Source: a virus. From it: a stretch of DNA of 64,000 nt. The DNA lies in the IMG/VR virus record IMGVR_UViG_3300001679_000053, positions 1 to 64,000 of that record, one strand, 5' to 3'. Below the pieces are notes generated by a model. It did no database searches and was not told the DNA's origin. It saw nothing but the letters and a program-made list of their open reading frames with translations. Made by a program: the position numbers and the translations under genes. Positions 1-64,000 of this stretch are shown piece after piece. How positions within the stretch are numbered: the stretch's first letter is position 1; each line of letters starts with the position of its first letter.

Positions 1-100
1 GGAGGGGGGTGCCCCTGTCAAATGATTGTCAAATGATATGTTAAAAGAATGTCAAACATGTTGTCAAGTCTTTGTCATATGTTTAGTGTATGATTTAATA
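1..100 (-). promoter_or_regulatory. Partial promoter with TTGACA comb, cut by the window edge
   Basis: On the minus strand this stretch holds five TTGACA-like copies, the last (complement of 16-21) placed like the -35 boxes of the other early promoters and followed by the same C-rich spacer. A 17-bp spacer would put the -10 box just outside the window, so only the upstream half is visible. Confidence 0.6.
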
Positions 101-156
101 CCTTTATATATCATATAACTGTATACGTATGCAATCACTGGCGCATAGTAGGCCAT
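64..156 (-). CDS. Small 30-aa peptide, aromatic and basic
   Basis: A 30-codon frame starting ATG at 156 with an upstream AAAGGGA. The product begins M-A-Y-Y-A-P, has a hydrophobic tyrosine-rich first half that could lie in a membrane, and a basic tail. Its TGA stop is the TGA inside a CTTGACA element of the next promoter, the same arrangement as at the ends of many operons here, which is the main support for it being real. No family recognised. Confidence 0.5.
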   Translation of the reverse strand: MAYYAPVIAYVYSYMIYKGIKSYTKHMTKT

Positions 157-182
157 GATAAGTCCCTTTGTAACTACTTTAT

Positions 183-263
183 TTAGTAGTAGTCTCGGGC
201 ACATTCCCTTCGAGACATAACGTTTACACATGGCTCGGCATGGGGTATGTTTGTGCCCTGCAT
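183..263 (-). CDS. Possible 26-aa peptide
   Basis: ATG at 263 is preceded by GAGAGG six bases upstream, and the frame runs 26 codons to TAA. The product contains two cysteines and ends D-Y-Y. It fills the gap between the gene at 274-624 and the 30-aa gene at 64-156, both on the same strand. Nothing in it suggests a function; a spurious frame is possible. Confidence 0.35.
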   Translation of the reverse strand: MQGTNIPHAEPCVNVMSRRECARDYY

Positions 264-273
264 GGATAGCCTC

Positions 274-684
274 TCACGCTGTCGCAGTCTCCTTCAACGT
301 AAACAGTTCGCAGTCATTCATAATACATAAACTGTTTATTGTTTCTGTGTTCTCGCGCATCCATAGCGCAGCTAGCTCAGGTACGCAGACACGTCGCCCC
401 ATTGTCGGGCATGTACCTGCATTATCGAGCAGTCCGTGTAGGATGAGCATGTCAACCGCATCGTCAGCGTCGGACCTAAACAGTTTGCATTTGTGTGATA
501 TTTCTTCCACACTCCAGTCTGTTAAGGTAGGCAGCCAACTGTCAATATATTGTAATATATCAATCTCGGGCTTGTTTAGCTTGGCCGTCAAGTCGTCGGT
601 TTCGATTGTGTGGATGGTTTCCATGGATATAGTGTGTCTCTTTTTAGATATGCCGGTTTTGGCTAATGATTGAGGGGTCGACAC
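274..684 (-). CDS. Hypothetical protein, possible winged-helix fold
   Basis: 136 aa if the GTG at 684 is used, 116 aa from the ATG at 624. Residues from about 35 to 85 alternate short amphipathic helices (I-L-Q-Y-I-D-S-W, W-S-V-E-E-I-S-H, D-A-V-D-M-L-I-L-H-G-L-L), a pattern compatible with a small winged-helix DNA-binding fold, but that is inference only. The GTG lies inside a perfect inverted repeat (CACACTAC/GTAGTGTG) and has no clear Shine-Dalgarno, so start choice is open. It is the second gene after the promoter at 830-858. Confidence 0.6.
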   Translation of the reverse strand: MSTPQSLAKTGISKKRHTISMETIHTIETDDLTAKLNKPEIDILQYIDSWLPTLTDWSVEEISHKCKLFRSDADDAVDMLILHGLLDNAGTCPTMGRRVCVPELAALWMRENTETINSLCIMNDCELFTLKETATA

Positions 685-724
685 ACTACGGGTAGTGTGC
701 CTGCATATAGTGTGTGTGTGTGTA

Positions 725-802
725 TTATCCTACGGGAATCCACATCAAAAAGTAAATCATGGCAAATATTATAACGCCACCAGCAACATCATCAAACTTC
801 AT
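725..802 (-). CDS. 25-aa single-span membrane peptide
   Basis: ATG at 802 follows AAGGAG with good spacing, and the frame runs 25 codons to TAA. After M-K-F-D-D the peptide is hydrophobic (V-A-G-G-V-I-I-F-A-M-I-Y-F-L-M-W), enough for one membrane span, ending P-V-G. It is the first gene after a textbook promoter at 830-858, which makes a real, translated membrane micropeptide likely. Its role is unknown; phage peptides of this form often act on host membrane proteins, but nothing here shows a target. Confidence 0.75.
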   Translation of the reverse strand: MKFDDVAGGVIIFAMIYFLMWIPVG

Positions 803-829
803 AGGTATTTCTCCTTACACTATGCATAC

Positions 830-858
830 ATTATACCACGGCCAACGTCAGCAGTCAA
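830..858 (-). promoter_or_regulatory. Sigma70-type promoter
   Basis: TTGACT (complement of 853-858), 17-bp spacer, TATAAT (complement of 830-835). Four further TTGACA copies lie upstream to about 912. Drives the 25-aa membrane peptide and probably the gene at 274. Confidence 0.85.
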
Positions 859-859
859 G

Positions 860-1075
860 CGCAGTATGTCAAAGGTGTGTCAACATATAGCGCATGTCAA
901 ATGATTGTCAAAAAGAAACCATCGAACCGGACATAATATGACTTGACACGAAATAAAGGTTGACGATAGGGTGTGTGTGGGTATACTAAACACCAAACGC
1001 ATTTAATACATACACAAACACACTACCATCGAACACTAACAAAAAGTTTAACTAAGGCATGCTCTTACATACCAC
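860..1075. other. Intergenic stretch without a convincing gene
   Basis: Holds the TTGACA copies upstream of the promoter at 830-858 and a low-complexity (TG)n-rich part near 960-1020. On the minus strand the words TTCGATGGT occur twice (near 920 and 1028). Open frames up to about 40 codons exist but have no ribosome binding site. Confidence 0.5.
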
Positions 1076-1258
1076 CTAAACACACTCAAGGTTTTCTGTA
1101 TATAATCCCTCTACTACACACCTGGCAACAGTCTGTAACCTCTTTAATGAAAGATTATATAACGTATAGTTATCAGTGTCCTCGCCAATAATCAGACACA
1201 GAGCCCTTGCTTTCGGGCTTACTGCTTTTCTTTTTATTAACTCTCCGACTTCAAACAT
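1076..1258 (-). CDS. KVGDL-family small protein (divergent)
   Basis: 60 aa, starting M-F-E-V-G-E-L-I-K-R-K, which matches the family N-terminus (here V-G-E-L-I for V-G-D-L-V). A central strand A-L-C-L-I-I-G-E takes the place of the family G-I-V strand. Its ATG overlaps the stop of the preceding gene as TAATG, so it is probably translationally coupled. Last gene of the operon that begins at 2161; function unknown. Confidence 0.75.
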   Translation of the reverse strand: MFEVGELIKRKAVSPKARALCLIIGEDTDNYTLYNLSLKRLQTVARCVVEGLYTENLECV

Positions 1259-1443
1259 TATAGGTCCACACCCTTCCTTTTATAAGGGTTCTCGGATCTT
1301 ACGGGCACACGCTCTAACTGATAGTGTGTCTCCAGCACGGAACGCATGCCTCGGACCTCCGTTGCAATCTCATGGATCGCCATAACAATAAATGCGGCGG
1401 ATGCTCCAACCGCCACCATAATAAGAAACTCCATTCTATTCAC
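1258..1443 (-). CDS. Small membrane protein
   Basis: 61 aa with one N-terminal membrane span (about residues 5-24, F-L-I-M-V-A-V-G-A-S-A-A-F-I-V-M-A) followed by a charged tail ending K-R-K-G-V-D-L, which predicts a cytoplasmic C-terminus. A strong AGGAGG, itself encoding the end of the upstream protein (V-G-G-E), precedes the ATG at 1443. Located between two small genes in the same operon; no family recognised. Confidence 0.75.
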   Translation of the reverse strand: MNRMEFLIMVAVGASAAFIVMAIHEIATEVRGMRSVLETHYQLERVPVRSENPYKRKGVDL

Positions 1444-1759
1444 CTCCTACGTGATTATCTGATAGTTCTTTGTCAGCCTGTTCGGTCATTTTAGCTAAAT
1501 CAGCCATTGTTAACTGTTTAACTTTATGCCTCTTATTCTGCTCGCGGATCAATCTGTTGTATCGCTTCTTTTCATACTTGTTAATATGAAGGTTCTCGAT
1601 ACCTATTGCTCTCATCTTGTGCATGAATAACTTGACATTCTTATACCTTGTACCGTCGCTGTCTTTTACTCTTGAATCAGCGCGGGTCAACACTACCTCA
1701 CGACCGATCAAGCGACCGTCAACCATTTCCACGATTGTCTGTGATATGTAGTATTTCAT
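1436..1759 (-). CDS. Hypothetical basic protein
   Basis: 107 aa, very rich in Lys and Arg in the middle (I-N-K-Y-E-K-K-R-Y-N-R-L-I-R-E-Q-N-K-R-H-K-V-K-Q), which would suit nucleic-acid binding, with an acidic last third. Start ATG at 1759 lies directly after the TAA of the upstream gene with GAGGG as ribosome site. It overlaps the next gene by 8 bases. No domain recognised. Confidence 0.75.
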   Translation of the reverse strand: MKYYISQTIVEMVDGRLIGREVVLTRADSRVKDSDGTRYKNVKLFMHKMRAIGIENLHINKYEKKRYNRLIREQNKRHKVKQLTMADLAKMTEQADKELSDNHVGGE

Positions 1760-2161
1760 TTAGATACCCTCGCCATTGGCCAGCGCAGCCAAATCAGCTT
1801 TATCTTCGTCGGTCAAGTGCTCTTTGTTCTTGTTGCGGAGGCTCGCGGCGCTCATCTTGGTGGGGTTTTTGTGCTCCCCGTTGCAACCATCGGCAAACGA
1901 CTGCGCGCCTTCGGGCGTATTGTAGTCCATGATCGCTTGCTTGCCTTGTGTGGTCGAGTTGCGAAACACGCGCCACATCTTCGGACCCACTTGCTCGACG
2001 GTCCAGCCTGTAAGCTGCTTGCGCGTCGGGGGTTTGGGCTGCGGGCGATAGACCTTTTTGCGGTTTGAGATAATCTCGATGTTGTTGATCATCGGATCGG
2101 CGCGATAGCGATAATCGCCGTTAGAGTCAGTAAGTTGGTCGAGGCTGAATGTCGTGGTCAT
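1760..2161 (-). CDS. Hypothetical protein, first gene of its operon
   Basis: 133 aa. Starts M-T-T-T-F-S-L-D-Q-L-T-D after a strong AAGGAAAAAA. A central W-T-V-E-Q-V-G-P-K-M-W-R-V segment with two tryptophans suggests a small beta fold; the C-terminal half is charged and probably flexible. The adjacent promoter has consensus boxes, so high early expression is expected. No family recognised. Confidence 0.75.
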   Translation of the reverse strand: MTTTFSLDQLTDSNGDYRYRADPMINNIEIISNRKKVYRPQPKPPTRKQLTGWTVEQVGPKMWRVFRNSTTQGKQAIMDYNTPEGAQSFADGCNGEHKNPTKMSAASLRNKNKEHLTDEDKADLAALANGEGI

Positions 2162-2185
2162 AGTTTTTTCCTTTTCTATACCTAT

Positions 2186-2214
2186 ATTATACCATTAAAA
2201 GGGGGTGCTGTCAA
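2186..2214 (-). promoter_or_regulatory. Sigma70-type promoter with triple TTGACA comb
   Basis: TTGACA, 17-bp spacer, TATAAT (complement of 2209-2214 and 2186-2191). Two more TGACA copies lie 15 and 26 bp further upstream; the farthest contains the TGA stop of the gene at 2237-2458. Confidence 0.9.
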
Positions 2215-2236
2215 CACCTAAGTTGTCAAGTGAATG

Positions 2237-2458
2237 TCAGCCGTTGCAAGCTGGGTGACCCCAGTTGTTCGCTTGCCACTCGCTGATCTGTCCGTCTTGG
2301 CTCAGTCCATCAACCCAGTCGTTCCAAGCCTCGCGGCGCGCTGGCCAGTCAGGTTGACCGTCCTGCTCGAACTTTTCTTGGATCATCGGAAGGATCTCGG
2401 TGATGAAGGTATCGCATGCGTCTGCGAAAAGGATGACGGTCGGAATGTTTGAAGCCAT
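2237..2458 (-). CDS. Hypothetical small acidic protein
   Basis: 73 aa, rich in Trp and acidic residues (P-D-W-P-A-R-R-E-A-W-N-D-W-V-D-G, then W-Q-A-N-N-W-G). Largely helical in appearance. ATG at 2458 follows AAGGAGAAACC, the only gene between its promoter (2486-2514) and the next promoter. Its TGA stop is the first element of the downstream TTGACA comb. No known family. Confidence 0.7.
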   Translation of the reverse strand: MASNIPTVILFADACDTFITEILPMIQEKFEQDGQPDWPARREAWNDWVDGLSQDGQISEWQANNWGHPACNG

Positions 2459-2485
2459 GATGGTTTCTCCTTACTTGGTATAACC

Positions 2486-2514
2486 ATTATACCATTAAAA
2501 CGGGGGTAAGTCAA
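2486..2514 (-). promoter_or_regulatory. Sigma70-type promoter with triple TTGACA comb
   Basis: TTGACT, 17-bp spacer, TATAAT (complement of 2509-2514 and 2486-2491); further TGACA copies 15 and 26 bp upstream, the last supplying the stop codon of the gene at 2537-2707. Confidence 0.9.
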
Positions 2515-2536
2515 CAACTAAGTTGTCAAGTGAATG

Positions 2537-2707
2537 TCAGTAGACAAGTTTTAAGTGTTCTGCTCTTATAGTCTCGCGCCGGCCATCGGCAGCCCACTCC
2601 ACGATCCACCAGTCGCTCGGTAGCGTGAGGGCGCGCCGGATGACGATCCCCACAGGGGCGCGTTTGAGGTTGTAGTGGTTCCGCTGAACCAAGTCACCGA
2701 CTTTCAT
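2537..2707 (-). CDS. KVGDL-family small protein
   Basis: 56 aa, M-K-V-G-D-L-V-Q-R-N at the start, P-V-G-I-V-I-R in the middle, W-W-I-V-E-W and a final H-L-K-L-V-Y. The strand order fits a small SH3/KOW-like barrel, which is inference. It starts inside the end of the upstream gene with an ATGA overlap, and its TGA stop begins the comb of the promoter at 2486-2514. Confidence 0.8.
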   Translation of the reverse strand: MKVGDLVQRNHYNLKRAPVGIVIRRALTLPSDWWIVEWAADGRRETIRAEHLKLVY

Positions 2708-2853
2708 TCTATCACATTCAGTAAGCGGGGGTCATCCCATTCTGGCGATAAGCCGATCCAGCCAACGAATACCTGACCCTCTCTATCATCAAATCCGATC
2801 TCAAGGATCAACCCGTGAAAGCCCGCAAACTCAACCAGATCACCTACTTTCAT
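2704..2853 (-). CDS. KVGDL-family small protein
   Basis: 49 aa, a short family member: M-K-V-G-D-L-V-E-F-A, then G-L-I-L-E-I-G, F-V-G-W-I-G-L-S-P-E-W-D-D-P. It is a close duplicate of the 52-aa protein at 4301-4459, with the same Q-V-F-V-G-W and P-E-W-D segments, evidence of gene duplication about 1.6 kb apart. ATG preceded by GAGGG. Confidence 0.8.
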   Translation of the reverse strand: MKVGDLVEFAGFHGLILEIGFDDREGQVFVGWIGLSPEWDDPRLLNVIE

Positions 2854-2985
2854 CTACCCTCGGACGGTTTGAGTTGTCAAGGAATCGTCAAGGACGATGG
2901 GTGCAGTCAAGCGGATCGTCGTCTCGTCAAAGACGGAACCAGATCCGGGAGTCGAGAGCATAGCCAATAAAGTCAATAGTTTCAT
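2854..2985 (-). CDS. Possible 43-aa peptide with signal-like N-terminus
   Basis: An in-frame 43 codons from ATG at 2985 to TAG at 2854, immediately before the ATG of the next gene (TAGATG). The product begins M-K-L-L-T-L-L-A-M-L-S-T, like a short export signal, then is Thr- and Asp-rich. The same DNA carries four TTGAC words but no -10 box, so it may instead be a decayed promoter region. Coding status uncertain. Confidence 0.4.
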   Translation of the reverse strand: MKLLTLLAMLSTPGSGSVFDETTIRLTAPIVLDDSLTTQTVRG

Positions 2986-2989
2986 ATAC

Positions 2990-3424
2990 TTACCAGTTCC
3001 TCGGGTCGCAGTCATCCCACACATCATGGGTCTGAGTCTCTGAGCGTCTGCTATCGCGATGGCGCTGCGTGTTAAAGGTGCGCCGGTCTTGTGCTCGGCT
3101 CGTCGCCTTCTTTTGCTCGCGGGCTTCTACACCAGCATTAAACATTTGCGTTTCCGCGTCATGCTTCACAGCAAACTCAACCGGATCCATGAGCAGATCG
3201 GGATGCTCGGCATCGTCCGATCCGCCAAATCCGTCAGATCCGCGAAAGGCTTGCTCACGAATATCCATATCCATCTCAGCAAGTTCTTGAATCAGATCAG
3301 CAGTCGATCCGGTCATCGGGTGCCGTCGCTTGACGGTTTCGATTTGGGAAAAGATACATTGGAGGACCAGATCAACTTCTCGCTCTGTCAGCATCACGGT
3401 TTTCAAATCATCAGGCACTTGCAA
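2990..3424 (-). CDS. Hypothetical protein
   Basis: 144 aa. N-terminal third is helical with a V-M-L-T-E-R-E-V-D-L-V-L-Q-C motif; the middle is acidic (D-G-F-G-G-S-D-D-A-E-H-P-D) and the C-terminal 45 residues are basic and low in complexity (R-A-Q-D-R-R-T-F-N-T-Q-R-H-R-D-S-R-R), probably disordered. The gene shares 14 bases with the gene upstream, whose product has a related N-terminal pattern (L-T-H-D-E-I-I-L-L-L-D), so they may be paired. No known domain. Confidence 0.7.
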   Translation of the reverse strand: MQVPDDLKTVMLTEREVDLVLQCIFSQIETVKRRHPMTGSTADLIQELAEMDMDIREQAFRGSDGFGGSDDAEHPDLLMDPVEFAVKHDAETQMFNAGVEAREQKKATSRAQDRRTFNTQRHRDSRRSETQTHDVWDDCDPRNW

Positions 3425-3611
3425 CCTCCAAGTCGGTGATATTTTGGTTTAATGCGTCAGAAAGTTTCTCGATAAGCTCATCCAAATCCGCGAGTTCGCC
3501 GCCGATAGTGGTGCCATCGCCAAACATGGCGCAAGTATTTAGATCGTCCATTCGGCCGGCCATTGAATCGAGCAAAAGGATGATCTCGTCGTGTGTCAAA
3601 TCAATGTTCAT
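3411..3611 (-). CDS. Hypothetical acidic helical protein
   Basis: 66 aa, acidic, with two amphipathic helices (L-T-H-D-E-I-I-L-L-L-D-S-M-A and A-D-L-D-E-L-I-E-K-L-S-D-A-L). Overlaps the next gene at its end. The product is probably a small helical hairpin; no family is recognised. Second gene of the operon starting at 3726. Confidence 0.7.
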   Translation of the reverse strand: MNIDLTHDEIILLLDSMAGRMDDLNTCAMFGDGTTIGGELADLDELIEKLSDALNQNITDLEVASA

Positions 3612-3612
3612 T

Positions 3613-3726
3613 TTATGCTCCGCATGTGCAAGCTGCCCACTTAAAGGCGAGGAAAATAAGACCAGACCAGCAGGTAAGATCAGCGATAATAAGACCGGCC
3701 ATCATGCCGTTACGGTTTTGAAACAT
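3613..3726 (-). CDS. 37-aa membrane peptide
   Basis: ATG at 3726 lies directly behind a promoter and an AAGGAAAAAA ribosome site. The 37-aa product has a hydrophobic core (M-M-A-G-L-I-I-A-D-L and W-S-G-L-I-F-L-A-F-K-W-A-A) for one membrane span and ends with two cysteines (C-T-C-G-A). Being the first gene of its operon, it is very likely translated. Role unknown. Confidence 0.7.
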   Translation of the reverse strand: MFQNRNGMMAGLIIADLTCWSGLIFLAFKWAACTCGA

Positions 3727-3750
3727 AGTTTTTTCCTTTTCTATACCTAT

Positions 3751-3779
3751 ATTATAGCATTGGAAGGGGTGACTGTCAA
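3751..3779 (-). promoter_or_regulatory. Sigma70-type promoter with triple TTGACA comb
   Basis: TTGACA, 17-bp spacer, TATAAT (complement of 3774-3779 and 3751-3756); TGACA copies again 15 and 26 bp upstream, overlapping the last codons and stop of the gene at 3791. Confidence 0.9.
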
Positions 3780-3790
3780 GGTTTAAGCTG

Positions 3791-3967
3791 TCAAGCGTTT
3801 GTCAAGAGCTTCAGATGACTGCTTTTCTGTGTGATGGGCTCATTTTCATGCGTCCACAATACTTTAACGTCGGCGTTGCCTTGCCATGAGCCAACTTCGG
3901 TGACAAGACCGGCAAAGTTGCCGGTGATTGCCGGAGAGCTATACGTGACAAGATCGCCGACATAAAT
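3791..3967 (-). CDS. KVGDL-family small protein with unusual start
   Basis: The family block Y-V-G-D-L-V-T-Y-S-S is in frame here, but no ATG, GTG or TTG lies at the usual position: the codon two before V-G-D-L is ATT (3965-3967). Starting at ATT gives 58 aa, typical of the family; the nearest ATG (4033) would add 22 residues that overlap the upstream gene in another frame and look unlike the family. Central N-F-A-G-L-V-T-E-V and V-K-V-L-W-T-H strands are present. The last residues L-L-T-N-A are encoded by the TTGACA comb. Confidence 0.65.
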   Translation of the reverse strand: MYVGDLVTYSSPAITGNFAGLVTEVGSWQGNADVKVLWTHENEPITQKSSHLKLLTNA

Positions 3968-3971
3968 ACCA

Positions 3972-4148
3972 TTAAGAGTACATCGCACTGAGCACCATCC
4001 ATTCTTCTGCGCGAAACCAATCGGGAAACCCAAGCAGTTTGATCCAACTTACCCCTATGACGCTCATTTTCTCTGTTACGAGGAAAGGGCGTTGTGTGTG
4101 AACACTTGGATTTTCAATAACGGTTTTTACCAAGTCACCGATTTTCAC
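3972..4148 (-). CDS. KVGDL-family small protein, GTG start
   Basis: 58 aa, read from a GTG at 4148 (K-I-G-D-L-V-K-T). Contains P-F-L-V-T-E-K in place of the G-I-V strand and V-S-W-I-K-L-L as the W strand; the C-terminal 25 residues (F-P-D-W-F-R-A-E-E-W-M-V) are unlike the other members. The first 14 bases of the gene are the last 14 of the upstream gene. Its TAA is followed at once by another ATG in a different frame, which probably complicates expression of the gene at 3791. Confidence 0.75.
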   Translation of the reverse strand: MKIGDLVKTVIENPSVHTQRPFLVTEKMSVIGVSWIKLLGFPDWFRAEEWMVLSAMYS

Positions 4149-4314
4149 TGATCACCGCCGCTTCGTCTGCTTCCCATTGGTCGATCTGACCGTTGTGCAG
4201 CACTTTTATATCCAGAGGATCGCCATACTGATCCCGGATAAGGATCTGCGTAACCACGCCAATCGTGTCGGGATAGGCGACCGGACACAGGCATACCAGA
4301 TCACCGACTTTCAT
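4135..4314 (-). CDS. KVGDL-family small protein
   Basis: 59 aa: M-K-V-G-D-L-V-C-L-C, T-I-G-V-V-T-Q, I-K-V-L-H-N-G, then A-A-V-I-S-E-N-R at the end. That C-terminus is dictated by DNA that also encodes the N-terminus of the next protein. Its own start sits in the 14-nt overlap with the gene at 4301-4459. Confidence 0.8.
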   Translation of the reverse strand: MKVGDLVCLCPVAYPDTIGVVTQILIRDQYGDPLDIKVLHNGQIDQWEADEAAVISENR

Positions 4315-4459
4315 TGATAACCTTCAATATCTTGGGGTTGTCCCATTCCGGCAACAATCCAAACCATCCGACAAATACTTGACCGTCCCGATCATCTTCA
4401 CCGATCTCAAGTATCAACCCGTGATAACCCCGAAACTCCACCAATGCGCCAACTTTCAT
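4301..4459 (-). CDS. KVGDL-family small protein
   Basis: 52 aa, M-K-V-G-A-L-V-E-F-R (Ala for Asp in the motif), G-L-I-L-E-I-G-E-D-D, F-V-G-W-F-G-L-L-P-E-W-D. A duplicate of the protein at 2704-2853, with added C-terminal K-V-I-N-E-S-R from the overlap. ATGA overlap with the upstream gene. Confidence 0.8.
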   Translation of the reverse strand: MKVGALVEFRGYHGLILEIGEDDRDGQVFVGWFGLLPEWDNPKILKVINESR

Positions 4460-4659
4460 GCTGTTATCCTGTTCATCCATTTCAAAACTCCACGATCAAT
4501 GATCGTCGGGGTTGCCTCTCCGACCAGCAAAACTTGATGGTTCTCGATGGTCGAGCCATCGTCAAAGTGAATAAAAGCCTCACCGAGATAAACGGCCAGC
4601 CGCCCATACAGGCGCATGGACACGGTTCCTTCAAATCTATACAAATCACCGACTTTCAT
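4456..4659 (-). CDS. KVGDL-family small protein
   Basis: 67 aa from the ATG at 4659 (M-K-V-G-D-L-Y-R-F-E). An in-frame ATG at 4710 would add 17 residues that overlap the upstream gene and break the family pattern, so the shorter form is chosen. Central A-V-Y-L-G-E-A-F-I-H-F-D-D-G-S is a longer version of the family W strand. C-terminus W-M-N-R-I-T-A is not of the S-E-S-R type because the next overlap is ATGA, not 14 nt. Confidence 0.8.
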   Translation of the reverse strand: MKVGDLYRFEGTVSMRLYGRLAVYLGEAFIHFDDGSTIENHQVLLVGEATPTIIDRGVLKWMNRITA

Positions 4660-4813
4660 AGATGACCTCCCACATTCTCGGGTCGCAGGTTTCGGGCGTG
4701 GTTGACCCAACGACCAACACTTTGACCCGCAAGAACCCCATCGCGGCGATATTCAATACCACCGCAACGCAGCCCGGATTTCGCTTTGGTCTGATCAGAT
4801 CACCGACTTTCAT
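4646..4813 (-). CDS. KVGDL-family small protein
   Basis: 55 aa: M-K-V-G-D-L-I-R-P-K, V-A-V-V-L-N-I, R-V-K-V-L-V-V-G-S, ending W-E-V-I-Y-E-S-R. The GGAGGT that serves as ribosome site for the next gene encodes E-V in this C-terminus. Both gene ends are 14-nt overlaps. Confidence 0.8.
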   Translation of the reverse strand: MKVGDLIRPKRNPGCVAVVLNIAAMGFLRVKVLVVGSTTPETCDPRMWEVIYESR

Positions 4814-5117
4814 TTTTCTGAGCCTCCACGTGCTTACACTTTCGACGCCAGCCGAAACCGGGACACGTACAGGTCCACGTTCCTCCGTTGTCGGTTACAG
4901 TGTAGGTATTCCCCTTGCTGCCTTGAACCTGCCAGGAGCGAACGTCACGCGATACAGCGGGTGTTTCACGCTGCTCCACGATCATATACTTGCCAACCTC
5001 GTCGAGAGTCAGCGCATCAGGCACTTCCACCCAATGCTCGCCGGATACCGCCCACTTCTGACCGGATCGATCAGTGTAGAGCATCGGATTCATGCTGACA
5101 ACGATAGGCAGATCCAT
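4800..5117 (-). CDS. SWIM zinc-finger protein
   Basis: 105 aa. Residues about 70-98 form a SWIM-type zinc site: C83-x-C85-x8-C94-x-H96 after a beta strand (Y-T-V-T-D-N-G-G-T-W-T). SWIM domains bind DNA or protein partners and occur in phage proteins and in bacterial SNF2 ATPases; here the domain stands almost alone. The N-terminal 45 residues are a separate small domain (M-D-L-P-I-V-V-S-M-N). It ends K-N-E-S-R through the 14-nt overlap with a KVGDL gene, so non-family genes can sit in the same overlap scheme. A regulatory role in early infection is inference. Confidence 0.8.
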   Translation of the reverse strand: MDLPIVVSMNPMLYTDRSGQKWAVSGEHWVEVPDALTLDEVGKYMIVEQRETPAVSRDVRSWQVQGSKGNTYTVTDNGGTWTCTCPGFGWRRKCKHVEAQKNESR

Positions 5118-5118
5118 T

Positions 5119-5313
5119 CTATGCCTCCGCTGGTACGATGGTGGCCACGCTCAGGGTTGTAAGAACCTCGCGCTCTTGGTCGTTCAGACGGGGATCACCC
5201 ATCGTTGCTGCCATCAGCAAAGCGGTGATCACCTGCTCGCATCCCACGGCTGTACGCTCGATGGTGGTCAGGTTAGAATCGTCGTCGGTGCGAATGAGCG
5301 GAAGGGTAAGCAT
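5119..5313 (-). CDS. Hypothetical helical protein
   Basis: 64 aa, starts M-L-T-L-P-L-I-R-T-D-D-D and is helical for most of its length (T-A-V-G-C-E-Q-V-I-T-A-L-L-M-A-A-T). First gene behind the promoter at 5340-5368 with AAAGGAGAAAAAATCT before the ATG. The SWIM gene follows directly. No family recognised. Confidence 0.7.
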   Translation of the reverse strand: MLTLPLIRTDDDSNLTTIERTAVGCEQVITALLMAATMGDPRLNDQEREVLTTLSVATIVPAEA

Positions 5314-5339
5314 AGATTTTTTCTCCTTTCTATACCTAT

Positions 5340-5368
5340 AATATAACCGCGAATGGGGCTATCGTCAA
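5340..5368 (-). promoter_or_regulatory. Sigma70-type promoter
   Basis: TTGACG, 17-bp spacer, TATATT (complement of 5363-5368 and 5340-5345), comb copies at the usual 15 and 26 bp upstream, followed by the leader motif ATAGGTATAGAAAGGAG. Confidence 0.9.
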
Positions 5369-5379
5369 GGTTAAAAATG

Positions 5380-5583
5380 TCAAGAGGATGTAAAGTGTTC
5401 TAAGAAGATTTCGTGAAACTTTAACCGCACGTCTGTCCCCAAAAAAACAACCGTGTAAGCCTTGGTGTAGGATTTTGAAGTCTCACCTACTTCCATGATC
5501 AAACCGACCCGATGATCGGGTATTTCAACCTGATGTGTATTATCTTTGATCCTCACCAGATCACCGGGCTTAAACTTGCTCAT
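5380..5583 (-). CDS. KVGDL-family small protein (K-P-G-D-L-V form)
   Basis: 67 aa: M-S-K-F-K-P-G-D-L-V-R-I-K, then V-G-L-I-M-E-V-G, Y-T-V-V-F-L-G-T-D. Lies alone between genes that are not family members. Its stop TGA and final residues F-T-S-S come from the comb of the next promoter (TTTACATCCTCTTGACA). Confidence 0.8.
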   Translation of the reverse strand: MSKFKPGDLVRIKDNTHQVEIPDHRVGLIMEVGETSKSYTKAYTVVFLGTDVRLKFHEIFLEHFTSS

Positions 5584-5910
5584 TCAAAAAGGCTTCGTTT
5601 CGCTCAACGGTGAACACTCCCACACCCTCGGATGCATGATCACAGGGTTGCCCGTCTTGCATTTGGCAAGGTTCACATGACAAGAAGTTGTCATAGAATG
5701 AAAGCCCTTGGCCGGCGCAGTGAAGTCAGCGATGACCATGACACCGGCAGGTGTGCGCTCTCCGATCTTTAAGTCGTAGCTATACAACTCGGCTCGGCCG
5801 CTCTCGTCTGAGATCGAAGCCAAAGAATGCCTGTGATTACGGGCACTTAGCCCATTCTGCCATGCTTTGATGACACCATCGTTTTTTAGTCTCGGTCCTG
5901 AGAATGACAT
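5584..5910 (-). CDS. Hypothetical protein
   Basis: 108 aa. Contains several strands and conserved-looking basic and Cys/His positions (N-H-R-H-S-L-A-S near the N-terminus, H-V-N-L-A-K-C-K-T near residue 80, H-P-R-V-W-E-C near 95), which might bind a metal. ATG at 5910 follows GGAG. Downstream of the metallopeptidase/VWA gene and probably cotranscribed with it. No family recognised. Confidence 0.65.
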   Translation of the reverse strand: MSFSGPRLKNDGVIKAWQNGLSARNHRHSLASISDESGRAELYSYDLKIGERTPAGVMVIADFTAPAKGFHSMTTSCHVNLAKCKTGNPVIMHPRVWECSPLSETKPF

Positions 5911-5943
5911 TTTTACTCCATGTCCGGGGAAGTTTAACGCACC

Positions 5944-7167
5944 CTAAGCGTCGATAGCTATGATACGTTCGTTAGTTGAAAAGTAGGGGCGAGCAGCATA
6001 CGTCGCCGTAGTCATCCACATGCGTTGGCACTTGGATGCAACGGGCTTCGGGGCACACAGGTCTGTCAAAACGATGTGACCATCAAATCCACGTTCGTTG
6101 ACGTATTTGGTTGGCGCGTTGAAGCATGTACCTCCGCGCATCACACGCTCGGTCTTTTTGCTCTGTCCTTTTTTCCATGTGTATATCTTGCTCTCGGCCA
6201 CAACGGTATCGAAGGGGATCACGGTAAACTCGGCAATCTCAGCCAGCTTGTTCAACTCGGAGAAGAACGCGGCAAGCATCTGATCATCGACCGATCCAGA
6301 TTGATCAATGCTGATCGCGATCTTGGCTTGGCGACGGACACGCTTGCCCGGATGGATGCGCGGATAACGCTTGTTCAGGCGGCGAGGCGTCGAACGCTTG
6401 TCTGCGCGCTGAGAAGTTTTAACGAAGTAGCGGAGAACCTTGCGCCAATCGATCTTGGTCTGGATGCGATCAAGAATATCCTGACGCATGGACGAGGATA
6501 CTGTACCCCAGTTGCGTGCTTTCTCCGCTTCCTCTGCGGCTTTCTTGAGCGTTTCTTTCATGCGCTCCTTGGCGATTTCCTCAGTTGTGCCATCGACTTC
6601 ACCGAAGCCGTCATGGTCATCGAGCGAGTCAGCGTCACCGAAGGGATCGCCGGAGCCTTCGCCACCTTCGCCGTCGCCTTCGTCCTGATCCTCTTGCATC
6701 TTTTTAAGGGCTTCAAGATACCACTCGTAAGACTTGAACGACGGCAGATCCTTGAATATGCCTTCACCGGGGATGCATGCTTGCATCGGCTCTTTGCCGA
6801 TGGTTGGACCGGGATTTGCTTCGTTGGGCAACTCGTTGGAAATGTGGCAGTTGATCGCCAGATCCATAGCGATGTTATCGATCCGCTTCAAGCCATCGGC
6901 TGGCTTGCGGCTGGTTACGTGCTCAAAGATCAAGTGGTAAAACTCATGCTTCAAAACGCCCAACTTGTGATCGTCGCTAAGCTGCGCGAAAAACTCCGGG
7001 TTATACAGAAGTTCAAACTGAGCGGAGTCGGGGTTGACCCGCACACCGGCAGTCGGGATCGCGGTCGAGGCGATCTTGTCGATCCGCCGCGAGAGCGCAG
7101 CAAAGAAGGGCTCGCGCATCAGAAGGCGAGCGGTGTGCATGTTGAGATTGAAGGGCTTATCGGCCAT
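5944..7167 (-). CDS. Metallopeptidase-like / VWA domain protein, MoxR partner
   Basis: 407 aa. The N-terminal part has a HExxH zinc site (H-E-F-Y-H, residues 74-78) in the putative metallopeptidase domain that is typically fused to a VWA domain (the DUF2201/VWA-like family). The middle (about 155-220) is an acidic low-complexity linker. The C-terminal VWA domain shows a MIDAS-type D-x-S-G-S (residues 288-292). Proteins of this kind work with MoxR-type AAA+ ATPases in metal insertion, remodelling or maturation of a target, and the ATPase is encoded at 7665-8750 in the same direction with only two KVGDL genes between. Its own promoter (7192-7220) and AAAGGAAAAAG site suggest it can also be expressed alone. 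What it acts on in the infected cell is not visible. Confidence 0.9.
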   Translation of the reverse strand: MADKPFNLNMHTARLLMREPFFAALSRRIDKIASTAIPTAGVRVNPDSAQFELLYNPEFFAQLSDDHKLGVLKHEFYHLIFEHVTSRKPADGLKRIDNIAMDLAINCHISNELPNEANPGPTIGKEPMQACIPGEGIFKDLPSFKSYEWYLEALKKMQEDQDEGDGEGGEGSGDPFGDADSLDDHDGFGEVDGTTEEIAKERMKETLKKAAEEAEKARNWGTVSSSMRQDILDRIQTKIDWRKVLRYFVKTSQRADKRSTPRRLNKRYPRIHPGKRVRRQAKIAISIDQSGSVDDQMLAAFFSELNKLAEIAEFTVIPFDTVVAESKIYTWKKGQSKKTERVMRGGTCFNAPTKYVNERGFDGHIVLTDLCAPKPVASKCQRMWMTTATYAARPYFSTNERIIAIDA

Positions 7168-7191
7168 GTTCTTTTTCCTTTCTATACCTAT

Positions 7192-7220
7192 AATATAGCA
7201 CCCAAAAGGGCAAACGTCAA
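7192..7220 (-). promoter_or_regulatory. Sigma70-type promoter with triple TTGACA comb
   Basis: TTGACG, 17-bp spacer, TATATT (complement of 7215-7220 and 7192-7197); comb copies 15 and 26 bp upstream. Heads the metallopeptidase/VWA gene. Confidence 0.9.
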
Positions 7221-7242
7221 GGTAAATGTTGTCAAGTGAATG

Positions 7243-7446
7243 TCAGGGAAGTTTATACATCGCTCGAAGTTTGATCTCATCGAGCCATCCCTGCTCACCA
7301 TCAATATGTAGTTTGAACCTCATCCTTTTGTTGACAAGATCACCATATTTGACACGCGCTGTTTCCTCGCGGTCAAGGATCAGGGCGGGCTTATCGTCGC
7401 GTTTCGACCATACAAGGTCGCCTATTTTAAGTTTGTCGGTCCACAT
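7243..7446 (-). CDS. KVGDL-family small protein
   Basis: 67 aa with a short N-terminal extension (M-W-T-D-K-L-K-I-G-D-L-V-W). P-A-L-I-L-D-R-E takes the G-I-V position; the W strand is replaced by R-F-K-L-H-I-D-G. Overlaps the next family gene upstream by 20 nt. Positioned between the two halves of the MoxR/VWA pair. Confidence 0.75.
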   Translation of the reverse strand: MWTDKLKIGDLVWSKRDDKPALILDREETARVKYGDLVNKRMRFKLHIDGEQGWLDEIKLRAMYKLP

Positions 7447-7633
7447 CGGATATTATGATCAGGTCTTCTTCGTTAAATCGCATGCGCTCATCACTCTTGA
7501 GCCACTTTACCTCGTACTCGATTCGGCGATCTTCTGGTTTAGCTATGAGAACCACGATCCCAAGACCGTGAACCCTCTTATACTGGCGTCCCATTCCGCC
7601 GGGACCGGAGAGGCGAACAATGTCGCCAATCAT
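7427..7633 (-). CDS. KVGDL-family small protein (I-G-D-I-V form)
   Basis: 68 aa from the ATG at 7633: M-I-G-D-I-V-R-L-S-G, G-L-G-I-V-V-L-I, Y-E-V-K-W-L-K-S-D, ending I-I-S-D-V-D-R-Q-T. Longer in-frame starts at 7672 and 7705 exist; 7672 overlaps the stop of the MoxR gene and has GGGGGAG very close by, so start choice is uncertain. The family N-terminus favours 7633. Confidence 0.7.
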   Translation of the reverse strand: MIGDIVRLSGPGGMGRQYKRVHGLGIVVLIAKPEDRRIEYEVKWLKSDERMRFNEEDLIIISDVDRQT

Positions 7634-7664
7634 CGGAGCGCGGAGGGGCGGTCGCCTTACGCTA

Positions 7665-8750
7665 CTATGCATCTCCCCCACCAAGGATCTCAACAAGGTG
7701 ATCACTCACTCGCTTGCCATCAGAAGTCTCAGCCTTGTGCAGAGCAACGACGTTGTTAATGTTGTCGGTGTCACCGAGAACGGTCCACAACTTCATAGCT
7801 ACCTCGGAGGGCAGAGCAACAAAGTATTCTGCGAGGTTGGTGATCTGGCTCTCGGCCAGATCTTCCTTGAATACACCGGATGCCTCAAACTTCTCAATCA
7901 TGGCAGCGTGGTCATTGATACCCCACTTCTCACACTTGGAGAGATCGCCGGCATCAAGAATATCCTCGATGGTTACTTGCCATTCGTACTTTTCAACAAA
8001 GTCACGAAGGGACACAGCCGCCTCAAAACCAAGGAACGCAGTCGCAAGGTTGAACAGCATATCGCGATCGCCATCCTCATCGAACACGCCAACGGACGCA
8101 GCGGTATCGCTATAACGCGCCCATGAGCGGCGAGAAGGATAAACCTTGTTAGGCTCAAAATCACCCTCATGCTCCAGATGCTTCCGGTTATGGTTAATGA
8201 AGTCCCACACAACGGAGGGAATCCGGCCATTTGCCCACTTGAGCCAATCTTCGGTTGAAGGTTCAACATCGAACACGGTCCAACGGTCAAGTTCTGCCGG
8301 GTCCATTTCACCGACTTGGTACTGCGCGCCATGCTCGCCACCATTGACGGCAGCGACGATCAGAGTCTCAGGGTGCAGATGCCAACCGTTGATCTTGCGG
8401 CTATCAGTCAACTCAAACAGCCCTTGACGGACCTCTTGAGTCGCACGGTCAACCTCGTCCAAGAACAGCAACACGGGCTGCTCACAGGCTGTTACAAGCC
8501 AATCAGGGGCGTTCCACGTGGTACATTTGCGACCATTGATCGCGGTATCCGCCGTATCGGGCAGACCCAAAAGATCACCCTCGGTCATCTGCGATGCGCG
8601 GCGCTCCACAATCGGAAGCTCGCGAGTCTCTGCGATCTGGTAGACCACTTCGGACTTGCCGACACCGTGGCGACCACGGATAAGCACGGGAAGCCGTGAG
8701 TTGAGTACGTGAGGGGCGACAGCGAGAAATGTTGCGAAGTCGATAGCCAT
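7665..8750 (-). CDS. moxR: MoxR-type AAA+ ATPase
   Basis: 361 aa. Walker A G-R-H-G-V-G-K-S (26-33), Walker B L-L-F-L-D-E-V-D-R-A (94-103) and a sensor-1 segment I-V-A-A-V-N-G-G near 131 place it in the MoxR branch of AAA+ ATPases; the helical C-terminal third is larger than usual. MoxR proteins act as chaperone-like motors with VWA-domain partners, and such a partner is encoded at 5944-7167. Driven by its own promoter at 8801-8829. In a phage the pair could remodel a host complex or mature a virion protein; this is inference. Confidence 0.92.
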   Translation of the reverse strand: MAIDFATFLAVAPHVLNSRLPVLIRGRHGVGKSEVVYQIAETRELPIVERRASQMTEGDLLGLPDTADTAINGRKCTTWNAPDWLVTACEQPVLLFLDEVDRATQEVRQGLFELTDSRKINGWHLHPETLIVAAVNGGEHGAQYQVGEMDPAELDRWTVFDVEPSTEDWLKWANGRIPSVVWDFINHNRKHLEHEGDFEPNKVYPSRRSWARYSDTAASVGVFDEDGDRDMLFNLATAFLGFEAAVSLRDFVEKYEWQVTIEDILDAGDLSKCEKWGINDHAAMIEKFEASGVFKEDLAESQITNLAEYFVALPSEVAMKLWTVLGDTDNINNVVALHKAETSDGKRVSDHLVEILGGGDA

Positions 8751-8800
8751 GATGTTTGCTCCAAGTTGGGAGGGTTGTTGTTTCTTTGCCTTACTCTATA

Positions 8801-8829
8801 AATATAACACAGTAAGGTCTTTACGTCAA
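8801..8829 (-). promoter_or_regulatory. Sigma70-type promoter for the MoxR gene
   Basis: TTGACG, 17-bp spacer, TATATT (complement of 8824-8829 and 8801-8806), followed by the alternative leader TATAGAGTAAGG. Comb copies TGACA at 15 and 26 bp upstream. Confidence 0.88.
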
Positions 8830-8851
8830 GTATTTTGGTGTCAGGTAAATG

Positions 8852-8878
8852 TCAGAGGTTTTTGTTATCGGATGACAA
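8852..8878 (-). CDS. Possible 8-codon leader ORF, TTG start
   Basis: Between two promoters a TTG at 8878, preceded by GGAAAGAG, opens an 8-codon frame (M-S-S-D-N-K-N-L) whose TGA is the first element of the next comb. Either a minimal leader peptide or what is left of a deleted gene. Confidence 0.25.
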   Translation of the reverse strand: MSSDNKNL

Positions 8879-8904
8879 CTTTTCTTTCTCTTTCCTACCC
8901 TTAT

Positions 8905-8933
8905 AATATAACCACCTTTTGCCCATAAGTCAA
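8905..8933 (-). promoter_or_regulatory. Second upstream sigma70-type promoter
   Basis: TTGACT, 17-bp spacer, TATATT (complement of 8928-8933 and 8905-8910), comb upstream. No annotated gene before the next promoter about 100 bp on, so it may boost MoxR transcription. Confidence 0.85.
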
Positions 8934-8961
8934 GGCGAGGGCTGTCAAGGGAATGTTAAGT

Positions 8962-9831
8962 CTAAAAACGACCTTCCCAGTGTTCTTCAAGTCCGAGATC
9001 GCGGATCACTTCCGCCGTCACGCCACTCGGCCATGCATAGCTGTGGCCACGTTGCTTGTTGTGCCTGTTACCCGTGGTAGGGAAGGCAGAGGCAACGTCG
9101 ATGGTAGACGGCGCGCAGTCCAGCCAGCCATCAGGCGGATCAAGCGATGGGATGAGCGAAGCAGTAGGCTCGGATTGGCTCATGCCTTCCGCATAGTTAC
9201 ATGCTTCCTTAAAGTTTTCCTGCATCTTCACGATCTTGTCGCGAGAAGTCCAGCGACTTTGGTTAGCCGATGCTAACTTGCTTGCCACGATGTGATGAAC
9301 CCACAGACCGGCGCTGCCGGAGGTAACTGTGTACCAGTCTACACTTTTAACGTAGCGCAGCGATGTGTGTGTTCCCCACTCACCAGAGCTATTATAACCG
9401 TGTGTGCGGATAGGGATCATTGAGCCCACACCGATCCCAGTCTCGCGGGCATCTGCCAGCACACCAACACGGACGCGGCGCGATTCCTCGATGAATACCA
9501 GCTTATCGCGCTTCACAACTTCACAGATACGGCGGGTGTGTCCTGTCTCTTGGCAGTAACCACAGGTTACCTTCTTCATGCGCTCGGCTTTCGCAGTCTT
9601 GTTCTTCACCTTCTCGCCAGTGGCGGGATCGATCTTGGTGCGCTTCATGTATTCAAGGCGATACCGCTCGGCAGTGCGGGTGTAGTGATCGATGTCGCCG
9701 TCTTTGTCCTCTGCATAGCCCAGATTGTCCTTATAACGACGCAGCACCATCGCAGTATAGTCAGGGCATTTGCGCCTGTTGTGTCCTGTTGTGTAGCAGT
9801 GAGAGCAGGTTACGGTTCCAGACCATGACAT
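8962..9831 (-). CDS. Double zinc-knuckle (CCHC) protein
   Basis: 289 aa. Two retroviral-type zinc knuckles, C-x2-C-x4-H-x4-C, at residues 9-22 (C-S-H-C-Y-T-T-G-H-N-R-R-K-C) and 90-103 (C-G-Y-C-Q-E-T-G-H-T-R-R-I-C), separated by a basic linker. Such knuckles bind single-stranded nucleic acid. The remainder (from about 115) is a separate domain rich in beta strands, with V-R-V-G-V-L-A-D and Y-V-K-S-V-D-W-Y-T-V-T-S, that may bear some likeness to the KVGDL barrels. Single gene between two promoters, strong AAGGAAAAACATT ribosome site. Probably an early RNA- or ssDNA-binding protein; its true target is unknown. Confidence 0.85.
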   Translation of the reverse strand: MSWSGTVTCSHCYTTGHNRRKCPDYTAMVLRRYKDNLGYAEDKDGDIDHYTRTAERYRLEYMKRTKIDPATGEKVKNKTAKAERMKKVTCGYCQETGHTRRICEVVKRDKLVFIEESRRVRVGVLADARETGIGVGSMIPIRTHGYNSSGEWGTHTSLRYVKSVDWYTVTSGSAGLWVHHIVASKLASANQSRWTSRDKIVKMQENFKEACNYAEGMSQSEPTASLIPSLDPPDGWLDCAPSTIDVASAFPTTGNRHNKQRGHSYAWPSGVTAEVIRDLGLEEHWEGRF

Positions 9832-9855
9832 AATGTTTTTCCTTTCTATACCTAT

Positions 9856-9884
9856 AATATAGCACCGGATGGGGTGTTTGTCAA
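9856..9884 (-). promoter_or_regulatory. Sigma70-type promoter with comb
   Basis: TTGACA, 17-bp spacer, TATATT (complement of 9879-9884 and 9856-9861). Heads the zinc-knuckle gene. Confidence 0.9.
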
Positions 9885-9918
9885 GTATTGAGTTGTTAGG
9901 TGATTGTCAAGGGTTGAC

Positions 9919-10728
9919 TTATATTTTGGCCGGGCTTTTGGCCCTGCCGCGGCCCCGGAAAAGTTTAACGCACCTTTCTTCGACGCTTACGGGCACGGTG
10001 CTACCGTAGGGGAGAACAAGATAACGCTTGGAGCCCGCAGCCGCATTAACGATGGGCTCAGTGGTCGAGAGGACCATTCCACCCTTTTGTAGACGATGCG
10101 GTTGATTGCGACGTTCAATCACCGACGTTCCCACGGGATACTTCGGGTCTGCTCGCCATGCAGCCAGCACCTTTGCGGCAAACTTGTTTTGGCTCATCTT
10201 TTGAAACTTGTCCATTGGTGGCACGTAGTCATCATGCTCGATAATATCGCGAGCCATATGCGTCCAGTATCCGGTCTGCAAATAGTAGTTGGCGAGGACG
10301 GTAGCGGTTTCAAGGTGGTGGGTGCGGTATTCCTGCGCCCAGCGACCACGACGCTCCACCATTTCGGGCGTGTTCTCGCTCTTGATCTTGTCAAAGATTT
10401 CCTGTTGACGGGTGCTCAGTCGAGCGCCGACACGCTTGGCTTGATCGCGGATACTTGCCAGAAAATCAGCAGACCACCCATCAGACTCAACGCGAGTCAT
10501 CATATCTTCAATCTCAATAACAAGGGATTCGTACTCGCTCGGATCGCGGTTCTTGATTTCCTCGGCCATGGCTTCCAGACGATCAACCCACACGCGGCGA
10601 CCCGATGTAAGTGATCGGCGCTTTTGATAGTGGGCGAGCAGGGACGCAGCGAACACACGATCCCGGTTAGAAAGGTGTGGGCTGGATGCCAGCACTTCAA
10701 GTCGATCACCGAGAGTTACGCGAGCCAT
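9919..10728 (-). CDS. Unknown protein, paralogue of the 212-aa protein at 19710
   Basis: 269 aa, no catalytic motif recognised. The C-terminal 170 residues share an evident pattern with the protein at 19710-20348: W-A-Q-E-Y, V-L-A-N-Y-Y, a D-I-I segment, F-A-A-K-V-L-A-A, Y-P-V-G-T, then A-G-S-K-R-Y-L-V-L-P-Y-G-S-T-V-P-V-S-V-E-E-R. That last part is strand-rich. The N-terminal 95 residues are a separate helical region repeating the start of the helical core (S-I-R-D-Q-A-K-R-V-G and similar). First gene after its promoter; single-gene unit. Confidence 0.8.
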   Translation of the reverse strand: MARVTLGDRLEVLASSPHLSNRDRVFAASLLAHYQKRRSLTSGRRVWVDRLEAMAEEIKNRDPSEYESLVIEIEDMMTRVESDGWSADFLASIRDQAKRVGARLSTRQQEIFDKIKSENTPEMVERRGRWAQEYRTHHLETATVLANYYLQTGYWTHMARDIIEHDDYVPPMDKFQKMSQNKFAAKVLAAWRADPKYPVGTSVIERRNQPHRLQKGGMVLSTTEPIVNAAAGSKRYLVLPYGSTVPVSVEERCVKLFRGRGRAKSPAKI

Positions 10729-10751
10729 TGATTTCTTCTCCTTACCCTATA

Positions 10752-10780
10752 AATATAACCCCCAAACCCCTTTCGGTCAA
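10752..10780 (-). promoter_or_regulatory. Sigma70-type promoter with comb
   Basis: TTGACC, 17-bp spacer, TATATT (complement of 10775-10780 and 10752-10757); leader TATAGGGTAAGGAG. Confidence 0.88.
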
Positions 10781-10791
10781 GGTAAATGCTG

Positions 10792-10974
10792 TCAAGCAGT
10801 TGTCAAGAGATCCAACTGATTCTCTCCACACCATTCTTTGTTGCCGGGACCGAACAGGGAATCGCCCTGCGTTGTCCACAGCACACGGATCGGAAGCCCG
10901 TTATGTTGCGAGATAAAAACTATGACGCCGATCTGCTCGGTCAGAAAATGTTTAACTAAGTCACCGACTTGCAT
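10792..10974 (-). CDS. KVGDL-family small protein
   Basis: 60 aa: M-Q-V-G-D-L-V-K-H-F, I-G-V-I-V-F-I-S, I-R-V-L-W-T-T-Q-G. Ends D-L-L-T-T-A, the translation of the comb (CTCTTGACAACTGCTTGA). Start inside the 14-nt overlap. Confidence 0.8.
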   Translation of the reverse strand: MQVGDLVKHFLTEQIGVIVFISQHNGLPIRVLWTTQGDSLFGPGNKEWCGENQLDLLTTA

Positions 10975-11128
10975 TTACCAACTCCATAAAGCCGCTGCAC
11001 TCCACGATGGGCTTGCTCCTGTTGTTCCACAGCACCCACACATCACCAGATTTAGCCCATCGCTTTATGCAAGGCGCAGTAACAATGCCTAAAATGCCTT
11101 TGTATCTCACCAGATCACCTACTTTCAC
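10961..11128 (-). CDS. KVGDL-family small protein, GTG start
   Basis: 55 aa from GTG at 11128: K-V-G-D-L-V-R-Y-K-G, I-L-G-I-V-T-A-P, V-W-V-L-W-N-N-R, ending E-L-V-N-A-S-R. An in-frame ATG at 11260 would add 44 residues antagonistic to the family layout and is rejected. GAGGTT ribosome site lies in the upstream gene. Confidence 0.8.
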   Translation of the reverse strand: MKVGDLVRYKGILGIVTAPCIKRWAKSGDVWVLWNNRSKPIVECSGFMELVNASR

Positions 11129-11300
11129 TAACAACCTCCAACTCGCCTTCATTATACTGAACGTAATCCCACAATGGCTTATCCCACATACACGTGCATA
11201 CCCTTTCTTCAAGAGAACGCACCGACACGCTTTTAACGATACCGATACGTGGGTGGCCATTACCTTGATGTTTGAGTTTTACCAGATCACCAACTTTCAT
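11115..11300 (-). CDS. KVGDL-family small protein, possibly leaderless
   Basis: 61 aa: M-K-V-G-D-L-V-K-L-K-H-Q-G-N-G-H-P-R-I-G-I-V-K, then a Cys-rich strand V-C-T-C-M-W-D, ending E-V-V-S-E-S-R. Close paralogue of the protein at 15588-15773 (shared K-L-K-x-x-G-N-G-H-P-x-I-G). The ATG is only six bases from the -10 box of its promoter, with no ribosome site, so the message should start at the A of ATG. Confidence 0.8.
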   Translation of the reverse strand: MKVGDLVKLKHQGNGHPRIGIVKSVSVRSLEERVCTCMWDKPLWDYVQYNEGELEVVSESR

Positions 11301-11306
11301 ATATAT

Positions 11307-11335
11307 ATTATAACACCGCGCAGCGGTTAACGCAA
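11307..11335 (-). promoter_or_regulatory. Promoter giving a probable leaderless transcript
   Basis: TTGCGT, 17-bp spacer, TATAAT (complement of 11330-11335 and 11307-11312), then ATATAT and the ATG at 11300. Confidence 0.8.
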
Positions 11336-11356
11336 GTTTTTCCCGTCAAGAGATTG

Positions 11357-11506
11357 TTAAGAACTAACAACCCTCATATATTCGGCAGATACTTTGTATC
11401 CCTGGTTAAGTTTAACGAACCTCCCCGTTTTCTTGCTGCCCCACACATCCACAACGATGCTGTATTTTTTATGGTATCTATCAAACACCAGATCACCGAC
11501 TTTCAC
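11357..11506 (-). CDS. KVGDL-family small protein, GTG start
   Basis: 49 aa: K-V-G-D-L-V-F-D-R-Y, Y-S-I-V-V-D-V-W, R-F-V-K-L-N-Q-G-Y-K-V. Ends R-V-V-S-S with TAA-type spacing into the comb. A longer in-frame start at 11560 lies within the upstream gene and is not needed. Starts in a 14-nt overlap. Confidence 0.78.
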   Translation of the reverse strand: MKVGDLVFDRYHKKYSIVVDVWGSKKTGRFVKLNQGYKVSAEYMRVVSS

Positions 11507-11681
11507 TGACAACCTCCAACCATGGCTCGGGCTCCCAGTCAACTTTGCCTGAACCTCCAAACCATTTTATACCTATTTGGGTAGAGTTAGGATGATGGTC
11601 CCTGTCAACAACGATGCCGACAAGATCACTATCATACATAGTGTCCTTCATTCTCACCAGATCGCCAACTTTAACCTTCAC
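11493..11681 (-). CDS. KVGDL-family small protein, GTG start
   Basis: 62 aa, with two extra residues (M-K-V-K-V-G-D-L-V-R). D-L-V-G-I-V-V-D-R-D and I-G-I-K-W-F-G-G fill the two core strands; ends L-E-V-V-S-E-S-R. The GTG overlaps the upstream stop region by 11 bases. Confidence 0.8.
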   Translation of the reverse strand: MKVKVGDLVRMKDTMYDSDLVGIVVDRDHHPNSTQIGIKWFGGSGKVDWEPEPWLEVVSESR

Positions 11682-11850
11682 TTAATAGCTCCAGATGGAT
11701 TGTTGAGTGGTTCCGTGAATCGCCATCGTTCCATAAAACTTCGACTTCATTTGCATCACCGATTTCTTCGGGATCGATACAAGTAACGATACCCAACGAC
11801 GCGATGTTATCAGGGTTAAACTCAAATGTCACCAGATCACCAACTTTCAT
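11671..11850 (-). CDS. KVGDL-family small protein
   Basis: 59 aa: M-K-V-G-D-L-V-T-F-E, S-L-G-I-V-T-C-I-D-P-E-E-I-G-D, V-E-V-L-W-N-D-G-D-S, ending E-L-L-S-E-G. The I-D-P-E-E-I-G-D segment is shared with the protein at 16274-16444, marking a duplicated pair. ATGA overlap with the gene upstream. Confidence 0.8.
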   Translation of the reverse strand: MKVGDLVTFEFNPDNIASLGIVTCIDPEEIGDANEVEVLWNDGDSRNHSTIHLELLSEG

Positions 11851-12131
11851 TTTTCACCATTGAAAATACGGTCAGCAAACTGCTTGGTATTGCGAAGGCT
11901 CTGCATGTCCTTAATATCACCCACGGTATCGTCGTCGGCATCTTTAAGTGCATCTGCCTGTTCGCGCACGTACTTGCGGAGGGACTTAATGTATTCAATC
12001 TTTCCAAACTCTTTAGTATACCGAATCGCAGTTGGGTTCCGACCAGCCTTCTTTTGAAGAATGGCAATCATTTCCCATGCGTGATCAATCCCTTTCGGGT
12101 CGTCCGTGTCTACTACGAGTGTCATTTTCAT
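11847..12131 (-). CDS. Hypothetical helical protein
   Basis: 94 aa. Starts M-K-M-T-L-V-V-D-T-D-D-P-K-G-I-D, a short strand followed by a long helical region rich in Lys, Arg and acidic residues (I-E-Y-I-K-S-L-R-K-Y-V-R-E-Q-A-D-A-L-K-D). Proteins with the V-D-T-D-D-P-K-G-I opening recur in phages without known function, which is from memory and not checked. First gene after a 75-nt leader from the promoter at 12215. Confidence 0.75.
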   Translation of the reverse strand: MKMTLVVDTDDPKGIDHAWEMIAILQKKAGRNPTAIRYTKEFGKIEYIKSLRKYVREQADALKDADDDTVGDIKDMQSLRNTKQFADRIFNGEK

Positions 12132-12214
12132 TGTGCTTTCTGTGCGTTGGGAAAAGAGATTTTTGGTAAGAAAAAATGGCGAGAAAAAATCGCGGGATCT
12201 TGCCCTACTCTATA

Positions 12215-12243
12215 AATATAACCCCTATGTGGGGGCGCGTCAA
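12215..12243 (-). promoter_or_regulatory. Sigma70-type promoter with long leader
   Basis: TTGACG, 17-bp spacer, TATATT (complement of 12238-12243 and 12215-12220). The untranslated leader to 12131 is about 75 nt, with short U-runs and a GCGA/TCGC hairpin, longer than for any neighbour. Confidence 0.85.
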
Positions 12244-12255
12244 GGGGACTAACAT

Positions 12256-12480
12256 TTACTTTACATCTTTCTCGTCGTCGGTGCCGTCGAGAATGTTTTG
12301 AAGTGTCAGTATCATTCTAAGGTGCTCGATACTAATAACGCCGGCATCTTCATGTTCAGCGGTAGACGACTCACTGACCAACTGTGTGATCTTATCGAGT
12401 TTAAGCTGCACCTCATGGAGAGGATTGACCACGGATATACCTGTGGAGCCTGGTTTAATATAGCCATCGTGATACGACAT
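12256..12480 (-). CDS. Hypothetical protein
   Basis: 74 aa: Gly/Pro-containing start (S-Y-H-D-G-Y-I-K-P-G-S-T-G) then two acidic helices (V-Q-L-K-L-D-K-I-T-Q-L-V and I-E-H-L-R-M-I-L-T-L-Q-N-I-L). AAAGGAAAC precedes the ATG. Lies directly downstream of the tRNA-Arg gene and shares its transcript. No family recognised. Confidence 0.7.
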   Translation of the reverse strand: MSYHDGYIKPGSTGISVVNPLHEVQLKLDKITQLVSESSTAEHEDAGVISIEHLRMILTLQNILDGTDDEKDVK

Positions 12481-12505
12481 TTTGTTTCCTTTTGTTGTTT
12501 GTGAG

Positions 12506-12582
12506 TGGCACTTCGGATAGGACTTGAACCTATGACCCTCGGCTTAGAAGGCCGATGCTCTATCCAGCTGAGCTACCGAAGC
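12506..12582 (-). tRNA. trnR(ucu): tRNA-Arg (UCU)
   Basis: 77 nt including an encoded CCA. Acceptor GCTTCGG pairs with CCGAAGT (one G-U), D stem GCTC/GAGC, anticodon stem TCGGC/GCCGA with loop CTTCTAA, so anticodon TCT, and T stem with TTCAAGT loop. Would read AGA codons, rare in many bacteria. Behind the promoter at 12591-12619. Confidence 0.95.
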
Positions 12583-12590
12583 ATAACTAT

Positions 12591-12619
12591 ATTATAACTC
12601 AGGCGCTTGTCGAAGTCAA
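12591..12619 (-). promoter_or_regulatory. Promoter of tRNA-Arg
   Basis: TTGACT, 17-bp spacer, TATAAT (complement of 12614-12619 and 12591-12596). The TGA stop of the gene at 12616 lies inside the -35 box. Confidence 0.9.
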
Positions 12620-12819
12620 GCCACGTTTGCAAACGAAATGTCAGGTATAAAATATACGAGGCTTTGACCGGGCATTATAGCAATCGGTTCTTGCCCTTTC
12701 TCTGCATACTTTTCAACAAACTCAGCCCATGCATAGTTTTTGTCATGCCTCTGAGCCGCGAAAGTAAAAGTCCCCATATTTCCTGTGTTTTCTTCTTCAT
12801 AAATGACTGTGTAAATCAT
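12616..12819 (-). CDS. Hypothetical protein
   Basis: 67 aa: M-I-Y-T-V-I-Y-E-E-E, F-T-F-A-A-Q-R-H-D-K-N-Y-A-W-A-E-F-V-E-K-Y-A-E, then I-A-I-M-P-G. A beta-alpha-beta layout. ATG follows AGGAGAG just after the CCA end of a tRNA gene. No family recognised; sits between tRNA genes. Confidence 0.72.
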   Translation of the reverse strand: MIYTVIYEEENTGNMGTFTFAAQRHDKNYAWAEFVEKYAEKGQEPIAIMPGQSLVYFIPDISFANVA

Positions 12820-12839
12820 TTTCTCTCCTATTATAAAAG

Positions 12840-12916
12840 TGGTAGGCTCTGTCGGACTTGAACCGACGACCGATCCGTTATGAGCGGAATGCTCTGACCA
12901 ACTGAGCTAAGAGCCT
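12840..12916 (-). tRNA. trn(cau): tRNA with CAU anticodon (Met or Ile2)
   Basis: 77 nt with encoded CCA. Acceptor AGGCTCT/AGAGCCT, anticodon loop CTCATAA, anticodon CAT. The T arm (GTCGG-TTCAAGT-CCGAC) and lack of initiator features make elongator Met or lysidine-modified Ile2 the options; the loop and arm look closer to Ile2, but I cannot decide. Base pair 27-43 is a U-U mismatch. Confidence 0.93.
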
Positions 12917-12923
12917 GTGATAA

Positions 12924-12999
12924 TGGTGGGACCACTGGGAATCGAACCCAGAACCTAAAGGTTAAAAGCCTTTTGCTCTGCCAGTTGAGCTATGGTCCC
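12924..12999 (-). tRNA. trnK(uuu): tRNA-Lys (UUU)
   Basis: 76 nt with encoded CCA. Acceptor GGGACCA/TGGTCCC, anticodon stem AAAGG/CCTTT with loop CTTTTAA, anticodon TTT. Seven bases separate it from the CAU tRNA, so the two are cotranscribed from upstream of 13412. Confidence 0.95.
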
Positions 13000-13010
13000 T
13001 TTCCTCAAAC

Positions 13011-13412
13011 TTAAAACTCAATGCTCCGGTTGATATAAATGTCACCCCAAAACGCATCGCCTCGCTGCTCATTGTCATCCATTTCTGCGCCAATGCGAAT
13101 AAACTTGAAAAACTCGGTGGCGTGGTCTGTCTTATCTTTCCCTTCCTCGTCTTTCTCGCCTGTGGGAACTTTCTCGCCGTCGCACCAATCCATAAAGTCC
13201 TCGATGGCGTTCACACAAGGGAAGCTATCGTACCATTTGAGCCATCCCCACTTAAATAGGAACGAACCTTTAACGTCACCATAATCTTTGACCATCTGAT
13301 CGGCATCGCCAAAGCACAACTCTCGGGCGGCTTGGGACTTGGCCATCGCGACCATAAACTGTGGCATCACTTCTGGACCCACATACAAAACAACTTCGGA
13401 ACGATAACCCAT
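13011..13412 (-). CDS. Conserved phage protein of the M-G-Y-R-S-E-V type
   Basis: 133 aa, starting M-G-Y-R-S-E-V-V-L-Y-V. Small proteins with this start are common in phage genomes and have no known function. Contains W-G-W-L-K-W-Y and a strand-rich end (F-W-G-D-I-Y-I-N-R-S-I-E-F). Immediately upstream of the tRNA pair in one transcript; AAGGAGAAAAT before the ATG. Confidence 0.85.
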   Translation of the reverse strand: MGYRSEVVLYVGPEVMPQFMVAMAKSQAARELCFGDADQMVKDYGDVKGSFLFKWGWLKWYDSFPCVNAIEDFMDWCDGEKVPTGEKDEEGKDKTDHATEFFKFIRIGAEMDDNEQRGDAFWGDIYINRSIEF

Positions 13413-13431
13413 ATTTTCTCCTTACTCTTAT

Positions 13432-13459
13432 AATATAACCGGGATGGCTATTAGTGCAA
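13432..13459 (-). promoter_or_regulatory. Sigma70-type promoter, 16-bp spacer
   Basis: TTGCAC, 16-bp spacer, TATATT (complement of 13454-13459 and 13432-13437) with full TGACA copies upstream. Serves the gene at 13011 and two tRNA genes. Confidence 0.8.
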
Positions 13460-13481
13460 GCCATTTCTTGTCAAGTGAATG

Positions 13482-13691
13482 TCAGGACGAAGAAACAAGT
13501 TCCCATCTGATAGATACTGTGACAAACTCACCGCTTGGATTGCCCCTTGATGGCTTTAGCACTCTGACGATGATCCCGCTACCATCTGAACAAGGCGCAT
13601 GGTCTATAACAAGCGCAAGAGGGTTGTCAGGAAGGTTCTTGTGCCGCACCAAAGATCCTACGGCGTGGATTGGGTGTCGTTGCTCGGTCAT
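13482..13691 (-). CDS. KVGDL-family small protein (V-G-S-L-V form)
   Basis: 69 aa from ATG at 13691: M-T-E-Q-R-H-P-I-H-A-V-G-S-L-V-R-H-K, A-L-V-I-D-H-A, I-I-V-R-V-L-K-P-S. Has a nine-residue N-terminal extension before the motif. A longer frame back to 13724 merely translates the promoter and ribosome site. Single gene in its unit; ends E-L-V-S-S-S. Confidence 0.78.
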   Translation of the reverse strand: MTEQRHPIHAVGSLVRHKNLPDNPLALVIDHAPCSDGSGIIVRVLKPSRGNPSGEFVTVSIRWELVSSS

Positions 13692-13714
13692 AGTTTTTTC
13701 CTTTCTATACCTAT

Positions 13715-13743
13715 AATATAGCAAAGCATAGCGCCACTGTCAA
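13715..13743 (-). promoter_or_regulatory. Sigma70-type promoter with comb
   Basis: TTGACA, 17-bp spacer, TATATT (complement of 13738-13743 and 13715-13720); comb copies at 15 and 26 bp. Confidence 0.9.
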
Positions 13744-13758
13744 CGCCTAAGTTGTCAA

Positions 13759-14103
13759 CTATTCGTCAACCATAAAGTTTGCTGGGATTGGGGCAACACC
13801 CTTGGGGATCTCGCCGTCAACAATGCCGCCGTGCTTTGCCAGCACATTCGTCACCACTTGAACCGGCACGTATCCGTAAACCGTTTGTGTCGGCTTGTCG
13901 GGTTCTTCTGCCCAGTTCATCAGTAGTTCCTCGCGCTCGCTCGGGTAGCCTACCTCAACTTCTTCATACTTGTCTGCGTCGTTGATGCGCGGTGTGCAGT
14001 ACCCACCATCGAACGCTTGCACACTCATGGTGAACCCATCAGCACACACAACCTGTCGGTTCCTGTTGGAACCAACTGTATTAAAAAACTCATTTACTTG
14101 CAT
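13759..14103 (-). CDS. Hypothetical protein
   Basis: 114 aa from the ATG at 14103, which has an ideal AAGGAG six bases upstream; an in-frame start at 14124 would hide that site. Beginning M-Q-V-N-E-F-F-N-T-V-G-S-N-R-N-R-Q-V-V-C-A-D-G-F-T-M-S-V, it is alpha then beta; near residue 90 V-V-T-N-V-L-A-K-H-G-G-I. No family recognised. Downstream of a family gene. Confidence 0.75.
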   Translation of the reverse strand: MQVNEFFNTVGSNRNRQVVCADGFTMSVQAFDGGYCTPRINDADKYEEVEVGYPSEREELLMNWAEEPDKPTQTVYGYVPVQVVTNVLAKHGGIVDGEIPKGVAPIPANFMVDE

Positions 14104-14120
14104 CTTTATCTCCTTTTTGT

Positions 14121-14405
14121 TCACTTCACAAACTTCAAATCTTTACGCAGGAAATATCCAGACGCGCTGCCGTGATAGATTGTTGTTCCGAATCGGCTCG
14201 CAGGACCATCTTTCTGCATCCAGTTAATATAATAAAATGTGCTTTCATTCTTAGATGTCCATGGCCTGATACGTGGGTTATTTTTCACACACACAACCAG
14301 CCCCACAAGGGACTTTTTACCATCCCAAATCTTGTTCTTCCATGTCCACATCGGTTCTGAACATAACGAATATGTTGACAATGTTACCAAATCACCGACT
14401 TTCAT
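14121..14405 (-). CDS. KVGDL-family protein, long form
   Basis: 94 aa from the ATG at 14405, the longest typical member: M-K-V-G-D-L-V-T-L-S, then an inserted W-T-W-K-N-K-I-W-D-G-K-K segment before L-V-G-L-V-V-C-V, F-Y-Y-I-N-W-M-Q-K-D-G. Ends L-K-F-V-K. Upstream start at 14450 rejected since it lies in the neighbouring gene. Confidence 0.8.
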   Translation of the reverse strand: MKVGDLVTLSTYSLCSEPMWTWKNKIWDGKKSLVGLVVCVKNNPRIRPWTSKNESTFYYINWMQKDGPASRFGTTIYHGSASGYFLRKDLKFVK

Positions 14406-14568
14406 TGATAACCTCCAAATGCCTCGCCGCAAAGGATCGTATGCGACCACCCACCAAAACCTGATATTGGGTTGTGGAATACTCGGGTGTATTTTTGACG
14501 ATAACCCCCATCACTCCAGCGAGTTCAAACCTTGCGTAACGACTCTTTACCAAATCACCGACTTTCAT
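14392..14568 (-). CDS. KVGDL-family small protein
   Basis: 58 aa: M-K-V-G-D-L-V-K-S-R, M-G-V-I-V-K-N-T, Y-Q-V-L-V-G-G-R (Val for the usual Trp), ending L-E-V-I-N-E-S-R. GGAGGTTATCAATG at its 3' end serves the next gene. Confidence 0.8.
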   Translation of the reverse strand: MKVGDLVKSRYARFELAGVMGVIVKNTPEYSTTQYQVLVGGRIRSFAARHLEVINESR

Positions 14569-14735
14569 GCTGCGCTCATCACTTCATAGTTGAGTCTATC
14601 GTGTGTGAGGTTCCAAGTCGCCCACATTCGATAGTTGGTCTTCATATTATGTAACAGTGCATCGTCACCGACAACACACATAACTAACCATATCGTTCCA
14701 TTCGCTTGCATACGCACCAGATCACCGATTTTCAT
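14565..14735 (-). CDS. KVGDL-family small protein
   Basis: 56 aa from the ATG at 14735: M-K-I-G-D-L-V-R-M-Q, I-W-L-V-M-C-V-V-G, Y-R-M-W-A-T-W-N. The ATG overlaps the stop of the 45-aa basic protein by four bases (ATGA). Ends V-M-S-A-A. Confidence 0.8.
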   Translation of the reverse strand: MKIGDLVRMQANGTIWLVMCVVGDDALLHNMKTNYRMWATWNLTHDRLNYEVMSAA

Positions 14736-14869
14736 ACTCGCACCTTTCCTCGGCATGCCTTTTTGTTCGCTGCCTTCTTGCGATCCTTCATCGCTCCGGC
14801 GAGCCGAAAATGTGCGGCGACTGCGATCCAGTTGCGGCGCTTCGGGGTGTTGGTCTTTTTCTTCTTCAT
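14732..14869 (-). CDS. 45-aa highly basic protein, probably leaderless
   Basis: 45 aa, 17 of them Lys or Arg: M-K-K-K-K-T-N-T-P-K-R-R-N-W-I-A-V, then M-K-D-R-K-K-A-A-N-K-K. The pattern N-W-I-A-V-A-x-H-F-R...K-D-R-K-K-A-A resembles small basic phage proteins containing N-P-V-A-K-H and D-R-K-K segments, known only by recurrence; likely nucleic-acid binding. Its ATG begins exactly where the transcript should begin (six bases after the -10 box), so it is expected to be read without a ribosome site. Confidence 0.75.
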   Translation of the reverse strand: MKKKKTNTPKRRNWIAVAAHFRLAGAMKDRKKAANKKACRGKVRV

Positions 14870-14875
14870 ACCTAT

Positions 14876-14904
14876 AATATAACACCCATTTGCCCCAATG
14901 TCAA
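14876..14904 (-). promoter_or_regulatory. Sigma70-type promoter, leaderless output
   Basis: TTGACA, 17-bp spacer, TATATT (complement of 14899-14904 and 14876-14881), then ATAGGT and ATG. In the other promoters the same place reads ATAG, so a single-base loss created the start codon. Confidence 0.85.
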
Positions 14905-14905
14905 G

Positions 14906-15112
14906 TCAAGAACCTGTCAAGTAAACCACATCATCGTTTCTTTGGTTGACCATACATTTATAACCATCGATCCATACAATCCATATCAAGTCTTTCCAGC
15001 CTCCAGTTTGCCGATCATCATGCTCATAGCTGTCGAGTACAATGCCGGGGTTAGACCAGTCATCATCACCGAACGATTTTGGCTTGAACGATATGAGATC
15101 ACCGACTTTCAC
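14906..15112 (-). CDS. KVGDL-family small protein, GTG start
   Basis: 68 aa: K-V-G-D-L-I-S-F-K-P, N-P-G-I-V-L-D-S-Y, I-W-I-V-W-I-D-G-Y. Ends V-Y-L-T-G-S, read from the TTGACAGGTTCTTGA words of the promoter. The in-frame start at 15184 is rejected. Last gene of an eleven-gene run that begins at 16640. Confidence 0.8.
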   Translation of the reverse strand: MKVGDLISFKPKSFGDDDWSNPGIVLDSYEHDDRQTGGWKDLIWIVWIDGYKCMVNQRNDDVVYLTGS

Positions 15113-15260
15113 TGATAACCTCCCCGCTCCAGTCATATATCCAATACTCATAGTTGCCATCAAGCGAGCGCACAAGAGCGCCACCTTTCACATTAGTAAC
15201 CATAACCATACCGATATACACCACGGGAGCATTTACGCGAACCAGATCACCGACCTTCAC
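15099..15260 (-). CDS. KVGDL-family small protein, GTG start
   Basis: 53 aa: K-V-G-D-L-V-R-V-N, V-V-Y-I-G-M-V-M-V, G-A-L-V-R-S-L-D-G, Y-W-I-Y-D-W-S-G-E-V-I-S-E-S-R. Both ends are 14-nt overlaps; GGGGAGG as ribosome site for the next gene. Confidence 0.8.
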   Translation of the reverse strand: MKVGDLVRVNAPVVYIGMVMVTNVKGGALVRSLDGNYEYWIYDWSGEVISESR

Positions 15261-15426
15261 TGATCACCTCAAGATATTGTTGTTCTATGCTCCGTTCATT
15301 AAGCCAGTCGCCACTCCACAAAGCCTCTACATACACCAAGCCCGGTGGTCCGTCACGGCTAACCTTTGTGACTATGCCTGTGTGCCACTCGGCATGCCTA
15401 TGTTTAATCAAATCACCTACTTTCAC
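15247..15426 (-). CDS. KVGDL-family small protein, GTG start
   Basis: 59 aa: K-V-G-D-L-I-K-H-R-H, H-T-G-I-V-T-K-V-S, V-Y-V-E-A-L-W-S-G-D, ending L-E-V-I-S-E-G-R. His-rich near the N-terminus (H-R-H-A-E-W-H). Confidence 0.8.
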   Translation of the reverse strand: MKVGDLIKHRHAEWHTGIVTKVSRDGPPGLVYVEALWSGDWLNERSIEQQYLEVISEGR

Positions 15427-15601
15427 TGATCACCTTCAAGTTTCGTTTCATGGCATAGCCGCTGTCACTTGTGCCATGGCCGCCATCGAGATACTTAATC
15501 CATGCGCCTTCGCGATCCCATTCTTCGACCCGAACAACAATAGCTTTCCTAAACTTGTTCTTGCACCACTTTTCAATCTCGACCAGATCACCTATTTTCA
15601 C
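15413..15601 (-). CDS. KVGDL-family small protein, GTG start
   Basis: 62 aa: K-I-G-D-L-V-E-I-E-K, K-A-I-V-V-R-V-E-E-W, A-W-I-K-Y-L-D-G-G-H, ending L-K-V-I-S-E-S-R. Unusually basic near residues 11-20. Confidence 0.8.
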   Translation of the reverse strand: MKIGDLVEIEKWCKNKFRKAIVVRVEEWDREGAWIKYLDGGHGTSDSGYAMKRNLKVISESR

Positions 15602-15773
15602 TGATCACCACCAACTCACGCTCTTTCCACATGCCCATCGACCACTCCGGGCAATCCCATAAAACTTTATATTCTTCACAGTCCAGGTCACCTTGAAAAC
15701 TACCAACAATCACACCAATCTTGGGGTGACCATTTCCTCGCCACTTTAGTTTAACCAGATCACCGACTTTCAT
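15588..15773 (-). CDS. KVGDL-family small protein
   Basis: 61 aa: M-K-V-G-D-L-V-K-L-K-W-R-G-N-G-H-P-K-I-G-V-I-V, Y-K-V-L-W-D-C-P-E-W, ending L-V-V-I-S-E-N-R. Sister of the protein at 11115-11300; the shared G-N-G-H-P motif does not occur in other members. Confidence 0.82.
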   Translation of the reverse strand: MKVGDLVKLKWRGNGHPKIGVIVGSFQGDLDCEEYKVLWDCPEWSMGMWKERELVVISENR

Positions 15774-15957
15774 TTATCAACTCGATGCATCCAATGGGAT
15801 ACCACGCTTCTTGGCCGGCTTCCAACACTTTAACTAACCCCAAACCATTCGGATGGTTTTCGCTCTTGTTGACTTCCAACACGATGCTCACGAAAAATGG
15901 ATGGGTGATAAAAGGGCGCGATGGTGGTCCCACCTTTACCAGATCGCCTACTTTCAT
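15760..15957 (-). CDS. KVGDL-family small protein
   Basis: 65 aa from the ATG at 15957: M-K-V-G-D-L-V-K-V-G-P-P, V-S-I-V-L-E-V-N-K, L-V-K-V-L-E-A-G-Q-E-A-W, ending E-L-I-N-E-S-R. ATGA overlap with the upstream gene; a start at 15999 would sit inside that gene. Confidence 0.8.
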   Translation of the reverse strand: MKVGDLVKVGPPSRPFITHPFFVSIVLEVNKSENHPNGLGLVKVLEAGQEAWYPIGCIELINESR

Positions 15958-16124
15958 AATACTGGACACATTACCTTGACTAAATGTGGCATCACCCAAC
16001 TGATTCTGCCGTCATTCCATCGGACTATTGGGCGCGCCTCACGGTTGTGGCGATGCCATCCAACTATAATACCCAACATGCCACCCTCAGATTTAAGGCT
16101 TCTCACCAGATCACCGACCTTCAC
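15954..16124 (-). CDS. KVGDL-family small protein, GTG start
   Basis: 56 aa: K-V-G-D-L-V-R-S-L-K, M-L-G-I-I-V-G-W, P-I-V-R-W-N-D-G-R-I-S-W. Ends V-K-V-M-C-P-V-L because its downstream junction is ATGA. Confidence 0.8.
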   Translation of the reverse strand: MKVGDLVRSLKSEGGMLGIIVGWHRHNREARPIVRWNDGRISWVMPHLVKVMCPVL

Positions 16125-16287
16125 TGATCACCCTCAAATACTCTGCCCACTCTATCGAATCGTCGCCGTCAAGCCATTTGACGCGCACGGCTGGGCCGTT
16201 ATTATAGTTATCGTCACCATCGCCTACTTCCGTGACAATGCCCCGAATCATATGATGGGGGGATTCTACCAAATCACCTATTTTCAT
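16111..16287 (-). CDS. KVGDL-family small protein
   Basis: 58 aa: M-K-I-G-D-L-V-E-S-P, R-G-I-V-T-E-V-G-D-G-D-D, V-R-V-K-W-L-D-G-D-D-S, ending L-R-V-I-S-E-G-R. Shows the family consensus W-L-D-G-D clearly. Confidence 0.82.
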   Translation of the reverse strand: MKIGDLVESPHHMIRGIVTEVGDGDDNYNNGPAVRVKWLDGDDSIEWAEYLRVISEGR

Positions 16288-16444
16288 TTAATCTCTCCAA
16301 AAACTCTGCTGTATGCCAAGAAGCATCACCATCGAGCCACACAACCATAACCGCATCATCATCACCGATTTCTTCAGGATCAATGTGCGAAACTATGCCG
16401 ATGTATTTGCCTTCAACGTCTCTTACCAAATCACCGACTTTCAC
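16274..16444 (-). CDS. KVGDL-family small protein, GTG start
   Basis: 56 aa from GTG at 16444: K-V-G-D-L-V-R-D-V-E, I-G-I-V-S-H-I-D-P-E-E-I-G-D, M-V-V-W-L-D-G-D-A-S-W, ending E-R-L-N-E-N-R. Shares I-D-P-E-E-I-G-D with the protein at 11671. The in-frame ATG at 16615 is inside the neighbouring gene and is rejected. Confidence 0.8.
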   Translation of the reverse strand: MKVGDLVRDVEGKYIGIVSHIDPEEIGDDDAVMVVWLDGDASWHTAEFLERLNENR

Positions 16445-16640
16445 TGATAACCTCCAGAATCCGGGGAGGAACTCTTTCCACAATCTCGCCAGATGCCCAC
16501 AATACTGAGACGGCTGGTGCTTCAATATGATCACCGGGTAGCTCAGCAACAACAACGCCTGTTCTGACATATTCGCCAGTCCAGAACCGCTGGGATTTGG
16601 GAACGTCACTTTCAAACATCACAAGGTCACCGACTTTCAT
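16431..16640 (-). CDS. KVGDL-family small protein, first of a long run
   Basis: 69 aa: M-K-V-G-D-L-V-M-F-E, R-T-G-V-V-V-A-E-L, V-S-V-L-W-A-S-G-E, ending I-L-E-V-I-S-E-S-R. First gene after the promoter at 16665-16693 with AAAGGAAG as its site; the ten genes that follow depend on coupling rather than their own leaders. Confidence 0.82.
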   Translation of the reverse strand: MKVGDLVMFESDVPKSQRFWTGEYVRTGVVVAELPGDHIEAPAVSVLWASGEIVERVPPRILEVISESR

Positions 16641-16664
16641 ATATTTCTTCCTTTCTATACCTAT

Positions 16665-16693
16665 AATATAGCACCCAAACGGGTGTTAGTCAA
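16665..16693 (-). promoter_or_regulatory. Sigma70-type promoter of the long KVGDL run
   Basis: TTGACT, 17-bp spacer, TATATT (complement of 16688-16693 and 16665-16670), comb at 15 and 26 bp. Next promoter downstream is at 14876. Confidence 0.9.
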
Positions 16694-16724
16694 CCTCTAA
16701 GTTGTCAAGTGATTGTTAAGTGCG

Positions 16725-16931
16725 TTAAACTTTTTTGGTCTTCCCGCTTGGGCTGATAACTTTTAGGGCTGAACGCTGCCACCATCCGATAGGATAACTT
16801 GCGGATAACCACCGAACATTACATTCGATTCCCTTAGTCTCCATCACCAACCCAACGCAAGAAATGTCGCGCTCCACATCGTAGAGTGCGACAACAAGAT
16901 CACCGATGCTGGGGGCGCCGCTAGCTTTCAT
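16725..16931 (-). CDS. KVGDL-family small protein (I-G-D-L-V form)
   Basis: 68 aa from the ATG at 16931: M-K-A-S-G-A-P-S-I-G-D-L-V-V-A, S-C-V-G-L-V-M-E-T, C-N-V-R-W-L-S-A-S, ending with a basic S-G-K-T-K-K-V. A TTG one codon upstream is also possible. The overlap with the upstream gene is 11 nt. Confidence 0.8.
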   Translation of the reverse strand: MKASGAPSIGDLVVALYDVERDISCVGLVMETKGIECNVRWLSASYPIGWWQRSALKVISPSGKTKKV

Positions 16932-17142
16932 CAATAGGTTCCAAGTCTGTCAACGGAATGGTCCGGCGGTTACCGTTAATCAACACAACCGCGTGAGGCT
17001 CTGGATCGATCTTGCGCCAGTCTACCTTGATGCCAAGTTCTTCTGTGCGCCAGCATTTCTTTTCAACAAAATCAACAATAAGCCCAGCGCGGAACGATGC
17101 TCCACGCGAGGACGGAAGTTTAACTAAGTCACCTACTTTCAT
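16921..17142 (-). CDS. KVGDL-family small protein
   Basis: 73 aa: M-K-V-G-D-L-V-K-L-P, R-A-G-L-I-V-D-F-V-E-K-K, I-K-V-D-W-R-K-I-D-P, ending L-E-P-I-D-E-S. Longer than average between the two core strands. Confidence 0.8.
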   Translation of the reverse strand: MKVGDLVKLPSSRGASFRAGLIVDFVEKKCWRTEELGIKVDWRKIDPEPHAVVLINGNRRTIPLTDLEPIDES

Positions 17143-17323
17143 TTATCACCACCAATCTTTGAGTATCAAGCCATCCAGTTTCTCCGTTGCTAAACAACAC
17201 CTGTGCTGACTCTGTATCGTGTCCAGTCTTAGACATCTTCACCACCAAACCATGCTCCGCAGTATAGCGATCCATGTCATCGTTCAAAATACTTTCAAAC
17301 CTTACCAGATCACCTACTTTCAT
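17129..17323 (-). CDS. KVGDL-family small protein
   Basis: 64 aa from the ATG at 17323: M-K-V-G-D-L-V-R-F-E, H-G-L-V-V-K-M-S, A-Q-V-L-F-S-N-G-E-T-G-W, ending L-V-V-I-N-E-S-R. Upstream gene is not a family member yet joins it by the same 14-nt overlap. Confidence 0.8.
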   Translation of the reverse strand: MKVGDLVRFESILNDDMDRYTAEHGLVVKMSKTGHDTESAQVLFSNGETGWLDTQRLVVINESR

Positions 17324-17549
17324 CAGGCTTCTCCTTTTGGCAAATGATAACAGCATCTTCCAGCTCGGAAAGTTTAACTACATAAAACACTTTCCCTTCC
17401 TTGATCTCGCATGGAAACGCAGACACGGGCAGCACCGCCATCGCGGGGCCACCATTCGTTGCTGGATTTAGATTAAGTTCGACTGTCGCAAACTGACCAT
17501 CGTGAGAATCTATCGTTCCCACCAAAATAAAAACTTTAAGTGCTGTCAT
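17310..17549 (-). CDS. Hypothetical beta-rich protein
   Basis: 79 aa: M-T-A-L-K-V-F-I-L-V-G-T-I-D-S-H-D-G-Q-F, then A-M-A-V-L-P-V-S-A-F and V-F-Y-V-V-K-L-S-E-L-E-D-A. Ends K-P-D-E-S-R through the shared overlap with a KVGDL gene. No family recognised; the first strand and the G-x-I-D turn are unlike the KVGDL fold. Confidence 0.72.
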   Translation of the reverse strand: MTALKVFILVGTIDSHDGQFATVELNLNPATNGGPAMAVLPVSAFPCEIKEGKVFYVVKLSELEDAVIICQKEKPDESR

Positions 17550-17851
17550 CCTACCACCTGTGTTTGATGTATCTGGTATTGTACGTGTTCATTCATATCA
17601 AAGCCATACTCCCACCAGTCGTTAACAATGCCCCGTAGTTGTTTGCTGTCGTACTGCATCAAATCTTCTTCGGGATGGTGGGGCATGCCTGATCGCATAT
17701 CTTCAAGCTCATCCTCATCGAATCCGTCTGTCAGATCCTCACGCACTATTTTAATGGCGGTGATCAGCGCGCCTTTCTCCGTTATATGCGTGGAGAGATA
17801 GGTGTCGTGTTCCATTGTGCATGTCTGTCGTACTACCCAAATGTTCATCAT
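17546..17851 (-). CDS. Hypothetical protein, paralogue of the next gene upstream
   Basis: 101 aa. I-W-V-V-R-Q-T-C, then T-Y-L-S-T-H-I-T-E-K-G-A-L-I-T-A-I, an acidic middle, and Q-L-R-G-I-V-N-D-W-W-E-Y-G. It matches the 115-aa protein at 17848-18195 in layout (W-V, S-x-H-x-T-x-K-G-A, L-x-x-I-x-x-W-x-E), so the two arose by duplication. ATGA overlap with both neighbours. Function unknown. Confidence 0.75.
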   Translation of the reverse strand: MMNIWVVRQTCTMEHDTYLSTHITEKGALITAIKIVREDLTDGFDEDELEDMRSGMPHHPEEDLMQYDSKQLRGIVNDWWEYGFDMNEHVQYQIHQTQVVG

Positions 17852-18195
17852 GCTTGAATCTCCACAGGATTTGCGTCGAGATTATAGCTACGATCTGCCA
17901 TTCGATCCCAACTGATCTCGGACCACTCAGCAAAAATCTTCCAAAGCTGCTCGCTCGTCATTTCTTTCAGTTTCTCTTGGTCCCACTCAATAGGCTTCGC
18001 AATATCGTCTTTTTCTCCAACGGGAGCCTCGTATACCTGTCTGTCTTGTATCGCATCGAGCATCGATGCTTCGTCGTCAATATCCAAGAACTCCATTATA
18101 TCAGCAATACACGCCATGGCGCAACCTTTCTGAGTCAGGTGTACGCTGCTAAACAACTCGCCTTCATAGCTTCCTTGCATAACCCAAACTTTCAT
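17848..18195 (-). CDS. Hypothetical protein, paralogue of the previous entry
   Basis: 115 aa: M-K-V-W-V-M-Q-G-S-Y, F-S-S-V-H-L-T-Q-K-G-C-A-M-A-C-I-A-D-I, acidic centre, then L-W-K-I-F-A-E-W-S-E-I-S-W. Proteins of the form K-V-W-V-x..(5-15 residues)..S-V-H-x-T-x-x-G-A recur in phages; no function is known to me. Coupled by ATGA to the KVGDL gene upstream. Confidence 0.75.
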   Translation of the reverse strand: MKVWVMQGSYEGELFSSVHLTQKGCAMACIADIMEFLDIDDEASMLDAIQDRQVYEAPVGEKDDIAKPIEWDQEKLKEMTSEQLWKIFAEWSEISWDRMADRSYNLDANPVEIQA

Positions 18196-18365
18196 GTTAT
18201 CACCTTCAAATCTTTAACTGAGCAAAAGCCGCTCTGCTGCGTAGCCATCCAGAACACGCGAGCGATCTTGCCGTCTGCCATCAGGCTAATGACAAGCCCG
18301 TGGTTTGACTTGTTGTGCCCTTGCACAAAGCCGATGCTCTCTACAATACTTCCAACTTCGATCAT
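18192..18365 (-). CDS. KVGDL-family small protein (V-G-S-I-V form)
   Basis: 57 aa: M-I-E-V-G-S-I-V-E-S, H-G-L-V-I-S-L-M, I-A-R-V-F-W-M-A-T, ending L-K-V-I-T. First gene after the promoter at 18388-18416; AAAGGAG before the ATG. Confidence 0.78.
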   Translation of the reverse strand: MIEVGSIVESIGFVQGHNKSNHGLVISLMADGKIARVFWMATQQSGFCSVKDLKVIT

Positions 18366-18387
18366 GTTTTCTCCTTTCTATACCTAT

Positions 18388-18416
18388 AATATAACATAGT
18401 GGGACACAGGTAGCAA
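18388..18416 (-). promoter_or_regulatory. Sigma70-type promoter with comb
   Basis: TTGCTA, 17-bp spacer, TATATT (complement of 18411-18416 and 18388-18393). The -35 is weak but the comb copies 15 and 26 bp upstream are perfect. Confidence 0.82.
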
Positions 18417-18446
18417 GGGCAATCCTGTCAAGTGATTGTCAAGAGT

Positions 18447-18641
18447 CTAAACAACATTCCAGCGACCGTGATCACTTCTTTCGATGATTTTCCCTCGCCT
18501 GAGAATCTTGGCTGTCCCTGTACGCTGATCAACATCAATGACGAGCCCGATCCATTCGCCAAAGGTTCCTATATTTTCGTGTACCATATCACCAGCGACG
18601 ATAAATCGCACGGGGCGCGCTTTCATTTCTTCAGGGCTCAT
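18447..18641 (-). CDS. KVGDL-like small protein (A-G-D-M-V form)
   Basis: 64 aa with an N-terminal extension: M-S-P-E-E-M-K-A-R-P-V-R-F-I-V-A-G-D-M-V-H-E, W-I-G-L-V-I-D-V-D, G-T-A-K-I-L-R-R-G. Lone gene between two promoters; AAGGAGAGG ribosome site. Confidence 0.7.
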   Translation of the reverse strand: MSPEEMKARPVRFIVAGDMVHENIGTFGEWIGLVIDVDQRTGTAKILRRGKIIERSDHGRWNVV

Positions 18642-18663
18642 TTCTTCCTCTCCTTACTCTTAT

Positions 18664-18692
18664 AATATAACACCGAAACCGCCCCAAGTCAA
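18664..18692 (-). promoter_or_regulatory. Sigma70-type promoter
   Basis: TTGACT, 17-bp spacer, TATATT (complement of 18687-18692 and 18664-18669). The TGA stop of the gene at 18689 is inside the -35 box. Confidence 0.88.
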
Positions 18693-18910
18693 GTCAAAGA
18701 GTTGTCAAAGGGTTCCAGAAAACTTATCCATTCTTCTGATAGCTGGCCGTCGTGCCAGCGTATCTCAAATCGGCGCGTAGTGGTGCCCTTGGCTTTCACT
18801 TCGCGTAGAATCACGCCAGGAAGGGCTTTATACGCATCCGTGTACCTCTCCCACTTAAATGTGGCAGAGGGACTCGGAATGTATTTTACCAGATCGCCTA
18901 CTCTTATCAT
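18689..18910 (-). CDS. KVGDL-family small protein
   Basis: 73 aa: M-I-R-V-G-D-L-V-K-Y-I, L-P-G-V-I-L-R-E-V, F-E-I-R-W-H-D-G-Q-L-S-E-E-W, ending F-D-N-S-L-T where the last codons are TTGAC words of the promoter. ATGA overlap with the upstream family gene. Confidence 0.82.
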   Translation of the reverse strand: MIRVGDLVKYIPSPSATFKWERYTDAYKALPGVILREVKAKGTTTRRFEIRWHDGQLSEEWISFLEPFDNSLT

Positions 18911-19065
18911 ACAGCCGTGTCAAGTATTTCAAGCTGCATATAGTTGGTGTGATCGAGCGACCCGCACCCCCAGTATACCCAGACAGCCACACCGTCGATC
19001 AGCCTTACCGTGCCAATCTTGCCAGCTTCAATATGTTTCACAATATCACCAATACTAAAATCCAT
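18907..19065 (-). CDS. KVGDL-family small protein (I-G-D-I-V form)
   Basis: 52 aa: M-D-F-S-I-G-D-I-V-K-H, K-I-G-T-V-R-L-I-D-G, V-A-V-W-V-Y-W-G-C-G, ending L-E-I-L-D-T-A-V. AAGGAGAG before the ATG. Confidence 0.8.
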   Translation of the reverse strand: MDFSIGDIVKHIEAGKIGTVRLIDGVAVWVYWGCGSLDHTNYMQLEILDTAV

Positions 19066-19087
19066 TTTGCTCTCCTTGGATGTATAT

Positions 19088-19116
19088 AATATAGCACCCT
19101 GCTATGAAAAAAGCAA
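19088..19116 (-). promoter_or_regulatory. Sigma70-type promoter
   Basis: TTGCTT, 17-bp spacer, TATATT (complement of 19111-19116 and 19088-19093); TGACA at 15 bp upstream. Confidence 0.82.
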
Positions 19117-19120
19117 GATT

Positions 19121-19312
19121 TTATTTGTCAAGAGATTGTGAGGCACTCGTTTTTATCCCGTCAAACACTTCCGAAGCCTTTTCTGCGCCGGTAGCTACCC
19201 AGCCATTCATTATCTTGCGAAACTGGTGCATTGACTTCGGATTATCTGCAACCCAGTTGACCCCAAAATAGATTAAAATAACGATTATCCCATATTTGAA
19301 AATGCTTTTCAT
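19121..19312 (-). CDS. Small membrane-anchored protein
   Basis: 63 aa. N-terminal span after two Lys (I-I-V-I-L-I-Y-F-G-V-N-W-V-A), then an amphipathic helical tail (F-R-K-I-M-N-G-W-V and A-S-E-V-F-D-G-I-K). A near-perfect AGGAGG precedes the ATG directly downstream of tRNA-Leu, so tRNA and mRNA share a transcript. Unknown function. Confidence 0.75.
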   Translation of the reverse strand: MKSIFKYGIIVILIYFGVNWVADNPKSMHQFRKIMNGWVATGAEKASEVFDGIKTSASQSLDK

Positions 19313-19325
19313 TTTACCTCCTAAA

Positions 19326-19411
19326 TGGTAGCTGATGCGGGACTCGAACCCGCAAGCCCGAACGGGCGGGAGATTTTAAGTCTCCTGTGTATACCGTTCC
19401 ACCAATCAGCC
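19326..19411 (-). tRNA. trnL(uaa): tRNA-Leu (UAA)
   Basis: 86 nt, class II, with encoded CCA. Acceptor GGCTGAT/ATCAGCT (one G-U), anticodon stem GGAGA/TCTCC with loop CTTAAAA, anticodon TAA, long variable arm CGCCC-GTTC-GGGC, T stem GCGGG/CCCGC. Own promoter at 19424-19452. Confidence 0.95.
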
Positions 19412-19423
19412 CTTCCTATATAA

Positions 19424-19452
19424 AGTATATCGCATTACGCACGCCCTGTCAA
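19424..19452 (-). promoter_or_regulatory. Promoter of tRNA-Leu
   Basis: TTGACA, 17-bp spacer, TATACT (complement of 19447-19452 and 19424-19429). Confidence 0.87.
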
Positions 19453-19460
19453 GTGCAAAC

Positions 19461-19694
19461 TTACATAACTTCTACGATTTCTGACTCCATAAAATGCCTC
19501 TTAATCCCGTCCACACACAAAACCTCATAAACATATTCATCCATAAAATCTAAAAACTCGGGGTCGGCGCGGATCACAAGACCGTAGTGAGTGTAATCTG
19601 TCGCGTCAACATCGTCATAAATATAGGTATAAAAATCCATGAAGTCATAGACACATCGAACGAAAGTACCGGATTGAAAGCGTGGAGGATACAC
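19461..19694 (-). CDS. KVGDL-like acidic protein, GTG start
   Basis: 77 aa: M-Y-P-P-R-F-Q-S-G-T-F-V-R-C-V-Y for the motif region, then an acidic tyrosine-rich insert (D-F-M-D-F-Y-T-Y-I-Y-D-D-V-D-A-T-D-Y), H-Y-G-L-V-I-R-A, Y-E-V-L-C-V-D-G. The strand order fits the family, with very divergent residues. Preceded by AGGAAG and a CTATTTATG word rather than a sigma70 promoter. Confidence 0.65.
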   Translation of the reverse strand: MYPPRFQSGTFVRCVYDFMDFYTYIYDDVDATDYTHYGLVIRADPEFLDFMDEYVYEVLCVDGIKRHFMESEIVEVM

Positions 19695-19696
19695 AC

Positions 19697-19705
19697 CATA
19701 AATAG
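19697..19705 (-). promoter_or_regulatory. CTATTTAT motif, candidate late promoter element
   Basis: Minus strand CTATTTATG just ahead of the GTG at 19694. One of four near-identical words that precede genes lacking sigma70 boxes (see 22977, 29413, 37287). Confidence 0.3.
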
Positions 19706-19709
19706 CTTC

Positions 19710-20348
19710 CTATTTGGTCTTACGATGTAGTTTCAGGTGTCGTTCCTCAATAATAAGAGGTATTGTAGCGCCTATGGGTAAAATCTTGTATCGTTTAGAA
19801 CCCTTGGCATGAGAATATATTTCAGGGCGAATCTCCATTATGAACCCGCCATGCTTTTTGAACTTTTCCACGACGGCCGATTGAGTAGTCCACGCTACAC
19901 TATCTATCTCAATGTCTTTGTAGGCATTCAGATTGGTTCTCCCCTGTATATGGGTGCTTACCGCATAACGTGGCGCCTGTGTGTGGGCTGCAAGAACCTT
20001 GCGGGAATACTTATTATTATACATGCGGAGAAACTTTTTATACTCCGGCACTTTGTCTGCTAAAATGTCTGCGGCCATTGGCTTATAATAAGGCTGCCGG
20101 GAATGATATGTGGCCAGCACGATTCCATCTTTTTTATATTTCTTAATATATTCAGTTTGCCAGTTGTCGTGAACTCCCTGCGCGTCATCGCCGTTACGCG
20201 CCAATACTTTGCCTATGCTTTGTTTTTGTTTGATTGATAGGTTGCGACCCTTGGCAAGTTGGTCAAGGATAGATTCTAAAAAGCCACGATCCCATCCACC
20301 GCAGACCGACCTTGAAAGAGTTTCAGTAATTTTTTGTTCCATTGACAT
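19710..20348 (-). CDS. Unknown protein, paralogue of the 269-aa protein at 9919
   Basis: 212 aa. Shares the core pattern W-Q-T-E-Y, V-L-A-T-Y, Y-Y-K-P-M-A-A-D-I, Y-N-N-K-Y-S-R-K-V-L-A-A, Y-A-V-S-T, G-S-K-R-Y-K-I-L-P-I-G-A-T-I-P and I-E-E-R with the 269-aa protein. The C-terminal G-S-K-R-Y part is basic with short strands and could bind nucleic acid. No known family. Single gene behind its own promoter; base composition is lower in GC than the copy at 9919. Confidence 0.8.
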   Translation of the reverse strand: MSMEQKITETLSRSVCGGWDRGFLESILDQLAKGRNLSIKQKQSIGKVLARNGDDAQGVHDNWQTEYIKKYKKDGIVLATYHSRQPYYKPMAADILADKVPEYKKFLRMYNNKYSRKVLAAHTQAPRYAVSTHIQGRTNLNAYKDIEIDSVAWTTQSAVVEKFKKHGGFIMEIRPEIYSHAKGSKRYKILPIGATIPLIIEERHLKLHRKTK

Positions 20349-20368
20349 AATCTTCTCTCTATGTTATA

Positions 20369-20397
20369 AATATAACCCAACTCAAGAAAAAAGTCAA
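20369..20397 (-). promoter_or_regulatory. Sigma70-type promoter
   Basis: TTGACT, 17-bp spacer, TATATT (complement of 20392-20397 and 20369-20374), TGACA copy 14 bp upstream. The last comb-type promoter of the accessory region. Confidence 0.87.
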
Positions 20398-20418
20398 GCA
20401 TATGTTGTCAGAGGGATG

Positions 20419-20721
20419 TTAATAATCTGACTCTGCTGCCAAGGTTATTGCATCGATGTACCCCGGCGGTACTTTAGCTATCACCACACGCCAGCCCATC
20501 CAAATAGGCCAAATATCAAAAAAAGGAAATGTTGGTGCTTGGGTAGATAAGTGTCCAGAAACATCAGGCACCTCTATCTGTACTTCCAACATAGCCCCTC
20601 CATCATCTGATGTCGCCAACACTTCATAGCGCCCGTCATAATAATTGGAGATCATTAACAGAAGTGCGTTTATTGCCTCTTGTTTGGGGGACTTTTCTTT
20701 CTTGAAAAATAAATTAGCCAT
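20419..20721 (-). CDS. Hypothetical protein
   Basis: 100 aa from ATG at 20721, or 104 aa from the GTG at 20733; both overlap the upstream gene. M-A-N-L-F-F-K-K-E-K, a helix (I-N-A-L-L-L-M-I-S-N-Y-Y-D), M-L-E-V-Q-I-E-V, and a Trp/Pro-rich end (F-F-D-I-W-P-I-W-M-G-W-R-V-V-I-A-K-V-P-P-G). No family recognised. Confidence 0.7.
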   Translation of the reverse strand: MANLFFKKEKSPKQEAINALLLMISNYYDGRYEVLATSDDGGAMLEVQIEVPDVSGHLSTQAPTFPFFDIWPIWMGWRVVIAKVPPGYIDAITLAAESDY

Positions 20722-20962
20722 CGGATTCACCACTCAAAATTTCAAGTCTATCGTGTGCCGCATCGAGTATCATCCAATTGCCCTCCCTTTTCTTTTTGCA
20801 ATCATAACAAAAAACCATCACGGCAGTTGGATCTTTATTCGATACTTCCATGACAATCCCATGTCTATAATTAGGGCTGATACCCCTTAAAACGTCGTCG
20901 GAGGCTTCATATGCATTATGATCCACCACCCACCGTATCAAATTTCCGCGTTTAAATTCCAC
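20714..20962 (-). CDS. KVGDL-like protein with Cys pair, GTG start
   Basis: 82 aa: M-E-F-K-R-G-N-L-I-R-W-V-V for the motif region, R-H-G-I-V-M-E-V-S, A-V-M-V-F-C-Y-D-C-K-K-K, ending D-R-L-E-I-L-S. C-x2-C could bind metal, unlike the other members. No clear ribosome site before the GTG. Confidence 0.65.
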   Translation of the reverse strand: MEFKRGNLIRWVVDHNAYEASDDVLRGISPNYRHGIVMEVSNKDPTAVMVFCYDCKKKREGNWMILDAAHDRLEILSGESDG

Positions 20963-21017
20963 ATAGTAACTATTCTAATGATTATTTTGTGAAGAGCCGA
21001 TGTTCAATTTATAGGCT

Positions 21018-21275
21018 TCACGTGGGGGCGCTTGATTCCTTTTCTAAAATATGACACAAATCATCATAGCCACCGATGAACTCCTCTGTGTCCTCGGTCG
21101 CTTTCACTATCATCGGAAAACTCTCCCACTCAAATTCTTTTTTAAGGGAAGTCCGGTATGTTTTAGAAAAATCAGTTTCTACAAAAACATATTCTTTCTC
21201 ACAATCCATTAAATCCGCGCATGCGCGGAGACATGCGGGACAATCTGTGATTCCGTATATTACATAAATTTCCAT
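21018..21275 (-). CDS. Glutaredoxin
   Basis: 85 aa, of normal glutaredoxin length. Redox motif C12-P-A-C15 after M-E-I-Y-V-I-Y-G-I-T-D; the cis-Pro site is F-P-M-I-V near residue 53 and G-G-Y-D-D-L near 68 matches the glutathione-binding G-G. Likely regenerates phage or host ribonucleotide reductase; the phage RNR lies at 49754. Follows the upstream gene by three bases. Confidence 0.9.
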   Translation of the reverse strand: MEIYVIYGITDCPACLRACADLMDCEKEYVFVETDFSKTYRTSLKKEFEWESFPMIVKATEDTEEFIGGYDDLCHILEKESSAPT

Positions 21276-21276
21276 C

Positions 21277-21540
21277 TTACTCTTTTAGTTTTGTTTTAAT
21301 AATGGTGGCCCTGGCGGCTGAAGAAATGTATTCAACTTTTATGTCTATCTCTCCGTTAAAAATCTTTTTCAAGATCGGCAGCGTGGGTGCTAAATATTCG
21401 CCAGAATATTTAATATACACCCCGGTTGGTCCTTTGTTGGCCATCTTTAGCGCATCGCGGTGGGCACTTTTTAACGAAGAATAAACTCCGTGAAAAATAT
21501 CGTCTTGTTCAAATAAACAATAAATGTATAGCTTGGTCAA
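21277..21540 (-). CDS. Hypothetical protein
   Basis: 87 aa: T-K-L-Y-I-Y-C-L-F-E, G-V-Y-S-S-L-K-S-A-H-R-D-A-L-K, I-K-Y-S-G-E-Y-L-A-P-T-L-P-I-L-K-K-I-F-N-G-E-I-D-I. Alpha-beta layout; the V-Y-S-S-x-x-x-A-H-x-x-A-L motif suggests a small ligand-like domain seen in many phage hypotheticals. Overlaps both neighbours. Confidence 0.72.
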   Translation of the reverse strand: MTKLYIYCLFEQDDIFHGVYSSLKSAHRDALKMANKGPTGVYIKYSGEYLAPTLPILKKIFNGEIDIKVEYISSAARATIIKTKLKE

Positions 21541-21812
21541 GAATCTAATCCACCGTCAGATTTGTGTATTTCCATTGTTAGTCTGAATACACCATCTAAA
21601 TAATCTAATTCAGTTTTCTTTTTAAGTGCTAATTCTAAATCATTATTCATCGTGGCGGTCAAGTGAGCTTCTTCAATCAGGGTGCGTTGTTCCAAAGAAG
21701 ATTGAAACAGATGAGCGAAGTATAGTCCGTCCGCAAAATTTTGGCTGTCGATGCTCGCGCTGGCAAACGGTCCTGAATTAAAAAAACCCTCAGTCCAAAA
21801 CATTATCCACAC
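21537..21812 (-). CDS. Hypothetical helical protein
   Basis: 91 aa, mostly helical (F-A-D-G-L-Y-F-A-H-L-F-Q-S-S-L-E-Q-R-T-L-I-E-E-A-H-L). No motif. Overlaps the upstream gene by ten bases and the next by four, so it is coupled to both. Confidence 0.7.
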   Translation of the reverse strand: MWIMFWTEGFFNSGPFASASIDSQNFADGLYFAHLFQSSLEQRTLIEEAHLTATMNNDLELALKKKTELDYLDGVFRLTMEIHKSDGGLDS

Positions 21813-22036
21813 CCCTTACAACGACTAACTTTTCTATCCTGCCTTTCTTCTTCAGTGAGCTTTATCTTTTTAAAGTTTGATATTTTATCCTTAAGTGACC
21901 TGCCCATCCCAATTGCTCGAATGAAATCAGCTTCGCGGTTAAAAGCACCACACATTACAATCTGCTTTGTGGGCTCATGCAAGACGTACTCGCCAGGAGT
22001 TACTTTTTGTGTTTCCGAAATCTCTTCAAACTTCAC
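21803..22036 (-). CDS. Hypothetical protein with C-terminal Cys pair
   Basis: 77 aa: K-F-E-E-I-S-E-T-Q-K-V-T-P-G-E-Y-V-L-H-E, K-Q-I-V-M-C-G-A-F-N, basic middle (L-K-D-K-I-S-N-F-K-K-I-K-L), ending C-K-G-C-G. Three cysteines, two in a C-x2-C. Overlaps the nucleotidyltransferase gene upstream by 11 bases. Confidence 0.7.
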   Translation of the reverse strand: MKFEEISETQKVTPGEYVLHEPTKQIVMCGAFNREADFIRAIGMGRSLKDKISNFKKIKLTEEERQDRKVSRCKGCG

Positions 22037-22973
22037 ATTCTCTCCTTTCTTTAATACTCATCATATTATCATATGCATTATACTTTAAGTCATTCAACTG
22101 TTTAAGAATTTCCTCTCGTCTGAGAATCTTAAATGCTATGTTCTCGGGGGAGAACTCGCGCTGTGGACTGGCCAAACCTGCCGCTCGCATGCGCCGTATT
22201 TTACTTTTAACTCTATCTATGGCGGTTAGGGCGCCCTTATAGTCTCCAGCCTCCACTTGATATCCGATTAAAGCCGTGCGTGTTTGGATACTATCGCTTT
22301 TCTTGCGGGCTTGAGCGAAGTCGATTTCTACCTCTTGTCGTGTAGGCTCTACAATCCAACGCTCTCCCAAAATAGAATAGATGCCAGAAGATACGTGTTC
22401 TTCATTCGCATTTTCTACATAGATTTCCACTTCATGTCCCTTGATAGTAATGCTGTGTAGATCGTTCCATTTTGCTCTGGCTGCGTCGAAGTATGCTTTA
22501 ACCAAAATTAAGTCCTCATCGACAGTGGCGAAGTCTACAACTATATGCAAATCCACATCTGAATATCTAGACCAGTTAAAGTTTGCCAGGCTACCTGTAA
22601 TTCGCAAATCAAGCATATCTACCTCAATTTCTAAGTTTTCTAAAAAATCTTCTGCAATCCCTAAAAGCTTATCTGCTACTTTGGGGTTTAGCGTCAGTCC
22701 CTTCCATATTTCCGGTTTGAGGGTGGTGTTCATCTCAAATGTTTCTTCTTCCACTTCTTCAAAACGCAATCTATCAGTGCCAGCTCTTTTTGTTTTGTTG
22801 TTATAGGGTTCTCCGCTGGATAAGTTTTTGTGGCCGCCCGAGGTTGAATATATGTCATTTTTGCGGCGTTGTGCCTTATATCTTTTTTGAGCATCGCTCT
22901 TAAAAGGTGTCGGTTCGGGCCGAGGTCGTCGGTCGCGGCGATCTTCTTGTAGTAATTTAAACCACTTGTCCAT
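22026..22973 (-). CDS. Predicted nucleotidyltransferase (pol beta superfamily)
   Basis: 315 aa. Residues 127-146 hold the nucleotidyltransferase signature G-S-L-A-N and S-D-V-D-L, a G-S followed by D-x-D that binds metal and nucleotide; a third acidic residue is likely E-I-Y near 175. The N-terminal 75 residues are basic and low in complexity, and the C-terminal 90 are helical. Such proteins transfer nucleotides to proteins, antibiotics or RNA ends; substrate unknown. A related role in virion assembly is suggested only by its position at the head of the structural block. A CTATTTATA element sits three bases before the ATG. Confidence 0.85.
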   Translation of the reverse strand: MDKWFKLLQEDRRDRRPRPEPTPFKSDAQKRYKAQRRKNDIYSTSGGHKNLSSGEPYNNKTKRAGTDRLRFEEVEEETFEMNTTLKPEIWKGLTLNPKVADKLLGIAEDFLENLEIEVDMLDLRITGSLANFNWSRYSDVDLHIVVDFATVDEDLILVKAYFDAARAKWNDLHSITIKGHEVEIYVENANEEHVSSGIYSILGERWIVEPTRQEVEIDFAQARKKSDSIQTRTALIGYQVEAGDYKGALTAIDRVKSKIRRMRAAGLASPQREFSPENIAFKILRREEILKQLNDLKYNAYDNMMSIKERRECEV

Positions 22974-22976
22974 GTT

Positions 22977-22985
22977 TATAAATAG
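22977..22985 (-). promoter_or_regulatory. CTATTTATA motif, candidate late promoter
   Basis: Minus strand AAAGGAAACTATTTATA then AAC and the ATG of the nucleotidyltransferase gene. No sigma70 -35 box in front. Confidence 0.4.
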
Positions 22986-22996
22986 TTTCCTTTATG

Positions 22997-24073
22997 TTAA
23001 AAAGGCTTAACCTTGTTGTATTCAACCGATACCATATGCTGATTGCCTGGCATAGTGTGAACAGTTGTCCATGTTTCCCCAAGATCTGTTGATATGTTAA
23101 TATACCCCTCTCTACCGGTAGCGATGACGCTCGTGCCGTCTGATGCCAGCGAGTAGGCATTGTTATTAGTGGATGTGCTCCCTCCGTAGTTAGTAAGACT
23201 TGTTACTTGAACCCAAGATGCTGCATTATCAGTGCTCTTCCACATCTTCCTTCTCCCACCACCAACCATCCATGTACTGCCGGTGATATGGGCTATTGAA
23301 TCTCCGGTTTTAGTGGTTGGGGGGTCTACTTGTGTCCAAGTGTCTGTGATATTACTTTCTGCTACTGAGGTACAAACGTTAATTGTTTTGCTTTTCTCGG
23401 TGGCTACCCATGCGCCGTTCGCGTATTCCAAACCAATGTGTTGGTCGCTTCCAAGATCAGCAGACTTATACCAGTTAATGCCGTCATCAAAAGACTTCAA
23501 AATGACGCCAAGTGTTCCCATACCTGCTAGCCATACACCTTCCCCATTTGTCGCTAAAGAATCTGTCGCCTTGGGCGCATTGCCCGGAATGTTACCAATA
23601 GTTGAATTAACCCAGGTAATTCCGTAGTCCGTAGAGCGACGTATTGAGTAGTTCTCATGTTCTCTGCCCATTATTATTGTTCCGTTGACACTATACTCTA
23701 TTGCGGTGCCGCCGCCAGTACCGGGAGGATTGACTGTCGACCACGAATCGGCATCTGTAACATCTGTGGTATAGGCAAACCCTTTCGAGTCGGTAGTTGA
23801 ACACCCATACCATGCGTCCGTGCCGCTAGAGTTCTTGCCAAATGTAAGATCTTTAAGGGCGGATACTCCGGTCATGGTAAGGTCTGTCCAGTCTGTGCCG
23901 TTTGTTGAGTAGGCGAGTTTATTACTTCCAACTGCAACCCACAGAGGGCTGTGCTCTGCTGGTGCGGCTTCTCCGGCGGCTAGTCCATTTATCTTATCAA
24001 TATCTGTGTCGTCAACATTTTGAACTTTGCTGATATCGGAGAATAAGATTCCGTTGACTTTGTTGATTGCCAT
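22997..24073 (-). CDS. Asp-box (BNR) repeat virion protein
   Basis: 358 aa. At least four Asp-box repeats of the S-x-D-x-G-x-x-W type (S-T-D-Y-G-I-T-W, S-F-D-D-G-I-N-W, S-T-D-N-A-A-S-W, S-T-D-L-G-E-T-W) imply a six- or seven-bladed beta-propeller, as in sialidases and Ycf48-like photosystem factors. No sialidase active-site set is visible, so a carbohydrate-binding head or tail surface role is more likely. The gene before it upstream (24073) overlaps by one base. N-terminal 45 residues could be a virion attachment region. Confidence 0.85.
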   Translation of the reverse strand: MAINKVNGILFSDISKVQNVDDTDIDKINGLAAGEAAPAEHSPLWVAVGSNKLAYSTNGTDWTDLTMTGVSALKDLTFGKNSSGTDAWYGCSTTDSKGFAYTTDVTDADSWSTVNPPGTGGGTAIEYSVNGTIIMGREHENYSIRRSTDYGITWVNSTIGNIPGNAPKATDSLATNGEGVWLAGMGTLGVILKSFDDGINWYKSADLGSDQHIGLEYANGAWVATEKSKTINVCTSVAESNITDTWTQVDPPTTKTGDSIAHITGSTWMVGGGRRKMWKSTDNAASWVQVTSLTNYGGSTSTNNNAYSLASDGTSVIATGREGYINISTDLGETWTTVHTMPGNQHMVSVEYNKVKPF

Positions 24074-24516
24074 TACGACAACTCTATTGTTGTGGCGCTC
24101 GGGTTAAAATAAATGACGTTGGCGGTGTCTGTGCAGTAACCCACGCACCTAACAACATCGCCGGCGCCTGCAGGTTGAGTTGTGTCCATGGATGCAGCGG
24201 TGGCGGAAAGATATACAGGCAGACCTGATATGAAGTTTGAGAGATAGGTTGCCGCATCAAAAAACCCACGCAGAAGAAGTCCGTCAGCGGGGGCAGCCCC
24301 CAGAGCGATCCCAAGCAATCCATCACTTGAAGCAATGGCATCTGCGTCTGTTTCGGTCCAGGCTCCCCCAGAGGAAAGATAGTATATCTTGCCTGACGTC
24401 AAGTTACCCGTCCCAAATGTAACCACATCACCACCACCGGTATCATTTGTAAGGGTTGTGGGGTCTGGGCCCATTTCTTCGAAGGTGTGGGTTTCGCGTG
24501 TGAATTTATAACTCAT
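24073..24516 (-). CDS. Probable virion surface protein
   Basis: 147 aa, Gly/Ala/Thr-rich and almost all beta (V-V-T-F-G-T-G-N-L-T-S-G-K-I-Y-Y-L-S-S-G-G-A-W near residue 30-52, G-L-L-G-I-A-L-G). The pattern of small-residue turns with G-K-I-Y-Y-L is like capsid decoration or fibre proteins with repeated beta blades. Reading order places it with the BNR protein. Exact role not visible. Confidence 0.7.
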   Translation of the reverse strand: MSYKFTRETHTFEEMGPDPTTLTNDTGGGDVVTFGTGNLTSGKIYYLSSGGAWTETDADAIASSDGLLGIALGAAPADGLLLRGFFDAATYLSNFISGLPVYLSATAASMDTTQPAGAGDVVRCVGYCTDTANVIYFNPSATTIELS

Positions 24517-24521
24517 CTATA

Positions 24522-24863
24522 CTATCCTCCCTCGTAAGTATTCTGTTCGCCATCCTCAAAAGTGATGATAGTTTTGTTGGTTGGGTGAGGTTTAACGTGC
24601 ACCTTCAAAAAATCATCTAACGAATCAAAAATAGCAATGCCGCCGCGTGGGGGCGGAAACAGCCAATGGATGATACAGTGGCCAGAGGCCAACGACACCC
24701 CTTCGATTACAACACCTTCGCCTGATACTCCGGTTTCGTCACTCTGGCGACACACGGTAAAGGTTCTTATTCCTCTCGGCGCCAGGCGAGGGGGTGGTTT
24801 GGGCTTTAGATCCTCTGGCTCAGTAGCCAACTCTAAATGGGTTATATCTGGTTCAGTGGTCAT
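24522..24863 (-). CDS. Hypothetical protein
   Basis: 113 aa from the ATG at 24863, preceded by AGGAGAAAATACCG; an in-frame start at 24920 is rejected since it ignores that site. Acidic and Pro-rich beginning (E-P-E-D-L-K-P-K-P-P-P-R-L-A-P-R-G), then beta-rich with G-H-C-I-I-H-W-L-F-P-P-P. Overlaps the upstream gene by 11 bases. Unknown. Confidence 0.7.
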   Translation of the reverse strand: MTTEPDITHLELATEPEDLKPKPPPRLAPRGIRTFTVCRQSDETGVSGEGVVIEGVSLASGHCIIHWLFPPPRGGIAIFDSLDDFLKVHVKPHPTNKTIITFEDGEQNTYEGG

Positions 24864-25047
24864 CGGTATTTTCTCCTGTGGTAAATAACTCATACTCTGT
24901 CTGTAATTGGGCCAAGTCATCGGGATTTAAGATTTGTTCCTTTAATCGTAATAGCGTTTCTTTAACATCGCGCATATCGCGATCTAGTTTTTCCATTTTT
25001 TCAAAGAGTGCTTTAAACACACACTTTTCATCTTTTGCAGTTTTCAT
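24853..25047 (-). CDS. Small coiled-coil protein
   Basis: 64 aa, heptad-like pattern throughout (F-E-K-M-E-K-L-D-R-D-M-R-D-V-K-E-T-L-L), with an acidic C-terminus. Probably a dimerising helix. One Cys. In the structural block between the protease and a hypothetical protein. Confidence 0.7.
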   Translation of the reverse strand: MKTAKDEKCVFKALFEKMEKLDRDMRDVKETLLRLKEQILNPDDLAQLQTEYELFTTGENTDDH

Positions 25048-25059
25048 TGTTATTATACC

Positions 25060-25836
25060 TTATTCGTAAAACTCTTTAAAGAGCGGAGACCAATTAATAT
25101 TTTTGGAGGAGCCCACCATTACAACATTTTCCAAGACCTGAACCCCGTCCTCTGTTTTTCCTACATCTAGCGCGATGACGTATCCTATAAGTTTTGCATC
25201 CTCGTTAAAAACGCCAGAACCAGAGGCGCCCATCCAGGCGTATGAAAGTATATAGATATTTTTGCTCCCGAAAGCATCATAGCCCATAATGTGCCCCCTC
25301 ACCGTGAAAGGTCCCATCGCATTTGGGAACCCTGTGTAATAGACGTTTGCCAAGACAGATGAGTGGCGCCCCGAGGACGATTGAATTAAAGGGGTGTCAA
25401 GAATAATACTGATGGGGTGGCGCGAAAAAATCTTTTCAACCTCCATGATTGCGTAGTCGTGGAGCGAATCTACGGTAATATATTTAATACAATCGTAATA
25501 CACATCCTCAACGATAATCTTTGTAAGCTCACAGGGGCCGGCGATGCCGTGCATAACCGTAAGCACGTAATAACGCCCCATCACCGTCACGTAAGTGCCA
25601 CTCATGCTGGACATACCACTCCCATCCGAAGTCATTGACACAATACGAACAGCGCTCATTCGTGAGGTTGACGCTGCCCTTTTTTCTTTATAGGATAGGT
25701 CGTTACTCATGCCCATATCGGATTTAGATATTCTTAAATCTTCATTTATAGATTGAATGGATAGCAATACCAACAAGGCAAGGATGCCTAGGGCGACTAG
25801 GGCACCTAATGCTTTCTTTATAACGCCTTTCGACAC
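25060..25836 (-). CDS. Membrane-anchored trypsin-like serine protease
   Basis: 258 aa. One hydrophobic span near the N-terminus (about residues 9-27, L-G-A-L-V-A-L-G-I-L-A-L-L-V-L-L-S), then a chymotrypsin-fold domain: H96 in V-M-H-G-I-A-G, D127 in H-D-Y-A-I-M-E, S205 in G-A-S-G-S-G. Substrate-pocket strands follow. The sequence resembles bacterial HtrA/trypsin proteases; lack of a cleavable signal site suggests it stays in the inner membrane facing the periplasm or sits inside the virion. Its TGA overlaps the end of the next gene. Confidence 0.9.
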   Translation of the reverse strand: MSKGVIKKALGALVALGILALLVLLSIQSINEDLRISKSDMGMSNDLSYKEKRAASTSRMSAVRIVSMTSDGSGMSSMSGTYVTVMGRYYVLTVMHGIAGPCELTKIIVEDVYYDCIKYITVDSLHDYAIMEVEKIFSRHPISIILDTPLIQSSSGRHSSVLANVYYTGFPNAMGPFTVRGHIMGYDAFGSKNIYILSYAWMGASGSGVFNEDAKLIGYVIALDVGKTEDGVQVLENVVMVGSSKNINWSPLFKEFYE

Positions 25837-28800
25837 TAGACTTGCCTTTGATAACTAATAAATACGGGCAAGTTTTCCAGGCCCGACTTCTTGGCATACC
25901 AAATAAGATCCTCGTTGCCAGTTACGGCTGCTCTGCCATTTTGACCCACCGCTAAATATACAGGCGCTTGTGCACCATTAGCAATAAAGTCTTGGTATCC
26001 ACCATCAAAAATATCCTTGGGTCCACGGAACATTGCGCCCATCAGTCCTATTAATTCTTCAGTCGGCATCATCACGTGGTGGGCACTGTTGCCGTGATCT
26101 GTCGGAACATCATATATTTTAACGCCACCTTCGGACCAATCATCTACAATTGCCTGTAAGGTTGGCCGCGGCGTTTTCATGTTGGGGGAGCTTCCCTGAT
26201 TATTCCTTCCGGCAACTGAGCCTAGCTGTCCCGCTAGCCCGCTGTTGGAACTGGCTGCTCCGAATCCATATTCTTTCAACACTTTAGATTCTCGCACGGT
26301 GCGAATCGTTCCTTTCCGGTTTATTCGATGCATAGATGATATTGTCATTATCTTTAACCCTTTGATCCTTCGCATGCGAGGCAGAAGAATTTCGTCTCTA
26401 TACTCTACTCTGCTCGCCGACCCCAACAATTCAAACTTAATATCATACAACACATATTCAGATGTGGCTGTTATCGAGCGCTTGGTGGCAGCAATTGGGC
26501 GCACTGTGGTTACGGAGTCAACACCTCGAATCTCTGTGGCAGTCTCAGACTCTGAACCGCCATTATCACGATCAATAACACAGCCTATCTTGATGTTATA
26601 GATTCGTAGGTCGTAAGAATCATCGGCTTCGCTCAGCAATCTCTCAATCCTATCAATCTGCTGCTCTGTACTCTCTCCTACAGCCTGCGGCTCTCCCAGC
26701 GTGCCCACCATGGGCTCTTGGGTTGGAACGCCTGCATAGTCCCTCACAGTGGAATCCCACGTACCTAGTTTCGTCATCTGTTCTTTAACTTTCCTTCCCC
26801 AACTCTCTGGGCGTCCGAGGTTATCGTTGTCATCCATCTCAATGTCTCCGTCGCGCGAGAGGTTAAAGTATCCCTCCTTCAGCGGCTTCAAAAACTTGAA
26901 CCAAGCAACCCACTTCTCAACTTCGCCCATCTGATCGAAGTTTTCCTTGATCCACGTAGCAATCATTATTGCCCGCTCTGCCCACGCATCGGATCCCGAA
27001 GCCGCGGCCCCTCCAAAGCGGCTGTCGATATTTTGGATGGCGTTGCTCGCCCATCTGCCTGACATAACATCATTCTTAGTAGCGTCAGCGAGTGCTGCCG
27101 TTCCTTCCATTGCTGAGCGGATTGTTTCCGCTACTGCTTCCTCCACCATATCAGGGTGTTCATTAAAATATTTCACAATGTCTTTGACAACTTCAACTTC
27201 TTCAGGCGATGACTTGCTGCCCACCCCAATCTCATATTTCCAGTTGAGCAACATGGTGGGATATTGCTCCCTCTTTAATGTTGTCTCCGGCATGATGATA
27301 AAGCGTGAGTCCTTCGCTAATACGAGCATAGCGGGTGGAGCCTCATATTCATCGCCAAGGGCTAGCGGCTGCTGCCCTGATGCGGGCGCTTCGGCCGCAG
27401 AGTAAAGTTTCTCTAAGTTTCTCGCCATGTTACGGCTAAGAACATCGTTCTCTATACGAGGTGGGCGCCCCACCGAAGGCGATCCGAACATCTTGCGGTA
27501 TATTCCATCCATGTGTCCTTCTCTCGTTTCATCAAATCCCCACATCTTGATCACATTTGGGACGCTGGTGATGTCACCGCCAGAGTTTAATATTGCAGTG
27601 TCGTCCCTCTTTCCGCGTCTGAACCAAAACTCCAGTCTCGGACCATCTTGCCAGATTTTCCAGTTGTCAAGATCCATCTCGCTCATGCCGGCGCGCTCAC
27701 GATCATACGGAGTCTTGGATGCATACCCTTCTTCTGCTAGTTTGGAGCGTATCTTCTCATGGATCTCTTCGTAAGCATCTTCGAAGTTTTCTTGAACTTG
27801 CTCGCCAAAGTATCGCATGTTTTGTCCAGCTTCATCTTCATTCTCGGCGGCTTCCTGTTCCATGTTGCGAATCGAAATTTCAAGCACCGCGGTCTGTGGG
27901 CCGCGGGCGGCCGGGTCTCCCTCGTATTCGGGAGGATGGACGCCTTCCAACATTCTAACATTCCACTCAACCTCACCTTCACCGGGTAGATCCCACTCGA
28001 CATTCTCTATCTCCATGTCGCTTACAAAATCTCGCGCTTCACTTCCCCAATTGTTAGTGGGGATCCTCTTAAAGCGATCGTCTTCGGTTGTGTCATTCTC
28101 GCTGAGTGTCGCCACATAGTCGCCGGATTCTTCGACAAACCCTTTCCAACCTAGTTCGATCTGTATGTTGCAGTCGCTCGTCATATAAACATATACGCCT
28201 TCGCCGCCGTGGTCATCTGGTCCTTGAACTTCGCCGTCGATCGATGAGTTCTCACCCTCGTACTCGCCGGCAGCCTCATTCACAGCTTCTTGGATGGCTT
28301 CTTCGTCGATGGCGCCGGTGAAACTGACGTCTCGGTTGCGGGCGGCGAGGTAATCATTCAGCTCTTGAAAGCCGCTATAATCGTTTGAGTGTTCGCCTGT
28401 CTCCTGTACCGATGTGATATCCATATTCTTAATGAACCAGTCGATGTGGTCCCACATTTCTTCGGGGGGAGCATCGTTGTTGCGCCCCTTAATCTGATAT
28501 AGGGTGCCACCACCACCATAGGATTCAGCTTCGTAAGTCATCGTGATGTAAGATGAGGAGGCTTTGCGCTTGCTTTGGCGCTTGCGGAGGGATATGAGTG
28601 TGCCGCGAGTGTCGCCGCCACAATGTCCCATGCGCTCGCCTTCAACGGCACAGTTAGATACATTGAGGTTATACCAGTACGAGCCGTCATCAAACTGGTG
28701 GATGACCTGTTCTGGATCTTCTCTGCTGTTTAAATCCTCGACGGCTGTGCGCATAGCTTGGTCGATGCTATCTTCACCCTTGATCATCTCATAGTTGGTT

Positions 28801-29396
28801 GGCTCGTCGTTCAGCCAAGAGAATAGTTCATCATAATTGTTCCACCAGCGGCGAAACTCTGACATTATTGTAGCAGCGAGATGATCTTTAACTACTTCAA
28901 CTTTCTCGGAAGGGACACCAGCCTTACTTAAAGCTTTGACAGCTTTCATAAATGACTTGCGCCAGGCGCCCATGGGCTTGCCGATGGTGTTCTTGACATT
29001 CTGTACAACAAAGACAATCATCTTGTTTCGTTTGACGGTCTCTTCGTCGTACATCTCGCGCTTACGTTGGGGGTCGCCCGTGGAGAAGGGAGTGATTGTG
29101 CGGGCGACAATCTCGCCCATGTCCCCTTGACCCGGTATGATATTCGCTTGAATCTGGTCCCTGAAGTTGTCCTTCATCCAGCGAACCCAGTGATCTTGCG
29201 GGCGTGAGAAATAGGCGCGGTTTAGTTCCCACTGCTTCCACTGATTGCCAGCGTACATCTTTGACTTCTCGGGCGCGTTCGGCATCGCGTTCTCAATAAA
29301 GTCGATGACTTGTTCGGGGAGCCCGATGTCTCGGAGCCCCTCTGTTAAAACTTCTTCTCGAAGATACTCGAACCAATTGCCTGTAGAAATGTCCAT
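25836..29396 (-). CDS. Large (1186 aa) protein with PcfJ-like H-C-x-G motif
   Basis: 1186 aa, no close family recognised. The first 40 residues (F-E-Y-L-R-E-E-V-L-T-E-G and G-L-P-E-Q-V-I-D-F-I-E-N) look like a docking segment repeated in other structural-block proteins. Near 252-261 it has E-G-E-R-M-G-H-C-G-G, flanked by strands, like the E-G-x-x-M-x-H-C core of the PcfJ-like domain; two acidic insertions (about 320-420) separate it from later domains. Length, position in the late block and probable start in a CTATTTATA promoter suit a virion or ejected internal protein. These are inferences; the motif is the only clear signature. Confidence 0.75.
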   Translation of the reverse strand: MDISTGNWFEYLREEVLTEGLRDIGLPEQVIDFIENAMPNAPEKSKMYAGNQWKQWELNRAYFSRPQDHWVRWMKDNFRDQIQANIIPGQGDMGEIVARTITPFSTGDPQRKREMYDEETVKRNKMIVFVVQNVKNTIGKPMGAWRKSFMKAVKALSKAGVPSEKVEVVKDHLAATIMSEFRRWWNNYDELFSWLNDEPTNYEMIKGEDSIDQAMRTAVEDLNSREDPEQVIHQFDDGSYWYNLNVSNCAVEGERMGHCGGDTRGTLISLRKRQSKRKASSSYITMTYEAESYGGGGTLYQIKGRNNDAPPEEMWDHIDWFIKNMDITSVQETGEHSNDYSGFQELNDYLAARNRDVSFTGAIDEEAIQEAVNEAAGEYEGENSSIDGEVQGPDDHGGEGVYVYMTSDCNIQIELGWKGFVEESGDYVATLSENDTTEDDRFKRIPTNNWGSEARDFVSDMEIENVEWDLPGEGEVEWNVRMLEGVHPPEYEGDPAARGPQTAVLEISIRNMEQEAAENEDEAGQNMRYFGEQVQENFEDAYEEIHEKIRSKLAEEGYASKTPYDRERAGMSEMDLDNWKIWQDGPRLEFWFRRGKRDDTAILNSGGDITSVPNVIKMWGFDETREGHMDGIYRKMFGSPSVGRPPRIENDVLSRNMARNLEKLYSAAEAPASGQQPLALGDEYEAPPAMLVLAKDSRFIIMPETTLKREQYPTMLLNWKYEIGVGSKSSPEEVEVVKDIVKYFNEHPDMVEEAVAETIRSAMEGTAALADATKNDVMSGRWASNAIQNIDSRFGGAAASGSDAWAERAIMIATWIKENFDQMGEVEKWVAWFKFLKPLKEGYFNLSRDGDIEMDDNDNLGRPESWGRKVKEQMTKLGTWDSTVRDYAGVPTQEPMVGTLGEPQAVGESTEQQIDRIERLLSEADDSYDLRIYNIKIGCVIDRDNGGSESETATEIRGVDSVTTVRPIAATKRSITATSEYVLYDIKFELLGSASRVEYRDEILLPRMRRIKGLKIMTISSMHRINRKGTIRTVRESKVLKEYGFGAASSNSGLAGQLGSVAGRNNQGSSPNMKTPRPTLQAIVDDWSEGGVKIYDVPTDHGNSAHHVMMPTEELIGLMGAMFRGPKDIFDGGYQDFIANGAQAPVYLAVGQNGRAAVTGNEDLIWYAKKSGLENLPVFISYQRQV

Positions 29397-29412
29397 TAAT
29401 TTACCTCGCCTT

Positions 29413-29421
29413 TATAAATAG
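29413..29421 (-). promoter_or_regulatory. CTATTTATA motif, candidate late promoter
   Basis: Minus strand AACTATTTATAAAGGCGAGG, 17 bases before the ATG of the 1186-aa gene with a GAGG ribosome site between. Confidence 0.45.
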
Positions 29422-29437
29422 TTGTTTTTATCAGTAT

Positions 29438-30196
29438 CTACGCAAAAGGCTCAGTCTTTAATAGTTCTACTGTATCTCGCCACGTTTCTATCTCATGAAC
29501 ACTCCCATTGGGATGCTGTCGGAGCGCGATTGCTAATGAACAGTCGTTACCGGGGAATGGAATGCGATCTCCGACAAATATTATCTTATTATGTTCTAAG
29601 GCTTCGTCAAAATACCTGTCTATAATTTGAGATTTGTCATCTCCCACCTTAAAAATGTCTATGCTAACTGCCCCACCGATAACAAAATCTAAACTGGGGT
29701 AGTGTTTTGTTAGCTTATCGACCAGTTCTTCCCTTTCATGGTGTTCCCCATCGTATGAAACATAGTCTTTGCGTTGTTGCACTGTGGCATTCGCACCAAC
29801 GATTGAAAAGTTTAGCATACCCACTCTTTCTTCATAGTGGCTACCTGTTTTAGTATGGTAGGAGGACTCCTCTACTATTTTGTCTAGCTTTTTATACAGG
29901 CCACGTGGTCTGCGAAATTTATTCTCATAAATAATTTGCCACTCTTCGAAGGCCGACGGGTTAATTTGATCGAGCCTCTGGTAAAAAATATTTCCCATGC
30001 AAGCAAATACACCAGCACATTCTTTTACAATATCCGTACCTAGTTGGTCCAGTATGCGCACAAAGGAACCCCCTGATACAATATATATCTCTTTACCCTT
30101 CGCCCATTTTAAAAAAGTGCACGCAAAGGGGCCATGGATCTTTTCTTTAGGGGGGGTTAGGGTCCCGTCTACATCAAATAAATAAATATTTGACAT
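29438..30196 (-). CDS. pmm: Phosphomannomutase, eukaryotic type (HAD superfamily)
   Basis: 252 aa, full family length. HAD motif I F-D-V-D-G-T-L-T (residues 7-14; D8 nucleophile, D10), then P-P-K-E-K-I; cap-domain segments M-L-N-F-S-I-V-G and S-I-D-I-F-K-V-G-D-D-K; HAD motif IV V-G-D-R-I-P-F-P-G-N-D near 208. This set matches eukaryotic-type (alpha-PMM) phosphomannomutases that convert mannose-6-phosphate to mannose-1-phosphate. Rare in phages; may feed sugar-nucleotide synthesis together with the nucleotidyltransferase-like protein at 45935. Confidence 0.88.
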   Translation of the reverse strand: MSNIYLFDVDGTLTPPKEKIHGPFACTFLKWAKGKEIYIVSGGSFVRILDQLGTDIVKECAGVFACMGNIFYQRLDQINPSAFEEWQIIYENKFRRPRGLYKKLDKIVEESSYHTKTGSHYEERVGMLNFSIVGANATVQQRKDYVSYDGEHHEREELVDKLTKHYPSLDFVIGGAVSIDIFKVGDDKSQIIDRYFDEALEHNKIIFVGDRIPFPGNDCSLAIALRQHPNGSVHEIETWRDTVELLKTEPFA

Positions 30197-30199
30197 TTC

Positions 30200-30550
30200 T
30201 TATTTCCAAAACAGTTGAACGGACAGGATGGCAAAAGACAGAGCTACGCAGATCATCGTCTTGGTCGTAAACATTGATTCCCCCAACAGCCACCACGTTA
30301 AAATCGGGAATGTCATGTAAGACATGCCAAAACCGAGAAGCCTCGCCGACCATGCAGCACTAGTTGCCGCAACAGCTATCCGTGTGCCATACCAGAAACA
30401 AAGACTAGCTGGGATCCCAAACACGATGGCCGCAACCAACGGTCGGTTTTCCCACCAATTCCAGATATACTGTGAGTAAAGCTGAAACCATACCAGAGCC
30501 TGGGCCGTAGCAAAGAGGGCACATGCCCGTATTAGTTCAGAAATTTGCAA
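30200..30550 (-). CDS. Four-span membrane protein
   Basis: 116 aa with four likely membrane spans (about 5-25, 37-55, 58-75 and 95-115) and few charged residues. The size and spacing recall half-transporters of the small drug/metabolite family, but no family-specific Glu is clear. Neighbours are the mannomutase and the methylase-like gene. Localised in the inner membrane by inference; function unknown. Confidence 0.75.
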   Translation of the reverse strand: MQISELIRACALFATAQALVWFQLYSQYIWNWWENRPLVAAIVFGIPASLCFWYGTRIAVAATSAAWSARLLGFGMSYMTFPILTWWLLGESMFTTKTMICVALSFAILSVQLFWK

Positions 30551-31295
30551 TTACTAAATCCTCGCAGTGGTCGGCACTCTCGGTGACTTTTCCATATTTA
30601 TTGATCATGGCTATGTTGTAGCCATCGTACAATTTAAGAACCTCTTTGTGATATTTGTAAAGCACAAGAGTTTTGTGTTGTAACTCATCTATCGATAGCT
30701 TCGTGTTGGTGTGATTGACAGGAGTTGACTCATACCCATAGCTCTTGCCCTCTTCAAAAAGGTTGTAGTTAAACTTCCCCATGGGAAACACGAGGTATTC
30801 CGGCTTCTCAATATAAGAAGCTCCCGCAAAGAACTCTTCATCTTTATAAAAATTGATTCTCATGTTTTCGAAGGAGCATTGTTTTATTCTATTAAGCATA
30901 ATTGGGCTATACTGTTGAAGGTTCAATTTGCCCGAGGAAACATATCCATCTTCAGAATAGATGTTTAACAGGAAAAAGATGGCGGCGCGTACGTAGTGAT
31001 CTTTCAGTCCGGCCCAGGATTTTTGTAGAAAGGTATAAGAAATAGGGTCGGAGCGCTCCCTAAAATATTCGGCAATCTCGGCTACGCGTTCAGGGTCTTC
31101 CTGCATACAATACCAAAACTCATAGATTACATAGCGATTTGTGTGGCATCGCAATAGCCGGTTAGATTGTGCTAAATCAAACTCAAGCTGGCCGGAATAA
31201 AACAAGAAGGTATCTACAACGCTCTCGGGGGGAATCACTTCTTTAAGATACTCCACACATTTATATGCGGTAGGTTCTTTGATCGGGGAGATCAT
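30537..31295 (-). CDS. D12-class methylase-like protein lacking DPPY
   Basis: 252 aa. Layout follows class D12 DNA adenine methylases such as the one at 55343: F-Y-S-G-Q-L-E-F-D-L-A near residue 32 at the F-x-G-x-x-E position, A-A-I-F-F-L-L-N-I-Y-S-E-D-G-Y near 103 for the substrate-binding helix, and C-terminal L-V-L-Y-K-Y-H-K-E-V-L-K-L-Y. The catalytic D-P-P-Y is replaced (Y-L-V-F-P-M-G around 172), so it should not methylate. It may act as a binding-only protein in the structural block. Moderate confidence in the fold, high that the motif is absent. Confidence 0.6.
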   Translation of the reverse strand: MISPIKEPTAYKCVEYLKEVIPPESVVDTFLFYSGQLEFDLAQSNRLLRCHTNRYVIYEFWYCMQEDPERVAEIAEYFRERSDPISYTFLQKSWAGLKDHYVRAAIFFLLNIYSEDGYVSSGKLNLQQYSPIMLNRIKQCSFENMRINFYKDEEFFAGASYIEKPEYLVFPMGKFNYNLFEEGKSYGYESTPVNHTNTKLSIDELQHKTLVLYKYHKEVLKLYDGYNIAMINKYGKVTESADHCEDLVIANF

Positions 31296-31654
31296 GTTCC
31301 CTCGTCAGCCGCCCTCATATCTTCATGCAGTGGGCTTACATCCGGTGGGCGTGGGCTCTGGTCGACCTGTTCCTGGAGGTTCTCTTGCACTTTAAATGTG
31401 AGATAGCCGTTGATAATTTGCGCTACATCATTCAGCGCATAGTCAATAGCTGCCAAGCGCTTGCGGGCTATATCCACCGTAGAGATTGCATGCAGTGATA
31501 ATGCGTGCTTCTCATCTATGTTCTTCAAATCACTAAACTCTGCTTGTACTGCTGCGTCGGCTATGCTGCTGGCTCGGGCCATTAGCCTAACCACCTCGCC
31601 GGCTAATTCATTTAAATCTATTGAATATTGAATATTTACTCTTTCTTTGTTCAT
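31292..31654 (-). CDS. Hypothetical helical protein
   Basis: 120 aa, long helices throughout (E-L-A-G-E-V-V-R-L-M-A-R-A-S-S-I-A-D-A-A-V-Q-A), then an acidic Pro-containing tail. No motif. Overlaps the methylase-like gene by four bases. Unknown. Confidence 0.7.
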   Translation of the reverse strand: MNKERVNIQYSIDLNELAGEVVRLMARASSIADAAVQAEFSDLKNIDEKHALSLHAISTVDIARKRLAAIDYALNDVAQIINGYLTFKVQENLQEQVDQSPRPPDVSPLHEDMRAADEGT

Positions 31655-31655
31655 T

Positions 31656-31949
31656 TTATCCTCTCAAAAGTGTTTTTTGTTGGTTCAGTGTGCTTTCGAT
31701 AATGGATGGGGCGCCAACTACTACTATCTCAGTGCCGGTGTGTCCGCGATTAATTGTCAGCTTGGTGAACTGATGAGTCCCGTCTAGATCTGCAGGCAGC
31801 GCCCCTTGTTCATTTAACTGACGCATGCGCGCTTCTTCTCTGATCATAACGACGTGCTCAGGATTGACAAACACTTCTCGTAATGTATAATCTTGGTGTG
31901 TAGTGAGTGTGTTATTGTGACACACCTCGGTTAATTTAACTAGGGCCAT
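31656..31949 (-). CDS. Hypothetical beta-rich protein
   Basis: 97 aa: A-L-V-K-L-T-E, V-F-V-N-P-E-H-V-V-M-I-R-E, F-T-K-L-T-I-N-R-G-x-x-G-T-E-I-V-V-V-G, a layout like small phage or flagellar (FlbD-like) proteins that show V-N-P-x-x-I-x-x-I followed by T-x-L. The match is weak. Overlaps the next gene upstream by 14 bases. Confidence 0.7.
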   Translation of the reverse strand: MALVKLTEVCHNNTLTTHQDYTLREVFVNPEHVVMIREEARMRQLNEQGALPADLDGTHQFTKLTINRGHTGTEIVVVGAPSIIESTLNQQKTLLRG

Positions 31950-32160
31950 TATTTTCTCCCATTGGGTATACGTGTCTTTTTTTCACGACTGCTTCTCGGC
32001 CGAGAGCATAGATCGTATAAGTTCCGCTAAGCCAGCCGTTAAGAGTTGTTTCCTCAAGGAATACTCCCACTGTTGGTTTCTCTGTCTTGTCCAGTATTGC
32101 GCTATCAAAACCGAAGAGAGTGACCCCTTGTGGAATATGTACTAAGTCCCCTTGTCGCAT
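31936..32160 (-). CDS. KVGDL-like outlier next to GroEL
   Basis: 74 aa: M-R-Q-G-D-L-V-H-I-P at the start matches the family motif, followed by P-T-V-G-V-F-L-E-E and G-T-Y-T-I-Y-A-L-G-R. It starts right after the TAA of groEL (TAAATG), so it is translated from that message. The only family-like gene outside the accessory region. Confidence 0.68.
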   Translation of the reverse strand: MRQGDLVHIPQGVTLFGFDSAILDKTEKPTVGVFLEETTLNGWLSGTYTIYALGREAVVKKRHVYPMGENNGPS

Positions 32161-33756
32161 TTAATCGTCCTCTCTCTGAATAATTCCGAAGTTAGTTGTT
32201 AGGAGGGTGCCGGCACAGCTAGCGGCATTTTGGAGAGCAATACGGGTTACTTTAACCGGGTCTATAATTCCCTTTTCTATAAGGTTTACTATCCCCCCTC
32301 TCCTAAAATCCCATCCGTGGGGAGCTTTTGTTCCTAAAACCTCAGCTAGTACAAGGTCTGGTGATTCACCAGAATTACGAGCCATCTGGCGCAGGGGCTC
32401 CTGACATGCTGACATAACTATATTGATTCCGGATGTTTGGTCCGGGTGGAATTCGTCTGTATCGCCTTTCGTTGTGATGACCATGGTTTGGGCTGCCCGG
32501 GCCAGCGCGGTACCTCCGCCGGCAACAACGCCTTCTTCTTGGGCGGCTCGGACGGCTTCTAGTGCATCTTCAATGCGGTGCTTTTTCTCGGTCATCTCTA
32601 CCTCAGTAGAGCCACCAACGCGGATGACTGCTACTCCTGAGTTTAGGCGCGTTATACGACCTTGGATTGCTTCGCACTCTTCCAGAGATTCTGTCTGCTC
32701 AATGACTGCTTTCAAATTCATAATACGAGACTCAATCGCTTCGTAATCCTGTTGTCCACCCACGATCGTAGTAGAATATTTAGTGCACTCTATAAACTTT
32801 GCAGTGCCGAGGTCCATCATCTGGGTCTCTTGTAATTTAGTGCCGCTCTCGCGGGATAAAAACTTGGCGCCAGTTGAGGCGGCAATATCTTCTAAGGTGT
32901 TTCGTCTCTCTTCTCCGTAGGAGGGTGCCTTAATTGCAGCTACCTTTAGGGTTCCACGCATTGCATTCATGATTAAAGCTGCGAGGGCTTGCCCCTCTAT
33001 CTCTTCTGCCACTATAATCAGTGGGCGCGACTCGCGAGCACATAGCTCTAGTACCGGGAGGATCTGTTCAACATTTGAGACTTTGTGATCCGTGACCATA
33101 AAGAGCGGCTCTTCGTGATAGAGGATAGCTCGGCGCTCATCAGTGATGAAGGCGCCGGCAACATAGCCCGAGTCAAACTTAAACCCCTCTATGATATCTA
33201 TGGATGTGTCCATCGAGCGCGATTCCTCGATAGTAATTGCCCCATCTTGACCAATGCGATCAATTGCCAACGAGATAAGCTCCCCGATGGCTGCATCGTT
33301 GTTGGCTGAGATGGTAGCGATGTGGCGTATATCATCAATGCTTTTAATGGGGGTCGCCATATCTTTAAGATTATCAATAATAGTTTTAGTTGCTAGATGG
33401 ATGCCGCGTTGTATCTCGACCGGCGACATTCCCGAGGCTATATATCTCTGTGCTTCACAGATGATGGCCCGGGCAAGAACCGTTGCGGTGGTTGTGCCAT
33501 CGCCTGCGTTATTGTTAGTTTCTACAGCAGCCTGTTTTATAATTTGTGCGGCTGCATCTTCGAAAGGGTCTTCTAGTGAAACAAACGCAGCAACAGTAAC
33601 GCCATCTTTTGTTACAAAAGGCACACCACCTTTTTCTTTAAGCAGAACGTTTCGCCCGCGGGGACCCAAGGTTGAAGCAACATTGTCTGCTAAAATATTA
33701 GCACCATTCATTATCTTTTGCTGGAGTGTTTGTTCATTATCGTAAGCTCGGCTCAT
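32161..33756 (-). CDS. groEL: GroEL-type chaperonin
   Basis: 531 aa, full length apart from the Gly-Gly-Met tail. ATP-site block G-D-G-T-T-T-A-T-V-L-A near residue 85, apical domain with a hydrophobic groove, and D-A-L-E-A-V-R-A-A-Q-E-E-G-V-V-A-G-G-G near 390-408 (catalytic Asp region of D398 in E. coli). At the position of E. coli D52 the sequence reads L-L-K-E-K, a lysine in place of Asp. Group I, bacterial type. Expected to fold phage proteins; the co-chaperonin is encoded apart at 49248. Own sigma70-type promoter at 33778-33806. Confidence 0.97.
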   Translation of the reverse strand: MSRAYDNEQTLQQKIMNGANILADNVASTLGPRGRNVLLKEKGGVPFVTKDGVTVAAFVSLEDPFEDAAAQIIKQAAVETNNNAGDGTTTATVLARAIICEAQRYIASGMSPVEIQRGIHLATKTIIDNLKDMATPIKSIDDIRHIATISANNDAAIGELISLAIDRIGQDGAITIEESRSMDTSIDIIEGFKFDSGYVAGAFITDERRAILYHEEPLFMVTDHKVSNVEQILPVLELCARESRPLIIVAEEIEGQALAALIMNAMRGTLKVAAIKAPSYGEERRNTLEDIAASTGAKFLSRESGTKLQETQMMDLGTAKFIECTKYSTTIVGGQQDYEAIESRIMNLKAVIEQTESLEECEAIQGRITRLNSGVAVIRVGGSTEVEMTEKKHRIEDALEAVRAAQEEGVVAGGGTALARAAQTMVITTKGDTDEFHPDQTSGINIVMSACQEPLRQMARNSGESPDLVLAEVLGTKAPHGWDFRRGGIVNLIEKGIIDPVKVTRIALQNAASCAGTLLTTNFGIIQREDD

Positions 33757-33777
33757 TTATACCTCTCGTCATACTAT

Positions 33778-33806
33778 ATTATAATCTCTTTTGTGTGTTA
33801 TGTCAA
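33778..33806 (-). promoter_or_regulatory. Promoter of groEL
   Basis: TTGACA, 17-bp spacer, TATAAT (complement of 33801-33806 and 33778-33783). Suggests early expression, unlike the neighbouring structural genes. Confidence 0.9.
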
Positions 33807-33809
33807 GTT

Positions 33810-35489
33810 CTATTTGTCAGTTTGCAAAATATCTTTCGAACTAATGTTCTCTGCATTTCCAATTGCAGACGTCGCAAGCTTATCATCTTCTAATCCACCA
33901 GCGAAAAATTCATTTAAACTATCTGAAAGAAGCTTAAGTGACTGAAAGATTTCGTAGACCTCTTCGTTAAGAAGCTCTCGAACATTTTCCATGGCGTTGG
34001 CAACCATGCGGCGGCCAACCATGATCGCACCCAGATTCAAAGTGTTCGTGGGCTCTCCAGGGTTTGTCGATTGTGTTTGATTTAAAGCAAAGTGGTGAGT
34101 CTGCAAGTATCCGAGAGTATTTAAAAGTGCTTGCTTCTTCTGGGATTCTCCCAACACCTTATACTCTCTGGCCGAGTCTTCTGGGGATAGGAACTCGCCA
34201 TCAGCGATCATTTGTGCAATCTGATTTTTTCTCTCGCTCTTTTTGGCTGCAGCCTTCTGTGAGATAACCACCTCGTTATTGGCTGCGATTATCGCAACCC
34301 TCATACTTTTATGAATTGCAGGAATGTCGGGATATAACTTCTTGACTAGTCTAAATATATGGTTAGAGTTTAGCGCGCCTGAGCCTCGAACCTTATCGTT
34401 GTTAAAGATCTCATCGTTCTTTTCCCAGTTCAATTCGTCCAATAGTTTCTTCATATCGTCCTCTTCAAATTGTTGAAGGGGGCTCTCCTCATTCGCTATT
34501 AGATCTTCTATCTGTTTCTTGATTGCATCGTTGAACATGGGGGTTAATTCCTCTGATGAAAGCTGTTTGTCCCTGGCGGCTAGCCCGAGTCTTTCGCCGG
34601 CGCCTGCTTGTTGTCCAGCTTGAATAGCGCTTAATACTACGCTAGGCAATCGAATAACTTCATTCAAGCGTGACTGAGACAAAATATCCATTACGTTTTG
34701 AAGGGTAAAGTCGAATTGATAAAAATTAATCTTACCCTCTTGCTCTAAATCCTTACCACTCAACTCTTTGGTGCAAATCACATACCTCATAGCACCCCCG
34801 AGTCCCATGTATTTTGGAGTTACAAGATCGTTAACCAAATCTGTAAAGCTGCCGCCTACTTCCAGCTGCCCTTCCTTATAAAGTTTAAGGCTTACTGGAA
34901 TTTCGTCGCCCGAAGAACGATCGGTGTAGTCGGCGATCGTTCCTGTGTTGGCGGGGATCTGACGGCCATTCACAAGAGCAGCGAGGAACGACTCAAAACT
35001 AAACCCTGCGGAGGATGCGTTAAAGTTTGTAATTACTTTTGTCAACGTTTTATAGAAAACAAGATATGAAATTGCTTGAACAATTCTCTTAGTGCGGTCT
35101 TCACCTGCTTGTTCAGAAATTAGTCCTGCGCCATTAGTATAGAACTGAGACACACCTGAAATCTTCTCGGCAAGGTCGCTTCCTTGTATGTTATTCAGAT
35201 AGTCTTCAAGCAATCGGCGCTGGGGCCCCTTAATTTCGACCCCCTCTTCTGTCGTCCTCACATCTGACCATCCGATTTCTGATACAGCAATATCGGGAAT
35301 CATCTTTAAGATCATTTCCAATGCGGCATCGTCGCTCTGACTTGCGAGCGAGGCAGGAGCAGGCGCCTCTTCAGACAAGTGGGGAACAGACTCAAATACT
35401 TCTTCCACCATCTCCATCAACATCTTCAGATCTAGTTCCCCGATCTGCTTGATGTACTCTTCTTGTAAGATATCACTAAGTGTAGACAT
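33810..35489 (-). CDS. Unknown 559-aa protein
   Basis: 559 aa, acidic at both ends. The part from about 150 to 250 has S-F-E-S-F-L-A-A-L, then I-A-D-Y-T-D and E-I-P-V-S-L-K-L: a spacing of E, D and (E/S)-x-K that resembles a PD-(D/E)xK nuclease core, without certain match. The rest is helical (many A-L-x-x-A-I). It could equally be an internal virion protein, given its place between ClpP and GroEL. No family named with confidence. Confidence 0.6.
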   Translation of the reverse strand: MSTLSDILQEEYIKQIGELDLKMLMEMVEEVFESVPHLSEEAPAPASLASQSDDAALEMILKMIPDIAVSEIGWSDVRTTEEGVEIKGPQRRLLEDYLNNIQGSDLAEKISGVSQFYTNGAGLISEQAGEDRTKRIVQAISYLVFYKTLTKVITNFNASSAGFSFESFLAALVNGRQIPANTGTIADYTDRSSGDEIPVSLKLYKEGQLEVGGSFTDLVNDLVTPKYMGLGGAMRYVICTKELSGKDLEQEGKINFYQFDFTLQNVMDILSQSRLNEVIRLPSVVLSAIQAGQQAGAGERLGLAARDKQLSSEELTPMFNDAIKKQIEDLIANEESPLQQFEEDDMKKLLDELNWEKNDEIFNNDKVRGSGALNSNHIFRLVKKLYPDIPAIHKSMRVAIIAANNEVVISQKAAAKKSERKNQIAQMIADGEFLSPEDSAREYKVLGESQKKQALLNTLGYLQTHHFALNQTQSTNPGEPTNTLNLGAIMVGRRMVANAMENVRELLNEEVYEIFQSLKLLSDSLNEFFAGGLEDDKLATSAIGNAENISSKDILQTDK

Positions 35490-35498
35490 TCAAAAACC

Positions 35499-36140
35499 TC
35501 AAATAATTATGTCAGCTATACCTAATTTTACAGCTTCTTCTGCTGATAAATAGACGTTAACCTTACGTTCAAGCATATTTTTAATTTCTTGCTTGCTCAT
35601 ATTCGTTTCATCAGAAAGAGCAGTAATGTAATCTTCCTGAATTTGTTGGAGCGCTTCAAGCTCGTTAACCAAATTCGGCAATGAGCCGTGGCTTCCGGCC
35701 ATGGCTGAGTGTATCATCACGCGGCAGTACTTTCCGATCTTTCTTTTTCCCTTTGTACCTGAAGCTAGCAACAAGACGCCGGCAGACATAACCTTGCCCA
35801 TACCTATAGTATGAATCTCAGTGGTGGGCAGGATCTGGCGCATGACATCGTAGAGCGCGAACATATCATCCGCGGCGCCTCCATAGGTGGAAAGGTAAAA
35901 ATCGATAGGGAGTGATTCTTCTTTGGTTTTATTAGATTCGTGAAGATAGAGAAGGGCATGCACCAACTCCGCTACCTTTTCTTCCGCCACATCACAGAAT
36001 AGTCCTATGACTCGGAGTTCCGGTTCGGGCTCGGCGCCGTCCATGATAACTACCCGGGCAGAGCCTGGTTCGGATTTTGGGGCAGCTTGTTCTACGGTAG
36101 TTAAAAATTTATTAACCTTTTCTTTTATCTTGTCAATCAT
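35499..36140 (-). CDS. clpP: ClpP-like serine protease (first copy)
   Basis: 213 aa. Core of ClpP: oxyanion strand S-T-Y-G-G-A-A-D-D near 84-91, nucleophile S119 in G-K-V-M-S-A-G, H144 in R-V-M-I-H-S. The third catalytic residue aligns with N195 (V-N-V-Y-L-S-A), where most ClpPs have Asp. Length matches bacterial ClpP without a long propeptide. A second, different ClpP lies at 41871, so they could form a mixed tetradecamer; or it might process virion proteins. A Clp ATPase is not seen in the window. Confidence 0.92.
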   Translation of the reverse strand: MIDKIKEKVNKFLTTVEQAAPKSEPGSARVVIMDGAEPEPELRVIGLFCDVAEEKVAELVHALLYLHESNKTKEESLPIDFYLSTYGGAADDMFALYDVMRQILPTTEIHTIGMGKVMSAGVLLLASGTKGKRKIGKYCRVMIHSAMAGSHGSLPNLVNELEALQQIQEDYITALSDETNMSKQEIKNMLERKVNVYLSAEEAVKLGIADIII

Positions 36141-36536
36141 TTATTTCTCCCAAAATTTAAAAACAACGTCTTTGTGGACATCCACGTATTGAGCAGCTTC
36201 TTCCCAGTTCTCAAAATCCACCATTCTCTGAAAAAATTCTGGGTGCAGGTCCAATAAAAGGTCCACGGACCTTTTCTTAAGATTCCTTACTTCTTCTTCG
36301 TGGCGCAGTTCAAACATACTAATGACCGCAGAACTCTTCTCCGTGCGAAGCATGTGTTCTAATACTATTCCACGAGCAAACGACATATGCTCGACAGCCT
36401 TCATCATGCTGGATATATATATGAGGTGGGTAGCTCTAAGCACTATTAAGCTTAGTCGGCTGCTTTTAATAAAATAAAATGTTTGACAGGTTATATACCC
36501 GAATATAAATACCAACCCATATAATAGCCAACTCAT
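36141..36536 (-). CDS. Membrane protein with N-terminal span
   Basis: 131 aa. Residues 1-24 form a hydrophobic segment (L-L-Y-G-L-V-F-I-F-G-Y-I-T-C), the remainder is helical and charged (L-R-H-E-E-E-V-R-N-L-K-K-R). A second weakly hydrophobic region lies near 27-45. ATG follows GGAGAGAC downstream of a promoter whose message starts within a stem-loop. Function unknown. Confidence 0.75.
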   Translation of the reverse strand: MSWLLYGLVFIFGYITCQTFYFIKSSRLSLIVLRATHLIYISSMMKAVEHMSFARGIVLEHMLRTEKSSAVISMFELRHEEEVRNLKKRSVDLLLDLHPEFFQRMVDFENWEEAAQYVDVHKDVVFKFWEK

Positions 36537-36552
36537 GTCTCTCCATGTAAAT

Positions 36553-36576
36553 AACCACCGGCGTTGACCGGTGGTT
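36553..36576 (-). other. 5' leader hairpin
   Basis: AACCACCGG and CCGGTGGTT pair over nine bases around the loop TCAACG. It lies at the very start of the transcript from the promoter at 36579. No U-run follows, so a protective 5' stem or an attenuation signal is more likely than a terminator. Confidence 0.6.
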
Positions 36577-36578
36577 AA

Positions 36579-36607
36579 ATTATAACTTATCGTGAACTAT
36601 ATGTCAA
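36579..36607 (-). promoter_or_regulatory. Sigma70-type promoter
   Basis: TTGACA, 17-bp spacer, TATAAT (complement of 36602-36607 and 36579-36584). Serves the membrane protein and ClpP; no TTGACA comb here. Confidence 0.88.
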
Positions 36608-36608
36608 G

Positions 36609-37250
36609 TTACTTTGTTAATCTCTTAAGGATTCTCTCAGCCAGCTGGTCCACCATCACCGACTTGCTATTCTCTTTCTGTAAGCGCGCTGCAACACGAC
36701 GGGCAACCTCATTGACGATATCGTCTTGGCTTTTCCCCTCGTAAACTCCATCTCGCATGCCCGGAAGCTCCTCTTCCTCTGCAGAAGCAGTAACCTCAAG
36801 ATCGTCAGGGCCTGCTTCGACATCCATTTCCATGTCCATCTCGCCGCCTTCTAAATCGTCCTCGGCGCCAAGCTCATCATCCATCTCAGTCGAGACGGGC
36901 TCACCCAGCACATCCTCTAGGGCAGACTCAAGTGCAGACATGAAATCATCGACAGACACCATCCCGGCGCCGCCCTCTTCGGCTCCCATATCTTCAAGTC
37001 CGGCTTCCGCATCAAGCTCATCATCGCCCATCTCTAGTCCGGCCTCTTCCTCGTCTGCGGCCGCCTCGTCGGGGTGTCCTCGCTCAAGATCGCCGGCGGC
37101 ATAATCCTCAAGCTCTCCGGGGGGTGCTTCCTGTTCATCAAGGTCATTATAACCAAATTCTGAAAGCTTGACTTGCCCAATCGGGGTCAAGTTAGCAAGC
37201 TTCATAAATTGGCGAAGCTCATTCTCTGTTAGTAAAGTTTTACGAGCCAT
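36609..37250 (-). CDS. Highly acidic protein, head-core-like
   Basis: 213 aa with about 60 Asp/Glu, mostly in residues 40-160 (D-E-A-A-A-D-E-E-E-A-G-L-E-M-G-D-D-E-L), and a basic helical end (V-A-R-R-V-A-A-R-L-Q-K-E). The composition is that of phage head core or scaffold proteins, or of a DNA mimic. N-terminus L-T-E-N-E-L-R-Q-F-M is a helix. Preceded by an AAAGGAG site and a CTATTTATA word; next to ClpP, which could digest a scaffold. Role is inference. Confidence 0.7.
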   Translation of the reverse strand: MARKTLLTENELRQFMKLANLTPIGQVKLSEFGYNDLDEQEAPPGELEDYAAGDLERGHPDEAAADEEEAGLEMGDDELDAEAGLEDMGAEEGGAGMVSVDDFMSALESALEDVLGEPVSTEMDDELGAEDDLEGGEMDMEMDVEAGPDDLEVTASAEEEELPGMRDGVYEGKSQDDIVNEVARRVAARLQKENSKSVMVDQLAERILKRLTK

Positions 37251-37286
37251 TATATAATTCTCCTTTGAATATTCCTTAAACTCATG

Positions 37287-37295
37287 TATAAATAG
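37287..37295 (-). promoter_or_regulatory. CTATTTATA motif, candidate late promoter
   Basis: Minus strand CACTATTTATACATG about 37 bases before the ATG of the acidic protein, with AAAGGAG in between. Confidence 0.45.
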
Positions 37296-37328
37296 TGTAC
37301 CTTTTTGTTAAAACCCTTGTAGTATTCA

Positions 37329-37577
37329 TTATTCTCTTACTCCCTCCCATTTTCTAATCTTCTTTACTGCATCTGATTCAATTTGTTTTACCCGAGCAAA
37401 AGATATATGGAGTCTCTCCCCTATCTCGCGGAGCGTCATGGAACCGTTTTCATAAATAGAAATTAAACAACAGTTATACTCGGCCGGGAAGTCGACCCAC
37501 ATTCTGCATTCTTTCTCCGTGCACTCTTTTTTGGATTCGATGCACAGTCGCGAGCAGGGTCTTAAGCAGTCTTTCAT
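37329..37577 (-). CDS. Sigma region 4-like protein with Cys-rich N-terminus
   Basis: 82 aa. Residues about 48-78 are a sigma70 region 4 helix-turn-helix: T-L-R-E-I-G-E-R-L-H, then I-S-F-A-R-V-K-Q-I-E-S-D-A-V-K-K-I-R-K, matching T-L-E-E-I-G...R-V-R-Q-I-E of primary sigmas. The first 40 residues hold eight cysteines (C4, C8, C12, C19, C24 and others), likely a metal-binding module. Too short for regions 2 or 3, so it probably works with another factor or RNA polymerase subunit to read late promoters. Directly coupled to the protein at 37574. Confidence 0.85.
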   Translation of the reverse strand: MKDCLRPCSRLCIESKKECTEKECRMWVDFPAEYNCCLISIYENGSMTLREIGERLHISFARVKQIESDAVKKIRKWEGVRE

Positions 37578-37906
37578 AACTCCGGGTGCTCCTGTGCGAT
37601 GAGATCAAAGATATCTGTTACATCCCCATTCGACAACCCCATACTATCTTTTTTAGCTCGGCCCACTTCTCTAAGTTTTCGAGATTTAGATATCTTTAGT
37701 TGAGATTGTTGAGACACTGAATCTACATATGATTGAAGAGACTCGTCTTGGTCAATATACCCAGTGATTATAGCTCGAAAGAAATCAGACTGTTTTATGT
37801 TGTCATGCTTTAATCTTAAAATAAATTGTGCGTGTCTGTGATCAGTTTCTGTAAATACAATTCGCTTTGTGAGTTTCCCATACTTGATTTCTTGACTCAC
37901 TTCCAA
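37574..37906 (-). CDS. Hypothetical protein paired with the sigma-like gene
   Basis: 110 aa. Basic and helical, with an R-H-A-Q-F-I-L-R-L-K-H-D-N-I-K-Q-S-D-F-F segment like a ribbon or helix of small DNA-binding proteins, and a C-terminal acidic helix. Overlaps the sigma-like gene by four bases, and the IMPDH/GMPR gene by ten. The coupling suggests the two products act together at promoters; inference. Confidence 0.7.
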   Translation of the reverse strand: MEVSQEIKYGKLTKRIVFTETDHRHAQFILRLKHDNIKQSDFFRAIITGYIDQDESLQSYVDSVSQQSQLKISKSRKLREVGRAKKDSMGLSNGDVTDIFDLIAQEHPEL

Positions 37907-38928
37907 CTCCGTGCTAAGATGTGTGTTTTGCTTTCTGAGATCCCCGATGAGGTTTGTGAAACAAATCGAGCTACTGCATGTAGCTCTTTTAAGTTGCGGG
38001 CGCCTGAATATGAGAACCCGGATCTGATTCCGCGCTCAATATCTTCCAAGATGACCTCTACCGGGCCACGATAAGGTACTCTTGTTGCCACCCCTTCAAA
38101 AGAAGAATAGCGGCCGCGCCAGTCCATTTGTGCTTCCTTGCTGGCCATGCCGCGGTAGACCTTCCACTTTTTGCCATCAGAATCCTGGAGCATGTTCCCG
38201 GGGGTCTCGTCAGTACCAGCTAGCATCGACCCAACCATTACTGCGTCTGCGCCGGCTGCTAATGCTTTAACTATATCGCCTGAGTTTTTTATTCCTCCGT
38301 CTGCAATGATGGTTACATCTCTGTCGGTTTTGGCACACTCAAAAATAGTTTCTAATCCGGGCATTCCATGTCCGGTTTGAATACGGGTGGAACATATGGA
38401 TCCTCCTCCAATATTACACCGTACGGAGTTTGCACCCCAATCTGCTAAGTCATTAATGCCCTGAAGTGTGGCTACGTTGCCTGCCATAATGTGTAGATCA
38501 TCGCCGAGGGCTGTGCGCAGCGTCTGGAGTGCTTCCTTCATCAATATGTGGTGACCATGGGCAACATCTACGCAGATAAAGCTGGCACCTATTGCGCGCA
38601 TCACAGAGGCACGATTAAGGAAATCTCCACTGACCCCTACAGCAGCACCGACGCGTGCGGAGGGACCTATCTCTTCTATCGCGCTGGAAACCATGACTGT
38701 TTGTTGTTCAATGGTATTATACCTATGAATTACCGAACAGGCGCCGGCGGCCGCCAAGCTGACTGCCATCTCTTTTTCAGAGATTGTGTCCATCGGCGAC
38801 GAAAGGAGGGGCAACTCTAAAGCTAATCCGTTTCCAAGATCTGTGTCAGTCTCTATTTCACTCCGAGATCGGATGTCAGAGTACTGTGGAACGAGAAGTA
38901 CATCATCGTAAGCTAAGGAACGCTTCAT
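37897..38928 (-). CDS. IMP dehydrogenase / GMP reductase family enzyme
   Basis: 343 aa, the length of GMP reductases and of IMPDHs lacking CBS domains. The start S-L-A-Y-D-D-V-L-L-V-P matches the family; the cysteine loop is G-G-G-S-I-C-S-T-R with C179, followed by D-G-G-I-K and G-S-M-L-A-G. Y-R-G-M-A-S-K-E-A-Q corresponds to the flap region. Both enzymes are possible: the C-loop is closer to IMPDH, the rest closer to GMPR. It would adjust guanine nucleotide pools for replication. Coupled to the redoxin gene upstream. Confidence 0.9.
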   Translation of the reverse strand: MKRSLAYDDVLLVPQYSDIRSRSEIETDTDLGNGLALELPLLSSPMDTISEKEMAVSLAAAGACSVIHRYNTIEQQTVMVSSAIEEIGPSARVGAAVGVSGDFLNRASVMRAIGASFICVDVAHGHHILMKEALQTLRTALGDDLHIMAGNVATLQGINDLADWGANSVRCNIGGGSICSTRIQTGHGMPGLETIFECAKTDRDVTIIADGGIKNSGDIVKALAAGADAVMVGSMLAGTDETPGNMLQDSDGKKWKVYRGMASKEAQMDWRGRYSSFEGVATRVPYRGPVEVILEDIERGIRSGFSYSGARNLKELHAVARFVSQTSSGISESKTHILARSWK

Positions 38929-39293
38929 TATCGCTCCCTTTCAATAAAGTCAATGATTTCGGAACTTCGATACCACGTCAACTTATGCGGGTTCTCAGGA
39001 TCTTCTAGGATTCGGATTCTTTTCTTGGGGATCCCAACTTTCATTAACGAAAGAGTGGGTACCCCATTAAAGCCTAAAGCTTTTTCAATCAGGGGATGTT
39101 CGTCGATATTGAATGCAAAAAAGTGAATGTCTGCGAATTCCTCCCTTTCTGCAATTGCTTCGTAGTATTCTTGCAGGTTGTGGCAAAGGTCGCAGGTGTT
39201 AGAATAAAATTTAATAACACACGTTGCTGGCTCCCGAACTTGGCCGGCCATTATCTTATCCAGTGCTTGTTTCGATATTTTCTTTACTGACAT
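38928..39293 (-). CDS. Thioredoxin-like protein
   Basis: 121 aa with a thioredoxin fold: redox site C34-D-L-C37 after V-I-K-F-Y-S-N-T, cis-Pro at G-V-P-T-L near 75, F-F-A-F-N-I-D-E strand between them. The dipeptide D-L is unlike host-type G-P. May reduce the phage ribonucleotide reductase or the IMPDH-family enzyme next to it. Overlaps the zinc-ribbon gene upstream by 38 bases. Confidence 0.9.
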   Translation of the reverse strand: MSVKKISKQALDKIMAGQVREPATCVIKFYSNTCDLCHNLQEYYEAIAEREEFADIHFFAFNIDEHPLIEKALGFNGVPTLSLMKVGIPKKRIRILEDPENPHKLTWYRSSEIIDFIERER

Positions 39294-39528
39294 TTTCTAA
39301 AGCCTCCTGTGTCTTTTTTATGCAGTGTGGGCAGAATAGCCTCACTACTTCTTGCTTGACTACAACACTCCACGATTGTATCATATCTTTGTCTTTCTTG
39401 TCAAATGGCTCATGACAAGCATCACATTTCTGTGGCATTCTTCCGAACTGAGCAACTTTATCGGCGATGTCCTTGGAGGCTTGCGCACCTACGCTTTTTT
39501 CCATGGTGCGGCGCTCTCGACGATTCAC
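39256..39528 (-). CDS. Zinc-ribbon protein
   Basis: 90 aa. C-D-A-C and C-P-H-C pairs about 30 residues apart (35-38 and 66-69) form one zinc ribbon; the N-terminus is basic (M-N-R-R-E-R-R). Similar small proteins occur in phages and are often RNA polymerase- or nucleic-acid-linked, by inference. Its ATG overlaps the upstream stop. Confidence 0.8.
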   Translation of the reverse strand: MNRRERRTMEKSVGAQASKDIADKVAQFGRMPQKCDACHEPFDKKDKDMIQSWSVVVKQEVVRLFCPHCIKKTQEALENVSKENIETSTG

Positions 39529-39896
39529 TCTTCCTCTTCCTCAGCCGCGGTGGCAGTGTCGGCATGAACTTGCGCCACGCGGTCATATGTTCTAGAGATG
39601 CCCTCGGTCATGATCAACTCCCCCTCTTTCTCTTCTACCTCTGGTTCTTCTTCCAGTGGGGACGCGGGAAGTGGAGGGACAGGGTATTGGTTTGCCACTT
39701 CCACAAGCGCAGGTGCATGTTGCTGGAGTGTAATAAAAGCCCCCTCTAATTGCGCTAGTTGGAGAGAGTATTTTACAATATTTGAGGCGGTTTCGGTTGT
39801 GGATGGCTGTTTAGCAGCATCTTTCATAAGCCCCATGATTTCATTAATTTGTGCCTGTAAGTTGTGCAGAGCAGCGGTTATAGTTTCGTGTGTCAC
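39525..39896 (-). CDS. Hypothetical helical acidic protein
   Basis: 123 aa. N-terminal two-thirds helical (H-N-L-Q-A-Q-I-N-E-I-M-G-L-M-K), Pro-rich middle (Y-P-V-P-P-L-P-A-S-P) and an acidic tail of five Glu. No recognised motif. Between the Dam and zinc-ribbon genes, with AAGGAGAAATA before the ATG. Confidence 0.72.
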   Translation of the reverse strand: MTHETITAALHNLQAQINEIMGLMKDAAKQPSTTETASNIVKYSLQLAQLEGAFITLQQHAPALVEVANQYPVPPLPASPLEEEPEVEEKEGELIMTEGISRTYDRVAQVHADTATAAEEEEE

Positions 39897-39908
39897 AATT
39901 ATTTCTCC

Positions 39909-40382
39909 TTATCTGTTAATTGCACCAAAAATTTGCTGTCGGTTGGTTCCGTCAAAAACAACCACCGCAGATGGGAAGGGGGCAGAGTTTTGACTGTCCC
40001 CAAACTTTAAGCGACCCTTCACGAAATACACTTCGTCAGCCTTCATAACGTGTTCATGCCAATACTTTGTGTCAGTACGCGCAGGAATCAGCATGGTTAC
40101 GCTAGTATCCTCTTGTCGTGACTCCTGGTATGCTTTTTTAATCCACTTCTCGATGCCGCGGCCATAAGGAGGGTTAATAAAAGAATTAAAGCCCTCCCAA
40201 CTTTTAGCTAGACCGTCTTCTGCTTCAGTGAAAAAATTAGCACACTTTGCATTGACGGGGCTTGCGCATGGATCGAGGGTAAAAATACCAAATCGCCAAT
40301 TAAGTTTATCAAAGAAATCTTGTGGTGTGGACCACTCGCCTGTCTTTGACGAAAACATAACCACCTGTGTGTTCTTATCCAT
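39909..40382 (-). CDS. Phage-type DNA N6-adenine methyltransferase
   Basis: 157 aa, the compact phage Dam family (the one with W-x-T-P-x-D-F-F). W-S-T-P-Q-D-F-F at 17-24, L-D-P-C-A-S at 36-41, N-A-K-C-A-N-F-F-T near 44, catalytic N-P-P-Y-G-R at 70-75, then A-R-T-D-T. Methylates adenine in DNA, possibly GATC, to avoid host restriction. Coupled to dUTPase. This is unrelated in sequence to the D12 methylase at 55343. Confidence 0.93.
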   Translation of the reverse strand: MDKNTQVVMFSSKTGEWSTPQDFFDKLNWRFGIFTLDPCASPVNAKCANFFTEAEDGLAKSWEGFNSFINPPYGRGIEKWIKKAYQESRQEDTSVTMLIPARTDTKYWHEHVMKADEVYFVKGRLKFGDSQNSAPFPSAVVVFDGTNRQQIFGAINR

Positions 40383-40833
40383 CGGTGCTCCCTAGGGCTC
40401 CGCTGCCGCGTCTGCTTATAGTCATGGGGTGCATATAAATTCTTTCCTCGCTAGTCTCAATGGCCCTAAAGTGAACAACCGGAATCATTACTAATTGTGC
40501 TATTTTATTACCGGGTAGAATGACTTGCATCTCACTGCCCACATTGTGTAGGTTGATAAAGACCTCGCCGTCATATCCCGAATCGATGACACAGGCGCCG
40601 ACTATGAGTGAGCGCTTGGCTGCTACACTGCTTCTATTTTTCACTTCCAACATGTAGCCATGCGGTACTCCAAATTTTAAACCAGTCTCCAGAATCTTGC
40701 TTTCACCGGGATTAATCAAGACAGTAGCAGATTCCTTTGGCGAGAAAAATACATCTAAACCTGCATCCGAGGGGTTAGCTCGCTGGGGTTCAATAACCCC
40801 TGCGTGTACTTTGGCATACTCAAGAATCATCAA
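40375..40833 (-). CDS. dut: dUTPase
   Basis: 152 aa. All five dUTPase motifs: D-A-G-L-D near 23, R-S-S near 67, G-V-I-D-S-G-Y-D-G-E near 82 (here A-C-V-I-D-S-G-Y-D-G), G-N-K-I-A-Q near 107, and a C-terminal R-G-S-G-A-L-G-S-T Gly-rich arm. Trimeric, hydrolyses dUTP to dUMP, keeping uracil out of DNA. Its TGA overlaps the Dam start. Cotranscribed from 41099. Confidence 0.95.
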   Translation of the reverse strand: MMILEYAKVHAGVIEPQRANPSDAGLDVFFSPKESATVLINPGESKILETGLKFGVPHGYMLEVKNRSSVAAKRSLIVGACVIDSGYDGEVFINLHNVGSEMQVILPGNKIAQLVMIPVVHFRAIETSEERIYMHPMTISRRGSGALGSTDG

Positions 40834-41074
40834 CCTCTCCAGAGATCATTTCGAAGTTCTCTACAACTTCGTCAATATTGAACTTACCCTTGAAAAGACG
40901 GTAAGCCTTTACGGCGGCCCGGATCTCGTCTGTGTTAAGCCAGCCATTCTCTCGGAACTCAGAGCGTAGTTCGCGCTTTTGTTCCTGGTATGGTTCGATG
41001 CATCCCTCAATTGCTGATAGGGAACGGATGTATTCCTTAACGTATTGCTTCTTCTCGTTGTGTGTTGTGGCCAT
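40820..41074 (-). CDS. Hypothetical helical protein
   Basis: 84 aa: K-K-Q-Y-V-K-E-Y-I-R-S-L-S-A-I-E-G-C-I-E-P-Y-x-x-x-K, then L-N-T-D-E-I-R-A-A-V-K-A-Y-R-L. A helical bundle of DUF2312/GapR-like appearance (Y-x-x-R-I-x-x-L-E is the usual form), which would make it an AT-rich DNA-binding protein; that is a guess. First gene after the promoter at 41099. Confidence 0.65.
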   Translation of the reverse strand: MATTHNEKKQYVKEYIRSLSAIEGCIEPYQEQKRELRSEFRENGWLNTDEIRAAVKAYRLFKGKFNIDEVVENFEMISGEVDDS

Positions 41075-41098
41075 TAGGCTCTCCTTTGTTACTCTATT

Positions 41099-41127
41099 AA
41101 TATAGCATCATCGGGGGATGCTGTCAA
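41099..41127 (-). promoter_or_regulatory. Sigma70-type promoter
   Basis: TTGACA, 17-bp spacer, TATATT (complement of 41122-41127 and 41099-41104). Heads the genes at 40820, dut and dam. No comb. Confidence 0.9.
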
Positions 41128-41133
41128 GTCGTT

Positions 41134-41835
41134 TTAGACGTGAATCTTAAAAAGTTGTAAAATAAATCTTCTCACGAGAACATTCTTTTGTTCATCGGTT
41201 TCAGATTCAGAAAAAAGATAGTTATAGGTATCTTTTTCTTTATGAATAGTTAAGTTGATTCTTTGGGATTCTCGCTTCATCCACCGAATTTGCTGTTTAT
41301 AGTTGCGTGATTGTGTGACACGGAACCGCTCTGCTAAGTCAAGCAATACAAAATATTTCTTCTCGTCGAGCGCGCTTTTAGCTTCTTTAAACAATACCAG
41401 ATTTTCCATCCCCTGTTCAATAGTTACCTGTCTGCCCACTTTATCGGGGTGTAATTTTAATGCAAGCCTCTTGAATAGTTTTTTAAAAGACTCATGAATT
41501 TCTAAATCATCTTGTGTATCGCTATATTCAGTTTCTGGCTCTTCTGATTCACCAATATAAAGGACAAGGGCGGCCGCGCTAGCATTTTCAAAATCTGGAA
41601 ACTCTTCCGGAGAAATTTTTGGAGCTTTCTTGCCATACAGCTTGTCAATGATATCGCTGTTTTGGGCGTTTAATTTAGCCAAATCCAAGCCATTCTCGGC
41701 TGCAAACCTAACGTAATACTCCTGAAACTGCGGGCCCGTCTCTTTGTTTATTTCTTCCACTAGGGACTTTTCATTATGAAGAAATCGTATTTCATTTACC
41801 ATTCTCTTCCATCTTATTTTATCTGATGCAGCCAT
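41134..41835 (-). CDS. J-domain (DnaJ-type) protein
   Basis: 233 aa. J domain at about 112-175: helix F-K-K-L-F-K-R-L-A-L-K-L then H-P-D (129-131) and K-V-G-R, followed by F-K-E-A-K-S-A-L-D-E-K-K. The N-terminal 110 residues and the Lys/Arg-rich C-terminus are specific to it; no Gly/Phe or zinc region, so a class III J-protein. Recruits a host DnaK to some phage target. Same direction as clpP2, upstream word CTATTTAAG in the gap. Confidence 0.87.
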   Translation of the reverse strand: MAASDKIRWKRMVNEIRFLHNEKSLVEEINKETGPQFQEYYVRFAAENGLDLAKLNAQNSDIIDKLYGKKAPKISPEEFPDFENASAAALVLYIGESEEPETEYSDTQDDLEIHESFKKLFKRLALKLHPDKVGRQVTIEQGMENLVLFKEAKSALDEKKYFVLLDLAERFRVTQSRNYKQQIRWMKRESQRINLTIHKEKDTYNYLFSESETDEQKNVLVRRFILQLFKIHV

Positions 41836-41870
41836 GCTATAGAACCCCGCACCTTAAATAGCCCGCGGAC

Positions 41871-42476
41871 CTACTTAAACTCAAAATCCACGGTAGCTTT
41901 AATCTTTAGCTCTGGGATGTGTAAATGATTGGCTAAGTTGTACTTCTTACACTCGTCTGCTTCTAAAAACCAGTCAGCGTGGCTTTTTTCATGTACAATA
42001 TCTAAAAAATAATCTTTATGGTGCCCACAGTTCTCTGCCATCATCGAATATATTTTTTGATTAAGTCGTTCTGTTTCTTCGGCCGAGGCTTTAATCTCTT
42101 CGACTTTCCCAATTTCCATCGAGCTTACGTCGTGAATCATAAGAGTGGCGTCTGGGTCCATATATCTGTACCCCTCGGTACCGAAACTAAACAAGATAGC
42201 TCCGCATGACATTGCCTTACCTTGCACAATGGTGGCCACTGGGATTTTTGAATGCCTGATGTCGGAAATCATCGCCATTAGACTGTAGACCTGTCCTCCG
42301 TAACTATCTATAATAACAGGGACCACAGGTTGACCCGAGTTTTGCGCTTTGCTCATCAAATTTGAAAACTCTTTAGCTGCAGGCTCATCAAACTTGCGTA
42401 CTCTGATTAACGTGGGGAGGTCATCAATAAATTTAGGTTCCTTCAAGAGAGGGCTAAAATATTTCATAACGTTCAT
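41871..42476 (-). CDS. clpP: ClpP-like serine protease (second copy)
   Basis: 201 aa. Oxyanion strand I-D-S-Y-G-G-Q-V-Y-S near 56-65, S90 in G-K-A-M-S-C-G, H115 in L-M-I-H-D, and D168 in A-D-W-F-L-E-A, so it has a complete triad, unlike the copy at 35499. Sequence between the two copies is very different, pointing to separate origins or an old duplication. C-terminal tail I-K-A-T-V-D-F-E-F. Three bases after the polymerase gene stop. Confidence 0.9.
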   Translation of the reverse strand: MNVMKYFSPLLKEPKFIDDLPTLIRVRKFDEPAAKEFSNLMSKAQNSGQPVVPVIIDSYGGQVYSLMAMISDIRHSKIPVATIVQGKAMSCGAILFSFGTEGYRYMDPDATLMIHDVSSMEIGKVEEIKASAEETERLNQKIYSMMAENCGHHKDYFLDIVHEKSHADWFLEADECKKYNLANHLHIPELKIKATVDFEFK

Positions 42477-42479
42477 ACT

Positions 42480-45400
42480 CTATCCTAATAGCCTAAATGT
42501 TTGTCCGATAGCATAGGTTGAAAAGCCCCAGTTCTCATCATACTTTAACTTAGCCATGTAGGGTCGGTTTAAGTGAATCTTATCTTTCTCGGGTTTAACT
42601 GCCCAGCACCTAATTCTAGTTAGTTCGTTGTTAGAGTCAATCACCTCAACGATCCAATAAAGCTTTCCATTTTTGGTCTTGCGCGCTGTGATCTGGCGTG
42701 GAATAAACCAACACACCTGAAGCTCTGGATCAAACTCAGAAATTGGGGGGATAAACTTTTCTTTAAGCTTCTGGATCATCTCTGGTCCAATTACTAGGTT
42801 CATCGGGAATACTCCCGTGAGATCCGTCTTGAACTGGATGATCTCTGCTTCTGTAAAGTCCCCCTCGGGTCTATACAACTCTATGTTGTCTGCTAGCTTC
42901 TTAAGATTCTTAGGGCGGTTAACCACACAAGAAGACCAGAAGTGTTTACGTCCCGTAAAGCGATCATCTACAATCTGATCCAGCGCTCCACCTCGACACA
43001 AAGCATCTAGTGCCTTCTTATTAAGTTTGCTGTAGGATACCCCTTCGCGGAACAATAGATCCTCTGCGTTCATGAAGGGGCGATTCTCTAATACCTGTTC
43101 GATAGCTGCCATGCCAAGCCCCTTAATGGATGTAAGCGGCTGGATTAGTGTCTTTCCATCTTTGCTAATCTCCCACACAACGCCTGATTTATTGACATCA
43201 AGTGGTTCGATATTAAATCCGTGGCTCTTGACTGTGTTGATGGCGCGTTCTTTGCGTGCTTCCGGCTCTTTGTCCAGAAACGCTGCGGCCCACTCTGCAG
43301 TATAATAAGTCCAGAGCCATGCACACTGGTAAGAAATGATACTATATGCTGTTGCATGGTTCTTAGAGAAACCATACTTAGCAAAGCCTTCCATAAGTTC
43401 CCAGATCTCTTCTGCAGTTCTGATGGACATTCCCTTTTCGTTCGCTCCTTGAACAAACTGCTGCTTAAACTCAATCAGGAGATGTTCTTTACCTGTGCCG
43501 CGCTTGGTCAAAAGCTTGCGGATAGTATTACCATCGTCTCGGGAAATGTCCTTGCCAATCCGGTGAGTGATCTCAGAAATCTGCTCTTGGAAAATAACAT
43601 GGCCATAACTCTCTTCTGTTATCTCTTTGAAGAGGGGGTGGTACCACTCGATGTCAGCATGCCCTTCCTTGGCGGCAATGTACTGTTCGTGGACCTTGGC
43701 TGACAATGGCCCGGGACGAAAGATACTGGTGACCGCGGAGATCTCCGCAATATTCGTAGGCTTTACACTCTTACAAAATTCTTGAGCCCCTGAGTTAGTG
43801 AACTGAAAAGTTCCTGCGAACTTGCCGCGATGAAAAACATTCTTATATACCTTCTGATCGTTCAAATCAATAGCGTCGGGGTGGAGCTTTTCGTTATAAT
43901 ACTTTTTGATATCCTCGAACGTCGGCTCTTCTATTCCGTGATGGCGTCGAAGAATATGTTCGATGCAACCCTCAATCATCTTTAACGTTGAAAGCCCAAG
44001 CAAATCAAACTTAATGAAGCCCAGCGGCTCAAGGTGACGAACGTTCTGTCCTTCAGCCCAAGGCGACTGGCGCACTCCACCACTATTAATAAGCGGCATG
44101 TTCTCATTAAGATTCTCAGAGACGAGCAGCCCTCCTGCATGTCGTGAACATGAGCGTACCTGCCCAACCAAGCCGGCTACACGTGCAGCCACCTCGGGGT
44201 AGCGAGCCAGGTATGTCCTAAGTGTAGGAGAGAACTCCAACACCTCTTCCCATGTCGGTACATACACGCCGGCAGTGATGCCGTGGCGCTGTTTGGAGGG
44301 ACCTGTGGCTTCACGCATCATGACGCTGGTTACAGTGTTGACCTCAGTGAATGGAATCTCATACAGTTTAGAAATGTCCTTAATAAGTGAGCGTAGTTGA
44401 AGAGTATTCCAGTTGGAGATGGGTGCTACGCGGTCGGCGCCCCACTTCTCAATCAGCCTCTCCTTCAGAGCCATGCTGTCGGATACATCGGTATCAATAT
44501 CGGGGTAGTCTGTAGCGTCTGAACGCAGGAAGCGTTCGAAGGGTAGGTTATATTTGATAGGATCAATCTGGGTGATTTTCAGCACATACGCCACCAGCGA
44601 TCCACATGCGCTGCCGCGGCCTGGTCCAACCAGCATAATGTCTGCAGCTTCGTCAGTGATCGCCTTCATCGTCAGGAAATATTTACTGAAGCCGCGGCCG
44701 TCAATAACGTCTAACTCATATTTCAGTCGCTTAACATATTCAGGATTTTTATGAAGATCCATAAGTCGGAGCCCATCAATCGCATAGCGTAGAAGCGCTT
44801 CCGTAGCTGTTGCTCCCTCTGGAACTACAAAGTCTGGCAGCCGCACAGTGGCGTCTGGCATGAAGTTTTCGATTCGCTCATGAGCAATCCGATAAGTCTC
44901 CTCGATGCTCTCTAATACCAGATCATCATCGTAACTGAAATCACTATCTTCTGTGTACTTCTGGTAACTCTCCCACATCTGATCACCGTTCTTGGGATAT
45001 AGCTCATAACCAATTACGTCTACCGATTCAGGAAGTACCTCTTCTTTTTCTCCGTCAGTCTCTTGTCCTTTCTTCCATTGTGGTTTTCCCTTCCCAAGCC
45101 AGCCGAGGCGCTTATACATCTCTCTATCTTTCCAAGCTTCAGGGTTCGGGTAATGGCTGTCTGCGGTAGAAATTAGTTTAAGGTCAAAGTCCTTTGCCAT
45201 TTGAATAATGTATTGATTCAACTCATGCTGTTCTTGAATGTTGTTCCACTGTAATTCGGCGTACCATCTGTCTCCGAAAATAGATTGCATTTCCACTGTC
45301 GTTTCACGCATAGCGTTTAAAACAGCCTCTGGTCCCTTCTCGCGGTTCTCCCAGTAGTTTCCAGCGTACACCCCACCCAAGCATGCAGACGCAGCGATAA

Positions 45401-45935
45401 CGCCTTCTGAGTGCTTCCGGAGCAGATCATAGTCCATTCGCGGGTACCGATAGAAATAATCATCGGTATAGCTGTGAGATATTAGCTTGAATAAATTGTT
45501 TAGTCCCGTCTGATTTTGTGCTAGGAGAATAAGGTGTCGCCGGCGCTTCAAGATCGGCTGTGCATTCTTAGTATCTCCTTCATCCTCGACTGTGGCTCCG
45601 GACTGTGTGTCCTTCTTTGCGCTGCGGGCTTTCTTCTTGTCTGCCATCTCAGTATCATACGCTTCGCGCCACTCTTTAATCGATGTGGTAAAGTATGCCT
45701 CCACCCCGAAGATGGGTTTAAAATCTCTCCCTTCCGCTTTCATCTTCTTGGCATGGAGCACCTGCCACGAAAGACCATTCATGTTTCCATGATCCGTCAG
45801 TGCTAAGGCGTCCGAGCCATTCTCATATGCAAAATCCATATGCTCTTGCGGGTATCCCACCGCATCAAAAATAGAGCCTGCAACTGAATGTGCGTGCAGA
45901 CCAACAAACTTAATCTTGGATTCTTGACGATCCAT
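42480..45935 (-). CDS. dnaE: DNA polymerase III alpha subunit (family C)
   Basis: 1151 aa. N-terminal PHP domain with G-L-H-A-H-S (H14, H16) and A-L-T-D-H-G-N; its metal set looks nearly complete. Polymerase palm: G-P-G-R-G-S-A (437-443) and P-D-I-D-T-D (478-483), the metal-binding aspartates; finger and beta-binding parts follow, e.g. G-P-L-S-A and K-Y-G-F-S-K-N-H-A-T-A-Y. About the size of DnaE1 without the OB tail, with insertions (residues 90-128). Probable main replicative polymerase of the phage. Coupled (TAATG) to the gene upstream. Confidence 0.97.
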   Translation of the reverse strand: MDRQESKIKFVGLHAHSVAGSIFDAVGYPQEHMDFAYENGSDALALTDHGNMNGLSWQVLHAKKMKAEGRDFKPIFGVEAYFTTSIKEWREAYDTEMADKKKARSAKKDTQSGATVEDEGDTKNAQPILKRRRHLILLAQNQTGLNNLFKLISHSYTDDYFYRYPRMDYDLLRKHSEGVIAASACLGGVYAGNYWENREKGPEAVLNAMRETTVEMQSIFGDRWYAELQWNNIQEQHELNQYIIQMAKDFDLKLISTADSHYPNPEAWKDREMYKRLGWLGKGKPQWKKGQETDGEKEEVLPESVDVIGYELYPKNGDQMWESYQKYTEDSDFSYDDDLVLESIEETYRIAHERIENFMPDATVRLPDFVVPEGATATEALLRYAIDGLRLMDLHKNPEYVKRLKYELDVIDGRGFSKYFLTMKAITDEAADIMLVGPGRGSACGSLVAYVLKITQIDPIKYNLPFERFLRSDATDYPDIDTDVSDSMALKERLIEKWGADRVAPISNWNTLQLRSLIKDISKLYEIPFTEVNTVTSVMMREATGPSKQRHGITAGVYVPTWEEVLEFSPTLRTYLARYPEVAARVAGLVGQVRSCSRHAGGLLVSENLNENMPLINSGGVRQSPWAEGQNVRHLEPLGFIKFDLLGLSTLKMIEGCIEHILRRHHGIEEPTFEDIKKYYNEKLHPDAIDLNDQKVYKNVFHRGKFAGTFQFTNSGAQEFCKSVKPTNIAEISAVTSIFRPGPLSAKVHEQYIAAKEGHADIEWYHPLFKEITEESYGHVIFQEQISEITHRIGKDISRDDGNTIRKLLTKRGTGKEHLLIEFKQQFVQGANEKGMSIRTAEEIWELMEGFAKYGFSKNHATAYSIISYQCAWLWTYYTAEWAAAFLDKEPEARKERAINTVKSHGFNIEPLDVNKSGVVWEISKDGKTLIQPLTSIKGLGMAAIEQVLENRPFMNAEDLLFREGVSYSKLNKKALDALCRGGALDQIVDDRFTGRKHFWSSCVVNRPKNLKKLADNIELYRPEGDFTEAEIIQFKTDLTGVFPMNLVIGPEMIQKLKEKFIPPISEFDPELQVCWFIPRQITARKTKNGKLYWIVEVIDSNNELTRIRCWAVKPEKDKIHLNRPYMAKLKYDENWGFSTYAIGQTFRLLG

Positions 45936-46813
45936 TATTCCTCCGAGGTATATGGTAATTTAACATGTATGTGGGGTTTTGTCAACCCCTCTTCAGGAGT
46001 ATTTATTATATTGTCTGAAGATAGAAAATTACGATACCCACTCCAATTAGAGATATCGTAATGCCAATCAAGCTCTACTTTGTGAGCATTTTTATCGTCT
46101 ACTGCCTCAAAAACGTCTTCCAGAGTGAAGTATCGGGCTGACCACCGGTCTTGCAGTGGTAATTTTTGGCTTGGGTACTGCTGGCCCGGTGAAGGGGGTA
46201 AATATTCCCTTGTTGTCTTTTGGTTTACTGTTCTTCGGCATAATTTAAAGTCTTCTCCTGTCATTGTAAATGAAATTGGTAAATTATTTTTAATATGGTT
46301 TTGTTTGTGAGTGAAGAAAAAATTCTTCTTTGGATCCGAGATTTCTCGGCGCCAGGTTCTCACTTGGTATACATCAAATGCCGAAAGAGGAAACGAAATA
46401 TAATATTTGTCGGGTGTGATCCATTGAGAAATATTATGAGCGACTCTCCAAGCACAGTGTATGCCATATAAAACCGACCACCCATAAGAATCACGTCTAT
46501 CGCGATCCTTCGGGTGAATCGGTACGTAGTAAATAGGTATTTCTTTTCGTTGTTCCGAACTAAATTTGGCTGGACTGTGATAATATACCGGATCATATAC
46601 CCAGTCACCCACGATTTCTCTAATAACAGGAGCCAAATCATCGTTTGCCACAATCCAAATAGTATTGCATCCAGCCATGGCACACTCAAAAACTGATTTC
46701 TGAATAGCTGAAAATCCATGACCAATAGGTAGAAGAACTTCCGGTATCGCCACCTGAAAATTAGTCTTAAGATTAGCTAAGGGTATTATGCCTGCTAGGT
46801 GCAAACGGCTCAT
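45935..46813 (-). CDS. Sugar-nucleotidyltransferase-like protein
   Basis: 292 aa. The start H-L-A-G-I-I-P-L-A, then V-L-L-P-I-G-H-G-F, A-I-Q-K-S-V-F-E-C-A-M-A-G-C-N-T-I-W-I-V-A-N is the layout of nucleotide-sugar transferases of GT-A fold (a G-x-x-x-x-L-x-P-x-x-x-K-P type site with changes). The Lys that usually follows the L-P segment is absent, so activity is uncertain. It may use mannose-1-phosphate from the enzyme at 29438. Last gene before dnaE; overlaps it. Confidence 0.6.
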   Translation of the reverse strand: MSRLHLAGIIPLANLKTNFQVAIPEVLLPIGHGFSAIQKSVFECAMAGCNTIWIVANDDLAPVIREIVGDWVYDPVYYHSPAKFSSEQRKEIPIYYVPIHPKDRDRRDSYGWSVLYGIHCAWRVAHNISQWITPDKYYISFPLSAFDVYQVRTWRREISDPKKNFFFTHKQNHIKNNLPISFTMTGEDFKLCRRTVNQKTTREYLPPSPGQQYPSQKLPLQDRWSARYFTLEDVFEAVDDKNAHKVELDWHYDISNWSGYRNFLSSDNIINTPEEGLTKPHIHVKLPYTSEE

Positions 46814-47697
46814 AAATATTTTAAAAATCTATCGTAGGCCACGCTAGCGGACGACAAAGAATTAAGCAAACTTTGTGTACTTTGCTTCGGAATCGTGACA
46901 TTCGCTTCACTCGGTGTGGCTTCAGTTCTTTGCTGATGCGTTTGGCGTCCAATGCTAGTTGTTCTAAATTTGTAATGTTTCGGGTTTCCGGCTGTTGTGT
47001 ATCCACCTGCAAATTGTCCTTTCATTCCTCTGGATTCCATTTCATGAATGGTTTTAAAGCGCGCCATTGTTTCGGAATGATCAAAATCCAATAGCTGTTG
47101 TTCTGTTAGTGTTGATACCGCACAAGCATCTCTAACAGGAGTATTTCCATCAATACGGTCGGAAGAATAAAACCATATCTCGCTGACAAAATCATCATTT
47201 GTGCGAATATGGTCGATTTCATGCTTGCCGCCTTTATTGAATGCAATATAATCATAACATATATATGTGGTCTCGTCAAGAGATTTCTCGGTGGCCAGTC
47301 CGGCGGCTGATTGATCGCCAAAGTATAAGCACTCATTAAACTTCAATTCAAAAATCTTCGAATATTCATTAGAACAAACGAGAGTATCACCATTATAACG
47401 CATCGTGTGACACAAATTCGAAAGGGGCGCCTTGCCATCTAAAGAAAGCAAAAACAGCAACCTCTCCCACAGAACGCTTTTCGGGATGCCTATAAGTTTT
47501 TCTTCTTCAAACGTCGTTAAACTTTTAGGAGGCCGGCTGGGGGCCTTCAAAAAAGTCAAGTCTTGGCCTGGTTCCAAATAGTCAAATCTAAAGGGTCGTT
47601 GTGCCTTTGTAAAAAAAATAGGACAGTTATTGTTGAATGCGTAAAGAACAGCGTCCAAGCAACTTCCTACCACTATTTTATCGTACTCAAATATCAA
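46810..47697 (-). CDS. Conserved protein paired with the transferase-like gene, TTG start
   Basis: 295 aa. Begins I-F-E-Y-D-K-I-V-V-G-S-C-L-D-A-V-L-Y-A, with I-V-V-G-S like a nucleotide-binding start, and F-F-T-K-A-Q-R-P-F-R-F-D-Y-L. Proteins of this form sit beside the transferase-like gene in related phages as far as I recall; function unknown. The start is TTG, seven bases after the -10 box, with no ribosome site: probably leaderless or nearly so. Four-base overlap with the next gene. Confidence 0.75.
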   Translation of the reverse strand: MIFEYDKIVVGSCLDAVLYAFNNNCPIFFTKAQRPFRFDYLEPGQDLTFLKAPSRPPKSLTTFEEEKLIGIPKSVLWERLLFLLSLDGKAPLSNLCHTMRYNGDTLVCSNEYSKIFELKFNECLYFGDQSAAGLATEKSLDETTYICYDYIAFNKGGKHEIDHIRTNDDFVSEIWFYSSDRIDGNTPVRDACAVSTLTEQQLLDFDHSETMARFKTIHEMESRGMKGQFAGGYTTAGNPKHYKFRTTSIGRQTHQQRTEATPSEANVTIPKQSTQSLLNSLSSASVAYDRFLKYL

Positions 47698-47704
47698 TTG
47701 TTAT

Positions 47705-47733
47705 ATTATAACTTAGTTGACTTTGTTTGTCAA
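47705..47733 (-). promoter_or_regulatory. Sigma70-type promoter, near-leaderless output
   Basis: TTGACA, 17-bp spacer, TATAAT (complement of 47728-47733 and 47705-47710), followed by ATAACAA and the TTG start at 47697. Confidence 0.87.
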
Positions 47734-48270
47734 TTATTTTTGGCGGATTCCATAAGAATCGAAACCACCATAATACCAGATAGGGTGCATTATATGATAA
47801 CGTTGGCGGTAGTGTAACCACCCTAATGCGTGGCCAAATTCGTGTTCTAACACTCGATCTTTTCGTGCATATTTAGGTAAAACAAATATTTTAGCTTTCA
47901 CAATGGCACCTGTTGTCGTGTCCGTATATAAGCGTGTGGATGCCATATTAGAATTGGCAAATCCAGACTCGGGTAAAGTTATTATTATTTCTCCCATCTT
48001 GGGGTTCATACACATGCTAAAATTATCCTTTTTCACGATACCAAATTCATACCCGAGCCGGCTCCAATATTCAACCGCATTATATACCCGGGACAAAGAG
48101 ACCTCAGACGTTGCACAGACACGCACACTGGGTGGGCTTTTCCACTCCGCTTTGCGCTTGGGCTCACCCAGCGCAAAAACTTCCATAGGAATGGTATCAT
48201 TTATCTTTAGAATCGCCTCTTCGTGTGTCACCAATCCCACGCAACTCAAGAAGAGAAGTATAATGCCCAT
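47734..48270 (-). CDS. Metzincin zinc metalloprotease, exported
   Basis: 178 aa. Signal-like start M-G-I-I-L-L-F-L-S-C-V-G-L-V (possibly a lipobox-like L-S-C). Metzincin site H-E-F-G-H-A-L-G-W-L-H (143-153: HExxHxxGxxH) followed by the Met-turn H-I-M-H-P (159-163). Matrixin-like in size. Likely acts in the periplasm or on a cell-surface protein during release, next to the endolysin. A GAATTAA/TTAATTC inverted repeat lies just before its start. Confidence 0.9.
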   Translation of the reverse strand: MGIILLFLSCVGLVTHEEAILKINDTIPMEVFALGEPKRKAEWKSPPSVRVCATSEVSLSRVYNAVEYWSRLGYEFGIVKKDNFSMCMNPKMGEIIITLPESGFANSNMASTRLYTDTTTGAIVKAKIFVLPKYARKDRVLEHEFGHALGWLHYRQRYHIMHPIWYYGGFDSYGIRQK

Positions 48271-48292
48271 GCATTAACTAGAATTAAAAAAT

Positions 48293-49222
48293 TTAATTCT
48301 TTATCTTATCTAAGATCTCAATATCGTATTTAACCTCGTCCAACAGGTCTCTTAACTCTAGCCCAGCGCAGTCTATTTTATTTTTACTGATATGGTAGTG
48401 GCTCACAAATCCAGAATAGTTGCCATACGCCACATTTTGCTCATACTTAGTAGAGGTTTTTCCAAACTGACCAGTGGGGCATTCGTAGGGAATTCCTGTT
48501 GCTCCATGGATGGCTTTCCAGAGAGCTTGCGCTGCCTTAATCTGCTCAGGATAAAACCCAAGAAACGCGTCTAGCTGATGGCTATGGACCCAAGCCCCAT
48601 CTATCACAGGGCGTGACCCGAAGCCGTGAGATTTGTACCAGTCTTGATATTTAGGGTAGTATGCATTACTAATCTCTACGCCCACGGACGGGCGGTTAGT
48701 ACGAGAAGAGCCGGCATGCCATGCGGCATGTTGCATGTCAAGAGTCTGGTATATGGTGCCATCGTTATCTATCAAAAAATGAACTGAGATACCGCGTCTA
48801 TCCAGAACGCTCTGACACGACTTGGAGGATAGGCACACATCCCAATGATTAACAAAGTATCTAATCTTGCGCTTTGGGCGCCCGGAGTAATCATAGTAGT
48901 GTCCGCTTTTCGCTTGCATCCCACCTTTTTCAGACCACAGAACAAACTTATCCCATTCAATCGGGTGGAAGTCTCCATTGTATACAATGTAATTAGAATA
49001 GTGGCAATCGTTGGGCTTGTAGTCATCGATGGCCGCTTGGCGCTCAGTCCACAAACGCCGGAATGTCATCGGACCACACAGCCCATCGCCTTTTAGTCCA
49101 CGGCCTTTCTGCCATTTCTTGATGGCGCGTACTAATTTATCATCAAAGTACTTTTCGCCAAACCATCCGGGCTCCCAGCCAAGCTTCTTGGCTGATGCTT
49201 CATTATAGAAGTGTTTGTCCAT
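48293..49222 (-). CDS. Endolysin: N-acetylmuramoyl-L-alanine amidase with peptidoglycan-binding domain
   Basis: 309 aa. Residues about 10-55 form a peptidoglycan-binding domain (L-V-R-A-I-K-K-W-Q-K-G-R-G-L-K-G-D-G-L-C-G-P). Residues about 115-290 form an Amidase_2/PGRP-type catalytic domain: V-N-H-W-D near 122, S-V-H-F-L-I-D-N-D-G-T-I-Y near 145, A-A-W-H-A-G near 165, V-G-V-E-I-S near 180, and a final S-H-Y-H-I-S zinc-ligand region. No signal peptide, so it needs a holin, which I do not see nearby. Cleaves the amide bond between N-acetylmuramic acid and L-alanine at lysis. Confidence 0.95.
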   Translation of the reverse strand: MDKHFYNEASAKKLGWEPGWFGEKYFDDKLVRAIKKWQKGRGLKGDGLCGPMTFRRLWTERQAAIDDYKPNDCHYSNYIVYNGDFHPIEWDKFVLWSEKGGMQAKSGHYYDYSGRPKRKIRYFVNHWDVCLSSKSCQSVLDRRGISVHFLIDNDGTIYQTLDMQHAAWHAGSSRTNRPSVGVEISNAYYPKYQDWYKSHGFGSRPVIDGAWVHSHQLDAFLGFYPEQIKAAQALWKAIHGATGIPYECPTGQFGKTSTKYEQNVAYGNYSGFVSHYHISKNKIDCAGLELRDLLDEVKYDIEILDKIKN

Positions 49223-49247
49223 GTATCGTTGACCCCCGCTGGGTCCT

Positions 49248-49520
49248 TTATTTTATAATTCCCAGCACATAGTTATCTAATATAACGTTATAAATAGTGC
49301 CGCCGATACTAATTTCTTCGATCATAGACCGGTCCACTATAAGTTTGTCCCCTTGACCAACATCGATTCGTAAATCAGGGGCAGCCCTCAATACCGACAC
49401 TTCCGCATGGCGATCAATTTCCGGAGCATAATCTTCTGGAAGAACAATTAAAGATTCTGCGGAGGGGTCAGGGTTGTTGTTAACATCAATAAGAATGTGT
49501 CGATTAACTGGATTAAACAT
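49248..49520 (-). CDS. groES: GroES-type co-chaperonin
   Basis: 90 aa, the size of a GroES subunit. Barrel strands N-R-H-I-L-I-D-V-N near the start, a mobile-loop region S-A-E-S-L-I-V-L-P (about 20-28), V-G-Q-G-D-K-L-I-V-D and N-V-I-L-D-N-Y-V-L-G-I-I-K at the end. Divergent from bacterial GroES, as T4 gp31 is. Would cap either host GroEL or the phage GroEL from 32161. Sits 16 kb away from that gene. Confidence 0.82.
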   Translation of the reverse strand: MFNPVNRHILIDVNNNPDPSAESLIVLPEDYAPEIDRHAEVSVLRAAPDLRIDVGQGDKLIVDRSMIEEISIGGTIYNVILDNYVLGIIK

Positions 49521-49743
49521 TGCTTATCTCTCTTTCTAAAATACTGCTGTGTTGTTTATACTGTCTCTCAGACATGAATGCTTCGGTTCGGCGTCCACAA
49601 TTTTTGCAATTCATTGTAACATGATAATTATTTCCGGCGGTAGTTTGTCCGTCACCAACGGGCTGGTAATAACACTCTTTATGTCCGAGTGCGTTACATG
49701 TTCTTTTTAGTTCGCTTCTTTCTATTAAATGATTAAAATTCAT
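49513..49743 (-). CDS. Small zinc-binding protein
   Basis: 76 aa from the ATG at 49743 (the in-frame start at 49815 lies inside the RNR gene). Cys pattern C-N-A-L-G-H-K-E-C at about 16-24 and C-K-N-C-G-R-R at about 45-51 make one likely zinc site; basic N-terminus E-R-S-E-L-K-R. Eight bases overlap the groES-like gene. Unknown. Confidence 0.75.
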   Translation of the reverse strand: MNFNHLIERSELKRTCNALGHKECYYQPVGDGQTTAGNNYHVTMNCKNCGRRTEAFMSERQYKQHSSILEREISNV

Positions 49744-49753
49744 TTCTCTCTCG

Positions 49754-51721
49754 TTAAATTGTGCAGGTGTCGTTTGTACAGAACTTAGTTCCTTCGCCGG
49801 CTTCTTCAGTATCAATGCGCTGAATTTGAACCACTTTCTTTATTCTCTCTTCATACTCTTCTTTCGTTATTGGTTCGTATGGTGCTTGTTTGTATCCGGT
49901 TTCTTTGTATCTAAGGAAGGAGACTGCTTTAAGTCTTGTCTCATATAGTTCAAGAGCACTTTTAATTTGGCCTGCTTCCTCATCCTTAAACGTGATAGTA
50001 ACAGACACGGCGTTATCGGCCCAATAATGTTGATACTGGGCAGCAATTTCAAGTTGTTCCCACATCGAGACATCCCGCTTTCCTTTGTGGAAATACGGCT
50101 CTTTGACAGGAAACTCGACACAAGTAGTATTCGGAGAATATTCATCATCCTCCATAGTATAGCCGGCTTCTCTAATGCTGTCAAGTAATTTTGATTCTTT
50201 TGAGAACCTGATACGTCTAATATAGTATTCATCTTCTGGGAAGTGGATGCCGGGCGTGGAGCCGTTCAGCAACGACACAGTTCCCGATGGCTTAATAGAA
50301 GTTGTTCTGATCGATTTGGGAACACACAGCCAGTCTGAATATTCTTTGTCAAGTAACTGAATGTGTTCGTAAGCATCATCGCACCACTTTAACATATTAC
50401 GCCGGCCATGTTTATTAAATGCTTGGACGATGCCCGACTGTGAAAGTCCGATACGGCGGTTCTTGAGCATCATGGCGTTGGTCTCGGGCCAGTGAGTATT
50501 GACCAGCGTGACTGTCTTCCCATATAGATACGCACACTTGAGAGTTTTTAGATAGTCCTCATACGTCTCGTGCTTTGCGGGGAATGTCTCCACCAAACAA
50601 CAGCATTCACCATCGTGAAGTTGCTGTTCGCTGCAGGGGTTGAATCCTGCCACATTAACGTCATCTAATCGATCATCATCCTTAAAGCGTCCCTTGGTCT
50701 GTGCGTTTCGCAACCAGATATAGCCGGGCTCGCCGTTTTTCTTACTCTGTTCTGCGTGCCAAGTGTAGTCCATTCCAACCACCGCATTGAAGGAGTTATT
50801 GGAGCCCCATCGATGATGATATAACTTCTCTTGATCGTTTTTCATCTCAAGGTAGCGTTTATCATCGTAGTTCCCCATCGCTAGAGCGGCCGATCGGCGG
50901 ACGTTTCCGGCTACCACACACCGACCGATAAGATTCTCTGTATCAACAATATCGACCGATGAGATAGGCTCTCCGATCTTAGAGGCGAACAGTTCTGTTA
51001 AGTTTTCGTGTAGTTCCAGCAGTGGTTCATGTCCTGACGCTGTTCCACCGAATCCATTAATTTTAGAACCGGGAGGCCGGATGGCTGTGTAGTCAAACTT
51101 TGGTACTTTGGCACCTAAAAAGAAGCCATCGAGAAGGTTATGAACCGAATTGACCCATCCTTCACGGCTGTCATCGATTATAAGTGTGTCGCCTGTGTAT
51201 TCTGGCTCTTTGATGGTAAACGTATTTGCCCCAAGAGTGTCGAAACCAACACCGACACCGAGCATCAATGCGTCCATCATCCAAGCGAACAGATAGCCAC
51301 CCTTGGTGGCCAACTCTTTGGTTGAACGAAAGGCACAGTTAAACAATGCAGCCCCAGTTTTCTCTTCCACAAACTTCGTCCCCATCATCCATAAGCCGCG
51401 GCCCGGAGGCGTCCATTTCAGGTTGAATAGGCGATCGTATGCGTCCTTAGCCGTCGTCTGTGCTTTCTGATCGTTCCAGCCTAGTCCCAACATAACAACA
51501 TGTTGCTTCTGGACATTAAACATTCCCTCGATCACGCGGCGGCATGTCTGGTGCCATTCTTCGGTACCGGTTGCTTGTGGATCAAATTCGCTCAACCGTC
51601 TCGAATATGTGCGTTTGTATGTGATATAGCCGATCGGGCCCCAGGGTACCTTTGCTGTTTTATATGGTTCGATAAATGTGTCCGATAATCTAAATCGGCG
51701 GATGTTCTCAATGGTTCTCAT
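49754..51721 (-). CDS. nrdJ: Ribonucleotide reductase, class II (adenosylcobalamin-dependent, monomeric)
   Basis: 655 aa. Catalytic Cys pair region A-L-F-N-C-A-F (C129) and G-E-C-C-C (373-375), active-site N-P-C-S-E (361-365), and a C-terminal C-T-N-D-T-C (648-653) for thioredoxin-linked re-reduction. The overall pattern follows the monomeric class II reductases of the Lactobacillus leichmannii type, which reduce NTPs using B12; both deoxyribonucleotide-making and oxygen-independence follow from that. B12 must come from the host. Redox partners are the thioredoxin at 38928 or glutaredoxin at 21018. Confidence 0.96.
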   Translation of the reverse strand: MRTIENIRRFRLSDTFIEPYKTAKVPWGPIGYITYKRTYSRRLSEFDPQATGTEEWHQTCRRVIEGMFNVQKQHVVMLGLGWNDQKAQTTAKDAYDRLFNLKWTPPGRGLWMMGTKFVEEKTGAALFNCAFRSTKELATKGGYLFAWMMDALMLGVGVGFDTLGANTFTIKEPEYTGDTLIIDDSREGWVNSVHNLLDGFFLGAKVPKFDYTAIRPPGSKINGFGGTASGHEPLLELHENLTELFASKIGEPISSVDIVDTENLIGRCVVAGNVRRSAALAMGNYDDKRYLEMKNDQEKLYHHRWGSNNSFNAVVGMDYTWHAEQSKKNGEPGYIWLRNAQTKGRFKDDDRLDDVNVAGFNPCSEQQLHDGECCCLVETFPAKHETYEDYLKTLKCAYLYGKTVTLVNTHWPETNAMMLKNRRIGLSQSGIVQAFNKHGRRNMLKWCDDAYEHIQLLDKEYSDWLCVPKSIRTTSIKPSGTVSLLNGSTPGIHFPEDEYYIRRIRFSKESKLLDSIREAGYTMEDDEYSPNTTCVEFPVKEPYFHKGKRDVSMWEQLEIAAQYQHYWADNAVSVTITFKDEEAGQIKSALELYETRLKAVSFLRYKETGYKQAPYEPITKEEYEERIKKVVQIQRIDTEEAGEGTKFCTNDTCTI

Positions 51722-51726
51722 TTTTA

Positions 51727-53097
51727 TTAATTCCTTCTAAATTTTTCATATTTATTTTTAAGCAACCCTTTTTGCATTGTAGCGGTTAAGGCAACGGGGG
51801 TTCCTGGTATTATTCCATTGGTGACAGGAGATCTGGGGAGTATCTTAATACTGACATTGGATGTGTCCATAAATATGTTAAACACCATGCCATCTGGTCC
51901 GTTCCTATTCTTGGCAATAAAAATTTTGCCTTTATTGTTTTGTTTATCCTCAATTGTTCGTGATACCGAAAAGATAAAGTCCGCAACGAAGCATTTGTTA
52001 AAGGCTTCTGATATTTGTTCCATCGTAATCACCTCTGCACTAAGTCCTGCTCGATTTGTTTGTGAAGCGGTCCAGATAGGGCACTGGAACTCTGTCGAGA
52101 TAGCTCTTAACTCCTCATAAATAGATCCTAACTCGTCGCGCTTTTCTTTGCGGACAATAACTGGCCTTAAAAGATCAGCATAATCTACAATTATCAGCCC
52201 GGGCTTGATGCCGCGTTTAACAAGGCGCGAAAGATGGGAACGGATAGTATTGGTAGTAGCAGACTTCGTAGGATACTCCTTGATGATCAGTTTACCATCA
52301 ATGTCCTTGATTTGTTCATATATTTCGTCTTTAAAAGTACGTAAATCAGAAAGAGGATACCCGGTAATACAACTATCGTAGCGATTTGCAATGACTGTGT
52401 CCTGCAGTTCTAGTGTATAATGTACTACCACCTTCCCTTCGATCACAGCATTTGATCCTAGATGTACGAGGACCATAGACTTTCCAGCGCCGGTCGGAGC
52501 AATTACTACCCCCAACTCACTTTTACCTAATCCTCCACCTACAATACCATCAATATCTTTCCACCCAGTAGTAACCGGATTTCGGTGTTTAATTTCATAT
52601 CTTTTTTCAAAGTCTGTGATATATTCATAGCCAAAGTTATTATCCGATCCCAGTTTAAGCGCTTCATTTATTGTACTGGAAATTTCGTCAAAGGAACAGC
52701 TCTGCAGGAGTCCCACAGATTTTAGCATGGCCTCTTTAAGATTCTGCTTACGGCAAAAGTCCAAAGAAGCTTCTTTAATATACTCAATATCTTGAATCTC
52801 CCGCGTGTGAATTCTAACAAAATAATCCCTTACCTGTTTTTGAATTACACCGTCTTCACCTTCTAACTCGGTACGGAGTATGGTAGTGACCGCATCCACA
52901 GATGGATGCTTGTTATACCTGTCCCGATAGTCCAGTATTTTCGTAATAAAAACACGTAGATACTCTAGTTCAAGAAAGCCAACATCTAGAACTTCCGTTA
53001 TCTGATCCGCGAACGGACGATCCTCGAAAATTAGTTGTACTAGTCCCTCTTGGAAGCTCTTTCCATACCTTCCAAAATTTACATTATCTGGCGACAT
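51727..53097 (-). CDS. dnaB: Replicative DNA helicase (DnaB/gp41-type)
   Basis: 456 aa. N-terminal helical domain (1-160), then RecA-type motor: Walker A A-P-T-G-A-G-K-S (200-207), Walker B I-I-V-D-Y-A-D near 308, and T-A-S-Q-T-N-R-A-G with the Arg finger segment near 350. Near residue 175 T-G-W-K-D-I-D-G matches the family. Hexameric 5'-3' helicase at the fork. No primase is seen in the window. Promoter at 53125. Confidence 0.95.
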   Translation of the reverse strand: MSPDNVNFGRYGKSFQEGLVQLIFEDRPFADQITEVLDVGFLELEYLRVFITKILDYRDRYNKHPSVDAVTTILRTELEGEDGVIQKQVRDYFVRIHTREIQDIEYIKEASLDFCRKQNLKEAMLKSVGLLQSCSFDEISSTINEALKLGSDNNFGYEYITDFEKRYEIKHRNPVTTGWKDIDGIVGGGLGKSELGVVIAPTGAGKSMVLVHLGSNAVIEGKVVVHYTLELQDTVIANRYDSCITGYPLSDLRTFKDEIYEQIKDIDGKLIIKEYPTKSATTNTIRSHLSRLVKRGIKPGLIIVDYADLLRPVIVRKEKRDELGSIYEELRAISTEFQCPIWTASQTNRAGLSAEVITMEQISEAFNKCFVADFIFSVSRTIEDKQNNKGKIFIAKNRNGPDGMVFNIFMDTSNVSIKILPRSPVTNGIIPGTPVALTATMQKGLLKNKYEKFRRN

Positions 53098-53124
53098 GAA
53101 TCCTCACTTCTAGCCCTAGTAGTA

Positions 53125-53152
53125 AGTATAGCGCAGCCACCCTTAAAGTCAA
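53125..53152 (-). promoter_or_regulatory. Sigma70-type promoter for the helicase and RNR genes
   Basis: TTGACT, 16-bp spacer, TATACT (complement of 53147-53152 and 53125-53130). Confidence 0.78.
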
Positions 53153-53167
53153 CCGAAAAACTGTACA

Positions 53168-54157
53168 TTATTTAAGTGCCAGGGCTGCAGCGTCAACACA
53201 ATCCCTCGTGATCTTATTTAAGTGTGTACGTAAATCATCCCAATTTAACTCACCAAAGCCGTCCTCTCGCATAAGCTTTATTACTTCAGTTTTGTTGAAA
53301 GTGCATTCAAAATTTTCTAAAGAATAGTTAACATGATCTTTTGCTTGAATAGACATTTGAGGACTGTAAAGTTGCATCATCTTATAATTGTGTTCGATCA
53401 CGTCGCGGCCCTCCACGATGTTGGTAAAAAACTTAAGATTGGTACCTGAGTTCTCACAAAATTCTAAAACCTCATCTATGGTGTAATCTTTTTCGGAAGA
53501 CAAGAATGACAGACGATTCTTTACCGACGTAAACCCGGCGCCGCGGATGCCTGGAAGGTTGTCGGAGGTATCTCCAATAATTGAGCGCGCCAGAGCCATG
53601 TTCGTTGGATGTACACCGGTCTGCTCTATGATCCTTCTGACGTTTAGAAGCTCTTTCTTTACTGGGCGCCATAAAATTGTCTCGTCATCGCACAGCTGCA
53701 TAAAGTCTTTATCATTGGATACAATAATCTTTTGCCAGCCGTCATAATAACTTGAAGTAGTTAGGTGTGCAATAACATCGTCTGCCTCTATTTTTTCTAT
53801 CATAAACTGGATGATAGGCATGCTGTTGAAATATTCAATGACTCGGCTTTGCTGCCAAATCTTATTTTGCAATTCCTCGTTCTCAGTTAGATTATGGAAG
53901 GCGCGGTTAAGGCGGATTGGTTTTCTGCCGGCCTTATAGTTCTTGTCCATGTCTTTGCGCTTACGGGAACCATCTGGTCCGTCCCACACAATTACAATCT
54001 GATTGGGATTGGTTTCTCTTACGAGCTTTTGGAGAATCTTCATGAAGCCCTTGAGCCCACCAATGGGTTGACCATTAGAAGACAATGAGGGGTCTACAAT
54101 ATATGCTCTCAGATATGCGTTTAGCGCATCTACTATTAATACTCTTTTATTCTTCAC
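53168..54157 (-). CDS. 5'-3' exonuclease (FEN / T4 RNase H type)
   Basis: 329 aa. Acidic metal sites in order: V-D-A-L-N-A-Y near 10, D-G-P-D-G-S-R-K-R near 60, E-A-D-D-V near 125, S-N-D-K-D-F near 148, and helix-hairpin-helix G-D-T-S-D-N-L-P-G near 196. Removes primers and flaps on the lagging strand. Coupled to recA-type gene. Confidence 0.94.
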   Translation of the reverse strand: MKNKRVLIVDALNAYLRAYIVDPSLSSNGQPIGGLKGFMKILQKLVRETNPNQIVIVWDGPDGSRKRKDMDKNYKAGRKPIRLNRAFHNLTENEELQNKIWQQSRVIEYFNSMPIIQFMIEKIEADDVIAHLTTSSYYDGWQKIIVSNDKDFMQLCDDETILWRPVKKELLNVRRIIEQTGVHPTNMALARSIIGDTSDNLPGIRGAGFTSVKNRLSFLSSEKDYTIDEVLEFCENSGTNLKFFTNIVEGRDVIEHNYKMMQLYSPQMSIQAKDHVNYSLENFECTFNKTEVIKLMREDGFGELNWDDLRTHLNKITRDCVDAAALALK

Positions 54158-54161
54158 TTTA

Positions 54162-55304
54162 CTATGCCTTTACTGGAACTGTGAGATCTGCAGGATCTTC
54201 ATAAAAAGCTTTTGCGTCACCCTGGCGCTTATCAAACTTCTGAATTATCTCCTCATCCATTAGTGCAGTAACATGCTCTCTAAACTCTGCGTCTTCATTT
54301 ACCAACTCGGTCCACTTAGAAGGCTGGAACTTCTTTTCATAGCCGTCGGCTGTCTTAATGGTGTACCATGCGCCGGCACTGGTGAGACATGAAGAGCCCT
54401 TGATCGCATCGAACCACGACTCTTCATCGCGGATGCCCACTTCGTTCCCCCACAGAATGCGGAAAGCACATGAGCGCCCTTGTGTGCCAAAGCGAGACTT
54501 CTCCAGTTTCACCTTAACCTCGGATCCAATACGGAATCCCTTCTCGTCTTCAATAAAGGAAGCCTTTGCCTTGCGCCCAGTCAACCAGATGCGGAGAGAA
54601 TAGGAATAATGCATTGCCTTTCCTCCCGGTGTCATATACGGAGTCGTCATAGCAATGATGCGAGCGTTTGGTCCGCTGGGAATGTTAGTCTTCAACTGAT
54701 TGAGGACCAGGAACGTAGCCTGTTTGTCGGCAATCGGAATAATCAGCTTGGACATTCCCTTGGCCAAAATGCGCGCCTTCACTGCCATCGATGATTGGGG
54801 ATTAAAGTCTCCCTCAACATCAGATACAGAAGGTGTAAGTGCGAGTGAATCCCAGATGAACAGTAGTTGATCTTCGGCTGCTCCCAGCAGTTCTTCTACA
54901 GTCTCCAATACAAACTCCACAGAGGAAGCCTGGATGTACATTAGTCGCTCTAGGTCACATCCTGCCTGCTCCAAGAAGCGTGGGTCGATGGCTGACTCAG
55001 AATCGAAGTAGACGATAAGCTTGCCCGTTTTCTGAGCGTTTGCGGCTATTTGCGCGGCCATGTAAGATTTGCCTGTGGATTCAAGTCCTGCAATCTCCGT
55101 CACCTTTCCTACTGGAACGCCGGCACGGTGGCCCTTGCTGATGATTGAGTCCAGCCAGCGGGAGCCGGTGGGGATCCATTCCTTTACTGACGTGGGATTT
55201 TCTCCCGTCAGATCGTGTGCGACATTCCTGCCGGCTTTCTTGTTAACCATTTTCATTAGGTCTTGTATTGCTACACGACCAGCTTTTGCTTTAGCTTTAG
55301 CCAT
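54162..55304 (-). CDS. uvsX: RecA/UvsX-type recombinase
   Basis: 380 aa. Walker A G-L-E-S-T-G-K-S (73-80), Walker B L-L-F-I-W-D-S (147-153), L-N-Q-L-K-T-N near 207, T-P-G-G-K-A near 226 for the DNA-binding L2 loop and Y-S-Y-S-L-R-I. Polymerises on ssDNA for strand exchange and replication restart. N-terminus is Ala/Lys-rich (M-A-K-A-K-A-K-A-G). Own promoter at 55323. Confidence 0.95.
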   Translation of the reverse strand: MAKAKAKAGRVAIQDLMKMVNKKAGRNVAHDLTGENPTSVKEWIPTGSRWLDSIISKGHRAGVPVGKVTEIAGLESTGKSYMAAQIAANAQKTGKLIVYFDSESAIDPRFLEQAGCDLERLMYIQASSVEFVLETVEELLGAAEDQLLFIWDSLALTPSVSDVEGDFNPQSSMAVKARILAKGMSKLIIPIADKQATFLVLNQLKTNIPSGPNARIIAMTTPYMTPGGKAMHYSYSLRIWLTGRKAKASFIEDEKGFRIGSEVKVKLEKSRFGTQGRSCAFRILWGNEVGIRDEESWFDAIKGSSCLTSAGAWYTIKTADGYEKKFQPSKWTELVNEDAEFREHVTALMDEEIIQKFDKRQGDAKAFYEDPADLTVPVKA

Positions 55305-55322
55305 TTGCTCTCCTTATATGTT

Positions 55323-55351
55323 ATTATAACACATGCCCTGTGTTATGGCAA
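55323..55351 (-). promoter_or_regulatory. Sigma70-type promoter of the recombinase
   Basis: TTGCCA, 17-bp spacer, TATAAT (complement of 55346-55351 and 55323-55328). Confidence 0.82.
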
Positions 55352-56167
55352 GTTAGTAATGATGATTTCTGAAGATTTCTTTGATCTATTCATTCCGTAT
55401 GTCCACTCTGCTTCGTGTATATCGAAGTCTCGATAAAGTGAACGGATCTCGTCGCAATCATTATATGATAAGATCCAGTTGGCTCGTTCTCTCAGCATAG
55501 AGAAGAGCGCAAGGTGAGGAAAGAATGCGTGCATGTCTCCCTCGTCTCCGTAAAGTTTGCATCGTGCAGCCTCCAAAAAGTATGGAGGGTCAAGATATAG
55601 GCAACAGTCATGCCTTTTGATAGAGTCTTTAAAGTCGGCATGCTTCACCGTGAGGTTGTCCACCTTAAAGTTCCTAATATATTCTATTTGTGAGTCTGTA
55701 AACCTTGCATATGATGCTCTTTCAGAGAACCCACCTGCAAGGGTAGCACCCGAAAAACTGCTGCGATTAATAGCATATACTTTTGCTGCAGCTTCGTATG
55801 AAAAGGGGTGACCAGAGCGCAGGGCAAATCTAATTTCATCCCTGAATCGATCGAAGTCTCTCTGTAGAAGCCCTCTCGCTTTATATTCTTTATCTTGATA
55901 GATATACTTCTTCTTAGATTTGGTGCGAGCGAGGTCTGCTAGTGTGGCCAAGCGCTCAGGATCTTTTAAGAGAGCCTGCCAGAACCATACAATCGGCTTG
56001 AACCCGTCATATGCATGGACCTTTATTCCTTTCTCAGCGAGCGCTAACTCTATTGAACCACCCCCTAGAAAGGGGGAGCAAAGCTCCCCACAATCTTCGG
56101 GAATGAATTCCATTAGCGTCTTCACTGCCCGGGATTTACCTCCCGGATATCGCAGTGGAGTTTTCAT
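55343..56167 (-). CDS. dam: DNA adenine methylase, D12 class
   Basis: 274 aa. Motif order is P-L-R-Y-P-G-G-K-S near 4-12, F-L-G-G-G-S-I-E at 33-40, Y-A-I-N-R-S-S-F-S-G near 131 and catalytic D-P-P-Y at 193-196; ends I-L-S-Y-N-D-C-D...I-I-I-T-N-L-P. D12-type Dam enzymes methylate GATC adenine. Overlaps its upstream neighbour as TGATG, so the two are coupled. Second methylase of the phage besides 39909; the degenerate copy is at 30537. Confidence 0.95.
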   Translation of the reverse strand: MKTPLRYPGGKSRAVKTLMEFIPEDCGELCSPFLGGGSIELALAEKGIKVHAYDGFKPIVWFWQALLKDPERLATLADLARTKSKKKYIYQDKEYKARGLLQRDFDRFRDEIRFALRSGHPFSYEAAAKVYAINRSSFSGATLAGGFSERASYARFTDSQIEYIRNFKVDNLTVKHADFKDSIKRHDCCLYLDPPYFLEAARCKLYGDEGDMHAFFPHLALFSMLRERANWILSYNDCDEIRSLYRDFDIHEAEWTYGMNRSKKSSEIIITNLP

Positions 56168-57321
56168 CAGTATTTGGCCACACTAACAAGTGAATCGCTC
56201 TCAAGATCATGACTATCAGCAATCTGTGGGCAGGCACCAATAATATTAAATGGCTTCTCGGCGTCACCAATAGATTTGCCAGTTGCTTTCAAGAGCCCAT
56301 CGAGATTCAGCCCGGCTGCAGCTAGCTGACTTTTTACTAGTTCATATGACATGGCGTAAAGCTGATTCAGCTTGGTGATCGACTTCGATAGCGCCTCGCG
56401 TGCTTCCGGAGGACGGTAGAGGCTAGTGTAGAAGATAATATCTACTGGATCAGTACCCTTAATAATGGCTGGCAGAATAGTTTCACACCAGACACGTTGA
56501 ATATAGGTATCGCAGGATGCCAGAGATGCATTAACCAGTACATAGTCTTTCTTACGTAACTCAAGGTTACGCTTAATCCAAGAGTGCCAATCTTTAGTGG
56601 CCTTGCGAAGAATCAATGATTCATCACGTGTGCTAACTTCAATAATCTTATCACGCATTTTGGTGATTTGACCGGTCTTGAAGTGCAACTCCACCTGGAG
56701 GTCACGAAGCCAGCTGTCAATATCCGCAACAGTTGGCTCAAGCTCACCCAAGTTGATCAAGTGAACACCGCCGTTTACAATATCCTCGTAAGTTGCGGGA
56801 GAGTTCGGAAGATCGTCCAAGTTCTCAATGAATGCGTTTGTGAGCGTATTCTTTAGCGACGTGTCTTCGCGGCTATATACCGCAGTTGGCAACCAACGTT
56901 CGTCGTTGTTAATGGCGGCGGAGGCGCGCCCTCGGCCTCCAAGCCATGCACCATTGGAGTCACGACTAGGCGGCCACTCAGTTATAACAAAGCCGCGTTG
57001 TGAAAAGGATACCTCAAGTCCATCAATACGATCGTTTGCATCAAACTCATTACGAATACCTAAATTCGCAAAATTTTCGTCATCTAAATCGACCGTATGG
57101 AGATCAAGAAATTCAAAATGACTGAACGTGCAGCTTTTGAATTTGATTGGTACCAGTCCGCTGCTTTTCACCAACTTGTCGAATTCATCAAGGTTAATTG
57201 TACCTTGAGTGTTGAACCCTGGGCGGACACGGGGGTTGTTATTGTGAATGTCAACGACCTTAACTTCGTTGGTGTTCATGATGCTGGTTGTGGTGTCAGC
57301 GGCACCTTTTTTGTTTGACAT
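56167..57321 (-). CDS. Dam-linked protein with ParB-like segment
   Basis: 384 aa from the ATG at 57321, which follows AAAGGAGAAAAA (an in-frame TTG/ATG at 57345 is rejected). Residues about 100-140 (D-G-L-E-V-S-F-S-Q-R-G, R-G-R-A-S-A-A-I-N-N-D-E-R-W-L-P-T-A-V-Y-S) recall the G-x-R-R-x-x-A motif of ParB-type nuclease/CTPase domains, where it binds nucleotide. The rest is helical with no match. Strong coupling to dam suggests a joint role in DNA modification. Uncertain. Confidence 0.65.
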   Translation of the reverse strand: MSNKKGAADTTTSIMNTNEVKVVDIHNNNPRVRPGFNTQGTINLDEFDKLVKSSGLVPIKFKSCTFSHFEFLDLHTVDLDDENFANLGIRNEFDANDRIDGLEVSFSQRGFVITEWPPSRDSNGAWLGGRGRASAAINNDERWLPTAVYSREDTSLKNTLTNAFIENLDDLPNSPATYEDIVNGGVHLINLGELEPTVADIDSWLRDLQVELHFKTGQITKMRDKIIEVSTRDESLILRKATKDWHSWIKRNLELRKKDYVLVNASLASCDTYIQRVWCETILPAIIKGTDPVDIIFYTSLYRPPEAREALSKSITKLNQLYAMSYELVKSQLAAAGLNLDGLLKATGKSIGDAEKPFNIIGACPQIADSHDLESDSLVSVAKY

Positions 57322-57413
57322 TTTTTCTCCTTTGCAAATTCGCATATTAATGTCTGAACCTCAAGTGCCGAAGCGGTAGAGATTCGTATCTATCTTCCAT
57401 TGAAGATGTCTTT

Positions 57414-57441
57414 ATTATAACACCTTGATTTTAAATGTCAA
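57414..57441 (-). promoter_or_regulatory. Sigma70-type promoter
   Basis: TTGACA, 16-bp spacer, TATAAT (complement of 57436-57441 and 57414-57419). The leader starts with an ATCTTC/GAAGAT hairpin. Confidence 0.85.
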
Positions 57442-57451
57442 GGATTATTTT

Positions 57452-57482
57452 AAAATGGCGGCAGACTTTACACCGGTCTGCC
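57452..57482 (-). terminator. Probable terminator of the 77-aa gene
   Basis: Minus strand stem GGCAGAC/GTCTGCC with a 9-nt loop (57460-57466 with 57476-57482), followed by GCCATTTT. The U-run is short. A matching hairpin precedes the gene at 57761. Confidence 0.5.
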
Positions 57483-57496
57483 AGCGGCTGGGGGGA

Positions 57497-57730
57497 CTAC
57501 TGAGTCTCGGTGGTAGTGCCGGTAGTTGTCTCAGTGGTAGTCTCGGTGGTCGAGGACACCGGGACGGTTTCACCAGCAGTTGCTGGCTCTGTGAATGTCG
57601 GAGTTGCCTCCGAAACGGTGGGGGGCTCGACTGAACATGTACCGTATGCAGTGGCGATAACAAGAACGCCTCCTACAACACTAACATGCACCTTCCAGCG
57701 CGCCCACGCGGACTTTAACCATTCTAACAT
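57497..57730 (-). CDS. Membrane protein with Thr-rich tail
   Basis: 77 aa. One membrane span at about 16-30 (S-V-V-G-G-V-L-V-I-A-T-A-Y-G) after a basic start (W-A-R-W-K), then Cys32 and a Thr/Glu-rich tail (48-77: T-E-T-T-T-E-T-T-T-G-T-T-T-E). The tail repeats T-T-E-T-T and should be disordered, on the outside of the inner membrane if the positive-inside rule holds. Between two similar hairpins, so expressed as a unit. It could be a small spanin- or holin-like factor, but that is only a possibility. Confidence 0.7.
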   Translation of the reverse strand: MLEWLKSAWARWKVHVSVVGGVLVIATAYGTCSVEPPTVSEATPTFTEPATAGETVPVSSTTETTTETTTGTTTETQ

Positions 57731-57760
57731 TATATGTCTCCTTCTGTTGATTAAAAGTGC

Positions 57761-57788
57761 GGCAGAGTATTTGTATGCCCGCTCTGCC
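57761..57788 (-). terminator. Hairpin downstream of ssb, copy of the one at 57452
   Basis: Minus strand stem GGCAGAG/CTCTGCC with a 14-nt loop, followed by GCACTTTT. Both hairpins begin with CCGCTGGCAGA, so one is a duplicate. Confidence 0.45.
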
Positions 57789-57814
57789 AGCGGCCATTAT
57801 AAACAAGCTTGAGA

Positions 57815-58594
57815 TTAACCTGACATTAGTTCATCAAATGCACGGTCCACGTCATTCTTTCCACCCTTATTTTGGTGGTTGTATGACGTTGTCTCAGACG
57901 AGCGCGCTTCAGCGGTTTTTTCGCCGGCTAACTGCTCATCGAGAATCACATCTACCTGCTCTGGAGTAAGGCGCTCAAAAAGAGAATCAAACTCTGGAAT
58001 ACCATCTAGGAGGGCGGGGACGGCTTCATTATCCTTAAGCAGTGGCGAAGTGTTTCTACGCATCTTCAGGCTTGTTTGTGGGTACGCGCCCGGCTTATTG
58101 GGCTTCGTATAGGTTAGGGTGATATCGGTGCCCTCTTGCACATCAGTGACATCACCGTATTCAGGATCAAGAATATACCCGAGCAAAAGTTCATACGCCT
58201 GCTTTCCGTAGCCGTAAATCTTCGCTCCCTCATCCTCTCGACCTCGTACAACGACTGGTGAGAAGTACCGAGTGCGCACAAAGAGTGACTTTGCTAGCTT
58301 CTTGGTTTCCTCATCGTTTGTGTCTGTTCCTTCACGCCACAACTGTGAGGCAAAATCGCAGATGGGGCAGCGTTCTCCGTAGTTTCGCTTCGGACACACA
58401 ACACCTCCCCTATGATCTCCCACGTTATAGTGGAAGAACATTTCCTTCAACGGATCTCCATCCGCTGTTGGTACAATACGGATATCCGTATCTCCCTCGT
58501 CTGGCTTGAACCAGTGTGAAGTTCCGTCAGAACCTCTTCCGTCACCGCGCAAATTTGCGAGCTTGCGGCGCATAAGCTCCATGTTGATTCCCAT
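57815..58594 (-). CDS. Single-stranded DNA-binding protein (gp32 type)
   Basis: 259 aa. OB-fold core with zinc ligands as in T4 gp32: H55 or H61, C67, C76 and C79 (V-C-P-K-R-N-Y-G-E-R-C-P-I-C). The N-terminus (M-E-L-M-R-R-K-L) is the cooperative binding segment and the last residues (D-V-D-R-A-F-D-E-L-M-S-G) are the acidic partner-binding tail. Coats ssDNA at the fork. ATG at 58594 follows AAGGAGAAACATT, own promoter at 58618. Confidence 0.93.
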   Translation of the reverse strand: MGINMELMRRKLANLRGDGRGSDGTSHWFKPDEGDTDIRIVPTADGDPLKEMFFHYNVGDHRGGVVCPKRNYGERCPICDFASQLWREGTDTNDEETKKLAKSLFVRTRYFSPVVVRGREDEGAKIYGYGKQAYELLLGYILDPEYGDVTDVQEGTDITLTYTKPNKPGAYPQTSLKMRRNTSPLLKDNEAVPALLDGIPEFDSLFERLTPEQVDVILDEQLAGEKTAEARSSETTSYNHQNKGGKNDVDRAFDELMSG

Positions 58595-58617
58595 AATGTT
58601 TCTCCTTTATGATGGGT

Positions 58618-58645
58618 ATTATAACACTCTATTCAAGATTGTCAA
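58618..58645 (-). promoter_or_regulatory. Sigma70-type promoter of the SSB gene
   Basis: TTGACA, 16-bp spacer, TATAAT (complement of 58640-58645 and 58618-58623). Lies inside the end of the gene at 58629. Confidence 0.87.
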
Positions 58646-59489
58646 GAGTATTTGTTTGAATTGCGTTAGTGTGGGCAACGCAGAGCCCAAAATCTTGCTC
58701 ATGAAAAGTTTCATAGATTGCATATGAATGGCGTAAATAGGCGTTTGAATTCTTTCTTTTCAGACTTTCAACAATACGCTTATGTAATCCTCCATCGCTC
58801 TCTAATTTTTTATCATTTACACATAGATAATAACATATTTCACGAGGGTTGTCAAGCTGAAAGAACCATTTTTCTTGAAGTTTTTCTACGGTGGCAAATC
58901 CTATCGCCCTGATCCTGTTTATTTCTTGGGGGCGAGACACATTGCCAATCTCCGGTTCGTTGTGAGTGAAATAGTTGATAAAATGAATGGCTGAAACAAT
59001 GGTTTTGTTTAGAGAATCATAAAAATTCTTAATGGGAACCGTATTTCCCATGGCCAGTTCTACAAATTCGTTGGAAATTATAGTGAGACTGTGAAGTAAG
59101 CCTGAGCGAGCATATTCCTGTAGGATCCCTCCTACTACCTTTTCTATCTTTGCGGGAGTGTCAGCTAATAGGTCGGTGTCGGGCTTTATATAGAATACAT
59201 CTACTTTCTTATCTTGGAGTTGTTCTAAAATTCCTAATGAGTAATTAGAACTTAATGAGGATCCCATAATAAAAACCTGCATGTGTTTGTCAGCATCTTT
59301 AAAAAACTTTTTTAAATTAGGAATATTGTCTTCGTATTCTTCTGGACTGTCGAAAGTCTTAAGTTTAAAGTTCCCCTTGCTGTTCTTTTTAACTTTGTCA
59401 TTTAAACAGTAAATATTATATTGAGAATGTTCTTTAAATCTCGCGGCGATGGCGCTGGCGCCGTTGCCGATGCCCACTACCGACATCAT
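58629..59489 (-). CDS. Tubulin/FtsZ-like protein with degenerate GTP site
   Basis: 286 aa. Order of segments follows FtsZ/tubulin GTPase domains: V-V-G-I-G-N-G-A-S near 4-12, F-I-M-G-S-S-L-S-S-N-Y-S near 73-84 at the place of the G-G-G-T-G-T-G loop, V-F-Y-I-K-P near 98 (V-x-x-x-P), then S-L-T-I-I-S-N-E-F-V-E-L (134-145) like L-I-V-I-P-N-E-x-L, and F-Y-D-S-L-N (156-161) at the AF-x-x-AD-N position. The tubulin G-box is missing its glycines, so GTP hydrolysis is unlikely. No certainty, but the match is in the right order. Four-base overlap with the polymerase gene. Confidence 0.5.
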   Translation of the reverse strand: MMSVVGIGNGASAIAARFKEHSQYNIYCLNDKVKKNSKGNFKLKTFDSPEEYEDNIPNLKKFFKDADKHMQVFIMGSSLSSNYSLGILEQLQDKKVDVFYIKPDTDLLADTPAKIEKVVGGILQEYARSGLLHSLTIISNEFVELAMGNTVPIKNFYDSLNKTIVSAIHFINYFTHNEPEIGNVSRPQEINRIRAIGFATVEKLQEKWFFQLDNPREICYYLCVNDKKLESDGGLHKRIVESLKRKNSNAYLRHSYAIYETFHEQDFGLCVAHTNAIQTNTLDNLE

Positions 59490-60673
59490 AGTTTTAGCTC
59501 GTTCAGATCTAAGTAATTTGGGCCCGCAGACATATTGACCAGATAGCGTCCCAACTGGTTATTCGCAAAAATCTCTTTGATCTCGGGTACGAGATGTCTT
59601 TCTTTACTATCTAAATCTATCACGATTTCATCATGTACTATATGGGAGATAAATGAACTCTTATCCTTCAATAATTCCGAAATTCGGCAAGCGCGTTCTA
59701 ACACCAAATCAGAGGTGGTGCTCTGGATCAAATAATTTAAGGCGCGCCGGCGATCCACTTTAATTTCCCTTCCGAATATAGTACTAATATATCCTTCTGA
59801 GTACCATTTGTCAAGTACTTTTTCTCGATCATAGTATTCAGTATTAATTGCCTTAGAATCAGGATTATAGAGCCATGCAAAGAAAATGGTCTTAGCTTCT
59901 TCTCTGGGAATATCGGCGCGCTCAAGAACGTTCTTCAGATTCCACGAATGAATATCTTCTGGCGGCTGTGGTATACCACTGAGGGCCAACAGGGTGCGTA
60001 CTTCTGCTCCGTTATAGTCCAGCGACAGGAACCAGTCATTGCGAGGCTTTATAAGCCTCCTAAGCTCTTTTCTCATTGTCAGTATAGGGAATGAGTGGGT
60101 CCTCGTGGTAAGACGCCCTGTGACGGTACCAAACAGGTTATAGTCAATATAGTTTTGCTTATTAAGATACTTTTGCGCTTCTTTACGGAGAGCGCTCTTT
60201 ACAAAAATTTCGCGGCACTCCTCATTATTTAAATTGAGCGTTTGATACTTGATCTGGTGAAGGAGTGTTTGTACGTCGCTTAAGAACGTATAGTTAGAGG
60301 GTTTATCGCATGTTTGAAAAACATGTTCGGTGATCTTATTTTTTATTTCTAAGAATCTCACGATAAAATCATGTGGCACCAAATCAAAAAAGCAGTGTTC
60401 ATATAGATCCACTTTAGCCAGTTCAAAAGAGCGTCGGTAAGCCCTCATTTTTTTGGCTGATGCGGCATACTCTTCTTTAAGTGATTCCGGGCATGCAGCC
60501 TCCAAAGAAATACCACCACAATATAGCCATGCGTATTCCGCTGCGGTACCCTCTAGCGTACCTGAATACTTCCAAGTTCGATCTAAATTAGAGGGAATCT
60601 GGTCAAAGAGGAGCTTACCATCCTGATAAACCCCTACACACTCTTTCTTGTCGTCGATCGTTTGGAAGTACAT
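59486..60673 (-). CDS. polA: Minimal family A DNA polymerase
   Basis: 395 aa, polymerase domain only. T-G-R-L-T-T near 185, motif A L-D-Y-N-G-A-E-V-R (218-226), a helix R-E-E-A-K-T-I-F-F-A-W-L-Y near 257-269 in the place of motif B with changes, L-N-Y-L-I-Q-S-T-T-S-D-L near 312 (family P-I-Q-G-T-A-A-D), motif C V-H-D-E-I-V (346-351). No 5' nuclease or 3'-5' exonuclease domain precedes it. May serve gap repair or primer replacement next to the family C enzyme. Confidence 0.88.
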   Translation of the reverse strand: MYFQTIDDKKECVGVYQDGKLLFDQIPSNLDRTWKYSGTLEGTAAEYAWLYCGGISLEAACPESLKEEYAASAKKMRAYRRSFELAKVDLYEHCFFDLVPHDFIVRFLEIKNKITEHVFQTCDKPSNYTFLSDVQTLLHQIKYQTLNLNNEECREIFVKSALRKEAQKYLNKQNYIDYNLFGTVTGRLTTRTHSFPILTMRKELRRLIKPRNDWFLSLDYNGAEVRTLLALSGIPQPPEDIHSWNLKNVLERADIPREEAKTIFFAWLYNPDSKAINTEYYDREKVLDKWYSEGYISTIFGREIKVDRRRALNYLIQSTTSDLVLERACRISELLKDKSSFISHIVHDEIVIDLDSKERHLVPEIKEIFANNQLGRYLVNMSAGPNYLDLNELKL

Positions 60674-60678
60674 TAGCC

Positions 60679-61974
60679 TTACTTTTCTAAATCAATTCTA
60701 TCGAACTTACTCTTAATATAGCTTAAAGAGCCCATATAGTCAAACGTTTTATTTAAAATTCTTTCAAAAATGTCGACAGCTGCCCGGGGTTTCCTTCGAA
60801 ACACCTCCATACAATCATCAATCAATAACGTTTTTTCATTATTTGTATAAGGGCTCTCTTCTTCCATAAATCTGATTGTACAGTATAGCCTAAAGAAAAA
60901 CAACTCACTATATCGCTCTTTGAAAATTTGGGGGGGATATTCTATCGGCCTGGTGGTCTTTACTGTTGGTGCCTTAGAGCTATTACACGTAACTGCCTTA
61001 AAGGAGGGATATTTAACCTGATTATAAAAGCGGAGCATTATATTTCTAAAGTCTCGATAATATCCTCGGTGTGCTGGCGTATATGCTCCACGTAAAACCC
61101 TGTCGGTGCTACCCATGTTATATGTTGCAGCCTTTCGCAGCATAGGACTAGAGGCGATATCAGCTACAAGGCGGCCAGGATATAGTTTGTCCACCATAAA
61201 GCCATAACTACGACAGGCATTTAGATAATACTCCCAATTTGAACTATAGGTGAGTTTGAGTATTTTTTCTACATCGGCGGCGGGTGAAATATCTGCGATT
61301 TCTATGACGAGACCAGAGACATGAACGGGGCAATAGTTGCTTTTTATGAATGCGGGAAAAGTGAAGGGTTGCTTTCGGGCAGTCTTTTTAAGGTAGGGTA
61401 AAAGTTTAGCTAGAAAGTCATCAAAACTTATAATCGATTCATTATCATCTTTAAAAATTGAGTCGATTGCATCTTTGTATATTCTCAAGTGATCATAGTA
61501 AAGTTTATGTGGGTTTTCATAGGCTTTATATACCTGAAGCTCCGATAAATAGGGATCGGCGGCACTAATTTTCTTAGACATCACAGATTTTCTAAATTGG
61601 TATGTCATTTCATTGAAATTTTCTTCTACAAAGTTTAAAGCCTTAAAATCACCCTCCGTTTTACTTCCTCTGATATTTACAATTTGTGTGTTGGGGTCGC
61701 TAACAACCATAGGGACAAATAGCCGGCTGGTGCGCCCATATAGATGTTTCTCAGCAAAATTGAAATCTACCACGTTAGAATAATCTTCTGTGGCTATCGC
61801 GACTTCATTTTTATACCGAAGGCGCTTGTTGTATAGATTCTTGGTTGTGTTATCTGCATACAAGCTTTCTATGTATAGATCACTCATATTGGTTGGAGTG
61901 CTATCACCGGCCTGTGCATCCGTGTCTGAAGGAGCTTCACTTTGACGGTAAATAATATTATCAGAAGATGCCAT
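60679..61974 (-). CDS. Probable virion structural protein
   Basis: 431 aa. Ser/Asp/Thr-rich first 35 residues, then mixed alpha-beta; no enzyme motif. It lies immediately after the hub-like protein gene, separated by 24 bases, and before the polymerase. Contains several Tyr/Arg-rich segments (R-G-Y-Y-R-D-F-R-N-I-M-L-R-F-Y). Structural by context only. Confidence 0.65.
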   Translation of the reverse strand: MASSDNIIYRQSEAPSDTDAQAGDSTPTNMSDLYIESLYADNTTKNLYNKRLRYKNEVAIATEDYSNVVDFNFAEKHLYGRTSRLFVPMVVSDPNTQIVNIRGSKTEGDFKALNFVEENFNEMTYQFRKSVMSKKISAADPYLSELQVYKAYENPHKLYYDHLRIYKDAIDSIFKDDNESIISFDDFLAKLLPYLKKTARKQPFTFPAFIKSNYCPVHVSGLVIEIADISPAADVEKILKLTYSSNWEYYLNACRSYGFMVDKLYPGRLVADIASSPMLRKAATYNMGSTDRVLRGAYTPAHRGYYRDFRNIMLRFYNQVKYPSFKAVTCNSSKAPTVKTTRPIEYPPQIFKERYSELFFFRLYCTIRFMEEESPYTNNEKTLLIDDCMEVFRRKPRAAVDIFERILNKTFDYMGSLSYIKSKFDRIDLEK

Positions 61975-61998
61975 TTGGTTTCTCTATTGTGTTGAAAT

Positions 61999-64000
61999 TC
62001 ATTGTCCGGGGGCCTCGCCCACCGTGTCGCCGGGCTCGTCTTTCTTTCCTCTTTCGGTACCCGCGGTCGAGTATACCCCCTTGATGAAGCTACACTTAGT
62101 TTGCCTCTCTATCGCTTTGCCTTCGGCATCCACCGTATCGTATCTATCACTTCCTGTTTCGGATTTTTGGTCGCCACCAATGGAAGCAACCCACACTGCG
62201 TCTATACGCGTGTTTGCGATGCCGGGTCCAAATGAATGTGCGCTTCGGACAATCATGTAGTATCCACCAATTCCATAAGTGCTCAAATCTCGTGCACTTA
62301 ACTTATCGGGGTCGATTTTAGAGCTAAATGTCATATTAGGGGCTAATCCTAGAGGATTTACAAAAATGTAGGAGCCAGGGAAAGCACTCACATTCGCATA
62401 TGTATCAATTGTAACGTTATACACTTCGCGCAGCTGGGCTAACCCATCATATCCATCTTGTTCGAAGCGAACCTCTTTGAGGCCCGGGGCTTCCGTTTTT
62501 GTAAATTTTATAGTCTTCACTATACCGGCGTCTTTGCCTGCTGTGTAATGCATCACTCCGCGTGCCATGTCTTCATAAGGATCTCCATTCATTCTTTCAT
62601 TCGGTGAGTTTCGTCCTGCATAATAACAAATATAATTTATTTCACGGGATAAGCCGCGCGAAGTGACCGGGCTGCCGGGGGGGCCAGAGACTTCTAGAAT
62701 TGGCCACCGATCAATAGGGCGCCAACTGGCAGTGTTGTCTTGACCGGCATCGTGATAATAAAGATGCAAGCGATTCGTATCGTGACTCGTACGTTCTTTG
62801 GTCCGCACTCTATATTCAGCTAGCATCTCACTAAAAACGTCAGATGTATTTTCTTGTCTATTATATGCTGTTATCGCCGTCTGGCATAGTGTAGTTTTCT
62901 GTTTAGACTGTCCTGTCCCTCGCTTAAAACATTCTCCATCATTAACAAAGCCCTTTATCAATCCATTAATAAAATCATTTAAAAAAGCAGAGATGGGATA
63001 GTAGGGGCGATCTTTAGCTAGCGTGCGGCCCGTGAGCCATTCCATAAAGTACTTATATGATATTGGCAGATCCCCTATGTTCACCGACAACGATTCGCCC
63101 GGATTAGCCATATTTAATATTTCTATGGGGCCAAAGACTGCCCGATACCTTCGGAAATTTTCACGCAATCGAACCGCACGATATAGATCACCCTGAACTT
63201 CAGCGGAATGGCCGGCGTCCAGCGCATTATTGAGGGCGGTTTTCTGGAGTGCGGTAAGGGCGCCATAATTTGCCGGTGAGTAATTATCAGCCAATTCCGC
63301 GGACTTCCAGGCTTTTTTCATCTTAGAGTGCATGCTTGCGTCATCAAAATCCCCCTCGGCGCCGCCGCTGTTTACACGTTTTGTATAAAATTCTACAGCA
63401 GCATCCAAATTGTTATCTATGGATTTTAATATAATATCAATTAAATCGCTAACATAGAAATATACCAAAGCAACTTGCTGTGTGCTGTTTGCATTTTTTT
63501 TGTCTGTATGTCCTTGTCCCTTAGCTGTGGGGTTATCTTTATATTCTTTAACGGCCGCGGCTAAGCCATTCTTTAACCCTTTTTTGGCATCTCGTAAATT
63601 GTTAATGTCAAGGGCTTCCTCTTCGGCTTTCTTTAAGTTAAAATAAGCAGGATTCTCTGAGTATTTTCGGAGAGAACTGTATTTAAGATTAATATATCTT
63701 AAGTTAGTGCCTTCTTGTAGCAAACTCCAGATACTGGCCCGGGCATCGGATAATTCTTTTAGCACCTCTTCGTGTTGATCTTCTTTAAATTTAGATAATG
63801 CATCCGAGTCGCACGTGTCCGCAATCATCCTATATCGTAATTCTCTCTCTTTTTGAGCCTCTAACGACTTGTAATCGCTAAAGATGCTGTAAGATGGTTC
63901 ATCAAAGAAGTCGTCTATGTACGCCAGGTACTGAATTTTGAAGGTGACTCTCCCCATCTCATCAAAGTCAAAGGTGTGGATGGTGGGGGTCAAGTTTATA
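61999..64000 (-). CDS. Large structural protein, baseplate hub-like, truncated at 5' end
   Basis: At least 664 aa; the frame continues open to the window edge with no convincing start inside (a TTG at 63993 is not supported by a ribosome site), so the true N-terminus lies outside. The middle is helical and repetitive in Lys, the C-terminal third is beta-rich, with G-S-Y-I-F-V-N-P-L-G-L and Y-G-I-G-G-Y-Y-M-I-V-R-S-A-H-S-F-G-P-G, a layout like late-control or hub proteins of contractile tails. This assignment is tentative. Confidence 0.65.
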   Translation of the reverse strand, partial: INLTPTIHTFDFDEMGRVTFKIQYLAYIDDFFDEPSYSIFSDYKSLEAQKERELRYRMIADTCDSDALSKFKEDQHEEVLKELSDARASIWSLLQEGTNLRYINLKYSSLRKYSENPAYFNLKKAEEEALDINNLRDAKKGLKNGLAAAVKEYKDNPTAKGQGHTDKKNANSTQQVALVYFYVSDLIDIILKSIDNNLDAAVEFYTKRVNSGGAEGDFDDASMHSKMKKAWKSAELADNYSPANYGALTALQKTALNNALDAGHSAEVQGDLYRAVRLRENFRRYRAVFGPIEILNMANPGESLSVNIGDLPISYKYFMEWLTGRTLAKDRPYYPISAFLNDFINGLIKGFVNDGECFKRGTGQSKQKTTLCQTAITAYNRQENTSDVFSEMLAEYRVRTKERTSHDTNRLHLYYHDAGQDNTASWRPIDRWPILEVSGPPGSPVTSRGLSREINYICYYAGRNSPNERMNGDPYEDMARGVMHYTAGKDAGIVKTIKFTKTEAPGLKEVRFEQDGYDGLAQLREVYNVTIDTYANVSAFPGSYIFVNPLGLAPNMTFSSKIDPDKLSARDLSTYGIGGYYMIVRSAHSFGPGIANTRIDAVWVASIGGDQKSETGSDRYDTVDAEGKAIERQTKCSFIKGVYSTAGTERGKKDEPGDTVGEAPGQ

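Follow-up and report, generated by a model that had tools for sequence, protein, structure and literature searches.

Gene arrays and promoters

We analysed a window of 64,000 nt from the IMG/VR virus record IMGVR_UViG_3300001679_000053. Its minus strand carries arrays of short genes, most of which encode members of one family of small proteins with M-K-V-G-D at the N-terminus. The main features are:

14906..17323, minus strand: largest array of M-K-V-G-D (SH3/KOW-like) genes, spanning two operons, of which the second begins after the promoter at 16693; genes 17129-17323, 16921-17142, 16725-16931, 16431-16640, 16274-16444, 16111-16287, 15954-16124, 15760-15957, 15588-15773, 15413-15601, 15247-15426, 15099-15260 and 14906-15112
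14121..14735, minus strand: array of genes 14565-14735, 14392-14568 and 14121-14405
10792..11850, minus strand: arrays of genes 11671-11850, 11493-11681 and 11357-11506, then 11115-11300, 10961-11128 and 10792-10974
3791..5117, minus strand: array of the SWIM-like gene 4800-5117, then 4646-4813, 4456-4659, 4301-4459, 4135-4314, 3972-4148 and 3791-3988
2537..2853, minus strand: gene pair outside 3,972-17,549, comprising 2704-2853 (a paralogue of 4301-4459) and 2537-2707, with a 4-nt joint
2214..18692, minus strand: repeated sigma-70-like promoters, TTGAC-N17-TATATTATA...GGTATAGAAAGGA, which head operons; first bases at 18692, 16693, 14904, 13743, 12619, 12243, 10780, 9884, 8933, 8829, 7220, 5368, 3779 and 2214
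54162-55304: gene for a RecA-family protein

No exact repeat in this region is longer than 32 nt, and the one of that length belongs to a promoter and not to a joint between genes. The promoter-rich region probably consists of early genes. As part of the overall explanation given below, which we consider likely, it is a hypervariable stretch of a marine tailed-phage genome with exchangeable small genes.

The family proteins are SH3/KOW-like barrels of 50-70 amino acids, and their mutual identity is about 25%. The predicted structure is a five-stranded SH3-like barrel (pLDDT 89); its last strand is residues 52-55 (RVIS), and the final three residues are in no strand. A Pfam search of the family proteins showed no match above the cut-off, and neither Pfam nor PHROGs gave a usable name for the family. 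Profile comparison matched the C-terminal domain of NusG (E = 0.002), and the predicted barrel aligns to SH3-like barrels with TM scores of about 0.7-0.77 (best E about 0.02). In both profile and fold, the family resembles the KOW/SH3-like small barrels (the NusG C-terminal domain, Spt5, and uL24) and the phage T4 gp30.5/DUF2158-like proteins. These matches are weak and permit no transfer of function. The product of 4800-5117 matched Pfam's SWIM family with E = 0.0089 and 16.0 bits, which is below the 19.6 cut-off, so we term it SWIM-like only.

Overlaps between adjacent genes

A sequence-only reading of this DNA had claimed that 18 neighbouring pairs of genes overlap by exactly 14 nt, and that two of these joints have an upstream gene from outside the family. 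We located all 18 (18/18), on the minus strand and in one phase, and the two non-family upstream genes are 4800-5117 and 17310-17549. The 20-mer quoted in that reading has 2 exact copies, and 12 sites match it with at most 3 mismatches, versus 0.01 expected in shuffled sequences. The same arrays contain five 4-nt, two 11-nt, and one 17-nt overlaps that had not been reported; the 11- and 17-nt overlaps have the same phase as the 14-nt overlaps. The joints are:

17310..17323, minus strand: 14-nt joint; upstream gene 17310-17549 non-family, tail ...KPDESR
17129..17142, minus strand: 14-nt joint, tail VVINESR
16921..16931, minus strand: 11-nt variant, ATGAAAGCTAG, stop TAG, tail PIDES; also called independently
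16431..16444, minus strand: 14-nt joint, tail LEVISESR
16274..16287, minus strand: 14-nt joint, tail ERLNENR
16111..16124, minus strand: 14-nt joint, tail RVISEGR
15954..15957, minus strand: 4-nt joint (ATGA) within the array
15760..15773, minus strand: 14-nt joint, tail ELINESR
15588..15601, minus strand: 14-nt joint, tail VVISENR
15413..15426, minus strand: 14-nt joint, tail KVISESR
15247..15260, minus strand: 14-nt joint, tail EVISEGR
15099..15112, minus strand: 14-nt joint, tail EVISESR
14565..14568, minus strand: 4-nt joint, tail EVMSAA
14392..14405, minus strand: 14-nt joint, tail EVINESR
14121/14124 (stop/start), minus strand: 4-nt joint
11671..11681, minus strand: 11-nt variant, GTGAAGGTTAA, tail ELLSEG
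11493..11506, minus strand: 14-nt joint, tail EVVSESR
11115..11128, minus strand: 14-nt joint, tail EVVSESR
10961..10974, minus strand: 14-nt joint, tail ELVNASR
4800..4813, minus strand: 14-nt joint; upstream gene is the SWIM-like 4800-5117, tail AQKNESR
4646..4659, minus strand: 14-nt joint, tail EVIYESR
4456..4459, minus strand: 4-nt joint
4301..4314, minus strand: 14-nt joint, tail KVINESR
4135..4148, minus strand: 14-nt joint, tail AVISENR
3972..3988, minus strand: 17-nt variant in the 14-nt phase, stop TAA, tail VLSAMYS
2704/2707 (stop/start), minus strand: 4-nt joint of 2704-2853 to 2537-2707

As proposed in the sequence-only reading, we counted overlap lengths across the whole 102.5-kb contig, and 14 nt is the commonest. 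Our ab initio gene call, from a simple caller that missed some short genes, gave 14 overlaps of 14 nt; the 4-nt and 11-nt lengths were called 7 times each, and 8 nt was called 4 times. The 14-nt joint is not restricted to one genome. In related marine phage contigs, 168 of 198 family-to-family overlaps (85%) are 14 nt long; these 198 joints are non-redundant and come from anchor-selected relatives, which contain another 63 14-nt joints with some other long ORF upstream. A strict search for the joint pattern matched at least 118 stretches in viral contigs. These viral loci were selected by pattern, so they were left out of the frequencies and used in the breakpoint analyses. The same search matched just 5 stretches in cellular genome contigs, all of them MAGs, and we rejected the idea that the joints have spread into cellular genomes. 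A search for isolated or cultured relatives found no close one. All of the counts across relatives treat kindred sequences as independent.

Architecture of the joint

A single standard sequence of about 30 nt links neighbouring genes, (T)GGAGGTNRTNA-RTGAAAGTCGGTGATYTGGT. The putative ribosome site GGAGGT doubles as the E-V codons in the last strand of the upstream protein, and the predicted downstream start codon is one base out of the upstream frame. The Gly-Asp codons (GGT GAY) of the downstream M-K-V-G-D conceal a TGA in the upstream frame, so this part of the KOW motif carries the stop that ends the upstream gene, and upstream genes need no stop of their own. With this layout, the last three or four upstream residues are a frame-shifted reading of the next M-K-V-G-D.

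GGT is used for Gly in 231/231 overlapped starts and in 72% of non-overlapped family starts, and it makes up 26% of Gly codons genome-wide. GTC is used in 71% of overlapped starts, 53% of free starts, and 21% genome-wide; this codon choice in the joint exceeds what the protein requires.

GGAGG is present in the final 45 nt of the upstream family gene at 51% of 14-nt joints, at 4% of 4-nt joints, and in 3% of terminal genes. Shine-Dalgarno sequences are strong at 14-nt joints, much more so than at 4-nt joints, which suggests that the downstream gene is initiated directly, and in our best explanation it would be started mainly by its own Shine-Dalgarno sequence. In 65-nt windows, the mean MFE is -11.6 at joints versus -13.8 in gene bodies; joints are therefore not the more folded of the two, and we rejected mRNA structure there as a means of coupling.

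Protein tails follow the next gene's start

The sequence-only reading also held that the conserved C-terminus is set by nucleic-acid constraints and not by function. The first half of this claim stands for the last residues, E/A-S/G/N-R, which the start of the following gene dictates. This ending is hardly ever seen in family genes that lack a downstream overlap. Also, members of the SWIM-like protein cluster end in NESR, NASR, DANR, or HESG, matching the start of the next gene, and have an unrelated tail where no family gene follows (for instance, KMH-ESG* versus KMH-EMS*).

The second half of the claim goes too far. V-I-S forms strand five of the predicted barrel, and hydrophobic strand residues remain in many terminal family genes. 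Tryptophan codons are avoided as well: codon 3 is GTT or ATT, either of which would place a Trp ahead of the upstream stop, in 2/231 14-nt joints versus 18/99 non-overlapped starts (P = 1e-8). In 4-nt joints, where codon 3 is beyond the tail's reach, the frequency is 6/39 (P = 1e-4 versus the 2/231). Because the avoidance is confined to joints whose tail extends through these codons, the tail is translated and mildly constrained, which rules out the idea that these frames are untranslated. Together with the V-I-S strand and the persisting hydrophobic residues, this implies that a protein-level constraint remains on the tail.

Could E-S-R be a conserved functional motif, around which the overlap arose? 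The avoidance of Trp would fit this, as would the retention of Arg through two codons, CGG and AGG. But E-S-R is missing from family genes at the end of an operon and from those with a 4-nt joint, and unrelated upstream proteins acquire an ESR-type tail when a family gene comes next. Furthermore, the paralogues 2704-2853 and 4301-4459 are 71% identical in nucleotide sequence, yet 2704-2853 has a spacer that is 1 nt longer, a 4-nt joint instead of the 14-nt one, and no ESR-type tail. The terminal genes, the SWIM-like tails, and the 1-nt-shifted paralogue rule out a functional motif as the main cause, and we consider this explanation very improbable.

Gene shuffling among relatives

Comparing gene orders bears out the proposal that cassettes are gained, lost, and swapped among relatives with breakpoints in the joint. 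We found 273 distinct 14-nt adjacencies, just 24 of which were found again in two or more loci. Among family clusters with at least three members, 37/46 have at least two different upstream partners, and 20 clusters are seen both behind a joint and without an upstream overlap. There are also clean indels: for example, in the window, 17310-17549 is followed by 17129-17323, while in the relative L012 the counterpart of 17310-17549 directly meets the next gene. Across 718 joints, 113 pairs have a common upstream gene and different downstream genes, and 90 pairs show the reverse.

Tandem duplication offers a simpler origin: a single 14-nt-overlap pair might have been amplified in place, with the overlap inherited and the order otherwise fixed. 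All members share the start motif, and 2704-2853 and 4301-4459 are close paralogues, so duplication must have contributed to the arrays. But members are only about 25% identical, the same joint connects non-family genes such as the SWIM-like gene, and gene orders differ between relatives. The gene-order comparison largely refutes duplication with a fixed order, which we think is highly improbable.

Another concern is that short-read assemblers fused separate genes wherever the bases of the joint recur. All of the sequences come from viral contigs of uncultivated origin, whose ends are often close to the region. However, the longest exact repeat, the 32-nt one noted above, is a promoter and not a joint; the 24 recurring adjacencies include one (SWIM gene to F11) that is seen in six loci; and joints hold their phase while their flanks diverge by 10-35%. 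We give an artefact almost no credence.

The breakpoints cluster at the joints. The 3' ends of homology fall at 0 to +30 of the joint in 239/350 cases (68%), and the 5' ends fall at -15 to +15 in 228/359 (64%), versus about 15% expected for each. Identity across the compared joints is 0.97 at +10..14 and has dropped to 0.34 at +20..24.

How the exchanges might arise

Because sequence and phase are the same at all joints, any gene that spans from joint to joint could be inserted, deleted, or replaced with its neighbours' frame, start, and stop unbroken. Such an exchange would alter only the neighbour's floppy tail. We consider it likely that standard joints, exchangeable genes, and tails rewritten by the next start together explain the locus.

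It is less certain why the joint is standard. It may be a selected natural assembly joint: a coding linker whose sequence and phase are retained because genes can then recombine into or out of polycistronic arrays through shared bases, with the tail as the scar. The exchanges would be made there by recombination of the homologous or annealing type, and selection would retain the joint for its tolerance of exchange. We hold this view tentatively, at somewhat under an even chance. The shared stretch (about 20-30 nt) is short for general recombination, which counts against it.

Alternatively, recombination could be random and illegitimate, with only gene-boundary exchanges surviving; the joint would be uniform because of constraints on the KOW motif, the Shine-Dalgarno sequence, and the start region, and not as a recombination site. 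PMC3233612 and PMC3029335 both cite this general model, and it too strikes us as quite possible, if short of probable. Breakpoints are enriched 3.3-3.4x at 14-nt joints and 2.2-4.0x at other gene boundaries, so selection for gene boundaries alone could place them. The density of breakpoints per boundary is 0.55 at 14-nt joints, close to that at ordinary non-overlapping starts (0.40-0.41) and at 1/4-nt joints (0.35-0.55). Set against ordinary gene borders, these similarities do not support the joints as unique recombination hotspots. On the other hand, overlaps of other lengths are barely enriched (0.9x and 1.6x, versus 3.3x at 14-nt joints; a rough Fisher P = 1e-4, and the ends are not independent), and the GTC codon choice described above exceeds what the protein would need.

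Comparison to known systems

As it is described in the sources available, conserved-boundary (linker) mosaicism in phages involves short repeated sequences at the gene borders where mosaic modules meet. Here, too, one short sequence lies at many gene borders, and mosaic breakpoints lie at that sequence. In contrast to the descriptions available, the border here is inside two overlapping frames, so that an exchange rewrites the neighbour's C-terminus, and it is repeated tens of times in one genome.

The promoter early stem-loop cassettes (PeSLs) of T4-type phages (Arbiol 2010, Comeau 2014; as summarized in PMC4503421) are repeated, non-unique DNA between small, probably early genes, and are tied to shuffling; our region also has near-identical promoters that head operons. 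But PeSLs, in that summary, are non-coding promoter/terminator elements, while the joint codes on both sides and lies within operons. The sigma-70-like promoters here sit at operon heads only, and the 14-nt joints are coding throughout, with no promoter and stem-loop terminator between the shuffled genes.

In mycobacteriophage Island3, genes 67 and 68 resemble each other over their C-terminal 18 residues and have some 50 bp in common, which was read as a site of gene gain or loss (PMC3029335). That was a single event, and the common tails there are not made by reading the next gene's start. Finally, the 4-nt and 1-nt overlaps of termination-reinitiation (PMC10666635, PMC3887535) are also unidirectional, with the stop within the next gene's start region. 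Here, 14 nt dominates instead (85% of family-to-family overlaps), the overlap is in the alternative phase (a length of 2 mod 3), there is a strong internal Shine-Dalgarno sequence, and the sequence is standard across unrelated neighbours.

We judge the system to be a new form of phage modularity at conserved boundaries, one in which the boundary lies within two coding frames.

Implications

Gene overlaps are usually expected to lock gene order in place, since moving one gene harms its neighbour. In these phages, a standardised overlap is found alongside intense shuffling, and may permit it. This bears on the old question of whether the mosaic borders of phages are targeted by short sequences or merely filtered by selection, and the hundreds of natural joints make that question countable. 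It is also a warning for annotation: conserved C-terminal motifs like ESR can echo the start of the next gene instead of reflecting function. If the joint is indeed a selected assembly joint, then it would represent modular evolution mediated by coding overlaps across a whole lineage of marine phages.

Genomic context and the barrel family

The window belongs to an uncultivated viral contig of 102.5 kb, whose called genes are all on the minus strand; we found no cultured relative of the phage. We list the main features here.

2214-18692 (-): sigma-70-like promoters, at least 14 near-identical copies, TTGAC-N17-TATATTATA
5944-8750 (-): MoxR-like AAA ATPase near a DUF2201 metallopeptidase/VWA-like protein
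32161-33756 (-): GroEL-type chaperonin (Pfam)
37897-38928 (-): IMP dehydrogenase (Pfam)
42480-45935 (-): DNA polymerase III alpha-type polymerase (Pfam)

The region from 2.2 to 18.7 kb is crowded with these promoters, tRNA genes, and very small genes. We found 21 sigma-70-like promoters on the gene strand (14 of them in this region) and none on the opposite strand. Several of the promoters at 2214-18692 are followed by a common leader, GGTATAGAAAGGA. Relatives retain the MoxR-like ATPase and its DUF2201/VWA-like neighbor; the surrounding small genes vary.

The family of small genes in this region is divergent (25% mean column identity) with a fixed start, M-K-V-G-D-L-V. The structure predicted from 77 members is a five-stranded SH3-like barrel (pLDDT 89). 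Profile searches matched the KOW domains of NusG, Spt5, and uL24, and fold searches matched SH3-like barrels as well as small phage proteins, T4-type gp30.5 among them. That the genes are small, lie in tandem arrays, and have sigma-70-like promoters suggests that they are accessory and probably early. In one related locus (L121), a single 14.8-kb stretch holds over 20 family genes, many with 14-nt joints, which shows the array length that can be attained.

Anatomy of the 14-nt joint

All 18 of the gene pairs that the sequence-only reading described as overlapping by exactly 14 nt are present in the window, beside a few 4-, 11-, and 17-nt variants. Its 20-nt motif occurs 12 times with at most 3 mismatches (0.01 expected). 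After RTG-AAA-GTC, the family's Gly-Asp is encoded by GGT-GAY, which places TGA in the upstream frame at nucleotides 12-14 and so sets the overlap length. AAA-type starts offer two upstream stops: ATGA or GTGA (4-nt overlap) and GGTGA (14-nt overlap). Prokaryotes usually prefer 4-nt overlaps (PMC3887535), but here the preference is reversed: among non-redundant family-to-family overlaps in anchor-selected relatives, 168/198 are 14 nt and 17/198 are 4 nt. The two forms can interconvert, as a pair of window paralogs shows: 4301-4459 has the tail KVINESR and a 14-nt overlap, while 2704-2853, with a spacer one base longer, has the tail NVIE and a 4-nt overlap.

In L018, which contains relatives of the SWIM-like gene (4800-5117) and the next gene, the downstream start is ATGCAAGTCGGTAGT; this Asp to Ser change turns the upstream stop into TAG and leaves the 14-nt length unchanged. 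In L012, L051, L082, and L033, 14-nt overlaps are built from other bases (such as GTGCGGCTGGATAA, GTGCGGTTAGTTAG, and GTGAATCAAGTTAA) by genes for non-family 161-aa, 110-aa, and SWIM-like proteins within arrays, hinting that the phase or length itself is under selection.

Protein tails and translation starts

The proposal that the next gene's start sets the upstream protein's tail holds for the last three residues, but not for V-I-S, which is the last strand of the predicted barrel. A hydrophobic strand-like end is still present in 58% of terminal family genes. At 14-nt joints, 228/240 upstream family genes end in R, preceded by S, G, or N; this ending is rare at 4-nt joints and in terminal genes. 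The clearest example of tail rewriting is the conserved, non-family SWIM-like gene. Its relatives' tails (NESR, NASR, DANR, or HESG) track the start codons of the following family gene, and relatives without a family gene next end in unrelated sequences.

The choice of E-V in the tail is linked to the ribosome site: the last 45 nt contain GAGGT in 69% of upstream genes at 14-nt joints, versus 5% of terminal genes. GGAGG is found at 45% of 14-nt joints, 3% of 4-nt joints, and 13% of free starts. Classical termination-reinitiation favors very short overlaps and distances (PMC10666635). We infer that the downstream gene is started mainly via its own SD within the upstream gene, and that upstream ribosomes stop 11-14 nt beyond the downstream start.

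The tail is probably translated as well. The contig's commonest Val codon is GTT (34%). As family codon 3, GTT or ATT would put Trp immediately before the upstream stop. These codons occur at 2/231 of 14-nt joints, versus 18/99 of non-overlapped starts and 6/39 of 4-nt joints, a control in which the upstream frame stops ahead of codon 3. The avoidance is thus limited to starts whose codon 3 is crossed by the upstream frame.

Gene order and breakpoints

The sequence-only reading also predicted cassette gain, loss, and swapping at the joints. We compared 80 loci anchored on the neighboring MoxR-like ATPase, 14 anchored on the SWIM-like gene, and pattern-selected loci. Array order differs strongly among relatives, the anchor genes are retained, and breakpoints fall in joints, as predicted. 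Insertion/deletion pairs are frequent, with 14-nt joints at every side. For instance, the window has the order 17310-17549, 17129-17323, 16921-17142, and in L012 the relatives of the first and third are joined directly. Similarly, among L012, L013, L015, and L018, the SWIM-like gene joins its family partner F11 either directly or via a different inserted gene. In L015 and L012, identity covers an upstream gene as far as the start codon and opening bases of the joint, and similarity between the downstream genes sets in at that same joint.

With related sequences treated as independent and a home-made gene caller, 239/350 homology-block ends lie at 0 to +30 of joints and 228/359 beginnings at -15 to +15 (~15% expected for each). 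Pairwise comparison of 718 joints gave pairs with similarity on one or both sides: the upstream gene alone is shared in 113 pairs, the downstream gene alone in 90, and both genes in 13. The contigs of many relatives (L011-L090) break off no more than a few kb upstream of the MoxR-like gene, which puts their ends inside the arrays or close to them; such ends would be expected from gene content that differs within a population.

We considered whether the pattern is an artefact. However, 24 of the adjacencies are seen at two or more loci, the phase of the joints is maintained although their flanks diverge, and the longest exact repeat in the region is 32 nt. This repeat is one of the TTGAC-N17 promoters, so exchange borders may include promoters as a second class.

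Breakpoint enrichment in these phages is 3.3-3.4x at 14-nt joints, compared with 2.2-4.0x at 1/4-nt joints and the starts of ordinary genes; overlaps of any other length show hardly any (0.9x and 1.6x). This similarity limits the cassette claim: the standard joint lets genes be exchanged at an overlap as readily as at a free border, and the control does not support its being a hotspot. Whether mosaicism is boundary-targeted or selection-filtered is debated (PMC3029335, PMC3233612), and the control on 14-nt joints bears on this same choice.
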